This document shows, piece after piece, positions 1 to 64,000 of a DNA stretch of 64,000 nucleotides. The position numbers and the translations under genes were made by a program. The notes below the pieces were generated by a model. That model was not told the DNA's origin. It saw nothing but the letters and a program-made list of their open reading frames with translations, and ran no database searches. The first letter of the stretch is position 1. Every line of letters starts with the position of its first letter. Source of the stretch: an uncultured Methanomassiliicoccales archaeon (GTDB lineage: Archaea > Thermoplasmatota > Thermoplasmata > Methanomassiliicoccales > Methanomethylophilaceae); the NCBI GenBank assembly GCA_949298875.1, contig CASFYI010000033.1, positions 33,908-97,907 on the forward strand, given 5' to 3'.

Positions 1-267
1 CCCAAGGGTATCCACTCCAAGATGAAGAGGGGCCTGAAGAGGCGCCCGCCCATGGTCGAGGTCGGATACCGCGGACCCGCAGAGGTCAGGGGACTCCACC
101 CCTCGGGATTCGAGGAGGTCATGGTCTACAACGTCGACGGGCTCGAGGGCATCGACCCCAAGAAGCAGGCCGTCCGCATCGGCGGCACCGTCGGAACCAA
201 GAAGAGGATCGCCATCGAGGACAGGGCGGACGAGCTCGGAATCAGGGTCCTCAACAGGATGGTGTGA
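1..267 (+). CDS. rpl32e: Ribosomal protein eL32, 5' end missing
   Basis: Large-subunit ribosomal protein eL32. The reading frame is open from base 1, so the N-terminus lies outside the window; 88 residues are visible. The basic stretch around residues 5-14, followed by a GLHPSG motif, is typical of the eL32 core. It ends in TGA at 265-267 and is followed after two bases by the eL19 start, as in the archaeal spc operon. Arg codons are AGG and CGC only. Confidence 0.95.
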   Translation, partial: PKGIHSKMKRGLKRRPPMVEVGYRGPAEVRGLHPSGFEEVMVYNVDGLEGIDPKKQAVRIGGTVGTKKRIAIEDRADELGIRVLNRMV

Positions 268-269
268 GC

Positions 270-731
270 ATGGCCGATCTTAGAAACCAGAGGAGGATGG
301 CCGCGGAGATCCTCAAGTGCGGAGAGAACAGGGTCTGGATGAACCCGGACCGCCTCGACGAGGTCGAGGACTGCATCACCCGCGCCGATGTCCGCACCGC
401 CATCGCGTCCGGCCTGATCAAGGCGAAGCCGAAGAACGGCACGTCCAAGGCCAGGATAAGGTACGCCGCCGGCCAGAAGGCCAGCGGAAAGAGGAAGGGC
501 CCCGGATCCAGGAAGGGAACCGCCAACGCCCGCGTCCGTGACAAGGAGCGCTGGATGGCGACCATCAGGCCCATCCGCGACGAGCTCAAGGCCATGAGGG
601 CCAGCGGCGAGATCACCCCCGCCGTCTACAGGCTGTACTACAGGAAGGCCAAGGGAGGCATGTTCAAGTCCCGCAGGCACCTCAGGCAGCACATGACGGC
701 CGCAGGACACCTCAAGGAGGAGGAGAACTGA
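270..731 (+). CDS. rpl19e: Ribosomal protein eL19
   Basis: Large-subunit protein of 153 residues, normal for archaeal eL19. The N-terminus (ADLRNQRRMAAEILKCG) and the long basic helix in the second half are characteristic. I chose ATG at 270 rather than the in-frame GTG at 264 because GTG lies inside the upstream gene and ADL is the usual start. The stop TGA shares a base with the uL18 start, indicating translational coupling. Confidence 0.95.
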   Translation: MADLRNQRRMAAEILKCGENRVWMNPDRLDEVEDCITRADVRTAIASGLIKAKPKNGTSKARIRYAAGQKASGKRKGPGSRKGTANARVRDKERWMATIRPIRDELKAMRASGEITPAVYRLYYRKAKGGMFKSRRHLRQHMTAAGHLKEEEN

Positions 732-1231
732 TGGCAACCGGTCCTAGATACAACGTAGCGTTCCGCAGGAGGAGAGAGGAGCGCACCAACTACTACTCCC
801 GCAAGAAACTGCTCTCTAGCCACGAGGCCAGGGCGGTCGTCAGGAGGTCCAACAAGAACGTCACCATCCAGTTCGCCGAGTTCGGCATGGAGGGCGACAG
901 CATCCTCGCCTCCGCGAGCACCAGGGAGCTGGCCGGCATGGGCTGGACCCGCTCCTGCTCGTCCATCCCCGCCGCGTACCTCGTCGGGTACCTCGCCGGG
1001 AAGAGGGCGGTCAAGGCCGGCATCGAGTACGCTGTGCTCGACATCGGCATGCAGAAGGTCCAGCACGGCGGCGTCCTCTTCGCCACCGTCGCCGGAATGT
1101 GCGACGCCGGACTGGAGGTCCCCCACGGAGAGGACGTCCTCCCCGACGAGGACAGGATCCTCGGAAAGCACATCGACGAGGCCATCGAGGCCGAGATGAA
1201 CGGCATCAAGCAGAAGATGGAGGCTGAGTGA
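731..1231 (+). CDS. rpl18: Ribosomal protein uL18
   Basis: 5S rRNA-binding protein of 166 residues. Archaeal uL18 features include the N-terminal GPRYNVAFRRRREERTNY block and a conserved central DIGMQ segment. It starts on the ATG overlapping the eL19 stop and ends in TGA two bases before uS5. It assembles with uL5 and 5S rRNA in the central protuberance. Confidence 0.95.
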   Translation: MATGPRYNVAFRRRREERTNYYSRKKLLSSHEARAVVRRSNKNVTIQFAEFGMEGDSILASASTRELAGMGWTRSCSSIPAAYLVGYLAGKRAVKAGIEYAVLDIGMQKVQHGGVLFATVAGMCDAGLEVPHGEDVLPDEDRILGKHIDEAIEAEMNGIKQKMEAE

Positions 1232-1232
1232 A

Positions 1233-1907
1233 ATGGCAGACTGGGTTCCCAAGACTAGGCTGGGGCAGATGGTCCTCAACGGTGAGATCACCAACATGAG
1301 CGACGCCCTGGCGACCAAGCTGCCCCTGCGCGAGCCCGAGATCGTGGACATCCTCCTCCCGGACCTGAAGGACGAGGTCATCGACCTCAACATGGTCCAG
1401 AGGATGACCGACTCCGGAAGGAGGGTCAGGTTCGCGGTCACCTGCATCGTCGGAAACGGCGACGGGTTCATCGGAATCGGCAGGGCCAAAGGCAAGGAGG
1501 TCGGACCTTCTATCAAGAAGGCCATCGACAACGCCAAGCTGAACATGATCGAGATCAAGAGGGGCTGCGGCTCCTGGCAGTGCGGATGCGGACAGGCCCA
1601 CAGCCTTCCGTTCGAGGTCGTCGGATCCACCGGATCCGTCACCGTCACGCTCAAACCGGCACCCAGGGGTGTCTCCCTGGCCGTCGGCGACGTCGCCAAG
1701 AGCCTGCTGACCCTCGCCGGAGTCCACGACGCGTGGGGATTCGCCAGGGGCAACACGAAGACCAAGGTCAACTACGCGATGGCCACCTTCGACGCCCTGA
1801 GGATGACCTCCCGCATGAGGGTCACCGAGGAGCAGGCAAAGGACCTGAACATCGTTTCCGGTCCCACCGGTGTCAGCTACGCCGAGTCCGAGCAGGAGGA
1901 GGAGTGA
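1233..1907 (+). CDS. rps5: Ribosomal protein uS5
   Basis: Small-subunit protein of 224 residues, the usual archaeal length. The dsRNA-binding-like S5 domain sits around residues 60-120 (FAVTCIVGNGDGFIGIGRAKGKE as its core), followed by the C-terminal S5 domain. It contributes to the mRNA entry channel and decoding accuracy. It sits between uL18 and uL30 in the standard archaeal order with very short spacers. Confidence 0.95.
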   Translation: MADWVPKTRLGQMVLNGEITNMSDALATKLPLREPEIVDILLPDLKDEVIDLNMVQRMTDSGRRVRFAVTCIVGNGDGFIGIGRAKGKEVGPSIKKAIDNAKLNMIEIKRGCGSWQCGCGQAHSLPFEVVGSTGSVTVTLKPAPRGVSLAVGDVAKSLLTLAGVHDAWGFARGNTKTKVNYAMATFDALRMTSRMRVTEEQAKDLNIVSGPTGVSYAESEQEEE

Positions 1908-1909
1908 GC

Positions 1910-2374
1910 ATGGCGTACGCAGTCATCCGCGTCCGCGGAATTCCGGACGTCAACTACGACATCGAGCACACCATGGGCCTCCTGGGCCTCACCAGGGTCA
2001 ACCACTGCGTGGTCGTCCCCGAGAACGCATCCACCAAGGGGATGCTCCAGAAGGTCAAGGACTACTGCACCTGGGGAGAGGTCGACCAGGAGACCCTCGC
2101 CGCCATGATCCGCGCCCGCGGACGCGTGGCCGGCGACGACTCCGTCACCGATGACTACCTCAAGGAGAACTCCGAGTTCGCCACCGTCGAGGACATGGCG
2201 AAAGCGATCATCGAGAACGACTACAAGATGAAGGACGTCGAGGGCGCCAAGCCCGTCTTCCGCCTCCACCCGCCCGTGAAGGGATACGAGGGCAACAAGC
2301 GCTCGTTCCAGAACGGCGGTGCCCTGGGATACAGGGGAGCGGAGATCAACGCCCTCATCAACAGGATGCTGTGA
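1910..2374 (+). CDS. rpl30: Ribosomal protein uL30
   Basis: Large-subunit protein of 154 residues with the archaeal C-terminal extension (LHPPVKGYEG). The N-terminal ferredoxin-like fold begins AYAVIRVRGIPDV. ATG at 1910 follows the uS5 stop by two bases and shares the recurrent TGAGCATG junction seen in this operon. Confidence 0.95.
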   Translation: MAYAVIRVRGIPDVNYDIEHTMGLLGLTRVNHCVVVPENASTKGMLQKVKDYCTWGEVDQETLAAMIRARGRVAGDDSVTDDYLKENSEFATVEDMAKAIIENDYKMKDVEGAKPVFRLHPPVKGYEGNKRSFQNGGALGYRGAEINALINRML

Positions 2375-2384
2375 GGTGCGAGGA

Positions 2385-2819
2385 ATGCCAAGCAGAACCA
2401 AGAAGTTCAGGGGCTACAGGACCCACGGCCGCGGCAAGAAATCCGGCCGCGGTGCCGGTATCATCGGCGGTCACGGACAGGCCGGACTGGGCAAGACCGG
2501 TAAGATCGGGATGCTCAAGTACGACAGGGACCACTACGGCCGCCACGGGTTCAAGAGACCCCAGTGCATGGTGCAGGCCAACCGCACCATCAACGTGGGC
2601 GAACTCTCCGAGCAGATCGAGAGGTTCGTTTCCATGGGCTTCGCCAAGAAGGAGGGGGAGGCGTACACCGTCGACCTCTCCCAGGCGGGCATCGACAAGC
2701 TCCTCGGCAACGGGAACATCGACATCGCGGTAAACGTCACGGTCGCCGAGGCGTCCGAGAAGGCCCGCGAGAAGATCTCCGGTGCCGGGGGTTCGATCGC
2801 TGAAGCAGCCGCTGAGTGA
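2385..2819 (+). CDS. rpl15: Ribosomal protein uL15
   Basis: Large-subunit protein of 144 residues. The Gly/Arg-rich N-terminus (RTHGRGKKSGRGAG) is the signature of uL15. The in-frame ORF opens earlier at 2319 inside uL30, but ATG at 2385 has a purine-rich site just upstream and gives the family start (MPSRTKKFRG). It ends just upstream of secY. Confidence 0.95.
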   Translation: MPSRTKKFRGYRTHGRGKKSGRGAGIIGGHGQAGLGKTGKIGMLKYDRDHYGRHGFKRPQCMVQANRTINVGELSEQIERFVSMGFAKKEGEAYTVDLSQAGIDKLLGNGNIDIAVNVTVAEASEKAREKISGAGGSIAEAAAE

Positions 2820-2845
2820 GATCACTGTCGGGAGTGTAGATAGGG

Positions 2846-4384
2846 ATGGAAGAGACACCGAGCCTGTTGTACAAGGTAAAACCCTTGAGCGACAGGCTAC
2901 CCTCCGTCAAACGTCCTGAGGGGCACGTGCACTTCAGGACTAAGATGATGTGGGTCATCATCATATTGGTCCTCTACTTCGTGATGACCAATGTGTACCT
3001 GTACGGCTTGGACCAGTCCGAGTCGCTGGACATATTCGCACAGTATAGGACCATCATGGCAGGAGCTTCCGGTTCCATACTGCAACTCGGCATCGGGCCG
3101 ATCGTAACGGCTTCCATCATCATGCAGCTGTTCGTCGGCGCGAAGATCATCAAACTCGACCTCACAAGGCGCGAGGACAAGGCCTGCTATCAGTCGGTGC
3201 TCAAGCTGCTCGTCATCGTCATGATCCTCTTCGAGGCTATCCCCCAGGTATTCGGATACCTGGTCCCCTCGGACGGGGCCGTCGATGCACTGGGCAGCGC
3301 GGGCGCCAAGATACTGCTGATCGTCCAGCTGTTCGCAGGATCGTACATCCTGTTCATGATGGACGAGGTGGTGTCCAAATGGGGAATAGGCAGCGGAATA
3401 TCGCTGTTCATCGCTGCTGGCGTGGCCCAGTCGCTGTTCACGGGAGCCCTAAACTGGTATCCCGTGGACACGTCTGCGGCCATGAGCCTCAGCAACCCCC
3501 CTGCGGGTACCATCCCGATGGCGCTGTACTACGTGTTCAACGCATCCCCGGACCAGTGGGCCGGAGGCTACTACGAGCAGGTGTTCCTGAACAACAACAA
3601 CCCGATGATCGCCCTGGTGGGAACCATAGCGATCTTCCTGGTCGTCGCGTATCTGGAATCCTCCCGTATCGAGCTGCCGCTGGCACATGGCAACGCCAGG
3701 GGTGCGAGGGGCCGCTACCCGATCAAGCTGATGTACGCGAGCAACATCCCGGTCATCCTGATGTCCTCGCTGCTCGCCATCGTCAGCATGACCGCGCTGC
3801 TGCTCTTCAGCAACGACTTCCTCAGCCAGATCCCCCTGCTCGGAGGAAACGCCAGCATCGGCTACTTCGAGGACGGGTCGACCACGGCCGCGGGAGGTAT
3901 AGCGTGGTACCTGTCGGCGCCCACCGGACTGAACAGCTGGCTCATGCCCATACTCGATCCGGCGTACTACGGCAACGGACACAATGCGATACAGAACCTG
4001 GCTCACGTGGCCATCTACTTCACGGTGATGGTCATGGGATCCATCATGTTCGCCAAGTTCTGGGTGGACACCACGAACCTCGGTCCGGAATCGGTGGCCA
4101 ACCAGATCCAGCGCAGCGGCATGCAGATCCCCGGATTCAGGCGCGACCCCCGCGTCCTCAAGAGGGTGCTGGAGAGGTACATCCCCACCATCACCATCAT
4201 GTCAGGAGCGATGGTCGGTGCCCTGGCCGCAGGAGCCGACATGGTCGGAACCACGGGTAACGCGAGCGGTACGGGAGTGCTGCTGTGCGTGGGAATCATC
4301 ATCCACCTCTACGAGGCCATGGGTCGCGAGCAGATGATGGAGATGAACCCGGTGATGCGCGGATTCTTCGGAAACGGAGAGTGA
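2846..4384 (+). CDS. secY: Preprotein translocase subunit SecY
   Basis: Channel-forming subunit of the Sec translocon, 512 residues with about ten membrane segments. The first hydrophobic segment is near residues 33-53, preceded by a charged cytosolic N-terminus. A second segment (SGSILQLGIGPIVTAS) matches the plug/TM2 region of archaeal SecY. It is somewhat longer than many archaeal SecY proteins because of an extended loop around residues 215-245. Its place directly after uL15 is the conserved archaeal position. Confidence 0.95.
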   Translation: MEETPSLLYKVKPLSDRLPSVKRPEGHVHFRTKMMWVIIILVLYFVMTNVYLYGLDQSESLDIFAQYRTIMAGASGSILQLGIGPIVTASIIMQLFVGAKIIKLDLTRREDKACYQSVLKLLVIVMILFEAIPQVFGYLVPSDGAVDALGSAGAKILLIVQLFAGSYILFMMDEVVSKWGIGSGISLFIAAGVAQSLFTGALNWYPVDTSAAMSLSNPPAGTIPMALYYVFNASPDQWAGGYYEQVFLNNNNPMIALVGTIAIFLVVAYLESSRIELPLAHGNARGARGRYPIKLMYASNIPVILMSSLLAIVSMTALLLFSNDFLSQIPLLGGNASIGYFEDGSTTAAGGIAWYLSAPTGLNSWLMPILDPAYYGNGHNAIQNLAHVAIYFTVMVMGSIMFAKFWVDTTNLGPESVANQIQRSGMQIPGFRRDPRVLKRVLERYIPTITIMSGAMVGALAAGADMVGTTGNASGTGVLLCVGIIIHLYEAMGREQMMEMNPVMRGFFGNGE

Positions 4385-4388
4385 TCGA

Positions 4389-5126
4389 GTGCCCAACCCA
4401 GGCAGTCCACAGAGCATGCAGCAGGTCCAGAACCAGGCCCCGCCGATGTCGTCCAAGACGATGATCGGCATGATGCTGGTCCTGGTCATCATGATGGTCG
4501 TCATGATGTTCAGGGCCCAGATCGGCCAGGCCCTGGACTTCGTGTTCAGGTACATCGCCTTCGACGGACAGTATCCGGTCCTGACGCTGATAATCGCCGG
4601 CCTGATCATGATCACGGTCAGCACCATCGTCAGGAGTCTGATGACCGATCCGATCAAGATGGCCAGGAACCAGCAGATCCAGAGCGACTTCAACAGGGAG
4701 TTCCGCCAGGCAAGGGTGGAGAACAACCTGTTCAAGATGAAGAAGCTCCAGGAGATGCAGCCGCAGATCATGGCCATGTCCATGGAGGCAAGCACGCAGC
4801 AGATGAAGACCATGCCCATAACCATGATCTTCCTGCTTCCCGTGTACGCCTGGGTATGGTACTTCCTGCTGGCGGATCCCGCCCTGGGGAACGGAGTGGA
4901 CCCCGTCTACTTTTCCCTGGAGAACCCTCCGCTGGCGGACATCCCCTGGTCCATGGGCTACGACCTGAACACCTATCTGCTCGGGTTCATGCCCTCGTGG
5001 ATCATCATCTACACCATGGTGAGCATGCCGATCGGACAGATCGAGAACAGGCTGATCAGGTTCATCTTCCTGAGGAAGCACCTCAGGCAGCTGGACCTCG
5101 AGGTCAAGAAGGCTGAGATCGAATGA
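4389..5126 (+). CDS. EMC3/TMCO1/Oxa1-like membrane insertase (DUF106)
   Basis: Predicted membrane-protein insertase of the DUF106 family, 245 residues. I see hydrophobic segments at about 23-40, 62-82, 141-161 and 197-215, with a positively charged coiled-coil (about 92-130) between the second and third, the layout of archaeal Oxa1/EMC3-like proteins. It starts at GTG 4389 with no ATG nearby. Position between secY and cmk is conserved in archaea and fits co-translational membrane insertion. Confidence 0.85.
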   Translation: MPNPGSPQSMQQVQNQAPPMSSKTMIGMMLVLVIMMVVMMFRAQIGQALDFVFRYIAFDGQYPVLTLIIAGLIMITVSTIVRSLMTDPIKMARNQQIQSDFNREFRQARVENNLFKMKKLQEMQPQIMAMSMEASTQQMKTMPITMIFLLPVYAWVWYFLLADPALGNGVDPVYFSLENPPLADIPWSMGYDLNTYLLGFMPSWIIIYTMVSMPIGQIENRLIRFIFLRKHLRQLDLEVKKAEIE

Positions 5127-5665
5127 GAATAACCATAAGCGGTCCTCCGGGATCAGGCAAGACCACCGCCTGCAGCAAGCTGTCGGAGACGCTCGGCCTC
5201 GAGGCCGTCGTCTTCGGCAGGATCTTCAGGGAGCTGGCCGCAGAGAAACACCTTACCCTCACCCAGCTCGGCGAGCTGGCGGAGAGGGACCCTTCTATCG
5301 ACAACATGATCGACGAGAGGATCCTCCAGATGGCCAGGACCCACGAGGACCTGATCCTCGAGTCCAGGCTGTCCGCGTACATGCTCTCCCGCAACGGCAT
5401 CGAGGCGTTCAAGATCCACATCTGCGCCAGTCCCGAGGTCAGGATGCAGAGGGTCGGTCTGCGCGAGGGCGAGACCCTCGAGGAGGCCACCGCCGCCACC
5501 GTGGAGAGGCAGAGGTCCGAAGCCAAGCGCTACAAGCAGTGGTACGGCATCGACATCGAGGATCTGAGCGTCTACGACCTCGTGATCAACACCGACGACA
5601 TGGACCCGGACCAGGTGCTCGATACCATCCTGGAGGGTCTGAATGCCTGGCAGGCTGGTCATTAA
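5123..5665 (+). CDS. cmk: Cytidylate kinase
   Basis: Archaeal-type (d)CMP kinase, 180 residues. The P-loop GPPGSGKTT is at residues 7-15, followed by short NMP-binding and lid segments of the compact archaeal form. It phosphorylates CMP/dCMP with ATP. ATGA overlaps the DUF106 stop at its start, and its end overlaps truB by 23 bases, so the three genes are translationally coupled. Confidence 0.92.
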   Translation: MRITISGPPGSGKTTACSKLSETLGLEAVVFGRIFRELAAEKHLTLTQLGELAERDPSIDNMIDERILQMARTHEDLILESRLSAYMLSRNGIEAFKIHICASPEVRMQRVGLREGETLEEATAATVERQRSEAKRYKQWYGIDIEDLSVYDLVINTDDMDPDQVLDTILEGLNAWQAGH

Positions 5666-6653
5666 GGATCCGGACGCGGTCCCCGACCGCTGGGGCGTGA
5701 GGCCCTCCGACCGCACCCTGGGGGAGCTCCTCCGGGGCGGTGTCATAATCCTCGACAAGCCCCGCGGCCCCACCTCCCACCAGGCCACCGCTTGGGCGAG
5801 GGACGCGCTGGGCATGGAGAAGGCCGGCCACGGGGGCACGCTGGACCCGTATGTGAGCGGGGTCCTGCCGATAACCCTGGGCAAGGCAGTCAGGCTGACC
5901 GATGTGGTGCTCTCCTCGGACAAGGAGTACGTGTGCCTGATGAGGCTGCACGGCGACAGGCCGGAGGCCAGGGTCAGGGAGGTGATGTCCCGCTTCGTCG
6001 GGAAGATATACCAGCTCCCTCCGGTCCGTTCGGCGGTGAAGAGGCAGCTGAGGATCCGCACCATACATGAGCTGGAGGTCCTGGACGTCAGCGGCAGGGA
6101 TGTCCTGTTCCGCGTCCACTGCGATGCCGGCACATACGTCCGCACGCTCTGCGTGGATGTCGGGGATGTCCTGGGATGCGGCGCGAGCATGACCGAGCTC
6201 AGGCGCACGAGGTCCGGCAGGATGACGGAGGCGCGCGCCCACACGCTGCAGGAGATCAGGGACGCGTATGTGTTCTGGCAGCAGTACGGGCACGGGGAGT
6301 ACCTGAGGGACATGATCCTCCCGCTGGAGGTCCTGGTGGAGCCGCTGCCGAAGGTCGTCGTCAAGGCGACCGCGGTGGATGCCGTCTGTCACGGCGCCGA
6401 TCTCGCCATCAAGGGTGTCCATATGCTCGACGAGGGCATCAGGAAGAACGCGCTCGTCGCCATGATGACCGCGCGCGGAGAGCTCGTCGGCCTCGGGAGG
6501 ATGGCGATGTCAACCGACCGTGTCCTTTCGGCGAGGTCCGGCGTCGCGGTCGAGACGACCAGGGTCATCATGGACCCGGGTCACTACCCTCGCATGTGGA
6601 GGTACTCCACAGACATCGAGGAGCTCAGGTCGCCCGACCAGTTCCCGGAGTGA
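5643..6653 (+). CDS. truB: Archaeal TruB/Cbf5 pseudouridine synthase
   Basis: Catalytic subunit of the H/ACA ribonucleoprotein and tRNA U55 pseudouridine synthase, 336 residues. The catalytic Asp is D68 in HGGTLDP; the motif after it (SGVLPITLGKA) is typical. A PUA domain follows at about residues 240-315. It starts inside the 3' end of cmk, the conserved archaeal arrangement. Confidence 0.93.
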   Translation: MPGRLVIKDPDAVPDRWGVRPSDRTLGELLRGGVIILDKPRGPTSHQATAWARDALGMEKAGHGGTLDPYVSGVLPITLGKAVRLTDVVLSSDKEYVCLMRLHGDRPEARVREVMSRFVGKIYQLPPVRSAVKRQLRIRTIHELEVLDVSGRDVLFRVHCDAGTYVRTLCVDVGDVLGCGASMTELRRTRSGRMTEARAHTLQEIRDAYVFWQQYGHGEYLRDMILPLEVLVEPLPKVVVKATAVDAVCHGADLAIKGVHMLDEGIRKNALVAMMTARGELVGLGRMAMSTDRVLSARSGVAVETTRVIMDPGHYPRMWRYSTDIEELRSPDQFPE

Positions 6654-6690
6654 AGCAGTTTTATCCTGGCACCGTCTTCCGGATGCAGGG

Positions 6691-7029
6691 ATGCCAATGT
6701 TCGGCGGTAGGGAGACAGTGTTCGGTCCGGAGACCGTTTCTGTCGGCGATTTCGACATCACGGTCGACGGATGCTACAGGAACGTCGTCCCGATCGCTCT
6801 CGATGTGAAGCCCCGGCGCATGCTGAGGGTCAGGATAAGCTCGGACCATCCGGTCGACGTGGTGATCGCCAGGGAGGACCGCTCCTCGGCGTGCCACAAG
6901 GAGGGCGTCCTGGAGGCTACGTTCGGGCCCTTCGAGACCGGCAAATCCCGCAGCATGGGGATACTCCTCGGAGTGTTCCGCGGGGACAAGGCTTCCGTCA
7001 CCGTCGAGGCGTGGACTGATAAGGAATGA
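6691..7029 (+). CDS. Small hypothetical protein
   Basis: I do not recognise this 112-residue protein. It has alternating hydrophobic/charged stretches suggesting a small beta-sandwich, no signal peptide, no membrane segment and no cysteine pair beyond isolated Cys. The start at ATG 6691 was chosen over the long upstream extension inside truB. A TATA-like ttttatcc sits about 30 bases upstream. It overlaps the next membrane-protein gene by ATGA, so the two are probably functional partners. Confidence 0.65.
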   Translation: MPMFGGRETVFGPETVSVGDFDITVDGCYRNVVPIALDVKPRRMLRVRISSDHPVDVVIAREDRSSACHKEGVLEATFGPFETGKSRSMGILLGVFRGDKASVTVEAWTDKE

Positions 7030-8075
7030 AGGGCGGCGCAGACACACTGCTCGACAGGGACGGGAGGATCCGTGTGGTCATCCTCGCGGTCTCGATCCTC
7101 GTCTCGGTCATACTGGCCGTCGTCCTGCCATCCGTGGTCGACGGCATCGATTTCTACGAGTCGTCCGCGGCCATTGCCGCGCCCTTCGTCGTCCTCGGCA
7201 TCTGGGACATGCTGGTCAGGGGGAGATGGATCCCCCTGGGGATATCCGCGGTCGTCTCAGTCGTCCTGTATCTCCTGGATTGGAGGTTCGGGGCCGTCTC
7301 GGCCATGCTCCTCATGGGGTCCGTCGGTGTGGCATCCGCCGTGGACCTGGCGTCCCGGAGGTTCGCCCTCACGGTGCTCGAATCCGTGGAGCACGGCCGC
7401 ACGAGGCCCGCTCCCACGGTCATGGACCGCGTCATGCTGTTCCTATTCGATGTGCCGCCGGGCCTGGATGCCCGCAACATGAGGATGAATCGCACCATCG
7501 TGAGGGATCGCGCGCCCCTGGGGCAGGCCCTCATGTCCATGATCCCAGCCCTCGTCCTCATGACGTTCCTGTGGATGTTCGTCACGGCCAACGTCGGTTT
7601 CCGCTCCGATGTCGGGGACAACTCGATGCTGGCCGTCGCCGTGTCCATGTACATAGCCGCCGCCTCCCTCCTGAGCTTCTCCATCGCGACGATGGATGTG
7701 CGCATAGAGCATGCGGGAGCGACCTTCAGGCTCTTCGACGGTCTGATCGGCACGGCCAAGAGGATGGCTGTCCCGGCACTTCTGGCACTCGTGATACTCC
7801 TCTACGCGGCCGACCCGGGGTGGAACGCGGTCTCGCTCATCGTCATCAGCGCCGTCTTCTGCGTGGCGCTGATGCTCCTGTCGCTGGCGGTCCGCATAAT
7901 GTCAGACGAGGCCCCGTTCGTCGAGGACGTCTCGAAGGGGTGGTCCGCCGGCCATCCGGTGGACTTCTACGCGGGGTTCGACGGAAGGGACGGCAGGCAT
8001 CCGCTGAACGACGGGGTCCCGGGGACCCCGGTGCGTCCGGCAGAGTCCTGCTTCGACCCTCAGAGGAAGAACTGA
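7026..8075 (+). CDS. Polytopic membrane protein of unknown function
   Basis: A 349-residue protein with about seven hydrophobic segments: one near 18-38, two between 45 and 105, then, after a charged loop at about 105-165, four more up to residue 290, and a polar C-terminal tail. I do not recognise a family. It is translationally coupled (ATGA) to the small gene upstream and its last 16 bases overlap the convergent gene at 8060. Confidence 0.65.
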   Translation: MKGGADTLLDRDGRIRVVILAVSILVSVILAVVLPSVVDGIDFYESSAAIAAPFVVLGIWDMLVRGRWIPLGISAVVSVVLYLLDWRFGAVSAMLLMGSVGVASAVDLASRRFALTVLESVEHGRTRPAPTVMDRVMLFLFDVPPGLDARNMRMNRTIVRDRAPLGQALMSMIPALVLMTFLWMFVTANVGFRSDVGDNSMLAVAVSMYIAAASLLSFSIATMDVRIEHAGATFRLFDGLIGTAKRMAVPALLALVILLYAADPGWNAVSLIVISAVFCVALMLLSLAVRIMSDEAPFVEDVSKGWSAGHPVDFYAGFDGRDGRHPLNDGVPGTPVRPAESCFDPQRKN

Positions 8076-8515
8076 TTCTGCGCCGAGAAGTTCGCCCTGC
8101 CTGGCGCGTCCAGGGACTTGAAGATGGGCTTGAACACCTCTCCGGACGACATTCCGGCGGTCTTGTTCTTGCCGATGATCTCGGGCTCTTCCCAGTTCGT
8201 GATGATGACCTGATACTTCTGGCGGATGCCGTCGACGTCGATCAGAGGCGTCTCCTCGACCGTCCTGCCGAGTATGGCGAGCACGGCGTCGGCCATGGAC
8301 TGGATCTCCTCGGGGGTGAGCTCCTGGGGGACCCTGATGAAGAATGTGTGCTCCTCGGTCGTCCCGTTGAGCAGATACAGGATCTCAGACCTGTCGAGGA
8401 GCTCCCTGAATCCCTTCTCCTTCTCGTCATCGGCGGATGCCAGCTCCCCGAGCCTCCTCTTGAAGGTGGCGGCGATGTCTATGTAGAGGGCGTCCTCGCC
8501 CAGAATCCTGAACAT
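8060..8515 (-). CDS. Hypothetical soluble protein
   Basis: A 151-residue acidic protein that I cannot assign. It looks alpha/beta, with a helical N-terminal half (about 15-55) and a central stretch resembling a small regulatory domain (ELTPEEIQSMADAVLAILG). The start was set at ATG 8515 because upstream codons run into the trpS promoter region. Convergent with the membrane-protein gene, with a 16-base tail overlap. Confidence 0.6.
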   Translation of the reverse strand: MFRILGEDALYIDIAATFKRRLGELASADDEKEKGFRELLDRSEILYLLNGTTEEHTFFIRVPQELTPEEIQSMADAVLAILGRTVEETPLIDVDGIRQKYQVIITNWEEPEIIGKNKTAGMSSGEVFKPIFKSLDAPGRANFSAQNQFFL

Positions 8516-8606
8516 GCGTGGACATCCGCGTGCCGTAAAAATAGTCATCGCAGGGACCCAGCAAGGCTTAAGACGCATGCGCGCATGGCTCGGTTAGGTA
8601 ATCGCA

Positions 8607-9728
8607 ATGGCCGAGGAGTTCAAGGTCACGCCCTGGGAGGTCACAGGGGACATAGACTACGACGAGCTGATGAGGCAGTTCGGGACGACCCCGATCGACG
8701 ACGCCCTCATAGCCAGGATGTCCCGCTACGGCGACGTCCACCCCATGCTCAGACGCGGGATATTCTACACCCACAGGGACATGGGCTGGCTCCTCGACGA
8801 GTACGACAAGGGCAACCGGTTCACGATCTACACCGGCAGGGGTCCGTCCGGCAACACCCACCTGGGGCACCTCATGCCCTGGATCTTCAACAAGTGGATG
8901 CAGGACACCTTCGGCTGCGACATGCTGTTCCAGATGACCGATGACGAGAAGTTCCTGTTCAAGGACCTCACCCTCGAGGAGACGGGCAGGATGGCGTACG
9001 AGAACGCCCTCGACTTCGTCGCCCTGGGCTTCGATCCCAAGAAGACCAGGATCATAGTGGACACCAAGAACGTCGGGAAGATGTACCCGATAGCGCTGAG
9101 GGTCGCGAAGAGGACCACGTTCTCCACGGCCAAGGCGGTATTCGGCTTCGACGCTTCCACGAACATCGGCTCCATCTTCTACACGACGATGCAGTCGGTG
9201 CCGGCGTTCCTCCCCTCGGAGGATGCCGGGAGGCCGGTCCCCGTCGTCATCCCCTGCGGGATAGACCAGGACCCGCACTTCAGGGTCACCAGGGACGCCG
9301 CACCGCATCTCGGATATCCGAAGCCCGCGCTGATCTTCTGCAAGATGTTCCCTGGGCTGAACGGCGGGGACAAGATGTCGTCCTCCGACGAGAACGCGAC
9401 CATATACACGACGGACACGCCGAAGGCGGTCAAGAAGAAGGTCGGGCGCGCGTTCACCGGCGGGAGGGTGTCCGTGGAGGAGCAGAGGAAGCTGGGAGGC
9501 AACCCCGAGGTCTGCGCGGTTTTCAAGTACAACTTCTACCTCTTCGAGCCGGACGATGCCAGGCTCAACGAGCTCGCCGACAAGTGCAGGAAGGGGGAGA
9601 TCCTCTGCGGCGAGTGCAAGATGTGCCTCACCGAGAGGATCAACGTCTTCCTCGAGGGGCATCAGGAGCGCCGCGAGAAGGCGAAGGACATCGTCGGCGA
9701 CATGACCTACGACGGATTCGAATGGTGA
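8607..9728 (+). CDS. trpS: Tryptophanyl-tRNA synthetase
   Basis: Class Ic aminoacyl-tRNA synthetase, 373 residues, archaeal/eukaryotic type. The HIGH-like motif is at residues 79-88 (GPSGNTHLGH) and the KMSKS-like loop KMSSS at 256-260. The C-terminal domain ends with a Cys-containing segment (CRKGEILCGECKMC) seen in archaeal TrpRS. It charges tRNA-Trp, whose intron-containing gene is at 48666. Four bases separate its stop from the pheS start. Confidence 0.95.
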   Translation: MAEEFKVTPWEVTGDIDYDELMRQFGTTPIDDALIARMSRYGDVHPMLRRGIFYTHRDMGWLLDEYDKGNRFTIYTGRGPSGNTHLGHLMPWIFNKWMQDTFGCDMLFQMTDDEKFLFKDLTLEETGRMAYENALDFVALGFDPKKTRIIVDTKNVGKMYPIALRVAKRTTFSTAKAVFGFDASTNIGSIFYTTMQSVPAFLPSEDAGRPVPVVIPCGIDQDPHFRVTRDAAPHLGYPKPALIFCKMFPGLNGGDKMSSSDENATIYTTDTPKAVKKKVGRAFTGGRVSVEEQRKLGGNPEVCAVFKYNFYLFEPDDARLNELADKCRKGEILCGECKMCLTERINVFLEGHQERREKAKDIVGDMTYDGFEW

Positions 9729-9733
9729 TTCAG

Positions 9734-11251
9734 ATGGACAAGGCACTGCTTGACGGACTCAGCCACAATGAGAAGAGGCTTCTGCTGGCACTCGACGAGA
9801 GAGGAGGGTCTGCGACCACCGCGGACCTGGTGTCCGGAGGCGCGTTCTCCGTCGAGGTGGAGGCCATGAGCGCCGCGTCCTGGCTCGAGTCCAAGGGTCT
9901 GGCCGCCATATCCGAGAGATCCGACAGGTTCTACGTCCTGGCCGATGGTTCGGCCGTATCGGTCGGCCTTCCGGAGAGGGTCGCCATCACAGTCATAGGG
10001 GACAACGGAGGCAGCATGCCCATGGCCGACATGGAGGCCGCCATGCCCGAGGGCATGGGGAGGATCGCCGTCGGCTGGCTCAAGAGGAAGGGTCTCGCAG
10101 ACATCCGCGCCGAGGACGGCGTGAAGATGATGATCCTCACCCAGGCCGGGAGGGACATGCTGGGCTCGAGGATGCCCGACGAGGAGCTCCTCGCCAGGAT
10201 GGCCGAGGCACCCGTGCCGGAGTCCGAGGCCGATCCCAAGGTCATCAAGGACCTCAAGGGCCGCCAGGGCATGATAGCCGAGAAGGTCGTCACCGAGAGG
10301 TCCATAGTCCTCACGGACCTGGGCAGGGAGGTCGTGTCCTCCGGCATAGAGCTCAGGCCCCAGGTCACCGACATCACCGACCGCATGATCCAGAGCGGGG
10401 AGTGGAGGGAGGCCGACTTCAGGCCCTACGACATCCAGACCTTCGCCCCCACGGTCTATCCCGCCAAGAAGCACATGCTCTCACGCCTCGGGGCGCAGGT
10501 CCGCAGGCTGTTCACCGACATGGGATTCACCGAGATGAAGTCCGAGTACGTCCAGCCCGCGTTCTGGAACCTCGATGTGCTCTACACGCCTCAGGACCAT
10601 CCCGCCAGGGATCTGCAGGACACATTCTATCTGGAGCACCCCTCGTCCATACACATCGACGACGAGCGCCTCGTCTCCATGGTCAAGGCCATCCACGAGG
10701 ACGGCGGCGACACCGGATCCACCGGATGGGGAGGCACGTGGTCCCGCGAGAAGGCCGAGATGGCCCTGCTCCGTACGCACAGCACCGTGAGCAGCATCCG
10801 CTACATCGCGGAGCATCCCGACGCGCCCAGGAAGGCTTTCTCCATCTCCCGCATTTTCAGGAAGGAGTCCATCGACTCCACCCATCTGCCCGAGTTCACC
10901 CAGATCGAGGGCATCGTCATCGACGAGGACGCCGACTTCGACATGCTCATCTCGATGATACGCGAGTTCTACGCGAGGATGGGCTTCGACCAGATACGCA
11001 TCCGCCCCGCGTACTTCCCCTACACGGAGCCGTCCCTCGAGCTCGAGGTGTTCTTCAACGGCAAGTGGATGGAGCTCGGAGGCGCCGGCATCTTCAGGCC
11101 GGAGGTCGTCGCACCGTTCGGCGTCGACGCGCCCGTCCTGGCCTGGGGATTCGGCTTCGAGAGGCTGGCGATGCTCAAGTGGGGCATCACGGACATCAGG
11201 GACCTGTACATCTCGGACATCGACCATCTCAGGTCGAACCCCTGTCTCTGA
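9734..11251 (+). CDS. pheS: Phenylalanyl-tRNA synthetase alpha subunit
   Basis: Class II synthetase alpha subunit, 505 residues. The N-terminal ~190 residues are winged-helix tRNA-binding modules. The catalytic core starts near residue 220 (YDIQTFAPTVYPAKKHML) and ends with motif 3 (WGFGFERLAMLKWG). Start ATG 9734 is preceded by GGTGAT with a 4-base spacer, the same Shine-Dalgarno spacing as several genes here. Its TGA abuts the convergent gene ending in CGA at 11252. The beta subunit is not in the window. Confidence 0.94.
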   Translation: MDKALLDGLSHNEKRLLLALDERGGSATTADLVSGGAFSVEVEAMSAASWLESKGLAAISERSDRFYVLADGSAVSVGLPERVAITVIGDNGGSMPMADMEAAMPEGMGRIAVGWLKRKGLADIRAEDGVKMMILTQAGRDMLGSRMPDEELLARMAEAPVPESEADPKVIKDLKGRQGMIAEKVVTERSIVLTDLGREVVSSGIELRPQVTDITDRMIQSGEWREADFRPYDIQTFAPTVYPAKKHMLSRLGAQVRRLFTDMGFTEMKSEYVQPAFWNLDVLYTPQDHPARDLQDTFYLEHPSSIHIDDERLVSMVKAIHEDGGDTGSTGWGGTWSREKAEMALLRTHSTVSSIRYIAEHPDAPRKAFSISRIFRKESIDSTHLPEFTQIEGIVIDEDADFDMLISMIREFYARMGFDQIRIRPAYFPYTEPSLELEVFFNGKWMELGGAGIFRPEVVAPFGVDAPVLAWGFGFERLAMLKWGITDIRDLYISDIDHLRSNPCL

Positions 11252-12421
11252 TCGGTACCTGTGCAACGGGTCCTTGCGCCAGCACAGGGACGCCGCCTCG
11301 GAGGCCTCCGCCTCCGCAGTGGCCCCCAGGCATCTGAGGGCCTTCGCCTGCACCGACAGGATCTCGTCCAGACGGAACAGGCAGCCGGTCCTGCGCATCT
11401 CGCCCCTGCATCTGCGGAGATAGGTCAGGGCCTCCTCGTACCTCCCGTTGGCGACCATGCAGAGCCCGAGCGCGGCCGCCGTGTCCACATCGCCGACGTA
11501 GGCGTCCAGCGCCTCGTCGAGGGCGGATGCCGTCTCCCCCTCGGCCAGCATTATCTCCGAGCGCAGTGCGTCGCCGGAGGTCCCGAGGTCGTTGCGCGAG
11601 GATTCCAGCTGCGACATCGCGCTCCTGGTCTCCCCCAGGCGAAGGCTCATCCTGGCCGATGTGAGGCACAGCTCCGGGTCGGAGAACTCGTCCGCCAGCA
11701 CCGATACGATGTCGCGGGTTTCCGGGTCGGGGAAGTCCATCAGCATGAACCTCTGGGAGGACGCCAGCCGCGCCGCCTCCCTCTTGCGGCCGGACCTGTA
11801 GAGATGGTACAGCCTCTCCTTCGGATCGCACCTCCTGTCCATGCACCAGTCCGCTGCCGCGCTGTGCCAGCTCCTCAGGCTCTCGACGTCCGCCCTCTGC
11901 AGGTACCATCTGCGGGTCTCCGGTTTGATCGCCAGATATCCGCGGAAGTCGAACGGCACGAGCTGGGACGGCGGGGACCTGAAGTCCCGGCGGCTGACCG
12001 GCACGCGGAGGACAAGGAGGCATCCCAGCTCAGCCCTCTCCTCCGGAGGGAGCGACCAGAACGCGGAAGAGCTGCAGTAGTTGATGTTGTACGGTACGAG
12101 GAGGTCGTCCTCCGTGATCCCCTGGGCCTCCATCGTGCGTCTGAGCTCCTCGCAGGTCTCCCTGCCGAGAGGCGTGATGAAGTAGATCTTCCTCGCACCG
12201 CCGCGGTTCTGGCCGATGATGCGCGACTTCCCGGCGTAGATCTTCCCCTCCTGCTCCAGCCTGGCGGTTATGAGGGAGGCGTGCGACCTGGAGATCCCCA
12301 GGGCCTCTGCCACGCCCGTCTGGGTCATCTCCCTGGGGGCATCGATCTCTATCGCCGGGGACACGTGCCTGTAGCGGTACAGGTGCAGGAGCGCGCGTTC
12401 GGCGAGCGTGAATTTGTTCAT
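11252..12421 (-). CDS. Winged-helix regulator with TPR-like C-terminal region, ends at CGA
   Basis: Putative transcriptional regulator of 389 residues. A MarR-like winged helix occupies about residues 8-95 (recognition helix near VAEALGISRSHASLI). The rest is helical with TPR-like spacing. With the standard code there is no stop where the protein should end and the frame would run 771 bases through pheS antisense to 10481. The first in-frame CGA in the gene, at 11254-11252, directly abuts the pheS TGA (TGATCG), so I end it there. A TATA-like tttataaa about 25 bases upstream of ATG 12421 indicates a leaderless mRNA. Confidence 0.75.
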
Positions 12422-12530
12422 GCACCGGACCCCTTCTCCCTGTTTATAAACGGTCCAAATACATTCCACACCAGTAGAAATTAAGAGCTTAGAGGGGAAG
12501 CGCTTATACGGGGGCCGCCATCGGAGTCGC
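12422..12530. promoter_or_regulatory. Divergent promoter region
   Basis: Short AT-rich region between two divergent genes. A TATA-like tttataaa at about 12444-12452 serves the leftward regulator and cttatac at about 12504-12510 serves dtdA. Each lies about 25 bases from its ATG, so both messages should be leaderless. Confidence 0.55.
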
Positions 12531-13364
12531 ATGTCCAGGCTCATCGTATGCAGCGAGGCGGATCTCCCGTCCGTCAACATGAGGGCTTCCCTCCTGTCCC
12601 AGGGCGGATGGGAGGACATGGGGTCCTCCGAGGGGGTGTCCTACATGCGCAGGGAGGACGACGTGATGATGAGCATAGCGGACATGCACATCAGGCACGA
12701 GGACCTGGATCTGGAGGCCGCGAGGTTCGGGGTGGATCCGGATTACGTGGTCGTCATGTCGAGGCATTCTTCCAAGAGCGGACGCCCGGCGCTAACCGCC
12801 CATCCGATCGGCAACTACCACGAGGCCGACTTCGGCGGGAGGGCGGAGACGCTGGTGAGATCGGCTCCGGCAGCGATGACCGATGCCGTCAGGAGGATCC
12901 ACGCGCTGAACTCCGACCCGTCCGTCCAGACATGCTTCGAGGTCACGCACCACGGTCCGTGGCTTGGGAAGCCGACGTTCTACATCGAGATCGGAAGCGA
13001 CGAGACCCACTGGGGGGACAAGCATCTCGCTGAGGTGCTGGCACATGTCATCGCCGATCTGGAGCCGCACGATGAGTACCGCAGCCTCGTGGGGATCGGA
13101 GGGGGACACTACGCTCCCAGGTTCACCGAGGCAGCCCTGTCCAGCAGGGTGAACTTCGGTCACATGATCCCGAACTACCAGCTAGAGGGCAGGGGCGACG
13201 AGGACATAGCCAGGATGATAGGGGACGCCTGCGAGGCGACGGCCACGGACTCGGTCTACATCCACCGCAAGTCCATGAAGGGGCCCGAGGAGCATCGCAT
13301 CGCGGACATAGCGGCGTCGCTGGGATACGAATGCGTGAAGTCGAAGGACTTCGAGCCCCTCCGA
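12531..13364 (+). CDS. dtdA: D-aminoacyl-tRNA deacylase (DtdA/GEK1 family), ends at CGA
   Basis: Removes D-amino acids from mischarged tRNAs; 277 residues when ended at CGA, close to the usual archaeal DtdA length. Family motifs are the HSSKSG segment followed by LTAHPIGN, then VTHHGPWL, and the IGGGHYAPRFTE block. The standard code would continue 174 bases to 13538 through pyrH antisense. The only CGA before that point is codon 278 at 13362-13364, two bases before the convergent pyrH stop. Sits among synthetase and termination genes. Confidence 0.85.
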
Positions 13365-13366
13365 TC

Positions 13367-14050
13367 TCAGTTGTGGGAATCCACGAAGGTCCCGTCGAAC
13401 GGCTGTCCGAGGATGGCCTTCCTGAGCTCCTCGACGTTCCTGCCGTCAACCATCGAAATATCTATGCGGGACTCCCTGGCTATCTGCACCCCGAGGGGGT
13501 CGAAGACGCTGGACGCGGAGGCGTCGTGCTCCTTGTAGACGAGCTCGCCGAGGCGCTCGATGGTCATCCTGGGTATCTTCTCCGCGTCGGGATCCTTGCG
13601 GGGGTCTGCGGTGTACACGGCATCGACGGCAGTGGCGTTGACCACGCGGTCCGCCCCCATCTCGCGTGCGACCATCATGGCGACGGCGTCGGTGGTGTGG
13701 CCGGGTTCGGTGCCTCCCATGACGACTATCCTTCCCGGCTCGGAGGCCCTGGCGGTCTCCGCGGCGGTCTCCGGCACGCGCTCCGGCATGTCGCCGAGGG
13801 CCACCCCGAGGAGCTGGGCGTTGATCCTGGTGGCGGCGATGCCCATGATGTCGAGCTGATAGGTGTCCCCTCCGAGCTCGCGGCCGGTGGTCGCGTAGTA
13901 GCGGGCGGTGCGCCCTCCGCCGCACACGACTGCCAGCTGGACCTCGTCCTTGACGGATGAGAGCATGCCGGCCAGCCTGGAGATGTACTCGGAATCGTTG
14001 TTACCGGGGATCAGGACCGATCCGCCGACGGAGACCACAACCTTGTCCAT
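13367..14050 (-). CDS. pyrH: UMP kinase
   Basis: Archaeal-type uridylate kinase, 227 residues, amino-acid-kinase fold. The N-terminal GGSVL phosphate loop is at residues 8-12, then CGGGRTARYY, and an NATAVDAVYTADP segment that binds nucleotide. It converts UMP to UDP for pyrimidine synthesis. It is divergent from prf1 and convergent with dtdA. Confidence 0.93.
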   Translation of the reverse strand: MDKVVVSVGGSVLIPGNNDSEYISRLAGMLSSVKDEVQLAVVCGGGRTARYYATTGRELGGDTYQLDIMGIAATRINAQLLGVALGDMPERVPETAAETARASEPGRIVVMGGTEPGHTTDAVAMMVAREMGADRVVNATAVDAVYTADPRKDPDAEKIPRMTIERLGELVYKEHDASASSVFDPLGVQIARESRIDISMVDGRNVEELRKAILGQPFDGTFVDSHN

Positions 14051-14125
14051 GGGATATACCGGTCCGCTATCCCCGACCCCGACTAATAACTTGCTGGTCC
14101 AGCGCGGTTTCGCGCGGATGCGCGC

Positions 14126-14190
14126 GTATTAAGGGAGCAAAGGTTAATAGGCTGACCCATTTGACACCAGAAACCCGAAGGGTGATTCCC
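14126..14190 (+). promoter_or_regulatory. prf1 promoter and leader
   Basis: A TATA-like gtattaag at about 14126-14133 precedes a leader of roughly 35-40 bases. GGTGAT lies four bases before the prf1 ATG, a good Shine-Dalgarno site. Unlike many leaderless genes here, the release factor gene thus has a structured start. Confidence 0.5.
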
Positions 14191-15423
14191 ATGGCAGACA
14201 AGAACTCCGAGGACAGGGCGAAGTACGACTTCAAGAAGGACATGCAGGAGATCCAGAACTACAGGGGCAGGAGCACGGAGCTCATCTCCGTCTACGTCCC
14301 CAAGACCAAGCAGATCTCCGACGTCATGGCCTACCTGAGGAACGAGCAGTCCCAGGCGTCCAACATCAAGTCCAAGACCACGATGAAGAACGTCCAGAGC
14401 GCGATCGATTCGATAGCCGCTCGACTCAAAACCTACAAGTCACCGCCGGAGAACGGCGTCGTCATCTTCTGCGGAGAGGTTCCCAGGGCGGGCGACCAGA
14501 CCAAGATGGTCCAGTACGTCATCAACCCCCCGGAGCCGATCACGGCGTTCCTGTACAGGTGCGACTCCACCTTCTTCACCGAGCCGCTGGAGTCCATGCT
14601 CCTGGACAAGAAATGCTATGGTCTGATCACCATCGACAGGTCCGAGGCCACCCTGGGCATACTGTCGGGGAGCAGGATCCAGGTGCTGAAGCACTTCGAT
14701 TCGCTCGTCCCGAGCAAGCACCACCAGGGAGGTCAGTCGTCCGTCCGTTTCGAGAGGCTGATCGAGATCGCGGCCCACGAGTTCTTCAAGAAGGTGGCCG
14801 ACAACGCGACCGAGGTCTTCCTCAACCGCCCGGAGCTCCTGGGCATCCTGATAGGCGGGCCCGGCGCGACGAAGGAGTTCTTCGTCAAGGAAGAGTACCT
14901 CCACCACGAGCTGAGGAAGAAGGTCGTCAGCCCGCTGGTCGATACCGGTTACACGGACGAATCCGGCCTGAGGGAGCTGGTCCAGAATGCGCAGGGGATC
15001 ATCACGGACATGCAGCTCACCCAGGAGAAGGTGTACATGCAGAGGCTCTTCACCGAGATCCGCAAGGCGGACGGGGGCCTCTCGTGCTACGGAGAGGACG
15101 AGGTCCGCAGCGCCCTGGACATGGGCGCGGTGGACATGCTCCTCCTGTCGGATTCCCTCAAGAAGCGCAGGATCACCCTCGAGTGCCCCAACGGGCACAT
15201 CCACGAGAAGACGGTGGCCGACGCGGACCAGAAGTTCCAGTGCCCCGAGTGCGGGCAGTCCGCCACCGTCACGAAGGACGAGGACCTGATCGACGACTTC
15301 TTCAACAGGGCGGATGCGTACAACACCCGCCTGCAGCTGATCTCGGGCGATTCCGAGGAGGGGGACATGCTCCTGAAGGCGTTCGGAGGCGTGGCAGCCC
15401 TTCTGAGGTACAGGCCCAACTGA
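14191..15423 (+). CDS. prf1: Peptide chain release factor aRF1
   Basis: Recognises stop codons and releases the peptide; 410 residues, normal aRF1 length. NIKS is at residues 58-61, a YxCxxxF motif at Y122-F128 and GGQ at 180-182; a C-terminal CxxC zinc element is also present (CPECG). The loop that usually reads GRGTE in archaeal aRF1 (from memory) reads GRSTE here at residues 26-30. Codon 78, a conserved Arg after NIKS, is CGA (14422-14424): the only CGA inside any gene of the window, while ten other genes appear to stop at CGA. The protein must be completed past it, so decoding there is either normal Arg or regulated readthrough. Confidence 0.96.
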   Translation: MADKNSEDRAKYDFKKDMQEIQNYRGRSTELISVYVPKTKQISDVMAYLRNEQSQASNIKSKTTMKNVQSAIDSIAARLKTYKSPPENGVVIFCGEVPRAGDQTKMVQYVINPPEPITAFLYRCDSTFFTEPLESMLLDKKCYGLITIDRSEATLGILSGSRIQVLKHFDSLVPSKHHQGGQSSVRFERLIEIAAHEFFKKVADNATEVFLNRPELLGILIGGPGATKEFFVKEEYLHHELRKKVVSPLVDTGYTDESGLRELVQNAQGIITDMQLTQEKVYMQRLFTEIRKADGGLSCYGEDEVRSALDMGAVDMLLLSDSLKKRRITLECPNGHIHEKTVADADQKFQCPECGQSATVTKDEDLIDDFFNRADAYNTRLQLISGDSEEGDMLLKAFGGVAALLRYRPN

Positions 15424-15433
15424 GGTGTTCACA

Positions 15434-17203
15434 ATGTCATTCATGTCTGATTTCGAGGATCAGGTCCGCTCCGCGGTGTCCGGCGCCCTTGAGGCCGCCG
15501 GCGCGGGCGGTCTCGACTTCACGGTGGAGTTGCCCTCCGTCGAGGGGGCGGATCTCGCCGTGCCCTGCTTCACGATGTCCAAGGCCCTCAGGAAGGCCCC
15601 GGCCGCCATCGCGGAGGACCTGGCTTCCAGGATACAGCCGTCCGGGCTCATCGCATCCGTCGGCGCAGTCAACGGCTATCTGAACTTCGCCGTCGACACC
15701 GCGCCCATGGTCAGGGGCGTGCTCGACGAGATCCTCAGGTGCGGGCCGTGCTACGGCTCCGCCCCCGCCTCCGGGCTCAGGGTGAACGTGGAGCACACCT
15801 CCACCAACCCCACCGGCCCCATCCATGTGGGTCGCGCCAGGAACCCCGTCATCGGGGACACCCTGGCCAGATGCCTGAGGAGGTGCGGCCACGAGGTCAC
15901 CACCGAGTACTACGTCAACGACGTCGGCAAGCAGGTTGTCATCCTCACATGGGGCGTCATGAACGTCTCCGACGAGGAGGCGGAGGCCGAGAGGGAGGAG
16001 CACGCCAAGGCGTCCGGGCACGAGAAGGAGCGCGACAAGACCGATCACAGGCTCGTCGCCAAGTACCGTGTCGCCAACAGGCGCATGGAGTCCGACCCCG
16101 AGGTCCAGGCCCAGATCGCCGATATGATGAGGAGGTTCGAGGCCGGGGACGCCGAGGTCATCGGCAACGTCAGGAAGGTCGCCGAGGCCATGCTCGACGG
16201 TCTACGCGAGACCCTCGCCACCATCAACGTCACCCTGGACAGGTACACCTGGGAGTCCCGCTACATAGAGGACGGCTCCGCCAGGGACGTGGTCTCCAGG
16301 CTCAAGGCCTCCGAGTACGCAGGCGAGACCGAGGACGGCGCGTGCTACGTCGATCTGAAGGACTTCGGCATCCAGGGGAAGAACACCAAGTTCACCTTCA
16401 CCCGCTCCGACGGGACCACCCTGTACACCACCCGCGACCTCGCCTACCACATCGACAAGTTCACCCGCTCCGACCGCGTCATAGACGTCCTCGGAGAGGA
16501 CCAGAAGCTCGGCTCCCAGCAGCTCTGCGCCGCGCTGAGGATCCTCGGCGAGGAGGGCGTCCCCGAGCCTCTGTTCTACTCGTTCGTCTCCCTCCCCGAG
16601 GGGAAGATGTCCACCAGGAAGGGTGTCGTCGTCTATCTCGACGATCTCATCGACGAGGCTGTGGAGCACGCCTACCAGGAGATCAGATCCAGGACCGAGG
16701 TCCGCGGATCCGACATGAGCGAGGAGCGCATGAGGGAGATCGCCCGCATCGTGGGCATCGGCGCCATCAGGTACAACATCGTCAGGGTCCAGCCGGAGAA
16801 GCAGTTCGTCTTCAAGTGGAGCGAGGCTCTGAACTTCGACGGGAACTCCGGACCGTACCTGCAGTACGTCCACGCCAGGGCCTGCAGCATGCTGAGGAAG
16901 GCCGGCGACTTCACCCGCGACACCGACCCGTCCAAGCTGGACGACAGGTTCGAGGTCAATCTGGTGAAGACGCTCGCCAGGTACTCCGAGGTGCTCAAGG
17001 CGGCCGGCGACGGCAAGAAGATCCACATGCTTCCCGCCTACGGTCACGACGTGGCCGTGGCGTTCAACCAGTTCTACGCCTCCGTGTCCGTCCTGGACTC
17101 CGGTCCGCGCAGGGACGCCAGGCTCACCCTGGTGGAGTGCGCCAGGGACGTCATGGCCGATGTGCTGGACTGCCTGGGCATGGGCGCGCCCGAGGAGATG
17201 TGA
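15434..17203 (+). CDS. argS: Arginyl-tRNA synthetase
   Basis: Class Ia synthetase, 589 residues. The N-terminal additional domain occupies about 1-95. The HIGH-equivalent motif reads HVGR in NPTGPIHVGRARN (about residue 130), with Arg replacing the final His. The KMSKS loop reads KMSTRKG near residue 395. The anticodon-binding DALR domain is C-terminal. ATG 15434 is preceded by GAGGTG. It lies 10 bases after prf1 and is followed by a GNAT gene after 2 bases. Confidence 0.93.
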   Translation: MSFMSDFEDQVRSAVSGALEAAGAGGLDFTVELPSVEGADLAVPCFTMSKALRKAPAAIAEDLASRIQPSGLIASVGAVNGYLNFAVDTAPMVRGVLDEILRCGPCYGSAPASGLRVNVEHTSTNPTGPIHVGRARNPVIGDTLARCLRRCGHEVTTEYYVNDVGKQVVILTWGVMNVSDEEAEAEREEHAKASGHEKERDKTDHRLVAKYRVANRRMESDPEVQAQIADMMRRFEAGDAEVIGNVRKVAEAMLDGLRETLATINVTLDRYTWESRYIEDGSARDVVSRLKASEYAGETEDGACYVDLKDFGIQGKNTKFTFTRSDGTTLYTTRDLAYHIDKFTRSDRVIDVLGEDQKLGSQQLCAALRILGEEGVPEPLFYSFVSLPEGKMSTRKGVVVYLDDLIDEAVEHAYQEIRSRTEVRGSDMSEERMREIARIVGIGAIRYNIVRVQPEKQFVFKWSEALNFDGNSGPYLQYVHARACSMLRKAGDFTRDTDPSKLDDRFEVNLVKTLARYSEVLKAAGDGKKIHMLPAYGHDVAVAFNQFYASVSVLDSGPRRDARLTLVECARDVMADVLDCLGMGAPEEM

Positions 17204-17205
17204 GC

Positions 17206-17703
17206 ATGGAGATCCGCCCGCTGAAGGTGCGCGATATCGAGAAGGTCCGCGAGCTGGAGCTCTCGTGCATACGCGAGTACTTCGCCGAGACCCTTGAGAA
17301 CCGGTGGGAGGACCTCCCGCAGGACTGGAAGGACAACCTCGGCGCCAGCAGCAGGAACCACTTCAAGGCGTACCTCGAGAGCGGGCTCAGCCTCGTGGCC
17401 GTGGAGGACGACGAGATCGTCGGCTTCATCTTTGCCCAGATGCTCCATCACATCTGCGACGAGGACAACCTCCTCTGGATCGAGAACATGGGCGTGCACC
17501 CGTACTTCCGCAGGAACATGATCGGCATCAGGCTCCTGCGGGAGTGCGTCCGCCTGGGCAGGGAGCAGGGTGCCGCGGTAGCGCATGCGATGATCCAGCC
17601 GGACAACAAGGCATCCATCCTGATGTTCAAGGACCTGGGCTTCTTCATGGACAGGCGCGAGGTCGCGCTCCTGGACCTGAGGGACCCCAAGCTGAGACTC
17701 TGA
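17206..17703 (+). CDS. GNAT-family N-acetyltransferase
   Basis: A 165-residue acetyltransferase of the GNAT fold. The acetyl-CoA site is around residues 92-112 (MGVHPYFRRNMIGIRLL), followed by the NKASILMFKDLGF segment typical of motif B. The substrate is unknown; RimI-like modification of protein N-termini is possible. It directly follows argS in the same transcript. Confidence 0.8.
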   Translation: MEIRPLKVRDIEKVRELELSCIREYFAETLENRWEDLPQDWKDNLGASSRNHFKAYLESGLSLVAVEDDEIVGFIFAQMLHHICDEDNLLWIENMGVHPYFRRNMIGIRLLRECVRLGREQGAAVAHAMIQPDNKASILMFKDLGFFMDRREVALLDLRDPKLRL

Positions 17704-17843
17704 GGGGCGACCCTCCAAACCCCTTTTTCTCTCCACATTTCCAGCGTATGTGCATCCGTACGATTACACTACATAACTAAATTCATACATGAATACTTGC
17801 ACTAACCTGAATCTATTTAATCTACGATGACGGATTAGAACCC
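17704..17843. promoter_or_regulatory. AT-rich intergenic region with a palindrome
   Basis: This stretch is far more AT-rich than its surroundings. It contains a 6-bp inverted repeat with a 2-base spacer at 17781-17794 (attcatacatgaat), and a TATA-like tatttaatc about 30 bases before the next ATG. It is probably the promoter and operator of the following two-gene module. Confidence 0.45.
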
Positions 17844-18149
17844 ATGTGCGATGAAGGGGGTGACGCCGTGGCCGAGAGGAAATGCGAGTTCCATGGGGTG
17901 CTGGACGATGTCGATGTGATTCTGCACTACAGGGATGGGGCCCTTCTTCTCGATTCGGATGATCCTGTTCAAATCCAGAGGCTGCTGAGCATAGGGTATC
18001 TGAAGGTTCTGCAGTATACTGGGGGAAAGCCGTTTCTCAAGGCGACCCGCATGGGTATGATGCGTACAAGGGTCATGAGACGTCTCAGTCCCGAAGATGA
18101 GAGATGGTTGGAAGACGAAGTGAGATACCTGAAGTACGGGTTGAGATGA
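17844..18149 (+). CDS. Hypothetical protein, AT-rich module gene 1
   Basis: A 101-residue protein that I do not recognise. It is predicted alpha/beta with a basic C-terminal helical part (about 65-100). Codon use (gat, tct, aga, cgt) differs from the neighbouring GC-rich genes, suggesting recent acquisition. It overlaps the next gene by ATGA. Confidence 0.6.
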   Translation: MCDEGGDAVAERKCEFHGVLDDVDVILHYRDGALLLDSDDPVQIQRLLSIGYLKVLQYTGGKPFLKATRMGMMRTRVMRRLSPEDERWLEDEVRYLKYGLR

Positions 18150-19162
18150 CAGTCAGAGCATTCGGCTGGATATCTCACCTGTCGGATTCCATCGATCCAG
18201 GGATCGACATATCTCTGGATCAGTGCGATGGTTCTGACGTGAGCGGGTCACTCGGTTTTCCTCTCACGGGGGATCCGAAGAAGGAGGGGATCAGTATGAT
18301 CATCACTCCGATTTCGTTCGAGATGCCTCTGAGGTTCCGCATGGATATTCGTCAAGGTGGTGAATCTATCAGAGTCAACGCAGAGATAGATTCCTCGGGA
18401 CTGATATCCCTCTTTTCAGAGACTTCCGATGGGTGTGACGAGGATATCCTGTTCCAGGCGTTCATGGCATTGAGGGATGGCCTTTCGTCGTCAACATCTT
18501 CTTTGCCAGACGATGATGGTTCGGATCCTGCCGATTGGATGGGTCCGGTGTATTCTGATAACAGGGAAGATGCGATTCGTGAGATTGAGAGGAGGTTCCT
18601 TTGGGATTCCAAGAATAAGCTTATGGAGATGAGTGAAGGGATACCGTCCCAATCCGTCATGAGTAACATCGAGTCTATGTTGCTGGTCCACCCATTGTTC
18701 ATGAGCAAATTGGAACGCATCGGCGGTACACCGATGTCATCCGGAGAACTCGATAGATTGGACGATATGCTCTCCGCATCAGGCTTCTACGGAATAGTCT
18801 CCGTATCTGGAAGGAAGGAGGTAACGGCTCTCCGCAAGGATATAGAAGGAAGGATTGATGAGCATCACAGGCTGATGTCCTACCTCTATTCGGCATCGAT
18901 CCAACAGATACGCTATGGCATGAACTTCTGTCGCATCATGCATGGTGAGATGGAATCAAAGGAATCATCGGCAGTACTGATGAACTATGCGGCAGCAATC
19001 GAGGATGCATACTCGTCATACCGCGATGAGGAGTCACATTCCGCCAGCAAGGTTGCGGAGAGGTCCGGGTCATACGCTCTCGAGAACGCCCAGATGACGA
19101 AGGTGCTGACCTACGCGGTCATCGTACTGACGGTGACGTCGGTGGTGGCCGCGCTGGTGTGA
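18146..19162 (+). CDS. Hypothetical tail-anchored protein, AT-rich module gene 2
   Basis: A 338-residue protein with a single hydrophobic segment at the extreme C-terminus (about 317-337), so it should be anchored by its tail with the bulk in the cytosol. The central and C-terminal parts are helical (about 210-310) with possible coiled coil. No enzyme motif is visible. Codon use is AT-richer than the genome, like its partner. The coupling suggests a two-component complex, possibly an accessory or defence function, but nothing in the sequence proves this. Confidence 0.6.
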   Translation: MTVRAFGWISHLSDSIDPGIDISLDQCDGSDVSGSLGFPLTGDPKKEGISMIITPISFEMPLRFRMDIRQGGESIRVNAEIDSSGLISLFSETSDGCDEDILFQAFMALRDGLSSSTSSLPDDDGSDPADWMGPVYSDNREDAIREIERRFLWDSKNKLMEMSEGIPSQSVMSNIESMLLVHPLFMSKLERIGGTPMSSGELDRLDDMLSASGFYGIVSVSGRKEVTALRKDIEGRIDEHHRLMSYLYSASIQQIRYGMNFCRIMHGEMESKESSAVLMNYAAAIEDAYSSYRDEESHSASKVAERSGSYALENAQMTKVLTYAVIVLTVTSVVAALV

Positions 19163-19169
19163 GTCCCGA

Positions 19170-19190
19170 CCCCTCCAGAAGACGGAGGGG
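19170..19190. terminator. Hairpin between convergent genes
   Basis: A 7-bp GC-rich stem (CCCCTCC pairing with GGAGGGG) with a 7-base loop lies between the end of the AT-rich module and the convergent membrane-protein gene, so it can serve both strands. Confidence 0.5.
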
Positions 19191-19207
19191 CCGGTAGGGG
19201 GTTTCAA

Positions 19208-20011
19208 TCACTCTTCCTTGTTCTTCTTCCTCTTCTCCGCGAGGTATCTCTCCCTCTCGGTGAGGCCGGTGGACTTCTTCTCGGCCTTCTGGGCCTTCTT
19301 CTGGGCTTCGAGCTCCTCGAAGGTCATCTTTGGCTTCTCCTCCTTCGCCTTCGCGGGCTCGGGGGTTTCCGCCTTCCTCTCGCCGCCGGTGTACTTCCTC
19401 CTCTCGGTGGTCTTGGCGGCGGGCTTCTCCTTCTTCTGCTTCTTCTCAGCCTTCTCGGCCATATCGGCCTTCCTCTGGGCCTCGAGCTCCTCGAAGGTCA
19501 TCTCGGGCTTGTTCTTGGGGGTGTCGCGGATCTTCAGGTAGGCGAAGATCGCGATGACGATGACCACGACGGCGATGACCGCGTAGGTCGCCCAGTTGGA
19601 GAGGAGGTTCTTGGAGACCTCGACTGAGAGGTTGAACGCGTTCGATCCGTCGAACTGTCCCGCGGGGGTGCATTCGACGCGGAGCAGGTGGCTGCCGACG
19701 GCCTTGAAGTCGGGCATGTCGACGGTGACCTCGGTGACGGAGTTGGCCGCCACGCGGACGCCCTCGAGGGTAGCCACCACGTCGTCGCCCTCGTACACGG
19801 TCACGTCCATGGTGAACGATCCGTCCAGGTTGTTCACGGAGAACCTGATGTAGCCTCCGTCCATGTTGTCGAAGTCCCAGCTGACCTGTCCCTCGCCGTT
19901 GTCGATGACCGCCACGGCGTCAGCGTCGTCCGCGGCGAAGGGCACGATGGTCAGGGCCAGGAGGACGACGGCCAGGACCGCAATCCTTGACGATTTCATG
20001 CTACCACTCAT
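19208..20011 (-). CDS. Secreted-domain membrane protein with repeated cytoplasmic tail
   Basis: A 267-residue protein with a signal peptide or N-terminal anchor (about 8-30), an extracellular beta-rich domain (35-135), one membrane segment (141-159) and a very charged Lys/Glu tail. The tail holds two copies of a KPxMTFEELEAQ(R/K)KA motif at about 168-182 and 227-241. I do not know the family. ATG 20011 overlaps the purP stop (ATGA), which favours this start over ATG 19999. Confidence 0.7.
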   Translation of the reverse strand: MSGSMKSSRIAVLAVVLLALTIVPFAADDADAVAVIDNGEGQVSWDFDNMDGGYIRFSVNNLDGSFTMDVTVYEGDDVVATLEGVRVAANSVTEVTVDMPDFKAVGSHLLRVECTPAGQFDGSNAFNLSVEVSKNLLSNWATYAVIAVVVIVIAIFAYLKIRDTPKNKPEMTFEELEAQRKADMAEKAEKKQKKEKPAAKTTERRKYTGGERKAETPEPAKAKEEKPKMTFEELEAQKKAQKAEKKSTGLTERERYLAEKRKKNKEE

Positions 20012-21165
20012 GTGACGATCTCGTCCGTGCGCTCCTGCTCTATGGCCTCGCGGACCATCTTGGCGAGCCTCCTGCCGGAGGACATGTTGGTCCTCCAGAG
20101 GGTGTTGCCGTACGGGTGTCCGACGGACATGTGCACGTTGGTGCCTCCGCCGATGCGGGGCGCGACATCGTAGATGTGGAAGTGCAGGTCCTTGTCGACG
20201 CAGGTCTGCAGGCAGAACGGTCCGATGATGCCGGGGTCGTAGAACTTCTTGGTGGCCGCGACGTACTTCTCCGCGAGCTCGAACGCCTTGTCCAGGAGGG
20301 ACTCCCTCATGGTGGCGGAGTTGTGTCCGCAGACGGTGTACTCGGGGATGATGCCGTCGTCCTCCAGCTCGACCTGCTGCTTGGCGGGGAGCCTGACGTA
20401 GCCGTCGAGGGAGCTCTCGAACCTCCAGTCGATTCCGAGGAGCTCGACCCTCTCGCCCTTCTCCTCGAGCGGGTTGTAGAAGAAGTCCAGGTTGAACACG
20501 GGTCCGATGATGTACTTCTCCATCCTGGCGTGCTGCAGGAAGTCCGGTTCGAGGACGTTCTGGGCGATGAGCTCCTGGGACTTCTGGACGAACTGGTCGT
20601 AGTCCTTGGCGGTGAAGAATCCCCTCTCGAGCTTCTTGACCTTGTGGTGGACCTTGATGATCGTGAGTCCGTCGATGTCCTCCGGCTTGTCGACCTTCTT
20701 GGGGTAGGGCATGCCGGCCTGCTCGAGGAGCCAGTAGTAGTCACGGTCCCCGCCGCGCTCCTCGGAGCGGAGCAGGTTCCTGCTGCCGACCATCGGGACG
20801 GCGAAGTCGTCCTCCACGGCGTCGATGCTGCAGTAGGACGTGAACGAGCGGTTGGGGACGAAGAGTGCGTTCCTGGCCATGATGTCGTTCTGGATCTCCG
20901 GCTGCAGGATCTGGTCGAACTTGTCCAGCATCAGGGCGTCGTCGACCACTCCGCGGACCAGGTTCCCGGAGGCGTCCCTCTGGGCCCTGAAGTACCTGGA
21001 GAAGGAGGCGTCCCTGCCCTTCTGGCAGACGGCCACGGTCCTGAATCCCTCCGTCACGGCACCCTCGCAGGTGTCGAGGGCGGAGTGGGAGGCGAGGACC
21101 CCGATCTTGGCGTCCTTGAGATCGTATTTCTCAAGGTTGCCGAGAACAACGTCTCTGTCTATCAT
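20008..21165 (-). CDS. purP: Formate-dependent FAICAR synthetase PurP
   Basis: ATP-grasp enzyme that formylates AICAR with formate and ATP in archaeal purine synthesis, 385 residues. The N-terminal half holds the IGVLASHSALD segment. The C-terminal ATP-grasp part includes LHFHIYDVAPRIGGGTN. The longer upstream ORF crosses tRNA-Gln, so ATG 21165 is the start. purF is also in the window at 44733. Confidence 0.94.
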   Translation of the reverse strand: MIDRDVVLGNLEKYDLKDAKIGVLASHSALDTCEGAVTEGFRTVAVCQKGRDASFSRYFRAQRDASGNLVRGVVDDALMLDKFDQILQPEIQNDIMARNALFVPNRSFTSYCSIDAVEDDFAVPMVGSRNLLRSEERGGDRDYYWLLEQAGMPYPKKVDKPEDIDGLTIIKVHHKVKKLERGFFTAKDYDQFVQKSQELIAQNVLEPDFLQHARMEKYIIGPVFNLDFFYNPLEEKGERVELLGIDWRFESSLDGYVRLPAKQQVELEDDGIIPEYTVCGHNSATMRESLLDKAFELAEKYVAATKKFYDPGIIGPFCLQTCVDKDLHFHIYDVAPRIGGGTNVHMSVGHPYGNTLWRTNMSSGRRLAKMVREAIEQERTDEIVT

Positions 21166-21300
21166 GATAAACCTCTTGGACGGACGATGGGGCAGACAGT
21201 ATATTATGGGTGTCTCCGAGGATGCTGGCCCGACGTCGGGAACGGTCCGAGGGCAGACGGAGCGGTCGCTGTCGGAGTATGTGTTGGAGAAGGAAATGGT

Positions 21301-21372
21301 AGCCTCGCTCAGATTCGAACTGAGGTCGCAGGATCCAGAGTCCCGCATGATTGACCGCTACACTACGAGGCT
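21301..21372 (-). tRNA. tRNA-Gln (CUG)
   Basis: A 72-base cloverleaf on the minus strand. The 7-bp acceptor (AGCCTCG with CGAGGCT) is fully paired, the anticodon loop is CTCTGGA giving CUG, and the T arm contains GTTCGAATC. A1-U72 is typical of archaeal tRNA-Gln. CCA is not encoded. Confidence 0.92.
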
Positions 21373-21530
21373 GTTGAATCCCCGATTTACTTATCCTTCT
21401 TAAAGGTATCCTTTGCGTTCCTGGATGTCGGCCGTCTCCGTAGGGGATGGAAACATGTCGGCAAGCACGTAGGCGGGACTCGAGGGGCGATCCCCAAGCG
21501 GAACGGGACAGAAATATGAAGGTGGTTTGC

Positions 21531-21551
21531 GGGGCGGGACGGACCCGCCCC
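21531..21551 (-). terminator. Hairpin downstream of adk
   Basis: An 8-bp GC stem (GGGGCGGG with CCCGCCCC) and 5-base loop starting 8 bases past the adk stop. Confidence 0.5.
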
Positions 21552-21559
21552 GGGTGGAA

Positions 21560-22186
21560 TCACTGGACGGCCTTCTCGACCTGGGCGTAGATCTCGTCGA
21601 TGCTTCCGACGCCCTTGATGGTCACGAGGACGCCCTTCTTCTCGTAGTATCCGATGAGGGGCATGGTGTTCTCGCGGTAGACCTTGAGCCTGTTGGCGAC
21701 GGTCTCCTCCTTGTCGTCGTCCCTCTGGTAGAGCTTGGCGCCGCACTTGTCGCAGACGCCCTCGGCCTTCGGAGGGTTGTAGATCAGGTGGTAGACGGCG
21801 TTGCAGTCGGGGCAGGAGCGCCTCTTGGTGAGCCTGTTGATGAGCTCCTCGTCGGGGACGTCCAGGTTCAGCGCCAGGTCGACCTGCAGCTGCTGGTCGA
21901 GCGCGTCCGCCTGTTCGACGGTCCTGGGGAATCCGTCGAGGATGACACCTCCCTCGGCCTGGGCGATCTTCTCCTTCATGAGGCCGATGATCAGGTCGTT
22001 GGGGACGAGGGCTCCGGAGTCCATGTAGGTCTTGGCCTTCTTCCCGAGCTCGGTGCCGTTCCTGACGGCCTCGCGGAGCATGTCGCCGGTGGACAGCCTG
22101 ACGTATCCGAGCTTCTCGCTGAGCATCTCTCCCTGGGTACCCTTCCCGGATCCCGGGGGTCCGAGCAGAACAATGACGGATTTCAT
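21560..22186 (-). CDS. adk: Adenylate kinase, bacterial-type with zinc lid
   Basis: Interconverts ATP, AMP and ADP; 208 residues. P-loop GPPGSGKGT at residues 8-16. The LID carries two CxxC pairs (CPDC and CDKC), a zinc-binding long-form lid found in bacteria rather than the short archaeal trimeric kinase. ATG 22186 gives the family start (MKSVIVLLG). A TATA-like element lies in the divergent region shared with the HyuA-like gene. Confidence 0.94.
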   Translation of the reverse strand: MKSVIVLLGPPGSGKGTQGEMLSEKLGYVRLSTGDMLREAVRNGTELGKKAKTYMDSGALVPNDLIIGLMKEKIAQAEGGVILDGFPRTVEQADALDQQLQVDLALNLDVPDEELINRLTKRRSCPDCNAVYHLIYNPPKAEGVCDKCGAKLYQRDDDKEETVANRLKVYRENTMPLIGYYEKKGVLVTIKGVGSIDEIYAQVEKAVQ

Positions 22187-22299
22187 GAGCCAGGGCAGAG
22201 CGTCCACTTATTAAAGGTGGCGTCGGGCGCCTGGCTGTAGGCACACCTTATAATTAGTCTCCAACGGGATACACGGCCAGACATACCGGAAGCGGTCTC

Positions 22300-24363
22300 A
22301 TGAGATTGGGTTTGGGAATAGACACGGGCGGAACGTACACCGACGCGGTGATCATGGACATGGACACAGGCGAGGTCCTGGACAAGGCCAAGAGCATGAC
22401 CACCCGCGACGACCTGAGCATAGGCATCAAGGGGGCCATCGAGGCCCTGAACCCGGCCCACGTGGATGCGGCCGAGATGGTGGCACTGTCCTCCACGCTG
22501 GCGACGAACTCCGTCGTCGAGGGCAAGGGGTGCAGGGTCGGGCTCATCTGCATCGGCGGCGACTACGACATGAAGGCCGGGGCGGACTACTCGGTGAAGA
22601 TCGCCGGCAGCCACAACCTGGTCGGGAAAGAGGACGTCCCCCTCGACGAGGAGGCCGCCATAAGGTTCATGGACAGCGTCAAGGGCAAGATCGAGGGTCT
22701 CGCCGTGTCGGGCCTGCTGTCTGTCCGCAACCCCGAGCACGAGATTCGCGTGAGGGAGCTGGCCAGGGAGCGCCTCGGAGTCCCCGTGGTCTGCGGCTAC
22801 GAGCTCACGTCCAGTCTGGGATTCGTGGAGCGCACCACGACCTGCGTGATGAACAGCCGCCTGATCCCCGTCATCGACGAGCTGATAACCTCGATGGAAG
22901 CCGTCATGGAGGCCAGGGGCATCCGCGCCCCGCTCATGATCTTCCGCGGGGACGGCACCCTGATGGGCAAGGACGTGGCCCGCGAGCGCCCGGTGGAGAC
23001 GATCCTCTCCGGTCCGGCGGCCAGCCTCATGGGCGCCGTGCACCTCACGGGACTCAGGGACGCGGTCGTCATGGACATGGGCGGCACCACCACGGACATA
23101 GGCATCCTCAGGAACGGACGCCCCCACCTGGAGCCGGAGGGCGCCGTCATCGGCGGCAAGCGCACCAGGGTCATGGCCGCCCAGATCGCCACCTCCGGGA
23201 TCGGCGGCGACAGCCGCATCATAGTGAGCGAGGGCGCGATCCAGCTGACCTCTCTGCGCGTTTTGCCGGTGTGCGTTGCGGCCGTCAAGTGGCCCAACGT
23301 CAAGAGGTACTTCGACCTGATCAAGGGATTCCGCGTCGGGAAGAGCAGGGTCAGGGCCAAGGGACAGTCGACGGTGTTCAGGATCGAGTTCCTCCGCACC
23401 ATCAAGATGCCCCGGGACCCGTCGTTCGTCGGGGAGGTCAACATGGAGCTCCTCCGCTCCGCGTCCGGGTCCCCGAAGACCATGGCGGCCATCTGCATGG
23501 AGACGGGTCGCGAGGAGACCGCGTTCGACATTCCCATGCTGGAGGACATGGGATACCTGCAGAGGATCGGGCTGACCCCCACCGACATCCTCCATGCCGA
23601 CGGCTCCTACGAGAGGTTCGACGCGGACGCCTCCAGGTCCGCGGTGGAGTACATGGCTTCCATCTGCGGGATGACCTCCGAGGAGTTCGTGGAGGACGCC
23701 AAGAGGCGCATAAGGGAGAAGCTGGCACTCGAGCTGGTGGACGCCCTCATGTCCGAGGGGCTGGGCGACGTGGAGTTCGGGGAGACGGGCAGGGAGCTCG
23801 TCATGTCCGCCATCAGGGGGAGGTCGGACAGGGTCCTGGGATGCTCGTTCAGGATAGACAGGCCGGTCATCGGCATAGGCGCCCCGTCCGGCGTCTACAT
23901 CAGGTGGATGGCCGACATCTTCGGGACGGACGTGGTCATAGACTGCGATTCCGACGTGGGCAACGCCATCGGGGCGATCACGTCCATGGTCTCCGAGACC
24001 CTGGAGGTGCTGATTCGCCCGCAGTTCGGGGCATCCGGCGAGAGCACGATCTACGACGAGGACGGCAACAGGATGGCCCCGCTCCCCGGTCACGGGAGCA
24101 AGTTCGAGGTCAGGGGCTTCGGACAGTACCAGGCCTTCTCCAAGATGGGGCTGTTCACGTACACGTCGATCGAGGAGGCTATCGCCGACCAGGAGGCCAA
24201 GGCCAGGGAGTACGTGCTGAACGAGGCCAGGAGGAGCTACGTGGACGATGCGGAGGTCACCGTCGACGTCGACCGCCACAGGTACGCCGAGTCCATCTCG
24301 ATGTACGATGTGGACGAGGCCATCCTGAGGGTCACCGCCTCCGGCAGGCCGAAGCAGTTCTGA
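22300..24363 (+). CDS. Hydantoinase/oxoprolinase-family protein (HyuA-like)
   Basis: A 687-residue ASKHA-fold ATPase. The phosphate-1 motif DTGGTYTD is at residues 8-15 and the second phosphate motif is DMGGTTTDIGI. HyuB is not adjacent, so this is a stand-alone HyuA. Stand-alone members occur in methanogens, where they have been discussed as reductive activators or carboxylase-like ATPases; the substrate cannot be read from sequence. Promoter element cttataatta lies about 30 bases upstream. A hairpin follows. Confidence 0.82.
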   Translation: MRLGLGIDTGGTYTDAVIMDMDTGEVLDKAKSMTTRDDLSIGIKGAIEALNPAHVDAAEMVALSSTLATNSVVEGKGCRVGLICIGGDYDMKAGADYSVKIAGSHNLVGKEDVPLDEEAAIRFMDSVKGKIEGLAVSGLLSVRNPEHEIRVRELARERLGVPVVCGYELTSSLGFVERTTTCVMNSRLIPVIDELITSMEAVMEARGIRAPLMIFRGDGTLMGKDVARERPVETILSGPAASLMGAVHLTGLRDAVVMDMGGTTTDIGILRNGRPHLEPEGAVIGGKRTRVMAAQIATSGIGGDSRIIVSEGAIQLTSLRVLPVCVAAVKWPNVKRYFDLIKGFRVGKSRVRAKGQSTVFRIEFLRTIKMPRDPSFVGEVNMELLRSASGSPKTMAAICMETGREETAFDIPMLEDMGYLQRIGLTPTDILHADGSYERFDADASRSAVEYMASICGMTSEEFVEDAKRRIREKLALELVDALMSEGLGDVEFGETGRELVMSAIRGRSDRVLGCSFRIDRPVIGIGAPSGVYIRWMADIFGTDVVIDCDSDVGNAIGAITSMVSETLEVLIRPQFGASGESTIYDEDGNRMAPLPGHGSKFEVRGFGQYQAFSKMGLFTYTSIEEAIADQEAKAREYVLNEARRSYVDDAEVTVDVDRHRYAESISMYDVDEAILRVTASGRPKQF

Positions 24364-24370
24364 CACGGGG

Positions 24371-24387
24371 GCGGGCGCTCCGCCCGC
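24371..24387. terminator. Hairpin after the HyuA-like gene
   Basis: 7-bp stem GCGGGCG/CGCCCGC with a 3-base loop, eight bases after the TGA. Confidence 0.5.
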
Positions 24388-24491
24388 TCCCTTCAAACCG
24401 TCCCGTGCGTGAAGCGCCGTTGAATCGGTCGGCGCACCGCACAACCTATTATATCGCGCGCGAGCATCGCCGCAGCATTAGAGGTACGATC

Positions 24492-25925
24492 ATGGACCAG
24501 AAGATCATCGACCAGATAGAGGCCGTAGTGGGCAAGGACGGGTACTCCGTCGAGCCCGCAGTCCTGTACACGTACGGATTCGACGCTTCAATCTTCCACA
24601 GGACCCCCGACATAGTGGTCCAGCCCCGCACCACCGAGCAGGTCTCGGAGATCATGAAGATTGCCTACGCGAACAAGATCCCGGTGACCCCCCGCGGTGC
24701 GGGCACCGGCCTCTGCGGGTCCGCCGTCCCCATCAAGGGTGGCATCGTCATGGCCATGCAGAGGATGAACCACGTCAAGAAGGTCAGCGTCGCCGACCTG
24801 TGGGTCGACGTGGAGGCCGGCGTCGTGTACAACGACCTCAACGAGGAGCTGGCCAAGTACGGGTTCTTCTTCCCTCCGTCCCCCGGCTCCGCCGAGGCGT
24901 GCCAGATCGGCGGGATGGTCGCCAATAACGCGTCCGGCATGCGCGCCGTCAAGTACGGCGCCACCAGGGACTTCGTCATGGGTCTGACCTTCGTCAAGGC
25001 CGACGGCGAAATCGTCCGCTGCGGGACCAGGACCATCAAGGACTCCTCCGGTTACCAGCTCGCCCGTCTGATGTGCGGGTCCGAGGGCACCCTGGGCGTC
25101 ATCACCGAGGTCACCCTCAAGCTGACCACCAAGCCCAAGAAGTCCGCCTCGTGCCTCTGCTGCTTCGCCGACGTGGAGAAGGCCGGCGAGTGCATCTCCG
25201 CGATCATCGCCAAGCCTCTGATCCCCGCATCCTGCGAGCTCATGGACAGCGTCAGCATCAACGCAGTGAACAAGGCCAGGGGCAACCCCCTGCCGGACTG
25301 TGGCGCCCTGTGCATCGTCGAGTGCGACGGCGAGACTGATGAGGTCGTCGACAGGGACATCGCCATCGTGGCGGAGATCGCCAAGGGCCTCGGCGCCATC
25401 GAGGTCATCCCCACCAAGGACAAGGACCTCATCGCCAAGTGGACCGATGCTCGCAAGTCCGTCATGACCTCGCTCTCCGCGCTGAAGCCCGGATGCTCCT
25501 CCGTCTCCCTCGCGGACGACATGGGCGTGTCCGTCTCCCAGGTCCCGAAGGCCGTCAAGGCCTTCCAGGAGATCGCCGAGAGGTACAACGTCACCATCGC
25601 CACCTACGGCCACGCGTCCGACGGCAACCTGCACACCAAGATGGTCATCGACCCCACCGACAAGGACGAGTGGGACCGCGGCGTCAAGGCCGTCGACGAG
25701 ATCTTCGATGTCTGCATCGAGCTCGGCGGCACCGTCACCGGCGAGCACGGCGTGGGCATCTCCAAGGCTCCGAACTTCCAGAAGGAGAGGGCCTCCGAGC
25801 TGTCCTCCATCAGGGCCATCAAGAAGGCCATGGACCCGGAGAACATCCTCAACCCCGGAAAGCTCGAGCAGTGGGAGGGGAGCATCCTCGGACACCTGAG
25901 GTACCCCTGCCCCGAGTACATGTGA
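24492..25925 (+). CDS. FAD-linked oxidoreductase (GlcD/D-lactate dehydrogenase family)
   Basis: FAD-dependent 2-hydroxyacid dehydrogenase, 477 residues. The PCMH FAD-binding domain covers about 35-215 (TPRGAGTGLCGSAVP, then GGMVANNASGMRAVKYG) and the C-terminal FAD-oxidase domain ends with the TVTGEHGVG motif. Probably oxidises lactate or glycolate and passes electrons to an Hdr-type iron-sulfur protein. A TATA-like ctattatat lies about 40 bases upstream of ATG 24492. Confidence 0.88.
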   Translation: MDQKIIDQIEAVVGKDGYSVEPAVLYTYGFDASIFHRTPDIVVQPRTTEQVSEIMKIAYANKIPVTPRGAGTGLCGSAVPIKGGIVMAMQRMNHVKKVSVADLWVDVEAGVVYNDLNEELAKYGFFFPPSPGSAEACQIGGMVANNASGMRAVKYGATRDFVMGLTFVKADGEIVRCGTRTIKDSSGYQLARLMCGSEGTLGVITEVTLKLTTKPKKSASCLCCFADVEKAGECISAIIAKPLIPASCELMDSVSINAVNKARGNPLPDCGALCIVECDGETDEVVDRDIAIVAEIAKGLGAIEVIPTKDKDLIAKWTDARKSVMTSLSALKPGCSSVSLADDMGVSVSQVPKAVKAFQEIAERYNVTIATYGHASDGNLHTKMVIDPTDKDEWDRGVKAVDEIFDVCIELGGTVTGEHGVGISKAPNFQKERASELSSIRAIKKAMDPENILNPGKLEQWEGSILGHLRYPCPEYM

Positions 25926-25935
25926 TCACAAACCC

Positions 25936-25953
25936 GGCGGGCGGGAGCCCGCC
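25936..25953. terminator. Hairpin after the GlcD-like gene
   Basis: 7-bp stem GGCGGGC/GCCCGCC with a GGGA loop, then a short T run. Confidence 0.55.
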
Positions 25954-26012
25954 TTTACCCGCTCCGGCGGGGCTCTTCTTCTCATCACCCTCCTGGTCGT
26001 GTCCGTCCATCG

Positions 26013-26057
26013 GTGTAACCTCTTAACCTCATCATTATAAGGTTACAGGGGTTACAC
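26013..26057 (+). promoter_or_regulatory. Inverted-repeat operator overlapping the AAA ATPase promoter
   Basis: Two arms, 26013-26028 (gtgtaacc-tcttaacc) and 26041-26057 (ggttacag-gggttacac), are near-perfect inverted copies. The TATA-like cattataa lies between them at 26033-26040. Transcription would start about at ATG 26064. A dimeric repressor bound here would block the promoter; the AAA protein itself could be the regulator. Confidence 0.6.
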
Positions 26058-26063
26058 ATATGC

Positions 26064-27926
26064 ATGGACGATCCATCCCTTGCTGAGATCATGGACGAGG
26101 CGGCGGCGCTCGAGAGGCGGATCTCGGAGTTGCCGGCCGGATACATCTCGAGGAAGACGATCAACGGGAAGGTCCGGTTCTACCGCCAGTGGCACGAGGG
26201 TGGCAAGACCAGGAGCGTCTACGTCAGGGAGTCCGAACTGGAGGAGACGGAGCGCCTGATCACCGAGAGGAGGGAGTGCGCCTCCCGTCTGAACCTCCTG
26301 AGGAAGAGGATCGCCAAGGCGGAACGGATGGACTCCAACGGCGGGTTCCACAACACCGTGAGGCGCGGGGCGGATCTGATCCTCTGGGCGGAGGGGACCG
26401 AGGGATGGCGCAGACGCCAGCAGTGCTCCGATCTGGACGCGTACCTCCGCTCCGACAGCGAGAGGGTGTGCGTGCTGTGCGGTCTCCGGCGCACCGGCAA
26501 GACCACCATGATACGCCAGGCCATCGCCGGACTGGATGCCGGGGATCAGGCTCGCTCAGCCTACATTCTGGTGTCGGAGAGGAGCAGCATGGCGGAACTG
26601 GGCTCGGACATCCGCAGGCTGCGGGAGGACGGTGTCAGATACCTCTTCGTCGACGAGGTCACGCTGCTCAGCGACTTCATAGGGGGATCCGGGCTGTTCT
26701 CCCGCATCCTGGTGCCCGACGGCATGAGGGTAGTGCTCACCGGGACCGATTCGCTGTCGTTCGTCTTCGCCGAGGAGGACGCCCTCTATGATGCGGTCAC
26801 CGAGATGCGCACGACGTACATCCCGTACGGGGAGCACAGCCGTCTGCTCGGCACGGATGACATCGACGTCTACCTGAGGTCCGGCGGGATGCTCAGCTCC
26901 GGGCAGCTCAATCTGGAGGACGGACGCATCGAGCCCGACGGTCTCGGGGTCGGCCCGCTCGGGAGCATGGAGGGCTATCTGAACCGGTCGGTCGCCCTCA
27001 ACATCCAGAATACCCTGAGGAACGCGGATGCGGGTTCGTATCTCATGGCCTTTCAGGACCTGTACCAGGCGGGGGAGCTGACGAACGTGATAAACCGCGT
27101 GGTGGAGGATATCAACCACAGGTTCCTCCTGGACGTGGTCGATCGCGATTACAGGTCGGCCAATCTCGAATCGGCCGCCGGCAACCTCAGGGAGGCAGGG
27201 GAGGACCTGCTAGACGATGTCGATGCGGACGCGGTCCTGGCCGCCCTGAAGAGGAGGCTGGACATCCTGGACAGGGACGAGCGTACCGTGGATGTGACGC
27301 AGGGCCAGCTCGGCAGGATAAGGCGGTATCTCTCCGATCTGGATCTCATCGACGACTACGTCATAGAGGATTCTGACACAGGCCGCATGCTAGGCACAGC
27401 GATGATGCAGCCCGCCCTCAGGTACGCGCAGGTCACCGCGTTGCTGGAGTCCCTGGAATCGGACAGGGCGTTTATGGAGGCCGCCGGACCGCGTCGGGAT
27501 GCGGTCCGCACGGCGGTCGAGAACACCGTCCTGGGCCGCATGCTCGAGGAGGTCGTCATACTCGAGACACAGAGGTCCCTTGTGGGAGGTGCCGAGGTCT
27601 TCAAGCTCTGCGTCGGGAGGAGGGAGGTCGACATGGTCGTCCGCGACAGGGAATCAGGTGGATGCCTCCTCTTCGAGATCAAGCACGGCGCCGTCCGCAA
27701 CCCCCGCCAGTACAGGCATCTGACGGATGCCGAGGTGTCCTCGTACGTGGAGAGGGTCCACGGCCCCGTGGTCGGAAGGACCGTCCTCTACAGGGGAGAG
27801 GATGCGGAGGAGGACGGCGTCCGCTACATGAACGTGGAATCATATCTGAAGGGTCTCCCGGCCTCCGTGGGGGGACTGTTCCCGGGTGGTCTGGATCCCG
27901 GGAATGAGGCGACCGACAACTGCCGA
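26064..27926 (+). CDS. AAA-family ATPase (AAA_14/DUF4143-like) with DUF6788-like N-terminus, ends at CGA
   Basis: A 620-residue ATP-binding protein. The N-terminus (about 12-55: ELPAGYISRKTINGK then a YRQW segment) resembles a DUF6788-type module. P-loop GLRRTGKTT is at residues 140-148 and the Walker B is near 195-203 (YLFVDEVTLL). The C-terminal part resembles the DUF4143 nuclease-like domain (VDMVVRDRES, LLFEIKHG). CGA at 27924-27926 is its first; a second follows seven codons later. The standard-code end would be TAG at 28004, unusual if TAG is a sense codon here. Such ATPases are common accessory genes in gut archaea. Confidence 0.82.
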
Positions 27927-28072
27927 CCCGATGCGTTCGGGGGCAGACGATTCCGCGGTTCCGCGCGGATTTCCCCAGTCATATGTCCATATTATAATGA
28001 TTAGCCTGTTCGGATATTCAGGATTGGGGAACTTTTAACAATGACTTCAACATTAGGAGGCAGGTGAGTTAG

Positions 28073-29557
28073 ATGACTGGCGGATTCGACAACGACAAGT
28101 ACCTCAAGACCCAGTCCGAGCACATCAGGGAGCGCATCCAGAGGTTCGGCGGCAAGCTGTACCTCGAGTTCGGCGGCAAGCTGTTCGACGACTACCACGC
28201 GTCCAGGGTCCTGCCCGGGTTCATGCCGGACAGCAAGATCCGCATGCTGATGGAGTTCGGCGGTCAGGCGGAGGCCATCGTAGTCATCAACGCCGAGGAC
28301 ATCGTCAAGAACAAGGTCCGCAAGGACATCGGCATCGGATACGACCAGGAGGTCCTGAGGCTGGTGGACTCCTTTACCGACCGCGGCATCGGCGTGTGCG
28401 GCCTGGTCATCACCCAGTACAACGGGCAGGCGGCCGCCGACGCCTTCCAGAGGAAGGCCGAGGACCTGGGCCTTCGCGTCTACCGCCACTACCCCATCGC
28501 CGGATACCCCTCGAACCTGCAGCTCATCGTCTCGGACGACGGCTACGGCAGGAACGAGTACGTCGAGACCACCAAGCCGCTGGTCGTCGTCACCGCCCCC
28601 GGGCCGGGCAGCGGGAAGATGGCCGTCTGCCTCTCCCAGCTCTACCACGAGCACAGGATGGGTGTCCCGTCAGGTTACGCGAAGTTCGAGACCTTCCCGA
28701 TCTGGAACCTCCCGCTCGGCCACCCTGTGAACATCGCCTACGAGGCCGCCACGTCGGATCTGAGCGACAGCAACATGATCGATCCGTTCCATCTCGAGGC
28801 ATACGGCAAGATGGCGGTCAACTACAACAGGGACGTGGAGATCTTCCCGGTCCTGAACGCCATCCTCAAGGAGATCTCCGGCGAATCCCCGTACAAGTCC
28901 CCCACGGACATGGGTGTCAACATGGCCGGCAACTGCATCGTGGACGACGAGGCCGTCCGCAGGGCCGCCAACAACGAGATCATTCGCAGGTACTTCTCCG
29001 CGCTCAGGGACCGCAGGGAGGGGAAGGTGGACGACGAGGCGGTGTTCCGTTCGGAGCTCATCATGAACCGCGCCGGGATCGACGTCGCCTACCGCAATGC
29101 GGTGGTGAGGGCGAGGGAGGAGGCGTCCAAGACCGACAGGCCCGTGGTCGCCGCGGAGCTCCCGGACGGCAGGATGGTCGTCGGCAAGGCGTCCCCGCTC
29201 CTGACCGCGTCGTCGGCGATGATCCTCAACGCCCTGAAGATCGCCGCGGGCATCGACGATTCCGTGCTGCTGATATCCCCGGAGGTCATCCACTCCATGC
29301 AGAGGCTCAAGGTGGACTACCTGGGCAACAGGAATCCCCGCCTCCACATAGACGAGATGCTCGTCGCCCTGTCCATCGCCGCGAACTCCGATCCGTACGC
29401 CGAGAGGGCGTTCGCCGCGCTCCCGTCGCTGCGCGGGAGCGACGTCCACTCATCCGTGATAATATCGCAGGTGGACGACGGGCTCTACAAGAAGCTGGGG
29501 ATGTACGCCTCCAGCGAACCCGAGTACCAGACCAAGTGCCTGTTCCACGGGAACTGA
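28073..29557 (+). CDS. DUF1846 family protein
   Basis: A 494-residue protein matching the DUF1846 family, known mainly from Firmicutes and some gut archaea; function not established. Recognisable segments are KLYLEFGGKLFDDYHASRVL at about 28-47 and TAPGPGSGKMAVCLSQLYHE near 178-197, which resembles a nucleotide-binding loop. A TATA-like cttttaac lies about 40 bases upstream and GGTGAG four bases before the ATG. Confidence 0.85.
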   Translation: MTGGFDNDKYLKTQSEHIRERIQRFGGKLYLEFGGKLFDDYHASRVLPGFMPDSKIRMLMEFGGQAEAIVVINAEDIVKNKVRKDIGIGYDQEVLRLVDSFTDRGIGVCGLVITQYNGQAAADAFQRKAEDLGLRVYRHYPIAGYPSNLQLIVSDDGYGRNEYVETTKPLVVVTAPGPGSGKMAVCLSQLYHEHRMGVPSGYAKFETFPIWNLPLGHPVNIAYEAATSDLSDSNMIDPFHLEAYGKMAVNYNRDVEIFPVLNAILKEISGESPYKSPTDMGVNMAGNCIVDDEAVRRAANNEIIRRYFSALRDRREGKVDDEAVFRSELIMNRAGIDVAYRNAVVRAREEASKTDRPVVAAELPDGRMVVGKASPLLTASSAMILNALKIAAGIDDSVLLISPEVIHSMQRLKVDYLGNRNPRLHIDEMLVALSIAANSDPYAERAFAALPSLRGSDVHSSVIISQVDDGLYKKLGMYASSEPEYQTKCLFHGN

Positions 29558-29561
29558 GACG

Positions 29562-29593
29562 GATGCGGGCCCGGGCATCCCGGGCGCCGCATC
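29562..29593. terminator. Long hairpin between convergent genes
   Basis: About 14 paired bases with one bulge (GATGCGG-GCCCGGG against CCCGGGC-CCGCATC), filling the gap between the DUF1846 stop and the convergent M50 protease stop. Works for both strands. Confidence 0.6.
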
Positions 29594-30265
29594 TCAATAG
29601 ACGAAATACAGGTCCGGCATCCAGAGATACAGGTATGCCAGCTCGATTATGGCAGCCGCCAGGGCGATCACGTAGACCGGGATGTTCCAGGTCACAATCT
29701 TCGAGCCGTCGAGAGGCGGTATCGGCAGCAGGTTGAAGAACGCGAGGAACGCGTTCAGCGATGCCAGCAGCATGAAGAACAGCACCCACGCCGAGTAGTT
29801 GAACACGAGGCATCCCGCGATCCCCACCGCGCAGAGCACGATGTTGACCGCTGGTCCGGCGATGCTGATCCTCCCATTAGTCCTCTTGTCCGGGCATCCG
29901 TGGATCACCACCGCGCCCGGGGCGGCGAAGAGGAATCCGAAGAGCGAGGTGATCAGCGTGATGCCCAGTCCCGCAGGCCACATCCTGAACTCGGACCTCA
30001 TGCCGCTGTTCTGGGCGACGAACTTGTGACCCAGCTCGTGGAGCAGGAAGCTCAGGCACACGATGACGAGGCAGACCCCGAACAGCCCGGCCCATCTCAT
30101 CGAATCGCCCAGGTGGTATCCCAGGTAGTCCATGATGCTGCCGTTGCGGTAAAGCACCATGAACGCCACGGACAGCACCACCACCGCGACCGCTATGTCG
30201 ATGACCTCACGCCTTTCGAACCGTCCCCTCTTCGGGGCGTCGATTATCGTGTACGTCTCATCCAT
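29594..30265 (-). CDS. Site-2-protease-like zinc metalloprotease (M50)
   Basis: Membrane metalloprotease of 223 residues with about six membrane segments. The zinc motif HELGH is near residue 76-80 and the third ligand motif PPLDGSK is near 185. It would cleave substrates within the membrane, typically membrane-tethered factors. Divergent from the PAPS-reductase-like gene. Confidence 0.85.
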   Translation of the reverse strand: MDETYTIIDAPKRGRFERREVIDIAVAVVVLSVAFMVLYRNGSIMDYLGYHLGDSMRWAGLFGVCLVIVCLSFLLHELGHKFVAQNSGMRSEFRMWPAGLGITLITSLFGFLFAAPGAVVIHGCPDKRTNGRISIAGPAVNIVLCAVGIAGCLVFNYSAWVLFFMLLASLNAFLAFFNLLPIPPLDGSKIVTWNIPVYVIALAAAIIELAYLYLWMPDLYFVY

Positions 30266-30384
30266 GCTATTGCGATTGGTTCACCCATTAAAAAGCTGGG
30301 GTGGGACCCTTCGGTCTTCCGAACCATCTCTGCGTCCGCGCCAGCTCATCATGTTTAAATGGTATCCGCCCTTGATTCGGCCAT

Positions 30385-32319
30385 ATGGCCAATCAGACCG
30401 CCCACGGGAAGGAGGAGCTCAGATGGTGCGACGCCTGCGGCACGCTGCTGCTGGGCGATTCGTGCTCCGTATGCGGTTCGGAGGGCAGGCAGTTCAGGAT
30501 CAACAGCCCCGGCGACCTCCGCCCGTGCATGGGCGACTCCGTCGACATGGTGCTGGCACTGTTCCGCGAGGCCTTCGGGACGGACGCCCCCCTGAGGGGG
30601 AGGGCGATGTTCCTCAACAAGATCCCGGGGGAGGACCGTGCGGACGAGATCGTCGCCCACGGGGCGGTCGTGGCCGTCATGAGATACGACATCCGCCGCG
30701 CCCGCATGGTCCTTGAGCTCAGGCAGCACGGGGCGGAGCTGCTCGCCCCCGTCGCGAAGCGCTCCATCGTCCGCTTCGCGGGGATGTCCGGACACCTCAA
30801 GGGCAAGGTCGTGCCGGGGGCCAATGTGACCGAGGTCGTCGGGACGTTCTCCGAGGGCGACCCGCTCATCCTCCTGAAGGGCGGCAAGGTGGGCCCCGGG
30901 GTGTCGCTCTGCGACAGCGGCTCCCTCCGCAGCGCGGAGCGCGCGGTCAAGATCCGCGACCTGAACGCGCCGTCGGGGAATCCCGTGTCCCCGAAGGCGG
31001 GCCTGGACACGTTCGTCGCCTGCAACAAGGGGCATGTGCGGAGGATCCAGAGGCGCGCCGTCCACGAGATCCGCAGGTTCATGGACGAAGGCAACCGCAA
31101 CCATCTGCCGGTGACCGTGTCCTTCTCCGGAGGCAAGGATTCGCTCGCGGCATGCGCCCTGGCCATGGAGGCATGCGGCAGCGTGGACCTCATCAACATA
31201 GACACGGGCCTGGAGTTCCCGGAGACGCTGGAGTACGTGGACCGTTTCGCGAGGATGAACGGCCTGAGGCTCCACCGCGCCGCGGGGGGCACGGGTTTCA
31301 GCGACAACATCGACACCTTCGGGCCGCCCGCCAAGGACTTCCGCTGGTGCTGCAAGGTCTGCAAGCTCGGCCCGGTCACGGACACGATCGACAGGGACTT
31401 CCCCAAGGGGACGGTCACGGTGGAGGGCAACAGGCGCCTGGAGTCCTTCGCCCGCTCGAAGACGTCGTTCGTCACCAGGAACCCCTTCGTCCCCAACCAG
31501 ATCAACCTCAATCCCATCCGCGACTGGAGCGCCGCGGAGGTCTGGATCTACATCCTCACCCACGGTCTCGACTACAATCCGCTGTACGACAGGGACTTCG
31601 AGAGGATAGGGTGCTACCTCTGCCCCGCCTGCCTGGAGAGCGAGTGGGCGAACACGCGCAGGATCCATCCGGAACTCGCATCCGAGTGGGACTCCTACCT
31701 CGCATCCTACGCGGAATCCAGGGGGCTCCCGGCGGAGTACGCGTCCATGGGGTTCTGGAGGTGGAAGGCCCTTCCGCCGAAGATGGTCCGCATCGCGGAC
31801 GAGATGGGCCTCGACCTCAGGCCGAAGGCGCAGCCCGGTCCGTCTATGAGGATGCTGAAGGGTGCATCGCCGTGCGCCGCCGGAGGTTTCTCGATCGAGG
31901 CCATCGTCAACGTCCCGAGGCAGAGGGACTTCTCCTACGTGGAGGACGCCCTGCGCACCGTGGGGGACGCGAAGTACGATGACGCGTACGAGATCGCCCT
32001 CCTGCGCCTGCCGATCGGCCGGGCCAGGCTGTTCGGCGGCGGCCAGGTGTCCGTCAACTCCCCCGACGCCAGGAACGCGAAGGAGGTGTTCTCCCGGGCT
32101 GTCACGGCGCTCGTGAGGGCGATGATGTGCACCGAGTGCGGGATATGCGCCAAGGGATGCCCCCGCCGCGCCATCACGATGGACGGCGGCATGCGCGTCG
32201 ATCCCGGGAGATGCAATTCCTGCGGCAGATGCGAGAGGTCCTGCATGGTCGTGCACTATTCGGACCGTCTGCTCTCCGAGGATGTCGGTGCGTCTCCCGC
32301 AACCATTAATAGACCATGA
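30385..32319 (+). CDS. PAPS-reductase-like fusion: zinc ribbon, PUA, PP-loop, 2x[4Fe-4S]
   Basis: A 644-residue multidomain protein. A zinc ribbon with two CxxC pairs (CDAC, CSVC) at about 15-31; a PUA-like domain around 95-170; the PP-loop SGGKDS at 248-253; a CCKVCK cysteine motif near 330; and a dicluster ferredoxin from C582. This arrangement is known from methanogens and is thought to act in reductive sulfur transfer or RNA thiolation; the substrate is unproven. TATA-like gtttaaat lies about 30 bases upstream. Confidence 0.87.
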   Translation: MANQTAHGKEELRWCDACGTLLLGDSCSVCGSEGRQFRINSPGDLRPCMGDSVDMVLALFREAFGTDAPLRGRAMFLNKIPGEDRADEIVAHGAVVAVMRYDIRRARMVLELRQHGAELLAPVAKRSIVRFAGMSGHLKGKVVPGANVTEVVGTFSEGDPLILLKGGKVGPGVSLCDSGSLRSAERAVKIRDLNAPSGNPVSPKAGLDTFVACNKGHVRRIQRRAVHEIRRFMDEGNRNHLPVTVSFSGGKDSLAACALAMEACGSVDLINIDTGLEFPETLEYVDRFARMNGLRLHRAAGGTGFSDNIDTFGPPAKDFRWCCKVCKLGPVTDTIDRDFPKGTVTVEGNRRLESFARSKTSFVTRNPFVPNQINLNPIRDWSAAEVWIYILTHGLDYNPLYDRDFERIGCYLCPACLESEWANTRRIHPELASEWDSYLASYAESRGLPAEYASMGFWRWKALPPKMVRIADEMGLDLRPKAQPGPSMRMLKGASPCAAGGFSIEAIVNVPRQRDFSYVEDALRTVGDAKYDDAYEIALLRLPIGRARLFGGGQVSVNSPDARNAKEVFSRAVTALVRAMMCTECGICAKGCPRRAITMDGGMRVDPGRCNSCGRCERSCMVVHYSDRLLSEDVGASPATINRP

Positions 32320-32334
32320 TTTCTGGCCGAGAGC

Positions 32335-33060
32335 ATGGACGCTGTTATGGGCATCGCCATGGTGGTCGGGATAGCGCCGGCCCTCGCGCTCATGTTTCTG
32401 GGTGTCAGGAACTACACCTATCCGAGGGTCGAGCAGCCGTTCTTCAGCGACCCCACGTTCTTCATGCTGTTCGTTGTCGGTCTCGTGGAGGGATCGATCG
32501 TCTTCGTGGCGATGCGCATACTCAACGCCGCATCGAGCATCATCCTGATGGTGCTGCTCGCGGTCATCCAGATACTGGCGATGGTGCTGGTGATGAACCT
32601 GCGCAGGTTCAGGGGCAAGTCGGATTCCGTGTTCTACGGCTTCGCGCTCGGTCTGGGGAACTCCTGTGGGTTCGCCACCGGGTTCTGCTTCCTCATCTAC
32701 GGGGCGCTCACGGACATGGACGTCTCCATAGGTCCGTCGTTCGCCGTCCTCGTCCTGCTGTCCGTCTCGATGTCCCTGATAATGGGCGCATGCGGAACCA
32801 ATGTGGGGGAGGGCATAGCCAGGCACCGCGTCATGGAGTTCGCGCTCCAGGCACTCCTGCCGATGGTGGCCTACGACATGCTGCTCTGCGGGGCCATCCT
32901 GAACGGTGACAGTCTGCTGTTCTACGCGTTCATGGTGCTCATGCTGGTCCTCGGCGGCCTGTACTACTTCTACATCATGCAGAGGAAGCTTCCCAACATA
33001 GTACGCGAGGTCCTCCTGATGGAGGGCAAGAAGCGCGGGGACATCCCCAAGTCGAAGTGA
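32335..33060 (+). CDS. Polytopic membrane protein
   Basis: A 241-residue protein with about seven hydrophobic segments and a short basic tail. It weakly recalls PrsW-like or small archaeal membrane proteins, but I see no catalytic motif. Follows the PAPS-like gene by 15 bases. Its TGA (33058-33060) abuts the CGA end of the convergent gene. Confidence 0.65.
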   Translation: MDAVMGIAMVVGIAPALALMFLGVRNYTYPRVEQPFFSDPTFFMLFVVGLVEGSIVFVAMRILNAASSIILMVLLAVIQILAMVLVMNLRRFRGKSDSVFYGFALGLGNSCGFATGFCFLIYGALTDMDVSIGPSFAVLVLLSVSMSLIMGACGTNVGEGIARHRVMEFALQALLPMVAYDMLLCGAILNGDSLLFYAFMVLMLVLGGLYYFYIMQRKLPNIVREVLLMEGKKRGDIPKSK

Positions 33061-33510
33061 TCGCGCCTGGTAGAATCCAGGACGGGTCTCGTGGACGAAA
33101 CCCCGGTCCAGCATGGCGGAGAGCATCCTCTCCGCCCTCCTGGGCTCGTACCCCTCGACATCCTCCAGGGTGAACTCCCCCTTGAGGGCGGTGAGTCCCT
33201 CCGAGAGGACCTCCATCTTCTCGTCGAGGTCCGAGGCATGCTCGTAGCGGTAAGCGAGGGTCGACTCCGGATCGGATTCCCCGATCCTCCTCCTTCTCTC
33301 CCTCAGGTCCGCCTGGGTCGGCAGGAACTCGTCCGCGCCTATGGCCCTGGACAGCGCGGCGCGGACCTCCGACTGGCTCTCCGATGTGAAGATGAACCCG
33401 TTCCTGCCGGCGCGCTCCGAATGCCCGCAGTACGGGCATGTGGTGACGGAGTCGTCCGTCTCGACGATCCTGGGGCGGCGGCAGAGGCCGCACTGGGTCA
33501 GTCCGTACAT
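33061..33510 (-). CDS. Zinc-ribbon protein (DUF1922-like), ends at CGA
   Basis: A 149-residue protein. An N-terminal zinc ribbon (CGLC at about 7-10 and CPYC near 25-28) is followed by a helical basic/acidic region. There is no standard stop for 3.1 kb (to 30355). The first CGA, at 33063-33061, comes right after GFYQA and abuts the convergent TGA as TGATCG. It starts one base after the PAC2 gene stop on the same strand, so both are one transcript. Confidence 0.72.
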
Positions 33511-33511
33511 G

Positions 33512-34243
33512 TCACCCGTAGATGGCGCTCTCGGAGGGGTCGTTGTCCATGGTCGCCTGGCCCGTCTGGGTCCTGCGCATGATCTCGTCCCCCTCCTCGA
33601 AGAGAAGCTTGGTGTTGACCTTCAGTCCCTTGACCATCTTGGAGACAGGCTCCATGAAGGCCGCGGCGGATGCCGGGTCCGGGATGCTCGGATTGGCCGG
33701 GCACAGGATGGTGACCAGGTTCATCCCCCTCTGGGCCGCCATGTACATCATGACGCCGGTTATCCCCTTGACCATGCCGCTCTCCATCTTCTGGAGGCCG
33801 GATGCCTCGTACAGCCTGCCGACGCCGGGGCCGCTCCCGCCGCATATGACGGGCTGGTCCTGCTCGGTCATCCTGGGGATGCCCTCGAGGCAGATGACGT
33901 CCCTGCATCCCAGGTCCCTCAGGGCCCCCAGGACGGTGTTGCCAAGGAGGTAGCAGTCCTCGGGCTTGGGGGCGAACTCCGATGTGCACACGACGGCGTC
34001 CTTGCCGTTCTTGGTGCGCCTCTTGTGGCCGTACAGGCGCACAGGCGGATAGGCCGTGGCGTTGGACACAAGGCTGTACGGAGGGATCCTCTCCCCGTGG
34101 ATGCCGGCGACCGGCTCCATCTTGAGCTGGCTGACATAATAGTTCGCCGCGATCGAGCTCACCAGACCTACGCTGGGGAACCCGACGATCCCGACCGGAT
34201 CGTCCAGACCCAGGTCCGAGTATCTGATGGTCTCTAGGCACAT
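33512..34243 (-). CDS. Proteasome-assembly-chaperone (PAC2) family protein
   Basis: A 243-residue PAC2-fold protein. The N-terminal VGIVGFPSVGLVSSIAANY (about 17-35) and the central DVICLEGIPRM segment are typical of archaeal PbaB-like chaperones. The start ATG 34243 is in a divergent region with the M16 gene. Likely helps assemble the proteasome or another complex; the zinc-ribbon protein is its operon partner. Confidence 0.85.
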   Translation of the reverse strand: MCLETIRYSDLGLDDPVGIVGFPSVGLVSSIAANYYVSQLKMEPVAGIHGERIPPYSLVSNATAYPPVRLYGHKRRTKNGKDAVVCTSEFAPKPEDCYLLGNTVLGALRDLGCRDVICLEGIPRMTEQDQPVICGGSGPGVGRLYEASGLQKMESGMVKGITGVMMYMAAQRGMNLVTILCPANPSIPDPASAAAFMEPVSKMVKGLKVNTKLLFEEGDEIMRRTQTGQATMDNDPSESAIYG

Positions 34244-34295
34244 GCCACCCGGTATCCCGACGAAGATATTAATGGGAACGGTGGATGGGAAGGGC

Positions 34296-35567
34296 ATGAG
34301 CGACCGCATAACCATGGCCAGGACGGCGGGGGGCATACCCGTCGTGGCAGAGCGCATCCCCGGGAGCCGGAGCGCCGGATACATGATCGGAGTTGCCACG
34401 GGCTCCAGGGACGAGACCGAGGACATATTCGGGCTGTCGCATCTCCTGGAGCACACGGTGTTCCGCGAGACGAAGACCCGCGACTCGTACCAGATGGCCA
34501 AGGAGATGGAGGGCGCCGGAGGGGAGCTCAACGCGTTCACCGGCCGCGAGATGACCGCGTTCTACGGCATCACCATCAGCGAGACCAGGGGGACGGCCAT
34601 GGAGATGGTCGGGGACATAGTCGCCAATCCGCTCATCAACGAGAAGGACACGGAACTCGAGAAGAAGATCGTACTCCAGGAGCTGAGCATGATCGAGAGC
34701 GAGCCGGAGACCCGCATCCACGACCTGTTCGAGAGCATGCTCTGGAGGGGGCATCCCCTGTCCCAGGACGAGGGAGGGGACAAGGAGATCGTCGCCCGCC
34801 TGACCTCCGCGGACCTCAGGGCCTACTACGAGGAGAAGTACCTCATCCCCAACCTGGCCGTCTACGCGGCGGGCGATGTGGACCTCGACGAGACGGTCGC
34901 CTGGGCCGAGTCCACCCTGGACGGTATGTCCGGGGGGAGGGCGAACGCGAGGACTGAGCCCCCGATGCCGAAGGCGGAGTTCAGATGCGAGAAGGGTGAC
35001 TCCGACCACCTGCAGGTCGCCATGGGTTTCCCCTCCTACGGGGCGTCCCACCCGGACCGCTCCGCGCTGACGATGCTCTCCGCCGTCCTCGGAAGCGGGA
35101 CCAGCTCCAGGCTGTTCCAGTCCGTGAGGGAGCAGAAGGCGCTCGTCTACTCTGTGTACACGACGGTGAGCCAGGAGAGCGACGCGAGCTCCATGGTGGC
35201 GTACATGTCCTGCACCGACGGCAACGCGTCCGAGGCCATGTCCACGACCTCTGCGGAGTTCGGGAGGCTGCTCAGGGACGGTCTCGAGGAGGGCGAGCTG
35301 GAGCGCGCCAAGCGCCTCGTGAAGGGCGCGAACGTGAGGGCGATGGAGTCCACGGAGCACAGGCTCTACAGGCTCGGCGTCAACCACATGCTCAACGGGT
35401 CCACAGAGAGCCTCGAGGAGCGTCTCGACAAGATCGACGCGGTCACCGAGGAGGACGTCATGCGCGTGGCGAGGGACATCCTCCGCCCCGAGAGGATGAA
35501 TGTGATGGTCCTCGGGAAGGCCGGACGCGCCGTCAGGAAGACGGAGATCTCCGACCTCGGTTTCTGA
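34296..35567 (+). CDS. M16-family zinc peptidase
   Basis: Pitrilysin-like peptidase of 423 residues. The inverted zinc motif HLLEH is at residues 49-53, with the downstream Glu in the ELNAFTGREMTAFYG region. Two M16 halves are present, as in bacterial/archaeal single-chain processing peptidases. ATG 34296 is preceded by GGGAAGGG; a TATA-like gatattaa is about 30 bases upstream. Its 3' end overlaps the convergent protease gene by 11 bases if that ends at CGA. Confidence 0.88.
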   Translation: MSDRITMARTAGGIPVVAERIPGSRSAGYMIGVATGSRDETEDIFGLSHLLEHTVFRETKTRDSYQMAKEMEGAGGELNAFTGREMTAFYGITISETRGTAMEMVGDIVANPLINEKDTELEKKIVLQELSMIESEPETRIHDLFESMLWRGHPLSQDEGGDKEIVARLTSADLRAYYEEKYLIPNLAVYAAGDVDLDETVAWAESTLDGMSGGRANARTEPPMPKAEFRCEKGDSDHLQVAMGFPSYGASHPDRSALTMLSAVLGSGTSSRLFQSVREQKALVYSVYTTVSQESDASSMVAYMSCTDGNASEAMSTTSAEFGRLLRDGLEEGELERAKRLVKGANVRAMESTEHRLYRLGVNHMLNGSTESLEERLDKIDAVTEEDVMRVARDILRPERMNVMVLGKAGRAVRKTEISDLGF

Positions 35568-36033
35568 CCGATTCCATCAGGTGGAGGACCGCGGCCTTGG
35601 CGCTGTCCACGGCCGCCTCCACCTCCGGGGTCATCGTCTCCGTGACGGTCTTGATGTCCTGCACCTCGACGGCGACGAAGGATATCGTCTCGGGCATGAT
35701 CTCCGGATCCATCTTGCGGCCGATCTTTATGGCCGTGGGGAGGTTGACGTCGTGCGTCGCGGCATCCGCGATCACCTCGTCGAAGTCGCTCTCCTTGAAG
35801 AGCAGGACGGTGCCTGGCCCGTACTCGCCCGTCTGGATGGCGTCCACGACGATCGCATGGGAGTAGCCGTGGATCACGGGCAGTATGTCCAGTCCGCCGA
35901 TGGCCTCCTGGAAGCAGTCCACGTCGTCCATGCCGAGGGCGTCTATCGCCTCCGACACGCGGAGACCGACCGCGTCGTCGCACATGATTGGGCTTCCGAG
36001 TCCGATGACAGCTATCCTTCCGTTGAGGGCCAT
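35557..36033 (-). CDS. Hydrogenase maturation protease (M52/HycI-like), ends at CGA
   Basis: Cleaves the C-terminal tail of a [NiFe]-hydrogenase large subunit; 158 residues, normal for the family. N-terminal GLGSPIMCDDAVG at about 11-23 holds the first acidic nickel-sensing residue; VVDAIQTGEYGPG follows. The first CGA (35559-35557) comes after MESVRN. The standard stop would be eight codons on, deeper in the M16 gene. No hydrogenase genes are in the window, so it acts in trans. Confidence 0.8.
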
Positions 36034-36123
36034 TGACGCCGCATGGGCGTCCATGTCTTCAGTTTGACGTTCGCCGATGCGTCATTCGACACCGTTTTAC
36101 CCTGGAAGGTAATACGGGATGCC

Positions 36124-36924
36124 GTGCAGATCCGCGTACAGAGCTCGCAGACGATCAACGGGAAGTCCGTCACGGCCCGTCAGCTGGAGGCGCTCCTCGC
36201 GGTGCAGGATACTGGTAGCCAGACGGCCGCCGCACAGCGCATGGGCATCTCCGTCCCGGTCCTCCACAAGTACATGTCCAGCATAGAGGACGCCGCCGGC
36301 TCCCCCGTGCTGAAGACCACGCCCGCCGGCTCCCGCCTCACGCCCGAGGGCGAGGAGATCGTATCGGTGGCCAGGTCCATGGCGCTCCGCTGCGACATGC
36401 CAAGGAGGTTCACTGTGTGCTGCAGCCCGGTGATGGAGGATCTGCTGATGTCCGTCCTCTCGTCGCTGAGGATGACCGACGCCAACGTCGTGATATCCGA
36501 CGACGAGTACAACATCAGGATGCTCAGGGAGGACCGCGCGGACATAGCGATCATCGACGACCCGCTGTACCTGTTCGACGCGGACGAGTTCGCGATGGAC
36601 GAGATCGGCTACATGGGCATGGTCATGGTGGACAACGGCCCGTCGTTCATCCGCTACCGCTACGGCGCCCAGAGGGTCGCGTTCATGTTCATGGACTCGG
36701 TGGACCGCGAGTACACCGTCGATGCCGAGACGTTCTCCCTCCCGGAGCTCCTGGGCTCGAACAAGAGCTTCTTCGTCGAGGAGTACCTGCTGACCAGGAG
36801 GAACCTCAGGCTGAAGAGCGCCGTGGACCCCAAGGTGCTCCGCCACGCCATCACCGCGCTGTACCGGACGGACGGAAGGCAGGTGCAGAGGCTCATCGCC
36901 GCGCTCAAGTCCAGACTCTCGTGA
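36124..36924 (+). CDS. LysR/ModE-like transcriptional regulator
   Basis: Putative regulator of 266 residues when started at GTG 36124. A LysR/ModE-type winged helix lies at about 14-75 (TARQLEALLAVQDTGSQTAAAQRMG), then a substrate-binding-like alpha/beta domain (FTVCCSPVMEDLLMSVL onward). The ORF opens upstream at 36043, but a TATA-like gttttacc at 36094-36101 places the transcript start right at GTG 36124. Divergent from the M52 protease. Confidence 0.78.
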   Translation: MQIRVQSSQTINGKSVTARQLEALLAVQDTGSQTAAAQRMGISVPVLHKYMSSIEDAAGSPVLKTTPAGSRLTPEGEEIVSVARSMALRCDMPRRFTVCCSPVMEDLLMSVLSSLRMTDANVVISDDEYNIRMLREDRADIAIIDDPLYLFDADEFAMDEIGYMGMVMVDNGPSFIRYRYGAQRVAFMFMDSVDREYTVDAETFSLPELLGSNKSFFVEEYLLTRRNLRLKSAVDPKVLRHAITALYRTDGRQVQRLIAALKSRLS

Positions 36925-36971
36925 TTAAGGATTACCCGATAAGATAACACCCATGGGGTCCCGACTGTCTC

Positions 36972-36980
36972 GATTAAATA
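36972..36980 (+). promoter_or_regulatory. hdrCB TATA box
   Basis: gattaaata sits about 33 bases before ATG 37009. This argues against the upstream GTG at 36991 as the hdrC start. Confidence 0.55.
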
Positions 36981-37008
36981 CGGTGACCGTGTGGCACAGC
37001 TCGATACT

Positions 37009-37506
37009 ATGGTTTCACCCAACCCAGAGTTCTTCAACGAGCTGACTGCGGCAGGAGCCGGCGACGTCAAGCTCTGCTTCCAGTGCGGAACCTGCACCGC
37101 TGGCTGCCCCTCCGGTAGGAGGACCTCCTACAGGACCAGGAAACTCATGAGGATGGCCCAGCTCGGCCTCAGGGAGGAGATCCTGAACAGTGAGGAGCTG
37201 TGGGAGTGCAGCACCTGCTACACCTGCGTCGAGAGGTGCCCCAGGCAGGTCCCCATCGTGGACATCGTGATCTCCCTCAGGAACCTCGCCGTCGCCGAGG
37301 GTCACATGTACCCCAACCACAAGAACACCGCCAAGAACTTCTCCAAGTACGGCCACACCGTCCCTGTCAAGGACGACATCACCGCGCTTCGCGAGTCTCT
37401 CGGCCTGCCCGGAATCCCGCCCACCGTCCTTGCTTCCGACAAGGCCAAGGCCGATCTGGACAAGATCCTGACCGTCACCGGTTTCGACAAGATCACTTCG
37501 GAGTGA
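37009..37506 (+). CDS. hdrC: Heterodisulfide reductase subunit C
   Basis: Iron-sulfur subunit of the CoM-S-S-CoB heterodisulfide reductase, 165 residues. Two [4Fe-4S] motifs are visible: CFQCGTCTAGCPSG near residue 23 and CSTCYTCVERCPR near 66. It passes electrons between HdrA and HdrB in the last step of methanogenesis. hdrB follows four bases on; hdrA is not in the window, as in other methanogens with split hdrA and hdrCB loci. Confidence 0.95.
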   Translation: MVSPNPEFFNELTAAGAGDVKLCFQCGTCTAGCPSGRRTSYRTRKLMRMAQLGLREEILNSEELWECSTCYTCVERCPRQVPIVDIVISLRNLAVAEGHMYPNHKNTAKNFSKYGHTVPVKDDITALRESLGLPGIPPTVLASDKAKADLDKILTVTGFDKITSE

Positions 37507-37510
37507 TAGA

Positions 37511-38356
37511 ATGGCAAAGTACGCGTTTTTCCTCGGATGCATCGCCCCCCTCAGGTACCCCGGTATCGAGAAGTCCACCAGGGAGGTCTGCAAGGCTCTG
37601 GACATCGAGCTCGTCGATCTGGACGATGCGAGCTGCTGCCCCGCTCCCGGAGTCATCAGGGCCTTCAACAAGAAGACCTGGCTCGCCGCCGCCGCAAGGA
37701 ACCTGGCCCTCGCCGAGCAGAAAGGTCTGCCCATCATGACCATCTGCAACGGATGCTACGGAACCCTGTTCGATGCCGCCCACGAGCTCAACGGCAACCC
37801 CGAGGCCCTCAAGGAGGTCAACGAGGTCCTGAAGGAGATCGGAATGGAGTACAAGGGAACCACCGAGGTCCGCCACTTCGCCGAGGTCCTCTACAACGAG
37901 ATCGGCGTCGAGAAGATCAAGGAGAAGGTCACCAAGCCCCTGGAGTACCAGGTCGCCACCTTCTACGGATGCCACTTCCTCAAGCCCAGCGCCATCAAGA
38001 ACCTGGACGACCCCGAGAACCCCCACATCCTGGACGACCTCGTCGAGGCCACCGGTGCCAAGAGCATGCCCAGGCAGCAGAAGATGCTGTGCTGCGGAGC
38101 CGGCGGAGGACTCAAGGCCGCCTTCGGCGACGTCGCCATGAAGTTCACCCAGACCAACCTGGAGAACATGCAGGCCTCCGGCGCCAAGTACATCATCGAC
38201 GTCTGCCCGTTCTGCCACCTGCAGTTCGACGGCAGCCAGAAGGACCTCGGGTTCAACATGCCGGTCCTGCACCTGTCCCAGCTCTACGGGCTGGCCATGG
38301 GCATGTCCGAGCAGGATCTGGGACTCTCCGCGCACATCACGCCGGTCGTCCTCTGA
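37511..38356 (+). CDS. hdrB: Heterodisulfide reductase subunit B
   Basis: Catalytic subunit that reduces CoM-S-S-CoB through noncubane [4Fe-4S] clusters, 281 residues. Two CCG-type cysteine motifs are visible: CCPAPG with CNGCYG (about 43-80) and CCGAGGG with CPFCH (about 196-238). Strong, uniform GC-rich codon use suggests high expression. A terminator hairpin follows. Confidence 0.95.
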   Translation: MAKYAFFLGCIAPLRYPGIEKSTREVCKALDIELVDLDDASCCPAPGVIRAFNKKTWLAAAARNLALAEQKGLPIMTICNGCYGTLFDAAHELNGNPEALKEVNEVLKEIGMEYKGTTEVRHFAEVLYNEIGVEKIKEKVTKPLEYQVATFYGCHFLKPSAIKNLDDPENPHILDDLVEATGAKSMPRQQKMLCCGAGGGLKAAFGDVAMKFTQTNLENMQASGAKYIIDVCPFCHLQFDGSQKDLGFNMPVLHLSQLYGLAMGMSEQDLGLSAHITPVVL

Positions 38357-38371
38357 AAACACGATCCAAAC

Positions 38372-38389
38372 GAGGGGGTCATCCCCCTC
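38372..38389 (+). terminator. Hairpin after hdrB
   Basis: 7-bp stem GAGGGGG/CCCCCTC with a TCAT loop, 15 bases after the stop, then pyrimidine-rich sequence. Confidence 0.55.
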
Positions 38390-38515
38390 AACCCTTCCTT
38401 CTCATCGTTTCCCTATCCCCTTTTCCCGTTCGGACCCCCTTCGATCCCGGCGTTTCATTCTAAGTTATGTTGAGTGAAGTTCAAATACACGCGGTACCAA
38501 TCCAAAAAGGCTAAC

Positions 38516-38545
38516 ACATTCCTTGTAAGGATAGCGAAGGAATGT
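38516..38545 (+). repeat. Inverted repeat in the hdrB-eS1 gap
   Basis: A perfect 9-bp inverted repeat (acattcctt / aaggaatgt) with a 12-base spacer. An AT-rich tcaaatac lies about 30 bases upstream. It may be a small RNA hairpin, or an element controlling eS1; nothing decides between these. The rest of this 290-base gap holds only the hdrB terminator and the eS1 TATA box. Confidence 0.4.
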
Positions 38546-38595
38546 CTGGCACATGCGATTTCCGCCGTCCGGACGCGATTTCGCGTTCCGCATAG

Positions 38596-38605
38596 CCTTT
38601 TATAT
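38596..38605 (+). promoter_or_regulatory. eS1 TATA box
   Basis: ccttttatat about 45 bases upstream of the eS1 ATG, a strong archaeal TATA element; AGGAGTTACC gives the ribosome site. Confidence 0.6.
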
Positions 38606-38647
38606 GACCGATGAATCGTCGCGGACAGTTCAAAGGAGTTACCTACT

Positions 38648-39412
38648 ATGGCAGGAGCATCCGTTGCAGCAAAGAAGGCCAAGGCGGCCGGTGGCGGCCG
38701 TAAGGTCAGGGACAAGTGGAAGGCGAAGGAGTGGTACAAGATCCACGCCCCGCGCATGTTCAACGAGGCCGAGATCGGAGAGACCCCCTCCGCGGACCCC
38801 GAGTACGTCATCGGACGTACCGTCGAGGTCACCGTCCAGGACCTCACCGGCGACTTCTCCAAGATGCACATCAAGCTCAGGTTCAAGGTGTCCTCCGTCG
38901 ACGGACACGACGCCAAGACCGAGTTCATCGGCCACGACCTGACCAGCGACTACGTCAGGAGGCTGACCCGCAGGAAGAAGACCAAGACCGACCACGTCGT
39001 CGACATCGTCACCAAGGACGGCTTCTCCTACAGGATCAAGACCATGGCCATCGCCGACAAGCGCATCCAGTCCTCCCAGGAGGACGCCATGAGGCGCGTC
39101 ATCGGAGAGACCCTCGTCGCCATGGGCCAGGAGCAGACCCTGTCCCAGATGGTCAAGGCCATCGTCTCCGGAGACCTCGCCAAGGACCTGGCCCGCGCCT
39201 GCCGCATCATCATCCCCATCAAGAGGATCGAGATCCGCAAGTCCGAGGTCATGGCCGCCGGCGACTCCGAGCCCGAGTCCATCATGCCCGAGACCGTCGT
39301 CGAGGAGACCTCTGAGGAGGAGGCCGTCGAGGACGCTCCCGCTGAGGAGGCCGCTGAGCCCGAGGCACCCGCCGAGGCCGAGGCCCCCGCTGAGGAGAAG
39401 GCCGAGGAGTGA
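38648..39412 (+). CDS. rps3ae: Ribosomal protein eS1 (S3Ae)
   Basis: Small-subunit protein of 254 residues. The core (about 15-205) matches archaeal eS1 (KWKAKEWYKIHAP near the start, RRKKTKTDHVVDI in the middle). It ends in an acidic Ala/Glu/Pro tail of about 45 residues, a common lineage-specific extension. Transcribed alone from its own TATA box. Confidence 0.94.
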   Translation: MAGASVAAKKAKAAGGGRKVRDKWKAKEWYKIHAPRMFNEAEIGETPSADPEYVIGRTVEVTVQDLTGDFSKMHIKLRFKVSSVDGHDAKTEFIGHDLTSDYVRRLTRRKKTKTDHVVDIVTKDGFSYRIKTMAIADKRIQSSQEDAMRRVIGETLVAMGQEQTLSQMVKAIVSGDLAKDLARACRIIIPIKRIEIRKSEVMAAGDSEPESIMPETVVEETSEEEAVEDAPAEEAAEPEAPAEAEAPAEEKAEE

Positions 39413-39419
39413 TTCTCAA

Positions 39420-39435
39420 GGGGGTCCGGGCCCCC
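39420..39435 (+). terminator. Hairpin after eS1
   Basis: 5-bp G/C stem (GGGGG/CCCCC) with a 6-base loop just after the eS1 stop. Confidence 0.45.
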
Positions 39436-39570
39436 GCTCAAACCCTAAACCCCGCGCCCGGGTCACGGCGCATCTTCCCATCGTTCTCCCGTCCAGCGTG
39501 AGCCACGGATGTCCGCGGACCGTCGGCCGATAGAAAGCAATATAATCTAGGAGCCAATCGGGAGCCTTAA

Positions 39571-39677
39571 GCCGGGGTGGCTCAGTTGGTAGAGCGTCGG
39601 ACTCATAGGGTTCTGGTCACCAGACCTCTGCCAGGGAAATCCGAAGGCCATGGGTTCAAGTCCCATTCCCGGCACCA
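39571..39677 (+). tRNA. tRNA-Met (CAU), elongator, with intron and encoded CCA
   Basis: Acceptor GCCGGGG pairs with the 3' TCCCGGC-type strand, followed by A and a genomic CCA (39675-39677). The anticodon CAU is at 39604-39606. A 31-base intron at about 39608-39638 interrupts the loop at the canonical 37/38 site. TATA-like caatataatc lies about 30 bases upstream. It lacks initiator features; a tRNA-Ile2 (CAU) identity is a less likely alternative. Confidence 0.88.
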
Positions 39678-39851
39678 TTTTCCTCATTCTCGCATGTCTG
39701 GCTATCATTCGGCACCGAATCGATGCCGGATGGGTTCGCATTCCCGGGCCCGCATCCGGATCTCATCGCTCCGGATCCCGTCGCCGAAGCATCTGGCATC
39801 GCGTCCCTTCGATTGGACCATTTAAATAGCTCGCCATGCGTGGCATCGGCC

Positions 39852-41039
39852 ATGAGGCTCATCATCTACACCGGCAAGGGCGGCGTCGGAAAGACGTCGA
39901 CCTCGGCCGCCACCGCTTTCCGCCTCGCAGAGCTGGGTTACAGGACGATCCTGATGAGCACGGATTCGGCCCACTCCCTCGGCGACTCCCTCGACATGAA
40001 GCTGGGGAACTCGATCACGCATGTGAGGGAGAACCTCGACGTCCTCGAGATCGACATCATCTACGAGATGCGCAACAAGTGGAGCGACATCCAGAACTAC
40101 GTCTCGGCGTTCATGCTCTCCCAGGGCATGGGCGAGATATCCGCGGAGGAGATGGCCATCCTGCCCGGCATGGAGATGATCTCCGCGCTGTTCTACGTCA
40201 ACCAGTTCGACGAGCAGGGGACCTACGACGTGGTCGTCATGGACACCGCCCCCACCGGGGAGACGCTGAGGCTGATGAGCTTCCCCGACGTGACCAACTG
40301 GTATCTCGACCGCGGGTTCCCGGTGATCCGCAGGCTCATGAAGATCGCCAAGGCCACCGTCGGCAAGATCATGGACATGCCCCTGCCGTCCGACGAGGTG
40401 ATGGAGAGCATCGAGGACATCAAGGACAACATGTCCCGCGTCAAGGTCATCCTCGAGGACCCGTCCCGCACCACCGTCCGCCTCGTGGTCAATCCGGAGA
40501 AGATGGTCATCCGCGAGACCATGCGCGCCTACACCTACCTGAGCCTCTACAACAAGAACGTCGAAGCGCTGATCGTCAACCGCATCCTGCCCCCGGAGGC
40601 GTCCGAGTCGGAGTTCCTGAGGGAGAGGTTCGCCGAGCAGGAGGAGAACATGGCGCTGATCCACAGCGCGTTCGACCCCATGGTCATCAAGGAGTGCCCC
40701 ATGATGCGCACCGAGCTCCGCGGGGAGGAGAAGCTCAGGGAGATGGCGCGCCTAATCTACGGCGACGGCGATCCCGCCACGGTCTACTCCGAGGCCAGCC
40801 CCATGAGGTTCGTGACCTCCGGGGACCACGACATCGTCGAGATCCGCATGCCCTTCGTGGACTCCAGGGAGGTGGAGCTGTTCAGGATCGACCGCAGCAC
40901 CCTGATGGTCCATGTCGGGAGCCAGAAGATCAACGTCCAGCTGCCCGACGTCATGATAGATTCGGAGATAGACGGGGCAGAGTTCAAGGGCGATAAGCTC
41001 CTTATCAAGTTCAGGAGGGTCTACAATGACCACAGATGA
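39852..41039 (+). CDS. ArsA/Get3-family ATPase
   Basis: A 395-residue SIMIBI ATPase. The deviant Walker A GKGGVGKTS is at residues 8-16, switch I DSAHSLGDSL near 40-50 and switch II DTAPTGETLRL near 132-142. The CxxC of tail-anchor-targeting Get3 is not obvious. A C-terminal beta-rich hsp20-like domain (from about 315) follows. Likely handles tail-anchored proteins or metalloids. First gene of an operon that runs through pyrC. Confidence 0.87.
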   Translation: MRLIIYTGKGGVGKTSTSAATAFRLAELGYRTILMSTDSAHSLGDSLDMKLGNSITHVRENLDVLEIDIIYEMRNKWSDIQNYVSAFMLSQGMGEISAEEMAILPGMEMISALFYVNQFDEQGTYDVVVMDTAPTGETLRLMSFPDVTNWYLDRGFPVIRRLMKIAKATVGKIMDMPLPSDEVMESIEDIKDNMSRVKVILEDPSRTTVRLVVNPEKMVIRETMRAYTYLSLYNKNVEALIVNRILPPEASESEFLRERFAEQEENMALIHSAFDPMVIKECPMMRTELRGEEKLREMARLIYGDGDPATVYSEASPMRFVTSGDHDIVEIRMPFVDSREVELFRIDRSTLMVHVGSQKINVQLPDVMIDSEIDGAEFKGDKLLIKFRRVYNDHR

Positions 41040-41478
41040 AGAGTTCGAGGCGTTCGTCGCAAACAACAGGGACCTCATAGAGAGGATGATCGAGACGCAG
41101 AAGAGCGCCGCCAGGGAGTTCGTCGATGCCGAGAGGGACGTGGCCAGGCAGGCCTACGGTCACGCCAGGGGATTCGCCGACGAGTCCCGCGCCAGGGCCG
41201 AGGACCTCGCCCGCACGGCCTATTCGGCCTTCACCGACCCGGAGGTGCAGAGGCACTTCGTGAACATGGGCCTGGAGTTCTTCATGGGCATGAGCGCCCT
41301 CATGGAGCGCGCCCCCATGCCGGCTCCCGTCAGGGACGGGTTCCGCAGCACCGAGGCCACCATGAAGGACGCCGCATGCAGGGCCCGCGAGTGTCGCAGG
41401 GAGACCCCCAAGAGGGTCGAGATCGTCTCCGACGACCGCAGGGACTCGGACGGCGTCTTCAAGGGTGTCGGTGAGCGA
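41026..41478 (+). CDS. Hypothetical coiled-coil protein coupled to ArsA-like ATPase, CGA-TGA end
   Basis: A 150-residue charged, helical protein (coiled-coil about 20-75; AERDVARQAYGHARGFADE). I do not recognise it. It starts 14 bases inside the ArsA gene, so the two are coupled. The frame ends GVGE-CGA-TGA: CGA at 41476-41478 is directly followed by TGA at 41479-41481. The AMMECR1 start overlaps this junction. Confidence 0.65.
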
Positions 41479-42074
41479 TGATGCTGCAGGGCGAGGAGGC
41501 CGTCAGACTGGCCAGATCGGCCGTGGAGGCCGAGGCCTCGGGCCGTCCGGCACCGGCGATCCCCGGCACCGGAGCCTTCTCGGACTCCGCAGGGGCGTTC
41601 GTCACCCTGGACACGTTCCCCGCCGGAGAGCTCCGCGGATGCATAGGCATCCCCATGCCCGTGATGCCGCTGGGCCAGGCCATCGTCGAGGCGGCCGGAT
41701 CCGCCTGCAACGATCCGAGGTTCCCCCGTCTGTCCCCCGGGGAGCTCGGCGGTGTGACCGTGGAGGTCACCGTCCTGAGCAGGCCGGAGGCTATCCGCGC
41801 GGACACGCCGGAGGGGATCCTCGAGAGCATCGTCATCGGACGCGACGGGCTGATACTCTCGTTCATGGGCCGCAGGGGACTGTTCCTCCCGCAGGTCCCC
41901 GTGGAGCAGGGCTGGGACAAGGAGGAGTACCTCGACCATCTCTGCATGAAGGCGGGTCTCCCGCCGGGCACATGGAGGCGCGAGGGAGCCAGGATAGAGA
42001 CCTTCACGGGCGAGGCCTGGCGCGAGACCACCCCGCGCGGCGACATCGTCCGGAGGGAGGACATTGGACATCGA
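41478..42074 (+). CDS. AMMECR1-domain protein (AmmeMemoRadiSam protein A), ends at CGA
   Basis: A 198-residue AMMECR1-fold protein, normal length for the family. The signature ELRGCIG is at about residues 52-58 and LRPE-type loops follow. It ends in ...TPRGDIVRR then a few residues. There is no standard stop for another 1.4 kb (to 43466). The first CGA in the frame is 42072-42074, giving an 11-base overlap with pyrC. ATG 41481 is an alternative start. Family members are linked to radical-SAM partners; none is adjacent. Confidence 0.82.
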
Positions 42075-43332
42075 GACCGTGGTGTGCGGCAGGGCCCTCG
42101 TCGACGGGGAGCTCAGGTACACCGAGGTCGGGATCTGCGACGGGAGGATAGTATCCGTCGGGAGCATGGTGCGGGGCGGGGACAGGAGGATCGAGCTGGG
42201 GACCAGCGACGTCATGCTGCCCGGGTTCATCGATCCGCACGTGCATCTCCGCGACCCCGGGATGACCGGGAAGGAGGACTTCGGCACCGGGACGCTCGCA
42301 GCCGTCCACGCGGGGGTGACCTGCGTGTACGACATGCCCAACACCGTGCCGCCCGTCACCGACGTTCGCACGTTCAGGGAGAAGAAGGCGGTCGTGGGCA
42401 GGAAGGCAGTCACCGACTACGGCCTGTTCGCGGCGGTCACCGCCGGCGTCAACGCAGGGATGCTGGCCCCCATGGTCGTGGGGTTCAAGCTGTTCATGGG
42501 ATCGACCACGGGGAACATCCTCCTGGACGACGACGAGGAGATGATCCCGGCGGTAAGGGACGTGCTCGCCACCGGCAGGCGCATGAGCGTCCACGCCGAG
42601 GACGACCATCTGATATCGAAGGGCGAGGAGCGGTGCTGCAGGGACCACCTGAGGAACCGCCCCGCCGAGGCGGAGTGGAAGGCCATATCCAGGCTGGCCG
42701 CGAACTTCCGCGGATCCAACATAAACATCTGCCATCTGACCACGCCCGAGGGTCTGGCCATGGCGAGGGACGCCGGCTTCTCCACCGAATGCACCATGCA
42801 CCACATCACGTTCGACGCCGACCGCAACCCCGGCGCCGAGTACAAGGTGAACCCCCCGCTGAGGGACGCCCGCAACAGGGAGACCCTCCGCGCCCGCTTC
42901 ATGGAGGGAGCGTTCGACATGCTCGGTACCGACCACGCGCCCCATGCGGCCGACGAGAAGGACTGTCCGTTCGCCGAGGCGCCGTCCGGCATACCCGGGG
43001 TGGAGACCGCTGTCCCCATGATGATGGAGATGGTCCGCAGGGGCGAACTACCGCTCTCCGAGGCCGTGAGGATGGGATCGTACAACGCCGGCAGGCTGTT
43101 CGACGTCCCCAAGGGCAGGATAGCCGAGGGCTACGACGCGGACCTGGCGGTCTTCGACCTCAGGAGGTCAGCCCCCATAGAGGTGCCCCGTCTGCACAGC
43201 AGGTGCGGGCACTCCCCCTACGGAGGGTTCCCGGCCGTCTTCCCGAGATGCGTCTGCGTCAGGGGAAGCCTTCAAGTACGGGACGGAGAGTTCTGCGGCG
43301 AACCAATCGGAAGGGACGTCCGTGGACTACGA
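42064..43332 (+). CDS. pyrC: Dihydroorotase, ends at CGA
   Basis: Class I dihydroorotase of 422 residues, the usual length. Zinc site DPHVHLRDPG near residues 58-67; a second His region (VHAEDDH) follows; GTDHAPHA near 296. It starts at TTG 42064 behind GGAGGG. No standard stop until 44514; the first CGA is 43330-43332, giving an 11-base overlap with the next gene, the same geometry as at its 5' end. A second CGA lies two codons on. Confidence 0.88.
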
Positions 43333-44434
43333 GGTCGATTACTCAGAGATATCGGGGAGGCTCGTCGAATGCCCCCCTCAGTGCGGCATGTGCTGCCTGT
43401 GCCAGCCGGAGGTCCTTCCGGAGGAGCGCCCGTTCTTCAAGAGGAACCACCCCTCGGCGCTCGTGAGATCCAGGGGCCCGGAGCCCTACACCGCGCTCGC
43501 GCTGAAGAAGGGCCGCGGTTCCTGCACGTTCCTCAACGGCAGGAGATGCTCGGTCTACAAGGACAGGCCGGCCTACTGCCGCCAGTTCCCGTTCCACCTC
43601 TACGCCAGCGACCGTCTGCAGGTCGAGCTCGACCTCTCCTGCAGGGGGGCGTGGACCGGGAACGGGGTGAGCGCCATGGACGAGGCCCGCGCCGTCGTCG
43701 CGCTGGCATCATCGAGGGCGGATGCCGCGATGGCGGAGTCCAAGGCCGTCTATTCGGAGTTCTACGCCAACTGCCGCGAGGCCGGCGTGATGGCGGACCC
43801 ATCCGGTCTGAGGATGTCCGTGTCCGAGAACCTCGCCATGTTCTCCGACCTCTCGTACCTGGGCAGGATCATGGACGCCGCCTCCATCGAGCCGGTCATG
43901 TCCCTCCGCGCCATCCAGCCGGACAGGGAGCCCGACATGGCGTCCCTGCAGGAGGCGGGGATGGAGTCCGCCATGGAGTCCATGGGCTCCGAGGATCCGC
44001 TCAGCGTCCCGGTGTACTGCGACCCGCAGTGGAACTGGAACATGTTCATGGCCGTGGACGGCACCGTCGAGTGGATGGTCATGGACGACGAGGGCGAGCT
44101 CCATCACAAGGCGTTCGCCGACGCCGCCGATGTCCAGCTCAGGGTGCCCGACCAGGAGGGCGCCGCGGTCCTGAGGGACTACATACGCACCCTGAACTCC
44201 AGAGACAGCTTCATGGGGAGCGTCTTCTCCCTGATGGACGAGAACGGCTACGAGGACGACATGTCGAACTCTTACTACGGATGCCTGTCCGTGTCGATCA
44301 TGGACCTGCTCTGGAGGATGTCGCTGCTCGATCACTTCATGGGCACCGGATGCGGCGCCGAGGGCATGAGGGAGGCCATCATCTTCTACGACATGGACCG
44401 TCTGGACGCGCCCACCATCGGCGCGTTCGTCTGA
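43322..44434 (+). CDS. YkgJ-type cysteine-cluster protein
   Basis: A 370-residue protein. An N-terminal CxxCxxCC-like cluster (QCGMCCLC, then CTFLNGRRCSVY and AYCRQFPFHLY) matches the zinc/iron-chelating YkgJ family. The remaining 250 residues are acidic and helical, an extension I do not recognise. GTG 43322 is preceded by GGAAGGGA. Last gene of the ArsA-pyrC operon. Confidence 0.78.
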   Translation: MDYEVDYSEISGRLVECPPQCGMCCLCQPEVLPEERPFFKRNHPSALVRSRGPEPYTALALKKGRGSCTFLNGRRCSVYKDRPAYCRQFPFHLYASDRLQVELDLSCRGAWTGNGVSAMDEARAVVALASSRADAAMAESKAVYSEFYANCREAGVMADPSGLRMSVSENLAMFSDLSYLGRIMDAASIEPVMSLRAIQPDREPDMASLQEAGMESAMESMGSEDPLSVPVYCDPQWNWNMFMAVDGTVEWMVMDDEGELHHKAFADAADVQLRVPDQEGAAVLRDYIRTLNSRDSFMGSVFSLMDENGYEDDMSNSYYGCLSVSIMDLLWRMSLLDHFMGTGCGAEGMREAIIFYDMDRLDAPTIGAFV

Positions 44435-44459
44435 CGCCCGGCAGATACCTTCAAATAAT

Positions 44460-44477
44460 GCCTGCCTATAGGCAGGC
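44460..44477 (+). repeat. 18-bp perfect palindrome upstream of eL37
   Basis: GCCTGCC-TATA-GGCAGGC. It lies about 25 bases after the preceding stop and 70 bases before eL37, next to an AT-rich ttcaaataat. It could terminate the upstream operon or be a leader hairpin or operator for eL37-purF. Confidence 0.5.
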
Positions 44478-44548
44478 CCATCCGCCGTCCAGTATAGCAC
44501 GCGCACGCGTGTGAGAGATGGCGCTCACGATTCACTGGAGTGATGATC

Positions 44549-44719
44549 ATGGGAAAGGGAACACCCGCACAGGGAAAACACAACAAGTACAAGACTCACA
44601 TCCCCTGCCGCAGGTGCGGCAAGCGCGCCTACCACGTCAGGAAGGGCGTCTGCGCCTCCTGCGGGTACGGCAAGACCGCAACCATCAGGTCCTACAACTG
44701 GGCTAAGATCCGCGACTGA
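44549..44719 (+). CDS. rpl37e: Ribosomal protein eL37
   Basis: Zinc-ribbon ribosomal protein of 56 residues. Two CxxC pairs (CRRCG near 20 and CASCG near 35) are in the right place, after [11 protein letters not shown] and before ATIRSYNW. A small gene; larger ORFs in other frames here are shadows. It precedes purF by 13 bases. Confidence 0.94.
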
Positions 44720-44732
44720 TCGAGGGATCCTC

Positions 44733-46154
44733 ATGACAGGGCCAAAGCACAGCTGCGGCGTTGTCGGTATCAGCGCCGACTACGATGTCGCTCCGTCGCT
44801 TTACACGGCCCTCATGATCATCCAGCATCGCGGGCAGGAGAGCGCCGGCATCTCCGTTTTCAACGGCGCCTCCATCGACACCCTCAAGGGGAACGGGCTG
44901 GTCAACCTGGCCCTCCCCAAGGCGGATGTTCAGGCCGCGGTCGGCCACGTCGGGGTCGGCCACGTCCGTTATTCCACGACCGGTTCCAAGAGCATAGTGA
45001 ACGCTCAGCCGCTCACGGTCATGACCAACTTCGGCACCGTGGCCGTCGCGCACAACGGCGACATCACCAACTTCGCCGAGCTGAAGGACCGCTACATGAA
45101 GGAGGGCTGGACCTTCCTCACGGACTCCGACAGCGAGCTGGTCACCAAGCTCCTGGGCAAGTACATGACCATGTACAACGACCCGGTCAAGGCGATCAGG
45201 GCAGCGATGGGTGAGCTCGACGGGGCGTACGCCCTCACTATCCTCATCAACGACAGGCTGTTCGCCATCCGCGACCCCTACGGCTTCAGGCCCCTGTGCC
45301 TCGGAAGGCTCGACGGGGGATACATCGCCGTGTCGGAGAGCGCCGCCATCGACGCGCTCCACGGGGAGTTCGTCCGCGACATCGAGCCCGGGGAGATCTG
45401 CGAGATCACCAAGGACACGTTCAAGATCTATCCCGCGGTCGGCCAGCATCCCAAGGCCTACTGCATGTTCGAGTGGGTCTACTTCGCACGTCCCGACTCC
45501 GTCATCGACGGGAGCGAGGTCTACGAGGTGCGCAGGCGCATCGGCGAGATCCTGGCGAGGGAGTGCCCCGCCGACGTGGACCTGGTCATGCCCATCCCCG
45601 ACTCCGGACGCGCCCACGCCATCGGCTACTCCGCCGCCACAGGCATACCCTACGAGGAGGGCTTCATGAAGAACCGCTTCGCCGAGAGGACCTTCATCAT
45701 GCCCGACCAGAAGCAGAGGGAGCAGGCCGTCTCCATGAAGATGAACCCCATCAGGAGCACGGTCAGCGGCAAGCGCATCATGATCATCGACGACAGCATC
45801 GTCAGGGGCACCACCCTGAAGAAGCTCATCCAGATGCTCCGGTCCGCCGGGGCGAAGGAGATCCACGTCAGGATCGGCAGCCCGCCGATCATCGCGCCGT
45901 GCTACTACGGCGTGGACATGAAGACCCGCGACCAGTTCATCGCGACCAAGCACAGCGTCGAGGAGATCAGGCAGATCATCGGCGCGGACAGCCTCGGCTA
46001 CATCAGCATCGAGGGCCTCGTCGAGGCCATCGGGTTCAAGGAGGCCGACCTCTGCCTGGCCTGCGTGAACGGAAAATACCCCACTTCGATCCCCGGAGAG
46101 GTCCACAGGTTCCAGACCAACCTCGCCCAGGACTTCGACAAAACAAACTTATAA
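44733..46154 (+). CDS. purF: Amidophosphoribosyltransferase
   Basis: First committed step of purine synthesis, 473 residues. The N-terminal glutamine amidotransferase begins at C8 (after a short propeptide; CGVVGIS). The PRTase PRPP loop IIDDSIVRGTTL is near 350. C-terminal Cys (CLACVNGKYPTSIPGE) matches [4Fe-4S]-type members. It ends in TAA; the TATA box of tRNA-Ala overlaps its stop. Confidence 0.95.
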   Translation: MTGPKHSCGVVGISADYDVAPSLYTALMIIQHRGQESAGISVFNGASIDTLKGNGLVNLALPKADVQAAVGHVGVGHVRYSTTGSKSIVNAQPLTVMTNFGTVAVAHNGDITNFAELKDRYMKEGWTFLTDSDSELVTKLLGKYMTMYNDPVKAIRAAMGELDGAYALTILINDRLFAIRDPYGFRPLCLGRLDGGYIAVSESAAIDALHGEFVRDIEPGEICEITKDTFKIYPAVGQHPKAYCMFEWVYFARPDSVIDGSEVYEVRRRIGEILARECPADVDLVMPIPDSGRAHAIGYSAATGIPYEEGFMKNRFAERTFIMPDQKQREQAVSMKMNPIRSTVSGKRIMIIDDSIVRGTTLKKLIQMLRSAGAKEIHVRIGSPPIIAPCYYGVDMKTRDQFIATKHSVEEIRQIIGADSLGYISIEGLVEAIGFKEADLCLACVNGKYPTSIPGEVHRFQTNLAQDFDKTNL

Positions 46155-46181
46155 ATACTAGGAAACTATCCACAATTTGCT

Positions 46182-46254
46182 GGGCAGGTAGATCAGTTGG
46201 AAGATCGTTACCTTGGCATGGTAGAGGCCGCGAGTTCGAATCTCGCCCTGTCCA
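46182..46254 (+). tRNA. tRNA-Ala (GGC)
   Basis: 73-base cloverleaf. Acceptor GGGCAGG/CCTGTCC has the diagnostic G3-U70 pair; anticodon loop TTGGCAT gives GGC; discriminator A; CCA not encoded. TATA-like cttataaata is about 30 bases upstream. Confidence 0.93.
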
Positions 46255-46276
46255 CCTTTCTTCTTCCTTTCAATTC

Positions 46277-47137
46277 TCAGTGACGGTGTCCGTTCGCGAT
46301 GCCGACCCATCCGGGCCTGTCGCTCAGGAAGAACCTTCTGTCGTCCCTATCCCCCATGGAGAACAGGACGCCCTCGTCGGCCATCCTGCACAGGACCTCG
46401 TGCGCCGTGGATGCCGCCATCCCGAGCCTTCTCACGATCTCTTCCTCGTCGACGGGACCGTGTCCCAGCATGTACCTGATGACGTTGCATCTCCTGCCCT
46501 CGTATGCGGAGCCGAGCTCCACCATGCCTGGGAGGCTGACGCTCCACGAATCCCCGACGGTGACCTCCGGCCTGTACTAGCAGCTGCGATAGGCCCTTCT
46601 GACGCCCGCCATGCCGCGTATGGCCGTATTCTTGTACCCCATGGACACCAGGATCTCGGTCAGGCGCGGGTTCCTCGTGCGCTCTCTGTAGCTGACCCCC
46701 AGCCTCATCATGCCGCCGGGGGAGGTCACAGTCGTGCATCCCAGATCCACATCCACAACTATCGGGGAAGGGTCGCAGTAGCTGCGGTGGCAGATGGCGT
46801 TGAGCAGGACCTCCGAGAACGCCAGACCCTGTATCTTCGTCACCCCGGTCCCGGCTCTCTCCGAGAGCCTGCGGCGGATGGCGGCGACCTGCTGTCCGAC
46901 GACGTGGATCTGTTCGAGGACGGATCCGGTCGCGACGTACTCTGCATCGCCGTCCACGCGGATCTCGCAGGACCAGGGGCACTGGTCCGAGAAGATGAGG
47001 GCGAGATTGGTGAAGCTACCGTCGGGGGTCCTCATGACGGTCGAATCCCAATGTCTGCCTGAGCGGGAATCCCTCCTCAGGACGGCACTGCGGAAGCTGA
47101 GGTCCTGGATCTCCGATTCCATGCTCTCGAACGTCAT
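46277..47137 (-). CDS. AlbA/RecG-C-like putative regulator with in-frame UAG (pyrrolysine candidate)
   Basis: Putative ATP-binding transcriptional regulator. Reading TAG at 46579-46577 (codon 187) as sense gives 286 residues ending in TGA. Before the TAG lie the family segments TNLALIFSDQCPW, EVLLNAICHRSYCDP and VTSPGGMM; after it the expected continuation (YRPEVTV..WSVSLPG) and a C-terminal winged helix (EEEIVRRLGMAASTAHEV). The same domain thus spans the UAG. The usual N-terminal AlbA_2 half is missing. ATG 47155 with another UAG at codon 6 is a possible longer start. No CGA in the gene. Confidence 0.75.
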
Positions 47138-47155
47138 CTATGCGTGCTGATACAT

Positions 47156-47319
47156 ATGGCCACTCACTATTATGAATAATAATAAATGTTGCCACTTTTT
47201 GATATTAAAAACGTGGTCCAAGCAAAATATTGGACGTATACTCCAATCGGATGACAGATTACATCCATGATACCAATCCCCCAAATACTGACGACTCGAT
47301 TCAGAATACGGTGATTCGA
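47156..47319. promoter_or_regulatory. AT-rich divergent promoter region
   Basis: About 160 AT-rich bases between the regulator and a flavoprotein gene. Leftward TATA-like atttattatt at about 47176-47188; rightward ttgatattaaaa near 47198-47210. Divergent placement suggests the regulator controls the flavoprotein. GGTGAT four bases before ATG 47320. Confidence 0.5.
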
Positions 47320-47718
47320 ATGGCAAGCATTCCGTCCAATGTCATCGAGAAAATGAACGCACAGGGCACCGTCAAGGTGCTCGTCACTGCCGGAAAAGAC
47401 GGTCAGCCCCACGCCATCGTCTGCGGCACCATCATGTCTCCCGCTCCCGACAAAATGGTCGTCGGAGAGGTCCTGATGAGGAAATCGGCCGCCAACCTGG
47501 CCGAGAACCCGAAAGCCTCCTTCATGATCGCCGCCGGCATGGAGGCCTGGGAGATCGACGTCAAGAACCCCGTCCGCATCGACTCCGGTGCCGACCTCGA
47601 CAAGATGAACGAGGCCCTCGCCCCCATCCACCTCCACGCCAACGCCATGTGGGTGTTCGACGTCGAGGCCGTCTACGACCAGGGCGCCAACCCCGACGCC
47701 GGAAAACAGATCGCATGA
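47320..47718 (+). CDS. Pyridoxamine-5'-phosphate-oxidase-like FMN-binding protein
   Basis: A 132-residue split-barrel protein. The N-terminal strand pair (TVKVLVTAGKDGQPHAIVCG) and the MVVGEVLMRKSAANLAENP segment are typical of the PNPOx-like family that binds FMN or F420. Catalysis unknown. High GC codon use and its own terminator suggest strong, single-gene expression. Confidence 0.82.
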   Translation: MASIPSNVIEKMNAQGTVKVLVTAGKDGQPHAIVCGTIMSPAPDKMVVGEVLMRKSAANLAENPKASFMIAAGMEAWEIDVKNPVRIDSGADLDKMNEALAPIHLHANAMWVFDVEAVYDQGANPDAGKQIA

Positions 47719-47725
47719 TCCCAAA

Positions 47726-47743
47726 GCCCGCCTTCGGGCGGGC
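47726..47743 (+). terminator. UUCG hairpin after the flavoprotein gene
   Basis: 7-bp stem GCCCGCC/GGCGGGC closed by a UUCG tetraloop. Confidence 0.6.
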
Positions 47744-47779
47744 CTAACCCCTTTATAACCGCCATCCGTTTTCTTACAC

Positions 47780-48358
47780 ATGGATGGGACAGACATAACG
47801 ACCTGGCTGGGTGACAATCTCCCCCAGACCATCCTCCTGATCGGAGGTCTGCTGGCGGTGCTCATCGCCGTCACATATGTCAAAGACAAGGACTCTTGGA
47901 AGTACAAGGGGCTCATGTTCCTCGGATTCCTGTTCGGGGTATTCATGGCCATAGAGGCCTCCGCCTACTACGGCACCTGGGCCATGGTCACATCGGTGTT
48001 CGTCGCCGTGGCGGCCTTCACGCTCATCATCCGCCCGTTCCGCGAGGTCCACTTCGCGGTCATCATCGCGCTGTTCGTGATGGTTCTCGTGTACATCTGG
48101 CTCGGAGGTGTGACGACCGTGTCCGACTTCGACGTCAGCTTCCTCTCCGAGAACCCGGTGAGGGTCATCGTCGCGTTCATACTCGGTGCGGTGGTCTACG
48201 GACTGCTCAATTTCGCGGAGGCGCTTGTCAAGGGAGTGGGGAAGATCCTGAACTGGTGGCCCCTCCTCCTGGTCCTGGGTCTGGTCTGCATCGCCGAGGC
48301 GGTGTTCATGTTCATGGGCTATGGTTCGATTACCGATTACATTTCGACAGGTGCGTGA
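47780..48358 (+). CDS. Small polytopic membrane protein
   Basis: A 192-residue protein with about six hydrophobic segments (first near 15-33, last near 165-185) and hardly any polar loop. Family unknown. TATA-like ctttataacc about 30 bases upstream of ATG 47780 indicates a nearly leaderless mRNA. Confidence 0.65.
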   Translation: MDGTDITTWLGDNLPQTILLIGGLLAVLIAVTYVKDKDSWKYKGLMFLGFLFGVFMAIEASAYYGTWAMVTSVFVAVAAFTLIIRPFREVHFAVIIALFVMVLVYIWLGGVTTVSDFDVSFLSENPVRVIVAFILGAVVYGLLNFAEALVKGVGKILNWWPLLLVLGLVCIAEAVFMFMGYGSITDYISTGA

Positions 48359-48409
48359 TGCTGGCTCCGAGTAACCTTTAAATCATATTAGCAGATGGAG
48401 GGGAAGAGC

Positions 48410-48484
48410 GGGCTTGTGGCTTAGCCAGGATATAGCGCTGGCCTTCTAAGCCAGACGCCCCGGGTTCGAATCCCGGCGGGCCCG
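48410..48484 (+). tRNA. tRNA-Arg (UCU)
   Basis: Acceptor GGGCTTG/CGGGCCC, anticodon loop CTTCTAA gives UCU, reading AGA (and AGG by wobble). T arm GGTTCGAATCC. TATA-like ctttaaat about 33 bases upstream. It cannot read CGA; no tRNA-Arg with UCG is in the window. Confidence 0.93.
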
Positions 48485-48531
48485 CCTAGGATGCAACCCC
48501 TCCGGGGGACAACATTCAGGAAGGAACGATC

Positions 48532-48639
48532 ATGAAGAGAAGCTCGCGCGCCTGGAAGAAACGCGGCAACCAGCGTTGGAAGTGGCGCAAGAAGAAGATG
48601 AGGAGAAGAAAGAGAGCAGCGAAGATGCGCAAGAAGTGA
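48532..48639 (+). CDS. rpl41e: Ribosomal protein eL41
   Basis: A 35-residue, extremely basic peptide. The part KWRKKKMRRRKRAAKMRKK matches the eL41 helix that bridges the ribosomal subunits. GGAACGATC precedes ATG 48532. Despite about fourteen Arg codons, none is CGA. It lies between tRNA-Arg and tRNA-Trp. Confidence 0.85.
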   Translation: MKRSSRAWKKRGNQRWKWRKKKMRRRKRAAKMRKK

Positions 48640-48665
48640 TTGCAACTCGCAATCACGCTCAACAA

Positions 48666-48834
48666 GGGGGTATAGGCTAACCTGGCAGACTGGTGGGCTC
48701 CAGTTATTGAGAGTGATTGAAAATGGGTTTGCTGACAGTTGATGACTAACTGGAGCGATGACTCATTGATTCATCCGGGGTCGCTCCCCGGTGGAGGAAA
48801 CCCGCTGACGAGGGTTCAAATCCCTCTGCCCCCA
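48666..48834 (+). tRNA. tRNA-Trp (CCA) with a large intron
   Basis: Acceptor GGGGGTA/TGCCCCC. Anticodon stem GTGGG/CCCGC, loop CTCCAG-A with CCA at 48700-48702. A roughly 96-base intron (about 48704-48799) lies at the canonical 37/38 position. T arm GGGTTCAAATCCC. CCA tail not encoded. Confidence 0.9.
48704..48799 (+). ncRNA. tRNA-Trp intron carrying a box C/D guide RNA
   Basis: C-like box gtgattga 48713-48720, D' ctga 48732-48735, C' ttgatga 48739-48745 and a D-like atga 48758-48761. The guide taactggagc (48747-48756) pairs with the anticodon region; the fifth-base rule points to C34. The guide gggttt before D' pairs with aaaccc in exon 2 and points to position 39. This matches the known archaeal tRNA-Trp intron guides for Nm34 and Nm39. 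Confidence 0.8.
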
Positions 48835-48864
48835 CCTTGCGCACTTCACTACTTCTAATTCTCT

Positions 48865-48878
48865 GGCACTTCGGTGCC
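48865..48878 (+). terminator. UUCG hairpin after tRNA-Trp
   Basis: 5-bp stem GGCAC/GTGCC with a TTCG loop, then a T-rich tract. Confidence 0.45.
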
Positions 48879-48980
48879 GAGCAAACTTTTCTTAAATCCC
48901 TTAATTTCTGAACAGTTCCATCATCGGTCCGAACATTCGGCCCTTCTGCAAGATTCGGGAGAAGTATGGGAAAAGGTTTG

Positions 48981-48996
48981 CCGGGCTTCCGCCCGG
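48981..48996 (-). terminator. Hairpin after the UPF0210 gene
   Basis: 6-bp stem CCGGGC/GCCCGG abutting the stop, followed on the minus strand by a short T run. Confidence 0.5.
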
Positions 48997-50361
48997 TCAG
49001 TTCTTGAAGCTGTGGATCGGAGCGGGGATCCTTCCGCCCCTGTTCACGAAGTCGGCGCAGCCGTACCTGTTGACGGGCATGATGCCGGCGTCTCCGAGGA
49101 GGCCACCGAATGCGACGCGGTCGCCGACGGTCTTCCCTATTACGGGGATGATCCTGACCGCGGTGGTCTTCTGGTTGACCATGCCTATGGCCATCTCGTC
49201 CGCGATGATCCCCGCGATGGATGTGGCGGGGACGTCTCCGGGCACGGCGATCATGTCCAGGCCGACGGAGCAGACGCAGGTCATGGCCTCGAGCTTCTCG
49301 AGGGTGAGGGCGCCGATCTCGGCCGCCTCGGCCATCGCGCTGTCCTCGGTGACGGGGATGAACGCCCCGCTGAGTCCTCCGACGTAGGACGATGCCATGA
49401 CGCCGCCCTTCTTGACCTGGTCGTTGAGGATGGCCAGGGCGGCCGTGGTCCCGGGGGCCCCGGCATACTCCATGCCCATCTCGTGGATGATGTCGGCGAT
49501 GCTGTCCCCGACGGCGGGCGTGGGGGCCAGCGAGAGGTCGACGATGCCGAACGGGGTGTCCAGCCTCCTGGAGGCCTCCTTGGCGAACAGCTGACCCACC
49601 CTGGTGACCTTGAACGCGGTCTTCTTGATGGTCTCGCAGAGCTCCTCGAAGCTCTTCCCGCGGACCTTCGTGAGGGCCTCCCTGACGACGCCGGGTCCGC
49701 TGACCCCGACGTTGATCACGTGGTCGGCCTCGGTCACGCCGTGGAACGCCCCGGCCATGAACGGGTTGTCGTCCGGCGGGTTGCAGAACACGACGAGCTT
49801 GGCGCATCCGATGGAGTCCCTGTCCTTCGTGGCCTCCGCGGCGCGGACGACGATGTCGCCCATGAGCCTGACGGCGTCCATGTTGATGCCCGTGCGGGTG
49901 GATCCCAGGCTTATGGACGAGCACACGCGCTCGGTCTTCGCCAGGGCCTCGGGGATGGACTCGATGAGCATCCTGTCCGCGGGGGTCATGCCCTTCTGGA
50001 CGAGGGCGGAGTATCCTCCGATGAAGTTGATGCCGATCTCGTCGGCCGCGGCGTCCAGCGTCTCGGCTATGCGCACGAAGTCGGAGGGCGATCTGCATGC
50101 CGCCCCGCCCACGATGGCGATCGGGGTGACGGACACCCTCTTGTTGATGACCGGTACGCCGAACTCCACGCCGAGCTGGTCTCCGACCTCGACGAGCCTC
50201 CCTGCGAGCCTGACGATCTTGTCGTGGATCTTGGCGCAGAGGGCGTCCAGGTCGGGGTCGATGCAGTCCAGCAGGCTGATGCCCATGGTGATCGTCCTGA
50301 CGTCCAGGTTCTCATGGGAGACCATCTCGTAGGTCTCGAAGACCTCGCTTAGCTCCACCAT
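48997..50361 (-). CDS. PFL family protein (UPF0210)
   Basis: A 454-residue protein of the UPF0210 family, whose fold resembles pyruvate formate-lyase but which lacks the glycyl-radical loop. Segments such as GIPV-like [12 protein letters not shown] (about 72-83) and [15 protein letters not shown] (about 325-340) are typical. Function unestablished; it almost always pairs with the small ACT protein found here just upstream (4-base gap). Confidence 0.9.
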
Positions 50362-50365
50362 GTTC

Positions 50366-50638
50366 TCAGATCCTGTGCATCATCTGGAAGACGTCCTCGT
50401 GCGTGGCCTTGATGATGCAGCCGACCTTCTCGCCGACCCTCTCCAGGCCCTCGTTGAGCTTGTCGAACCCCTGGGTGTATCCCGAGGTGTCGACGATCAG
50501 GATCATGTTGATGTAGTCCTGGACGGTGGTCTGTTTGATGTCGAGGATGTTGATGTCGTTCTCGGCGAAGAAGTTGCAAACTGCGGCGATGATGCCGACG
50601 TGGTCCCTGCCGACCAGGGTCACTATGGTTCTGCTCAT
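50366..50638 (-). CDS. ACT-domain protein (UPF0237)
   Basis: A 90-residue single ACT domain ([23 protein letters not shown] at the start), probably an amino-acid sensor for the UPF0210 partner. ATG 50638 overlaps the cimA stop. Confidence 0.9.
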
Positions 50639-52200
50639 TGTATCTCCTCCTGGCCCTGCAGCATGAGGGCGTATTCCAGGGAATCGATGAGTGCGATTAG
50701 ACTCGCCTCTATCACGTTTTCGGACACGCCCACGGTGGTCCAGCTGTTGACCCCGTCGGTGGTCCTGATCAGCACCCTGACGCTGGCCCTTGTGGCCGAT
50801 TTCTCGTCGAGGACGCGTACCTTGTAGTCTGTGAGCCTGATGTCGCGCAGGCCCGGGAAGAAGCCCTGCAGGGCCTTCCTGAGCGCGTTGTCGAGGGCGT
50901 TGACGGGACCGTTGCCATCCGCGGCGGTGTGCTCCATCACGCCGTCGGCGTCCACGACCTTCACGCTGGCCTCGGAGTCCATGCCGCCCTCGCGGCTGTC
51001 CATGAACACCCTGAAGCCCTCCACGCGGAACCTCTGCACGAGGTCCCCGCGGAGCCTTCTGACGAGGAGCTCGAAGCTGGCGTCCGCCCCCTCGAACTCG
51101 TATCCGCGGGACTCCATCTCCTTGATCATGCGGGTGATCTCCGGGCTGTCCTCGCCCGGCTCGAGGCCGAGCTCCCTCAGCTTCTCGGAGATGCTCGCCC
51201 TCCCGGCCATGTCCGACACCAGGACCCTCCTGGCGTTGCCGACGGATGCCGGGTCGACGTGCTCGTAGGTGCGCGGGTTCTTCACCAGCGCGGAGACGTG
51301 CATCCCTCCCTTGTGGGCGAACGCGCGGTCTCCGGTGAAGGGCATGCCGGGGGAGGGCGACATGTTGGCCACCTCTCCCACGAACTTCGAGAGCCCGGTG
51401 ATGCCGGGTATGTCCGCACCGCCGACGTCCACGCCCATCTTGAGGGCCAGGTCGGGGATGACGGCGCAGAGGTTGGCGTTGCCGCATCTCTCGCCGAGGC
51501 CGTTCACGGTCCCCTGGACCATGGTGCATCCCGCCTCCACGGCGGCGAGCGAGCAGGCGGTGGCCAGGTCGGAGTCGTTGTGGCAGTGGATCCCGACCGG
51601 TATCCCGACGCGGGAGAGGGCGTCCCTGCACCCCTCCGCCACCGTGGAGGGCAGCGATCCGCCGTTGGTGTCGCAGAGGACCACCCACTCGGCTCCGCCC
51701 CTCTCGGCGGCCTCCAGGACCCTCAGGGCGTACTCCCTGTCGGACCTCCAGCCGTCGAAGAAGTGCTCGGCGTCGAACATGACCCTCTTGCCTTTGGATG
51801 CGAGGAAGGCCACGCTGTCCTCCACCATGGCGAGGTTGTCCTCCAGAGAGATCCCGAGGGCCTCCGTGACCTGGAAGTCCCAGGACTTCCCGAAGATGCA
51901 GCACCGCTCGGCGGGGCAGGACGCCAGCGCCTTCAGATTTGCATCATCCTCCGGACGCACGCCGTACCTGCGGGTGCTGCCGAAGGCCGTGAGCGCCGTG
52001 CGCGTCAGGCCCAGGCCGGAGGCGCGGGCGAAGAACTCGTCGTCCCTGGGGTTCGATCCGGGCCATCCGCCCTCCACGAAGTCAGCTCCGAACGAGTCCA
52101 GCCTCCTCAGTATGTCCAGCTTGTCCTCGCAGGAGAACGAGACGCCCTCGCACTGGGCGCCGTCCCTGAGCGTGGTGTCGTAGATGAAAACGCGCCTCAT
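50635..52200 (-). CDS. cimA: (R)-citramalate synthase
   Basis: Condenses pyruvate and acetyl-CoA to citramalate for threonine-independent isoleucine synthesis; 521 residues, the CimA length. The TIM barrel starts [10 protein letters not shown] with later HCHNDSDLA and GNANL motifs. The C-terminal LeuA regulatory domain begins near residue 395. ATG 52200 overlaps the end of hom (ATGA-type). Could be a 2-isopropylmalate/citramalate paralogue; length and TTLRDGAQ(C)EGVSF favour CimA. Confidence 0.88.
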
Positions 52201-53201
52201 CGCCGCCTCGCCCTCTCGTCCATGATGGATATGAGGTCGCTCAGTATCGCCGAGGCTGTCTCGATCCTGCCCGCGCCCCTGCCGGTGACCGTGACGGGTC
52301 CGGCCAGATCGGACAGGATCTGGGCGGTGTTCAGGGTCCCGGAGATGCCGAGGGGGTGCCCCCTGGGCACGAGCCTGGGTCCGACCTCCAGCTTGCTCTC
52401 GGAGACCTCGCCTATGAGCCTTATGACCATGTTGTGGGAGGCGGCCAGGGATATGGCGTCCTCGGTGATCGACGTGATGCCGGTGATCCTCACGTCGTTG
52501 AACGTGACGTCGCGGCCGAACACGGCGTTGGCGAGGATGACGACCTTGCACGCGCTGTCGTACCCCTCGATGTCGTTGGTCGGGTCCGTCTCGGCGTAGC
52601 CCATCTGCTGGGCCTCCTTGAGGACCTGCTCGAACGGCTGTCCGGTGTCCATCTTGCTGAGTATGAAGTTACATGTGCCGTTGAAGATGCCGCGGATGGA
52701 TTCGATCCTCTCCCCGGCCAGGTTGTCGCGGCAGAGGTTGATGATGGGCATGGCGCCGCCGACGGATCCCTCGAAGCGGAGGCTGCATCCGTTGCTCTCG
52801 GCCAGGTCCATGAGGTGGCGGAACTTCAGGGCGAGCGGGCCCTTGTTGACCGTGATGACGTCCTTCCCGTTGCCGAGCGCGTACTCGATGTTCCTGAGTC
52901 CGGCGCCCCCGGTCTTCACGTCGGTGGGGCTGACCTCCACGAGGATGTCGAACTCCACCCCGGAGAGGACCTCGACGGAGTTCTGGTACGTCTCCGTGCC
53001 GACCCTTCCGGTACCCTGTTTGACGGAGACGAGCTCCAGGGGGTCGAACCCGTTCGGGTCGTAGGCGTAGGTCTTGGAATCCATGGTCCCGACGACGGTG
53101 ACAGGCTCCCCGTAGCGGTCGATGAGGAACTGGCGGCGGGCGGCCAGGACCTCGCAGAAGCCCTGCCCGACCGTTCCGAATCCGCAGATGAACACCCTCA
53201 T
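52200..53201 (-). CDS. hom: Homoserine dehydrogenase, ends CGA-TGA
   Basis: NAD(P)-dependent reduction of aspartate semialdehyde to homoserine for threonine and methionine; 333 residues. Rossmann GFGTVGQGF near 7-15; NKGPLAL near 115; catalytic-region [15 protein letters not shown] near 200. The frame ends RARR-CGA-TGA: CGA at 52202-52200, TGA at 52199-52197. It is the only CGA in the gene. ATG 53201 is preferred to GTG 53210. Operon with the ACT protein upstream and cimA downstream. Confidence 0.9.
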
Positions 53202-53202
53202 C

Positions 53203-53694
53203 TCAGACACCCCTCACGTATGTGATTCCGCTGCGGCGGCACTCGTCGTCGAGGAAGCCGTCCAGCCTGTCCAGGTCCTCCTGGCTCTTGGTCTTCACGG
53301 AGAGCATGCCGGTGCGCTTGGAGTAGTCCCCGGTCTTGGACGAATAGCTGACCTCGACCCCGTCGAGGTCCGCTATCGTGGAGGCCTTGTTGATGAGCCT
53401 CTCGATGTACCTCGCATCGATGTCGCCTATCAGCATGTAGTCCATGGTGAAGGTCTCGTAGGCGGTCCCGATCTTTGAGATGATGATGTCCTTGGACTTC
53501 CAGATGGCCTTGAGCCTCTCGAGCTGGTCGTCCTCCGCCTCGAACGTGATGTTGATGCAGATGCGGTGGTTCACGATCCTCTCGCGGTTGTGGACGACTC
53601 CCAGGATGTTCCCGTCCACGACGGATATGGGCTCGAGGGAGCCGACCAGCTGTCCGGGGAGGTCCTTGACGTAGAGCTCAGCGTTCACTATCAT
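53203..53694 (-). CDS. ACT-domain amino-acid-binding regulator
   Basis: A 163-residue protein with an N-terminal ACT domain ([15 protein letters not shown]) and a second alpha/beta half. Likely senses threonine or isoleucine and controls the hom-cimA operon, of which it is the first gene. Confidence 0.78.
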
Positions 53695-53767
53695 GTGCGC
53701 GCACCTATTATGAGGCGGTGATGGGCGGAGCGTATATAGGGGTGAGGGTCGGAAGATTAGAGAGAAG

Positions 53768-53851
53768 CGCCGAGAGGGAGATTTGAACTCCCGAGGGAAA
53801 GTTCCCACGAGCTTTCCAGGCTCGCGCCTTACCGGGCTGGGCCATCTCGGC
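53768..53851 (-). tRNA. tRNA-Ser (GGA)
   Basis: 84 bases with a long variable arm, as expected for Ser. Acceptor GCCGAGA/TCTCGGC, discriminator G, anticodon loop CTGGAAA gives GGA. CCA not encoded. Confidence 0.93.
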
Positions 53852-53880
53852 TTAAGGATTGGGGGAACTCGAACCCCTAA

Positions 53881-54663
53881 TTAAAAGCTTTGCCTGAACC
53901 AGTCTACGTCGGACCTGAAATCCTGCAGATGTCTGCGTGTGGAACGGGCCTTCGCGAGCTCCTCCGTGTCGAAAGTGAAGGTCTCGACCGCTTCGGCGTC
54001 GGCGGGGCAGCGCACGATCTCCCTGCCGAGCGGATCCACGGCGCGGGATGTCCCGGCCATGACGAGGTCGCCTGCGGGGCCCACGTTGTTCACGAACGCG
54101 AGGTATGTCACGTTCTCCAGGGCCCTGGCAGGCAGGATGGTTTCGAAGTACGGCGCGGACGGCGTCGCCGCCGCGGATATGCAGATGTTCACGTCCGCGC
54201 GCCTCAGGGAGCATCCGTGCAGGACCTCGGGGAAGTAGATGTCGTAGCATATGCTGAATCCGAACCTGATGCCGTGGTAGGATCCCATCGACGGCTTCCT
54301 GCCGGCGGCGTACCCGTTCTCGGTGTACACGCCGAACCTGGCGAGGTGGATCTTGTCGTAATACGAGTCGCCGTCGGGGGAGAGGAACGCCAGGCTGTTG
54401 GTCCACCCCTCGGGACCAGGCATGGGGGTGCCCACGGCCACCGCCTTGTCGTACTTGCGGCAGGCGTCCGATATTGTGGTCAGGGCGGCGGAGATGCGCT
54501 CCTCCAGGCCTTCGGGGGACACTCCGTATCCGGTGAGGAAGGACTCTGGGAAGATCAGGACCTGCTCGTCCCGGGATACAATCATGTTGGCCACCGTCTC
54601 TGCGTTCATCTCCGGGGATCCGGTCATGGGACGGATCTGGCACAGTGCGATGTCCACTTGCAT
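53881..54663 (-). CDS. Carbon-nitrogen hydrolase (nitrilase superfamily)
   Basis: A 260-residue amidase. The Glu-Lys-Cys triad is visible: E in FPES near 40, K in YDKIHLARFG near 103 and C in SICYDIYFPE near 139. Substrate unknown; adjacency to divergent nadE suggests amide or ammonia metabolism but does not prove it. It ends in TAA. Confidence 0.87.
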   Translation of the reverse strand: MQVDIALCQIRPMTGSPEMNAETVANMIVSRDEQVLIFPESFLTGYGVSPEGLEERISAALTTISDACRKYDKAVAVGTPMPGPEGWTNSLAFLSPDGDSYYDKIHLARFGVYTENGYAAGRKPSMGSYHGIRFGFSICYDIYFPEVLHGCSLRRADVNICISAAATPSAPYFETILPARALENVTYLAFVNNVGPAGDLVMAGTSRAVDPLGREIVRCPADAEAVETFTFDTEELAKARSTRRHLQDFRSDVDWFRQSF

Positions 54664-54739
54664 AACATCGTATCGTTGCCCTCCCTTTAAATCCCATCGG
54701 GAACAACGTTAAATCCGCAGCACACGATTCCCGGAGGGT

Positions 54740-55522
54740 ATGTCGTCCAAGATCCCGCAGGTCACCAGAGAGGATGCTGATGCCCTCGTATCATTCATCC
54801 GCACCACCGCCGAGCGCACGGGATGCAAGGGAGCGGTGGTCGGTCTCAGCGGAGGTCTGGACTCCGCCACGGTCACCAAGCTGTGCGCGGACGCGCTGGG
54901 TCCCGACAGGGTGCTCAACGTCTTCATGCCCTCCCGCGTGACGCCCGCCGAGGACTACAAGGTCACCTCGGAACTGAGCTCGATGTGGGGTACCGAGTAC
55001 AAGGTGGTCGACATCCAGCCCGCGGTGGACGCCCTGGCGGCAGTCCTGCTGTCCGGGAAGGAGACGCCCCTGGAGAGGGGGAACATCTCCGCCAGATGCA
55101 GGATGATTGTCCTGTACAACATGGCGAAGAAGAGGGACTACCTGGTGTTCGGCACGTCGAACCAGAGCGAGATCATGATGGGATACTTCACGAAGTTCGG
55201 CGACGGCGCATGCGATGTGACCCCGCTCGCCAACCTCTACAAGACCGAGGTCAGGCAGCTGGCCCGGATCATCGGCGTCCCGGAGGACATAATCGCCAAG
55301 CCCCCGTCCGCCGGGCTCTGGGAGGGACAGACCGACGAGTCGGAGATGGGCATCAGGTACGAGGACCTCGACGGCATCCTGTTCGATCTCGAGCGCGACT
55401 GCTCCGACTCGCAGATCGCCGTCGACACGGGTCTCGAACTGTCCGAAATCGCCAGAATCAGGGCTCAGGTGAGGTCCATGGAGCACAAGAGGCTGCCTGC
55501 GATCCGCCCGAGTGACTTCCGA
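54740..55522 (+). CDS. nadE: NAD+ synthetase, ends at CGA
   Basis: Ammonia-dependent NAD synthetase, 260 residues, the normal length. PP-loop SGGLDSAT near 34-41; the GTSNQSE motif near 139; LWEGQTDE near 194. The tail HKRLPAIRPSDF is followed by CGA (55520-55522) and, one codon on, another CGA. The standard-code end would be TAG at 55574-55576, inside tRNA-Glu and past its TATA box, which argues for the CGA end. Confidence 0.92.
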
Positions 55523-55566
55523 TACCGAAACCATTATATACCTGGGAGCATTCCCAGGTTTAACAA

Positions 55567-55639
55567 GCTCCTGTAGTGTAGCGGCCAATCATGAAGCCCT
55601 CTCGAGGCTTCGACACGGGTTCAAATCCCGTCGGGAGCA
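55567..55639 (+). tRNA. tRNA-Glu (CUC)
   Basis: 73 bases. Acceptor GCTCCTG/CGGGAGC, anticodon stem AAGCC/GGCTT, loop CTCTCGA gives CUC. TATA-like attatata at 55533-55540 lies about 30 bases upstream, within the nominal nadE extension. Confidence 0.93.
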
Positions 55640-55728
55640 CTCATTTCCTTTTTCTTCAATTTCCATCATCCCAAGAGCCAGTTCTCTATAGGTCCTCCAT
55701 CGGTTCGGTTGATATCCGAGGTCAGTGT

Positions 55729-55743
55729 ACCGGTGTCACCGGT
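55729..55743 (+). promoter_or_regulatory. Palindromic operator upstream of the ABC exporter
   Basis: A 15-base palindrome with 7-base arms (accggtg-t-caccggt), 33 bases before ATG 55776 and about 40 bases after a TATA-like tctatagg. Likely repressor site. Confidence 0.5.
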
Positions 55744-55775
55744 CGGCCACGTTTCCGATCCCGGAGAGTCCCATC

Positions 55776-56702
55776 ATGGCCCAAGATGCAACCAAAGATG
55801 TCCCCGCTCTGATCGTCCGCGACCTCGTCAAGACCTACGAAGGCGTGCGCGCGGTCGACGGCATAGGGTTCGAGGTCCCCGCGGGTTCGTTCTTCGCCTT
55901 CCTCGGCCCGAACGGCGCCGGCAAGAGCACCACGCTGTCCATCATATGCTCCACCCTGGCCCGCGATTCGGGGGTCGTGGAGGTGTTCGGCAGGGACGCC
56001 GGCGATCCGGCGGTGAGGCGCGACATCGGGGTGGTCTTCCAGGGGTCCATGATGGACCGCATCCTGACCGTCCGCGAGAACCTGGCCCTGAGGGGAGGGA
56101 TGTACGGCCTTTCGGGCACCGAGTTATCCGAAGCGGTCTCCGACGCCATCGGGCTGGCGGACTGCGGAGAGTTCGCCGATCGCAGGTACGGGGACCTGTC
56201 GGGCGGGCAGAGGCGGAGGGCCGACATAGCCAGGGCCCTGATACACCGCCCAAGGCTGCTGTTGCTCGACGAGCCCACATCCGGTCTGGACCCTCAGACC
56301 AGGATGCGCATCTGGGAGACCGTCAGGTCGCTCAGCTCCGAGGAGGGGATGACCGTCCTGCTGACCACCCATTACATGGAGGAGGCGGCCGACGCCGACG
56401 ACGTGGTCGTCATCAATCGCGGGAGGGTGGTGGCCCATGGCACGCCCGAGCGGCTCAAGGAGATGTACTGCTCGGACATGCTCACGGTGGCCGCCACGGA
56501 TCCGGAGGGCGTCCGCGGGGTCCTGGAATCAATGGGCCTGGGATATTCGGAATCGCGCGGGGTCTTCGAGGTCCCTTTGGCATCCACGCTGGATGCGGTG
56601 GGGGTCCTCGGACGGCTGGAGGGCATGATGTCGTCCTTCGAGGTCAGGACCGGGACCCTGGACGATGCGTTCATCAGGATCACGGGGGAGGAGATGGAAT
56701 GA
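55776..56702 (+). CDS. ABC transporter ATP-binding protein (DrrA-like)
   Basis: A 308-residue ATPase. Walker A GPNGAGKST near 47-55, signature LSGGQRRR near 146-153, Walker B LLLLDEPTSGLDPQ near 166-179, H-loop TTHYMEEA. The long C-terminal part (about 225-308) is typical of DrrA/NatA exporter ATPases. ATGA overlap with the permease. Confidence 0.92.
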   Translation: MAQDATKDVPALIVRDLVKTYEGVRAVDGIGFEVPAGSFFAFLGPNGAGKSTTLSIICSTLARDSGVVEVFGRDAGDPAVRRDIGVVFQGSMMDRILTVRENLALRGGMYGLSGTELSEAVSDAIGLADCGEFADRRYGDLSGGQRRRADIARALIHRPRLLLLDEPTSGLDPQTRMRIWETVRSLSSEEGMTVLLTTHYMEEAADADDVVVINRGRVVAHGTPERLKEMYCSDMLTVAATDPEGVRGVLESMGLGYSESRGVFEVPLASTLDAVGVLGRLEGMMSSFEVRTGTLDDAFIRITGEEME

Positions 56703-57556
56703 TCGGGATGCTGGCTCTGGCGAAGAGGAACACCCTGTGCTATCTCCGCGACAGGCAGTCGGTCCTGTTCTCGCTGATGGCCGTCCTCATCGTGGTGCTG
56801 CTGTACCTGCTGTTCCTGAGGGATATCCTCATCTCATCCTATCCGGAGATGGACGGGATGCCCCATCTCATCGACGCATGGGTCATGGCGGGCATACTGG
56901 GCATCGTCCCGGTCACGGCCTCGGCCGGTTCGCTGCAGACCATGATCGAGGACCGCGTGTCCGGGAGGGACAGGGATATCGCCGTCACGCCCCTGAGCAG
57001 ATGGGAGATCGTCGGAGGTCACGTGCTGAGCACCTTCGCGTCCGGCCTGGTCATGAGCCTGCTTGCCCTGGTCATCTGTCTTGTCTATCTCGTCGCCGTT
57101 GGCTGTCCGCTGTCCGCCGCCGGCGTCGCGGAGTGCGTCGTCCTCCTGATCCCCTCCGCTCTGTCCGGATCGGTCATCGTGTACGCGATGGTGTCGTTCA
57201 TCAGGAGCACCGGGGCGTTCTCGGGATTCTTCACCGTGGTCAGCGTGATGATCGGGTTCCTGGCCGGCATCTACATGCCGATGGGCACCATGCCGGAGGC
57301 GATGCAGATCATCGGGACCCTGGTCCCGGCCAGCCAGATGGCCGCGCTTTTCCGCGAGTCGCTGTGCTCCGACGCCATGGCGGATGTGTTCGCCGGAGCG
57401 CCCGCGGACGTCCTCGGGGGCTTCAGGACTGACATGGGGTTCGATCTGGCGCTGGGGGGATTCGAGTTCTCGGCGGCCGCGTCCCTGGTGTACTCGCTCG
57501 CCGTCGCGGCGGTGTTCATGGCGATCGCCGTACTGGCCGTCCGCAGGTCCAGATGA
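56699..57556 (+). CDS. ABC-2 type permease
   Basis: A 285-residue membrane partner with six hydrophobic segments (first about 22-42, last about 258-280) and a short amphipathic N-terminus, the ABC-2 layout. Presumably exports a small molecule with the coupled ATPase; substrate unknown. Confidence 0.88.
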   Translation: MIGMLALAKRNTLCYLRDRQSVLFSLMAVLIVVLLYLLFLRDILISSYPEMDGMPHLIDAWVMAGILGIVPVTASAGSLQTMIEDRVSGRDRDIAVTPLSRWEIVGGHVLSTFASGLVMSLLALVICLVYLVAVGCPLSAAGVAECVVLLIPSALSGSVIVYAMVSFIRSTGAFSGFFTVVSVMIGFLAGIYMPMGTMPEAMQIIGTLVPASQMAALFRESLCSDAMADVFAGAPADVLGGFRTDMGFDLALGGFEFSAAASLVYSLAVAAVFMAIAVLAVRRSR

Positions 57557-57598
57557 CGCTGTCGCAAGGGTAAAGCCGACGATGCCGATCCCGTGGCC

Positions 57599-57940
57599 AT
57601 GTTCGCTCACACGACCATCCACGTATCGGACTTCGACAGGAGCCTCTCGTTCTACACGGAGGGCATCGGGCTCCCGATAGCCTCGGTCTTCGAGGCGGGG
57701 CCCGGGCGCAGGATAGCGATGCTCGGGGAGAGGGACGGGACGCATCTGGAGATAATCGGGGACGGAGAGGGACCCGTGGACTATCCGGGCGTTTCCATAG
57801 GTTTCCGTGTTAAGGGGGCCGGCGATCTCGCGGCGCGTTTGGATCCCGGGTTCAGGGGACCGATGTCCCCGTCCCCCGGGGTGACGTTCTACTTCGTCAG
57901 GGATCCGGACGGCTACTGCGTCCAGCTCCTGGAGGGATGA
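57599..57940 (+). CDS. VOC/glyoxalase-family protein
   Basis: A 113-residue protein of the vicinal-oxygen-chelate fold. TTIHVSDFDRSLSFYTEGIG at the N-terminus and YFVRDPDGYCVQLLE at the C-terminus resemble glyoxalase I; metal ligands His (about 6), Glu (about 55) and the C-terminal Glu are plausible. GTG 57593 is an alternative start. Confidence 0.82.
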   Translation: MFAHTTIHVSDFDRSLSFYTEGIGLPIASVFEAGPGRRIAMLGERDGTHLEIIGDGEGPVDYPGVSIGFRVKGAGDLAARLDPGFRGPMSPSPGVTFYFVRDPDGYCVQLLEG

Positions 57941-57943
57941 CCC

Positions 57944-58501
57944 TCAGAAGGGGAGGACCTCCCGCTCCAGCTGCTCCGCCAGGACCTCCGCGAATGCGGT
58001 GTACAGGGCGGCGAACCCGCAGATCACCCCGACGATGCCGCCGGCGGTGACGAGCAGGTCGATGTTCCCGGCGTTGCCGATCCCGAGCAGGAAGAACGTT
58101 ATCGTCAGGGTGGCGAACACGAACATGGTGGACTTCCTGCCCCTGAGGGTCCCCACGAAGAGGAACAGGGTCAGGAGTCCCCACAGGAGGAGCCAGGCTC
58201 CGAGGGTGTCGCCGTTCCCGGACATGCCGTCGATGCCGGCGTGGGTGGCAACGAAGGTGAGCCAGAACATCCCGTAGAGGGTGAAAGCGACGGTCCCGAA
58301 CGTGTTACCGTTCTTGAATTCCATGATTCCGGCGAGCACCTGTGCCAGTCCTCCGACGAACACGCCCATGGCGAGCACCACCCCGTCGAGCGGGAGGGCT
58401 CCGGCGTTGTGGAGCGAGAGGAGCACGGTGGTCATGCCGAACCCGATGAGCCCCAGGGGCGCCGGGTTGGCCTTCTTGGTCGATACGGTCTCGTCGGCCA
58501 T
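57944..58501 (-). CDS. Acetate uptake transporter (SatP/YaaH family)
   Basis: A 185-residue, six-segment AceTr-family protein. The signature NPAPLGLIGFGMTT is at residues 12-25. Probably moves acetate with protons. TATA-like ttttatatga lies about 25 bases before ATG 58501, so the mRNA is leaderless. Confidence 0.87.
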   Translation of the reverse strand: MADETVSTKKANPAPLGLIGFGMTTVLLSLHNAGALPLDGVVLAMGVFVGGLAQVLAGIMEFKNGNTFGTVAFTLYGMFWLTFVATHAGIDGMSGNGDTLGAWLLLWGLLTLFLFVGTLRGRKSTMFVFATLTITFFLLGIGNAGNIDLLVTAGGIVGVICGFAALYTAFAEVLAEQLEREVLPF

Positions 58502-58535
58502 GAGTGGCTGATGCAGGTATCATATAAAATTGTAC

Positions 58536-58575
58536 GCCGTTCGACGAATGATGGTTACGTCTTTCGTCGAACGGC
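58536..58575. repeat. 13-bp perfect inverted repeat upstream of the acetate transporter
   Basis: gccgttcgacgaa and ttcgtcgaacggc are separated by 14 bases. It lies between the 3' end of the P-type ATPase gene and the acetate transporter promoter, so it may be a terminator for the former or a regulator site for the latter. Confidence 0.5.
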
Positions 58576-58582
58576 TTTGTTC

Positions 58583-60475
58583 TCAGACCGAGGCCGGGGA
58601 CCCCTCGGGACCCGTACGGTTGCCGCCGGGGGACGGCCAGCACTCGTATCTGAGCAGGAGGGCGGCCATTATGATTACGATGACCGACCCGATGTTGTGG
58701 ACCAGCGCGCCGGCGATCGGGCCCATGAGCCCGAACACGGCCATGACCATGGCAACGGAGTTCAGGACGATCGAGAATGTTATGCCGGCCTTGATCGTGA
58801 GGAGCGTCCTGCGACTAAGCCTCACGACTCCTCCGATCTTGGAGACGTCGTCGTCGACGAACACGATGTCAGCGCTCTCGGTGGCCATCTCGTTCCCTAT
58901 GCCGCCCATGGCGATGCCCACGTCGGCGCGCTTGAGCGCGGGGGCGTCGTTGATCCCGTCGCCGACCATGCAGGTGGTCCTCTCACCCTCCATCGAGACG
59001 ACGGTCCGCAGCTTGTCCTCAGGAAGGCATTCCCAGACCACATCGTCCATCCCGAGGGAATCGGCGATCCTCCTGGCGACATGACGGTTGTCCCCGGTCA
59101 ACATGACGGTCCTGATGCCCAGGCCCCTGAGTTCGGAGACAGTATCGGCGGAATCGCGCTTCAGTGTATCCGAAAGCACGGCGAAACCGACGGTCCTCCC
59201 GTCGATGCCTGAGAACACGACGGTGTACCCCTCGTCCCTGACCTTGGCCGCGGACTCCAGCGTGGCATCCAGGTTCACGGGGCAGAGCTCCCTCATGAGT
59301 CCCTCATTGCCGGCGGTCACGCGTGAGCCGCGGACGGTCCCGGAGATCCCGCGCCCGGGCATGTAGGCGAAGTCCTCCACCGGTTCCATCTCATCCGCAT
59401 GGGCGGATGCGATCGCCCTTCCGAGCGGGTGTTCGGAGCGGGACTCCACCGACGAGACGAAGCGCTCGATGATCTCCGCATCGGTCGCCGCGTCGGTGCT
59501 GGTGAAGCCGTGGCAGACGATCTCCCCCGTGGTGAGGGTGCCGGTCTTGTCCATCAGGATGGTGTCCACCGACGCCATGCGCTCGACCGCGCCTCCGTCC
59601 TTCACGAGGATGCCCCTCTTCGACATGTTGCCTGCGGCGGCCATGATCGCGGTGGGGGTGGCCAGTATGAGCGCGCAGGGGCAGAATACGACCAGCACGG
59701 TCACGGACCTGTATATGTCCTGGAAGGCGAGGTACGAGAGTATCGCGACGGTGAACGCGATGATGACGATGTAGACGGCCCATCTGTCCGCCGTGCGGAC
59801 GACCCTGGACTTGCCGGCGTCGGCGTTCTCGATGATCCTCGTCATCCTGGCTATGGTGGTGTCGTCGCCCACGCGGTCCACCGAGATGTCCACGGACCCG
59901 AACATGTTCACGGTCCCGGAGGATACGCGGTCGCTGGGAGCGATGTCGCGGGGGACCGATTCGCCGGTCAGGATGGAGTTGTTGACCGAGGTGGTCCCGC
60001 TGAGGACCACGCCGTCGACGGGTACGATCTCGCCCGGGATCACACGCACGGTGTCACCGAGGACGACGTCTTCCACAGGGACGGTGGCCTCATGCCCGTC
60101 CCTGACGACCCTGGCGGTCACCGGCCTCATGCCCACGAGCCTCATGATGCTGGCGTTGGCATGGTTGACGGTGGCCTCCTCCAGGAATCCGCCGATCTGC
60201 ATGATGATGGCTATCTCGGCCGCTGCGTCGTACTCCCCTATGAGCACCGATGCCACGATGGCGACGGAGACGAGCACGTCGGCGGTGATGTCGTGCTCCT
60301 TCACCACGCCGACGATGGCGCCCCAGACTATCGGGACGCCGCAGCTCAGGATCGGTACGAAAACTATGGGCCACGTCCACTCGGCAAGGAACGAGACGAG
60401 CAGGGCGGCTATGCCTATGACGATGCAGGCGAACGGTATCTTCTGTTCGGATATGGCGTCCTTGACCAAGGACAC
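58583..60475 (-). CDS. P1B-type heavy-metal ATPase
   Basis: A 630-residue metal-translocating ATPase. The membrane CPC motif is in VVFCPCALILATPTA; TGES in the actuator domain; DKTGTLT phosphorylation loop; GDGINDAPAL. It has no N-terminal metal-binding domain. Start GTG 60475 is four bases after GGTGAT, better than GTG 60484. Operators and csoR directly upstream suggest copper export. Confidence 0.9.
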   Translation of the reverse strand: MSLVKDAISEQKIPFACIVIGIAALLVSFLAEWTWPIVFVPILSCGVPIVWGAIVGVVKEHDITADVLVSVAIVASVLIGEYDAAAEIAIIMQIGGFLEEATVNHANASIMRLVGMRPVTARVVRDGHEATVPVEDVVLGDTVRVIPGEIVPVDGVVLSGTTSVNNSILTGESVPRDIAPSDRVSSGTVNMFGSVDISVDRVGDDTTIARMTRIIENADAGKSRVVRTADRWAVYIVIIAFTVAILSYLAFQDIYRSVTVLVVFCPCALILATPTAIMAAAGNMSKRGILVKDGGAVERMASVDTILMDKTGTLTTGEIVCHGFTSTDAATDAEIIERFVSSVESRSEHPLGRAIASAHADEMEPVEDFAYMPGRGISGTVRGSRVTAGNEGLMRELCPVNLDATLESAAKVRDEGYTVVFSGIDGRTVGFAVLSDTLKRDSADTVSELRGLGIRTVMLTGDNRHVARRIADSLGMDDVVWECLPEDKLRTVVSMEGERTTCMVGDGINDAPALKRADVGIAMGGIGNEMATESADIVFVDDDVSKIGGVVRLSRRTLLTIKAGITFSIVLNSVAMVMAVFGLMGPIAGALVHNIGSVIVIIMAALLLRYECWPSPGGNRTGPEGSPASV

Positions 60476-60491
60476 GCTAATCACCTTCTGA

Positions 60492-60532
60492 TACCCCTAC
60501 GGGGTAGTGGTATTAATACCCGTAGGGGGTAT
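60492..60532 (-). promoter_or_regulatory. Two CsoR-type operators around the ATPase promoter
   Basis: tacccc-tac-ggggta (60492-60506) and ataccc-gta-gggggtat (60516-60532) are G-tract palindromes like CsoR sites, with the TATA-like ggtattaata between them. Confidence 0.65.
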
Positions 60533-60542
60533 CAGGGGGATT

Positions 60543-60815
60543 TCAGATCTTCGAGAACTGCTCGATGACCTTGGTGAACTCGGCGATGGTCTTGTCGGCG
60601 TCGCCGTGCTCGATGCCGTCCCTGACGCAGTGCTGGATGTGCCCCTCCATGATGATCTGACCGACCTTGTGGACCGCGCTCTTCACGGCGTTGACCTGCA
60701 CGATGATGTCCTCGCACGGGACGTCCTCGTCGATCATCCGGTCTATCGCGGCGATCTGCCCCTGGATCTTCTTGAGGCGGCGGTGCAGATTGTCCGCGTC
60801 CATGCATTGCTTCAT
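60543..60815 (-). CDS. csoR: CsoR/FrmR-family metal-sensing repressor
   Basis: A 90-residue all-helical DUF156 repressor (LHRRLKKIQGQIAAIDRMI). Cys36-region (VPCED), then His and Cys in HIQHC match the Cu(I) ligand pattern C-H-C. Divides the metal ATPase from its own promoter palindrome at 60818. Confidence 0.9.
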   Translation of the reverse strand: MKQCMDADNLHRRLKKIQGQIAAIDRMIDEDVPCEDIIVQVNAVKSAVHKVGQIIMEGHIQHCVRDGIEHGDADKTIAEFTKVIEQFSKI

Positions 60816-60817
60816 AC

Positions 60818-60836
60818 CCCACCCGTAACGGGTGGG
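60818..60836 (-). promoter_or_regulatory. Operator at the csoR start
   Basis: cccacccgt-a-acgggtggg, 9-base arms, ending three bases before the csoR ATG; a TATA-like attatgt lies just upstream. Autoregulation is likely. Confidence 0.6.
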
Positions 60837-60896
60837 ACATAATGAATGTGAGTGGGGAGAAGGAAGGGTGGACGGGGAGGCCCCGCCCTTGCAGTT

Positions 60897-61832
60897 TCAG
60901 GGGTTCTGCGCCTTTCCGGCCTTCGCCCTCTCGGACCTGTTCTTGAGCAGGGATGCCACGATGGTGATCAGGAGCACCCCGATGATGATGATCAGGGACC
61001 AGACGACGGGGAAGTCGTGCAGGAACAGCAGCTTCATGGACACGAACAGCAGGATGACCCCGAGACCGTACTTGAGGTACCTGATGGACTCCATGCCTCC
61101 GTGGATGACGAAGAACAGGGACCTGAGGCCCATGACCGCGAAGATGTTCGAGGTGTAGATGACCAGGGTGTCGGTGGAGATCGCCAGGACGGCCGGGATG
61201 GAGTCCAGGGCGAACACGATGTCGGTCAGCTCGATGACGATGACGCACAGGAACAGGATCGTGATGACGCGTCTGCCGTTGACCTTCACGAACATCTTCC
61301 CGCGGGTCTCGTCGCCGTCGACGTAGTCGAAGCGGTTCTTCATGTACTTCGCGATCTTGTTCTCCTTGTTGTCGTCGTCCTTGCTGAACAGCGTCTTGAG
61401 CGCGATGATAAGCAGGATCACTCCGAACACGTAGAGGATCGGCTCGAACCTCTCGATGAGCTCCACACCGACGAAGATGAAGATCGCACGGAACACGATG
61501 GCCCCGATGACGCCGTAGAACAGCGCATGGTGCTGATCCTCGTCCTTGATTCCGAAGTATGCGAACAGGATGATGAACACGAACAGGTTGTCCATGCTCA
61601 TCGCCTCCTCGATGGCGTACGCGGTGTAGTACTCCATCGTCTTGTCGGCATCACCCGTCACGATGAACAGAAGGACGCCGAAGGCGAGGGCGACACCGAC
61701 CCAGACCGCGGTCTGGCCCAATGCGCTTTTCAGGGGGATGTGGTGCGGCTTCCTGTTTATCCACAGGTCGGCTGCCAGGAGCACGACGATGATGGCGATG
61801 AAGACGTACCACAGATCCGATTCTACCAGCAT
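60897..61832 (-). CDS. TerC-family membrane protein
   Basis: A 311-residue TerC/Alx protein with about nine membrane segments. Acidic membrane motifs (EEAMSMDNLFV near 75-85 and FALDSIPAV near 208-216) are the family signature. Homologues export manganese or protect against metals during membrane protein maturation. Confidence 0.9.
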   Translation of the reverse strand: MLVESDLWYVFIAIIVVLLAADLWINRKPHHIPLKSALGQTAVWVGVALAFGVLLFIVTGDADKTMEYYTAYAIEEAMSMDNLFVFIILFAYFGIKDEDQHHALFYGVIGAIVFRAIFIFVGVELIERFEPILYVFGVILLIIALKTLFSKDDDNKENKIAKYMKNRFDYVDGDETRGKMFVKVNGRRVITILFLCVIVIELTDIVFALDSIPAVLAISTDTLVIYTSNIFAVMGLRSLFFVIHGGMESIRYLKYGLGVILLFVSMKLLFLHDFPVVWSLIIIIGVLLITIVASLLKNRSERAKAGKAQNP

Positions 61833-61910
61833 GTGGATTCCCCATGCCCGTCATAGCTTAAGGGTTGCGGGGGAGCCCTTCGTGAGGGCCGAACCCCGCT
61901 TTGAGAGCGC

Positions 61911-62705
61911 TCAATGGGTGTGCGGGAAGATGATGGTGATCGCCAGGACGATAGTGATGCCCAGGATCACGAGCCCGAAGGACTGGAGGTCCTGCCTCTT
62001 GCGGTGGAACGCCTCCGGGAGGATGTCGCACAGCGCGACGTACATGAACGTACCCGCGGCGAACGCCAGGGGGATCCCGGTGAGGCCGCCGATGTCGGAG
62101 AGCCCGCTGAGCACGGCGAAGAACACGAGGCCCGCGACGGGGGTGATGAGGCCGAACCCCAGCAGGTACATCATGCTCTTCCTTTTCGGGATGTCCGATA
62201 CGAGGAGCATCGACGACAGCGAGAACAGGACCACGAACTTGTGGACGCACATCCCCACCGTGGTGATGGCGGCAATCTCGCCCCCGGCCAGGAACGTGGC
62301 GGCCAGCGCGAGACCGTCGCAGGCGGCGTGGATGGACAGCCCTATGAAGGAGGACATCGACGTGAGCTTGTGGCTGTGGGAGTCCGATCCGCACTCGCAG
62401 GAGCATCCGGACATATGGCGGTGCTTCAGGTAGATCTCTACCGCCATGATCAGGAGGAATCCCGCCAGGATGGCGTAGAGCGCGTAGTTGATCCCCTCGT
62501 GGCCGTCGTAGGCATGGATGTTGGCGTCGAAGGCCTCGGGGAGCAGGAGGAGGAACAGCAGACCCACGAATATGCCGGCGCTGAGCGCCACCAGCAGGTG
62601 GATCTGGCGGTCCGACAGCATCCTGATGCGGGGCAGGAAGGCTCCCACCATCGAGAGCGCCAGGATCCCGATCGAGTAGGCCAGGAACAGGATGACGGTG
62701 TCCAT
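61911..62705 (-). CDS. ZIP-family metal transporter
   Basis: A 264-residue ZIP permease with eight segments. A Cys/His-rich cytosolic loop (GCSCECGSDSHSHK, about 99-112) precedes TM4 with HAACDGLALAA; TM5 carries VGMCVHKF. Imports Zn2+, Fe2+ or Ni2+. Divergent from nikR. Confidence 0.9.
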   Translation of the reverse strand: MDTVILFLAYSIGILALSMVGAFLPRIRMLSDRQIHLLVALSAGIFVGLLFLLLLPEAFDANIHAYDGHEGINYALYAILAGFLLIMAVEIYLKHRHMSGCSCECGSDSHSHKLTSMSSFIGLSIHAACDGLALAATFLAGGEIAAITTVGMCVHKFVVLFSLSSMLLVSDIPKRKSMMYLLGFGLITPVAGLVFFAVLSGLSDIGGLTGIPLAFAAGTFMYVALCDILPEAFHRKRQDLQSFGLVILGITIVLAITIIFPHTH

Positions 62706-62797
62706 GCCTGCGTGTTGGGTATGTTGATATTAAAGAGTTTTGAGAATGTTAATAATATATCCCCTCCATCGGTATGCAGAGTTATTAAGGTGGCATC
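62706..62797. promoter_or_regulatory. ZIP/nikR divergent promoter
   Basis: AT-rich. Two direct copies of atgtt(g/a)ata about 25 bases apart (62721 and 62746) could be regulator half-sites. GGTGGCATC precedes nikR. Confidence 0.4.
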
Positions 62798-63181
62798 ATG
62801 GGGATAGTCAGCGTCTCTCTGAACGACGAGAACCTCGCGGCACTGGACAGGATCCAGGAGACCTACGGCCTCAGCGGGAGGTCCGAGGCGGTCCGCGCAT
62901 CCATAAACGCCGCGCTCGCCGACATCCGCGAGATGGAGGCGATGGAGGGGGATGTCGAAGGGGTCCTGATAATCGTGCGCGGGAACCACGAGGACCCGTG
63001 GATGATGTGCATACAGGGGAGGTACGAGAGGACCATCAAGACCCAGCTCCACTCCCACCTCAGGAACCACAAGTGCCTCGAGGTCATGGTCGTCTCCTGC
63101 GACGGCGAGACCCTGTCGAGGATGCTCCGCGACATCCAGTCGGAGGGCAAGGCGGACTACGTGAAATTCGTCCGCGGATGA
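62798..63181 (+). CDS. nikR: NikR-type ribbon-helix-helix metal regulator
   Basis: A 127-residue CopG-like protein. N-terminal RHH domain (about 3-45: VSVSLNDENLAALDRI). C-terminal ACT-like domain with the nickel ligands in HSHLRNHKCLEVMVVSCDG. Divergent from the ZIP gene, which it probably regulates. Confidence 0.9.
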   Translation: MGIVSVSLNDENLAALDRIQETYGLSGRSEAVRASINAALADIREMEAMEGDVEGVLIIVRGNHEDPWMMCIQGRYERTIKTQLHSHLRNHKCLEVMVVSCDGETLSRMLRDIQSEGKADYVKFVRG

Positions 63182-63262
63182 CTGTCCCCGCCCGTCTTTT
63201 TTAAGCTCCCATCTTTTTTTTATAGTGATACCACATACACGAGAGACGGATGGGATGTGGAT

Positions 63263-64000
63263 ATGAGTGATAACACTCAAGACAGCGGTAGCTCCCGCAG
63301 GAGCTTCAAGGCTCGTATTCCGATCAGCGCATCGGATGCGACATCATCGATTAAGAACGGACTCACGCACCTCGGGGACAGCATCTCCCGCGGCATGGAG
63401 AGCTTCAAGGACAGGGGGACGAACCTCCACGGCAGGATGGCCAGCAGGGATTCGTCGGTGTACTCCAAGGGGGTCCGCGAGCTCGACAACTACGGCTACG
63501 AGAGATACAACATAAAGGACGACAGCGAGATCTTCATCTCCAGGCTGTCCGACAAGGCCCTGTTCAACGACGGCGAGCCTGTGCTCGTCAGGGCGACCGA
63601 GGGCAACTTCGTCGGATCCTCCGACCCCTTCGCCACCAACAGCGAGGTCAAGGCCGAGTCCGAGCCGGCTCCCGAGGATGCGAGGAGCCTCTTCAAGAAC
63701 GTCCCGCTCAGTTCCCAGCAGTCCAACACGTACGTCGGAGTGGTCGGGGTCAACAACGGCGGGCACATCGAGGTCACGAGACCCGGGTTCCTGGACAAGA
63801 TGACCCGTGTCAGCAACGTCCATCCGGCCCCCTCCATCGAGGTGGCCGACGACGAGGGCGACGATGACCATGTCATAATAGAATCCAAGCCCGAGGAGAC
63901 CACCAAGGATTACGACTCCCTGATGAGCCGCATCGTCTCGGCTCCGCGCCACGAGGCCGCCGATGCGGTCGAGGAGGCCGTCCCGGAGACGCAGGTCGAG
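63263..64000 (+). CDS. Hypothetical acidic protein, 3' end missing
   Basis: Open to the window edge; 246 residues visible. Ser-rich basic N-terminus (DSGSSRRSFKARIP) then soluble acidic sequence with low complexity towards the end (EEAVPETQVE). No family recognised. A TATA-like tttttttatag at about 63214-63226 lies about 40 bases upstream; ATG 63263 is preceded by GATGTGGAT. Confidence 0.6.
   Translation, partial: MSDNTQDSGSSRRSFKARIPISASDATSSIKNGLTHLGDSISRGMESFKDRGTNLHGRMASRDSSVYSKGVRELDNYGYERYNIKDDSEIFISRLSDKALFNDGEPVLVRATEGNFVGSSDPFATNSEVKAESEPAPEDARSLFKNVPLSSQQSNTYVGVVGVNNGGHIEVTRPGFLDKMTRVSNVHPAPSIEVADDEGDDDHVIIESKPEETTKDYDSLMSRIVSAPRHEAADAVEEAVPETQVE

Follow-up and report, generated by a model that had tools for sequence, protein, structure and literature searches.

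Can CGA, an arginine codon in other relatives, end genes in an archaeal genome? This question is raised by a 64,000 nt stretch of DNA (the window) from a Methanomethylophilaceae archaeon, labelled G000 among the compared genomes, for which a preliminary description claimed ten CGA gene ends.

CGA at gene ends in the window

All ten claimed CGA ends were read in place. Eight of the genes have no standard stop at the CGA, and reading on would extend them by 24 to 2706 bases, the bases of the next standard stop included. On the plus strand these are dtdA, encoding D-aminoacyl-tRNA deacylase (12531..13364, CGA at 13362-13364, next standard stop 174 bases on), an AAA ATPase gene (26064..27926, CGA at 27924-27926, 78 bases), AMMECR1 (41478..42074, CGA at 42072-42074, 1392 bases), pyrC, encoding dihydroorotase (42064..43332, CGA at 43330-43332, 1182 bases), and nadE, encoding NAD synthase (54740..55522, CGA at 55520-55522, 54 bases). 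The minus strand carries the genes of an HTH/TPR regulator (11252..12469, CGA at 11252-11254, 771 bases), a zinc-ribbon protein (33061..33510, CGA at 33061-33063, 2706 bases) and an M52 hydrogenase maturation protease (35557..36054, CGA at 35557-35559, 24 bases). The two other genes, one without family match (41026..41478, plus strand, CGA at 41476-41478) and hom, encoding homoserine dehydrogenase (52200..53210, minus strand, CGA at 52200-52202), had been described with CGA directly before TGA and indeed end in CGA TGA.

Ending at CGA had also been said to give normal family lengths. In six proteins the matching profile (tRNA_deacylase, HycI, AMMECR1, dihydroorotase, NAD synthase, homoserine dehydrogenase) ends 2-18 residues from the CGA. 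The AAA_14 match of the AAA ATPase spans only residues 133-232 of 620, and three genes are without an accepted family match: the HTH/TPR and zinc-ribbon proteins gave Pfam matches below the cut-offs only (for the latter a weak match to DUF5817), and the protein of the 41026 gene gave zero family matches in the profile search. The CGA end of the zinc-ribbon protein lies at offset 0 from the end of its homologue.

Genes were called with a codon-usage caller that gave zero weight to CGA and had CGA set as a stop. It returned 68 genes in the window, 11 of them CGA-ended, namely the ten claimed genes and an aRF1 fragment cut at an in-frame CGA. As a trinucleotide, CGA is common on both strands of the window (1761 on the plus strand, 1639 on the minus strand; CGC, 1527); its shortage is thus confined to the reading frame. 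The same counts bear on C-to-U editing of CGA to UGA in the mRNA, which would leave the code standard. CGA and UGA are one C/U change apart, and it is the same codon that is lost inside genes. However, a frame-blind editor would recode all of the abundant off-frame CGA, and a frame-sensing editor would have to act in translation. Editing is thus a very improbable explanation.

CGA at gene ends across genomes

The G000 sample comprised the window and 20 further stretches (414 kb in total, 31% of the assembly). Relatives were assigned to clade A, the genus of G000, and clade B, a second clade of Methanomethylophilaceae that includes COG_1 (G060). Both clades are defined by one aRF1 tree only, in which the node deciding between one and two origins of the CGA stop has a support of 0.05. 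Counts of gene ends and of interior codons rest on codon-scored genes, with ends scored relative to the stop of the homologue. Separate tallies of ends left the choice of CGA as stop out of the target genome.

In the 414 kb of G000, 36 of 191 orthologue-tested genes were CGA-ended. Thirty-four of these ends lay within 5 codons of the homologue's stop, 14 of them exactly there. No standard stop was present within 15 codons of the homologue's end in 33 of 202 genes; 22 of these had CGA within 5 codons and 11 did not. In the nearest relative, G020, CGA ended 25 of 180 tested genes (22 within 5 codons of the homologue's stop). The corresponding numbers were 12 of 20 for G028 (all 12 within 5 codons, 11 exact) and 32 of 80 for COG_1 in clade B (28 within 5 codons). 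Many species of the genus have few or zero CGA ends (G013, 3/157; G019, 0/40; G003, 0/42). With CGA as a stop, gene coverage rises from 0.859 to 0.893 in G000 and from 0.856 to 0.875 in G020. A C directly after the CGA stop is not avoided (6/36 in G000, 8/25 in G020).

CGA at the end positions of homologues, without another stop, is one sign of a sense-to-stop change, and it was found here. CGA might instead be an ordinary rare Arg codon, the ends being due to misassembly or to true C-terminal extensions; the assemblies are drafts and a tRNA-Arg(UCG) is present. Yet the offset-zero pattern repeats in separate assemblies and species, the extensions reach into neighbouring genes, and CGA is not rare off frame, which makes this reading hardly credible.

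CGA inside genes

The other sign of a sense-to-stop change is a codon nearly gone inside genes while other codons for the amino acid are in use. The preliminary description had noticed no interior CGA except in aRF1, and this extends to the G000 sample: 9 raw CGA were counted in 61,014 aligned codons, and only that of aRF1 is clearly coding. Other Arg codons are in use (CGC 22.4 and AGG 36.2 per 1000). In 28 genomes of the genus, 46 raw CGA matches were found in 372,567 aligned codons, with one G001 region counted twice. The aRF1 site accounts for seven. For 36 the frame is doubtful, its score on one side being negative or exceeded, or the codon lying just past a stop; one is undecided and two appear real. 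Both of the latter lie in the HTH/TPR regulator, in well-scoring frames of G008 and G003. With the window genes as reference, 10 CGA matches were obtained in 87,788 codons, and none of the 10 was convincing.

The control relatives gave 2.03 CGA per 1000 codons for the family (nine other loci) and 4.25 for the order (ten loci). Relatives other than the genus and clade B use CGA inside genes. Because CGA was set as a stop when the references for the interior counts were called, a part of the interior CGA could have been missed; even so, the same procedure gave up to 2.9 CGA per 1000 codons in relatives. In G064 (1R26) 10 interior CGA were counted, of which two L124 genes that look frame-shifted by eye hold eight. 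A second interior CGA in G020 (L162) was dismissed: it ends pelota, which an open frame merges with the gene behind it, and G013 has them as separate genes. A first tblastn survey, which took every ORF of the relatives as reference, gave 2989 'CGA' in G000; it was swamped by shadow frames and discarded.

The in-frame CGA of the aRF1 gene

The aRF1 gene (14191..15423, plus strand) ends in TGA and is read through an in-frame CGA (NCBIfam TIGR03676, 544 bits against a cut-off of 234.7). This CGA, the proposed feedback site, lies at 14422..14424 (plus strand) in the context GCT CGA CTC AAA and is codon 78 from the ATG, or 81 in P0001 numbering. Codon 81 is CGA in 26 of the 27 genus sequences covering it, as their sole CGA in aRF1; the exception mentioned in the preliminary description is a genus-wide feature rather than noise. 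The context NCT CGA CTN AAR was found in 24/24 full-length CGA-bearing aRF1 genes of clade A. In clade B it is codon 28 that is CGA (11/11), again the sole CGA in the gene, and a G comes next. If CGA is a stop, both clades conserve an early in-frame stop in the gene of the factor itself, as bacteria do for RF2. A +1 frameshift site before the CGA was not found. The same frame runs to the end of the gene, so any escape must be readthrough as Arg.

CGA could be a stop and the in-frame CGA of aRF1 nevertheless only a hard-to-mutate relic, always read as Arg by tRNA-Arg(UCG) and without regulatory role. The same invariance is seen in several further Arg columns of aRF1 (AGG at 53 and 165, CGT at 189), and the uniformity of codon 81 is matched by 11 of the 129 invariant four- or sixfold columns. 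No extra silent-site conservation, a sign of RNA structure, was seen around codon 81. The argument from a leaky context is weak as well: CGA stops tolerate C at position +4, and the base after codon 28 in clade B is G. However, a single silent change turns CGA into CGC, CGT or CGG and has occurred in G028; the codon is therefore not frozen. Moreover, the two clades have the site at different codons (81 in clade A, 28 in clade B), and in either case it is the only CGA of the gene. We regard a relic as unlikely and a regulatory site as the better reading.

aRF1 residues near the codon-reading site

The NIKS motif has a role in reading codon position 1. Simulations of eRF1 (PMC5681627) predict that Arg68 stiffens the NIKS loop and that C is thereby rejected at this position; in R68A the penalty against C1 falls from about 6 to 1-2 kcal/mol. 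In the window the NIKS motif of aRF1 is encoded at 14362..14373 (plus strand, residues 61-64), and Met68 takes the place of Arg68 (14383..14385, plus strand). Residue 68 is Met in 26/26 sequences of clade A, Met (9) or Leu (2) in clade B and Met in 34/34 from the rest of the family. It is Arg in three relatives with solved structures, and in order outgroups Met occurs in 0/16 and Arg, Lys, Asn or Gln in 16/16. Met68 stood out only against these outgroups. Relatives with CGA as a sense codon have it too, and Met68 is therefore not sufficient for a CGA stop.

Further changes are Ser31 in the GTS loop (14272..14274, plus strand), which is Gly elsewhere and Ser only in G000 and G020, K63R in G001 and G006, and K69N with N70H in G028. 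Genus-specific residues near the codon were considered as the cause and set aside; only 20, 79, 273, 341 and 383 differ consistently from the rest of the family.

tRNA-Arg(UCG)

A tRNA-Arg gene with anticodon UCG, which the preliminary description took to speak against CGA as a stop, is present in G000 (C24:31886). It is encoded in 26 of the 31 genus genomes searched and was not found in G028, G012, G010, G015 and G016. Loss of the cognate tRNA, as in mitochondrial sense-to-stop cases, does not characterize the genus. G012, G010 and G015 (assemblies 76-88%) keep the in-frame CGA of aRF1 though the tRNA was not found; its absence there and in G028 may be an assembly gap. In G028 no UCG anticodon occurred among 43 tRNA matches, the in-frame CGA of aRF1 is gone, and the aRF1 gene is itself CGA-ended.

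Fifteen genus genomes (12 distinct sequences) have a tRNA-Arg(UCG) with a broken 31-39 pair, which leaves four anticodon-stem pairs. In G007 and G022 this pair is not missing, and C33 is found instead, so that all genus sequences read have lost either the pair or U33. Outside the genus the pair is intact in 10/10 sequences, and the tRNA of COG_1 looks normal though CGA is a common gene end there.

An altered tRNA, not found at all in G028, would suit a codon that is unassigned or starved, at which ribosomes stall and pelota-type rescue rather than aRF1 ends the protein, CGA being tolerated as poorly read. But CGA ends 36/191, 25/180, 12/20 and 32/80 genes in four genomes, pyrC, nadE and hom included, and stalling on that scale should be costly; COG_1 ends genes with CGA despite its normal-looking tRNA. 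In addition, aRF1 requires reading of its own in-frame CGA, so CGA must be decodable. Starvation is accordingly quite improbable, and termination by aRF1 is preferred.

Discussion

Judged from sequence comparisons, the reading of CGA as a stop is supported: it fits the window, the other sampled parts of G000, its nearest relative G020 and several further species in the genus. CGA is likely a fourth stop codon in G000 and its genus, and it is predicted to be recognized by the single release factor aRF1. An RF2-like feedback may operate, in which aRF1 and the altered tRNA-Arg(UCG) would compete at the in-frame CGA of the aRF1 gene.

The following course of events is proposed. With the loss of Arg68, the aRF1 of the family would no longer have rejected C at codon position 1 well. 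UGA is the main stop, and CGA, which shares its second and third base, may thereby have become readable by aRF1. At first this leakiness would have allowed an in-frame CGA of the aRF1 gene to serve as a sensor: with much aRF1, translation would stop there, and with little, tRNA-Arg(UCG) would read CGA as Arg and yield full-length aRF1. Other genes would have lost their CGA codons, and the codon would next have been recruited as a terminator, in at least two clades; tRNA-Arg(UCG) would survive mainly for one aRF1 codon. In G028 the in-frame CGA is absent and so, judging from the assembly, is the tRNA. We consider this whole explanation (CGA stop via aRF1, Arg68 loss, a sensor in the aRF1 gene and later terminator capture) probable. 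The balance tips only slightly towards the fuller combination, in which CGA passed from sense to stop at least twice via loss of the C1-rejecting residue, its sole sense copy is the aRF1 sensor with a dedicated tRNA, and G028 completed the change, dropping sensor and tRNA together.

If true, the archaeal reassignment would take the code of cellular genomes in a new direction, from sense to stop, and many database proteins of the gut-archaeal Methanomethylophilaceae would carry false C-terminal tails. It would offer a natural test of first-base stop reading by eRF1-type factors (Met68, Arg63, Ser31). Species would also be at hand at all stages (CGA as sense, nearly unused, a common stop, and G028 without a detected tRNA). 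No report of CGA as a stop was found in the open-access literature, and within the literature searched this would be the first sense-to-stop change found for a cell's own genome.

In vertebrate mitochondria AGR serves as a stop. Other mitochondrial sense-to-stop changes are UCA/UCG in sphaeroplealean green algae and UUR in Pycnococcus; according to PMC6821328, the sense codon there too vanishes and then marks gene ends, accompanied by release-factor changes. Those genomes, however, have few genes and a bacterial-type mtRF1a, whereas cellular archaeal genomes and an eRF1-type factor are concerned here. In the AGR and UCA cases the cognate tRNA was lost (PMC4695839), while here it is kept in most species. 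The bacterial Arg reassignments (AGG, CGA, CGG) obtained with Codetta likewise change the meaning of Arg codons, CGA included (PMC8629427), but are sense-to-sense. Codetta, the largest screen, cannot detect sense-to-stop changes, as described in PMC9825746, and would therefore leave a CGA stop uninferred. The genus tRNA without the 31-39 pair resembles tRNAs whose anticodon stem has only 4 bp and which decode near-cognate stops; there, according to PMC13092985, the short stem widens decoding by a mismatched tRNA, whereas the genus tRNA already matches CGA. At a guess, loss of the pair weakens it.

The proposed feedback resembles that of bacterial RF2, which has a stop read by the factor itself early in its own gene, at codon 26 in E. 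coli versus 78 and 28 here, and in which the in-frame UGA nearly always has C next (PMC5009743). The next codon starts with C here in clade A only. Escape in RF2 is a +1 frameshift at CUU, whereas the frame of aRF1 is unchanged, and the putative sensor in the aRF1 gene was once a sense codon.

CGA at the ends of genes

The preliminary description had proposed that ten genes of the window end at CGA, and all ten codons (10/10) were read at the proposed positions. In eight of these genes the next standard stop lies 24 to 2706 bases further on; in the other two a TGA directly follows the CGA. The profiles of dtdA, M52, AMMECR1, pyrC, nadE and hom extend to 2-18 residues from the CGA. The CGA trinucleotide is common in the window (1761 and 1639 per strand), and 15 of 68 greedy open frames terminate at CGA when it is used as a stop, some of them antisense. 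Codon scoring, in which CGA was given no weight and treated as a stop, yielded 68 genes. Eleven of these had a CGA end, namely the proposed ten and a fragment of the gene for the archaeal release factor aRF1.

The genome of the window (G000) is a 1.34-Mb draft in 93 contigs with 79.7% completeness (window, G000:C33:33908-97907). Comparison was made with 30 other genomes of its genus and with additional family members. By codon scoring, CGA ended 107 of 436 genes in G000 (414 kb), 70 of 345 in its nearest relative G020 and 18 of 406 in G013, and gene coverage went up in all three once CGA counted as a stop. Of the CGA-ended genes of G000, 32 were matched to homologues: 26 end at most 15 residues from the homologue end, 5 farther away, and one CGA is interior (aRF1). 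A stricter test used stricter orthologues and only references ending at a standard stop. Here CGA ended 36 of 191 genes in G000, 25 of 180 in G020, 12 of 20 in G028 and 32 of 80 in COG_1, a genome of the second clade of the family (clade B); 34, 22, 12 and 28 of these ends, respectively, lay no more than 5 codons from the stop of the homologue. The corresponding values were 3 of 11 in G001, 4 of 19 in G025, 4 of 16 in G026 and 3 of 157 in G013, with three ends within 5 codons in each. Another count was restricted to genes lacking a standard stop up to 15 codons from the homologue end: a CGA lay no more than 5 codons away in 22 of 33 (G000), 16 of 18 (G020), 11 of 13 (G028) and 19 of 31 (COG_1), and in only 1 of 7 in G013. 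These sequence comparisons indicate that CGA almost certainly works as a terminator in G000, G020, G028 and COG_1.

Many species of the genus (20-60 kb each examined) have few or no CGA ends. In clade B, CGA is a common gene end in COG_1; by codon score 1R26 is less clear (15/107), and G061 (4/88) and G062 (4/78) have hardly any such ends. The pelota frame is open for 777 residues in G000 (C86) and 858 in G020 (C1), compared to ~350 in most relatives, and terminates at CGA in G020. In the window, a cytidylate-kinase-like gene (5123-5665, plus strand) is followed by a gene at 5643-6653 (plus strand). Seven outgroup orthologues of the former (L093, L097 and L099 among them) carry CGA 1-5 codons before the gene end, and a ~330-codon open frame continues into the next gene. 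This may reflect a CGA stop shared with clade B, or a fusion.

CGA inside genes

Across 28 genomes of the genus, 46 raw interior CGA matches were obtained in 372,567 aligned codons, one G001 region being counted twice. Control frequencies were 2.03 per 1000 codons in other family members and 4.25 in order outgroups. Each match was judged by codon scoring of 25 codons on either side. The aRF1 site accounts for seven. A further 36 either follow a standard stop by at most 5 codons or have a reading frame that scores negative, or below another frame, on one or both sides; one (G005 L075) is ambiguous. Two look true (G008 L068, G003 L249); both lie in the HTH/TPR regulator adjoining aRF1 and may be explained by a pseudogene, by recoding in a second gene or by normal use of CGA as sense. 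The claim that only aRF1 contains an interior CGA held for G000, where its site is the sole convincing one among 9 matches. With the window genes as reference, none of 10 interior matches in 87,788 codons was convincing. Three further loci (L098, L092, L096) showed 0, 1 and 2 interior matches, one CGA in aRF1 (codon 28 or 81) and no CGA ends among 19, 20 and 11 genes, respectively; these lineages may be at an early stage.

The in-frame CGA of aRF1

The aRF1 gene (14191-15423; aRF1 is identical in G000 and G020) carries its CGA at 14422-14424, codon 78 from the ATG and codon 81 in the numbering used for the comparison. This codon is CGA in 26 of the 27 genus sequences covering it, and no second CGA occurs in the gene. 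All full-length CGA-bearing sequences (24/24) have the context NCT CGA CTN AAR, despite the rarity of GCT and TCT in G000 (3.5 and 1.5 per 1000). The sole exception, G028, has GCC CGC CTC AAG, and its aRF1 gene terminates at CGA. Since equal uniformity is seen in 11 of 129 invariant aRF1 columns (amino acids with four or six codons), uniformity alone proves little; the oddity is that the codon is missing from the rest of the genome.

In clade B, aRF1 contains exactly one CGA, at codon 28, in 11 of 11 sequences (L089, L093, L097, L099, L102, L105, L106, L109, L110, L116, L124), in the context TAY CGA GGR/GGC (10 GGA, 1 GGC). Relatives placed between the two clades use CGA as sense; in the sister lineage of clade B, L076 (support 1.00), 4 interior matches were counted in 6721 codons. 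CGA may have been captured twice, or once with reversals.

How aRF1 may read CGA

Repulsion of a first-base cytosine by eRF1 comes from Lys63 in the NIKS loop, a loop held by Arg68; when Arg68Ala was simulated, the energy penalty against C fell from ~6 to 1-2 kcal/mol for the codons CAA, CAG and CGA (PMC5681627). Residue 68 is Arg in three solved relatives by alignment, and Arg (8), Lys (4), Asn (3) or Gln (1) in 16 order outgroups. It is Met in 26/26 sequences of the window's genus, 9/11 of clade B (2 Leu) and 34/34 other family members. Loss of Arg68 in the family would make first-position discrimination leaky, and this leakiness probably preceded CGA capture. Met68 alone is not enough, because it also occurs in relatives in which CGA is a sense codon. 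Additional changes are found in some heavy CGA users, namely Arg63 (G001, G006), Ser31 (G000, G020) or Asn69-His70 (G028); G025 and G026 are without them. CAA is rare in G000 (0.56 per 1000, versus 20.7 for CAG), which a C1-tolerant release factor would favour and high G+C may alternatively explain. Pyrrolysyl-tRNA synthetase (PylS) scores over its family threshold in 27 of 31 genus genomes, so UAG is probably also pyrrolysine.

Judged from sequence, aRF1 probably reads CGA. A factor able to do so, with CGA in its own gene, would form a feedback loop in which the codon is passed by readthrough, not frameshift; regulation of aRF1 by this codon appears somewhat likely. The whole chain, of which we infer the feedback and residue-68 parts, is likely.

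tRNA-Arg(UCG)

Absence of tRNA-Arg(UCG) had been expected if CGA is a stop, but the search found the gene in G000, together with UCU, CCU, GCG and CCG; a second 'CCG' candidate (L143) was judged spurious. The tRNA-Arg(UCG) of 15 genus genomes (12 distinct sequences) has lost the 31-39 pair, with A39 facing A31 or C31; the pair is intact in ten sequences outside the genus. G007 and G022 have C at position 33. Six further genus genomes resemble the G007 type by match identity (91-97%), and three are known by pattern match only. The gene was not found in the G028, G012, G010, G015 and G016 assemblies. G028 has 43 tRNA matches, equal to the single-contig genomes G007 and G013; none of the 42 read has a UCG anticodon, and the 43rd was taken for tRNA-Glu by pattern. 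G028, where the in-frame aRF1 CGA is lost and tRNA-Arg(UCG) is missing from the assembly, uses CGA most, a single case that fits the proposed feedback.

Relation to known systems

Sense-to-stop changes are described for mitochondria (PMC6821328, PMC4695839), and none was found for a cellular genome in the open-access literature searched. The CGA case is therefore a code change of known kind, but in a place and direction not previously found in that literature. Bacterial RF2 is likewise described as controlled by a feedback loop, but by frameshift (PMC5009743), whereas the loop proposed for aRF1 would act by readthrough.
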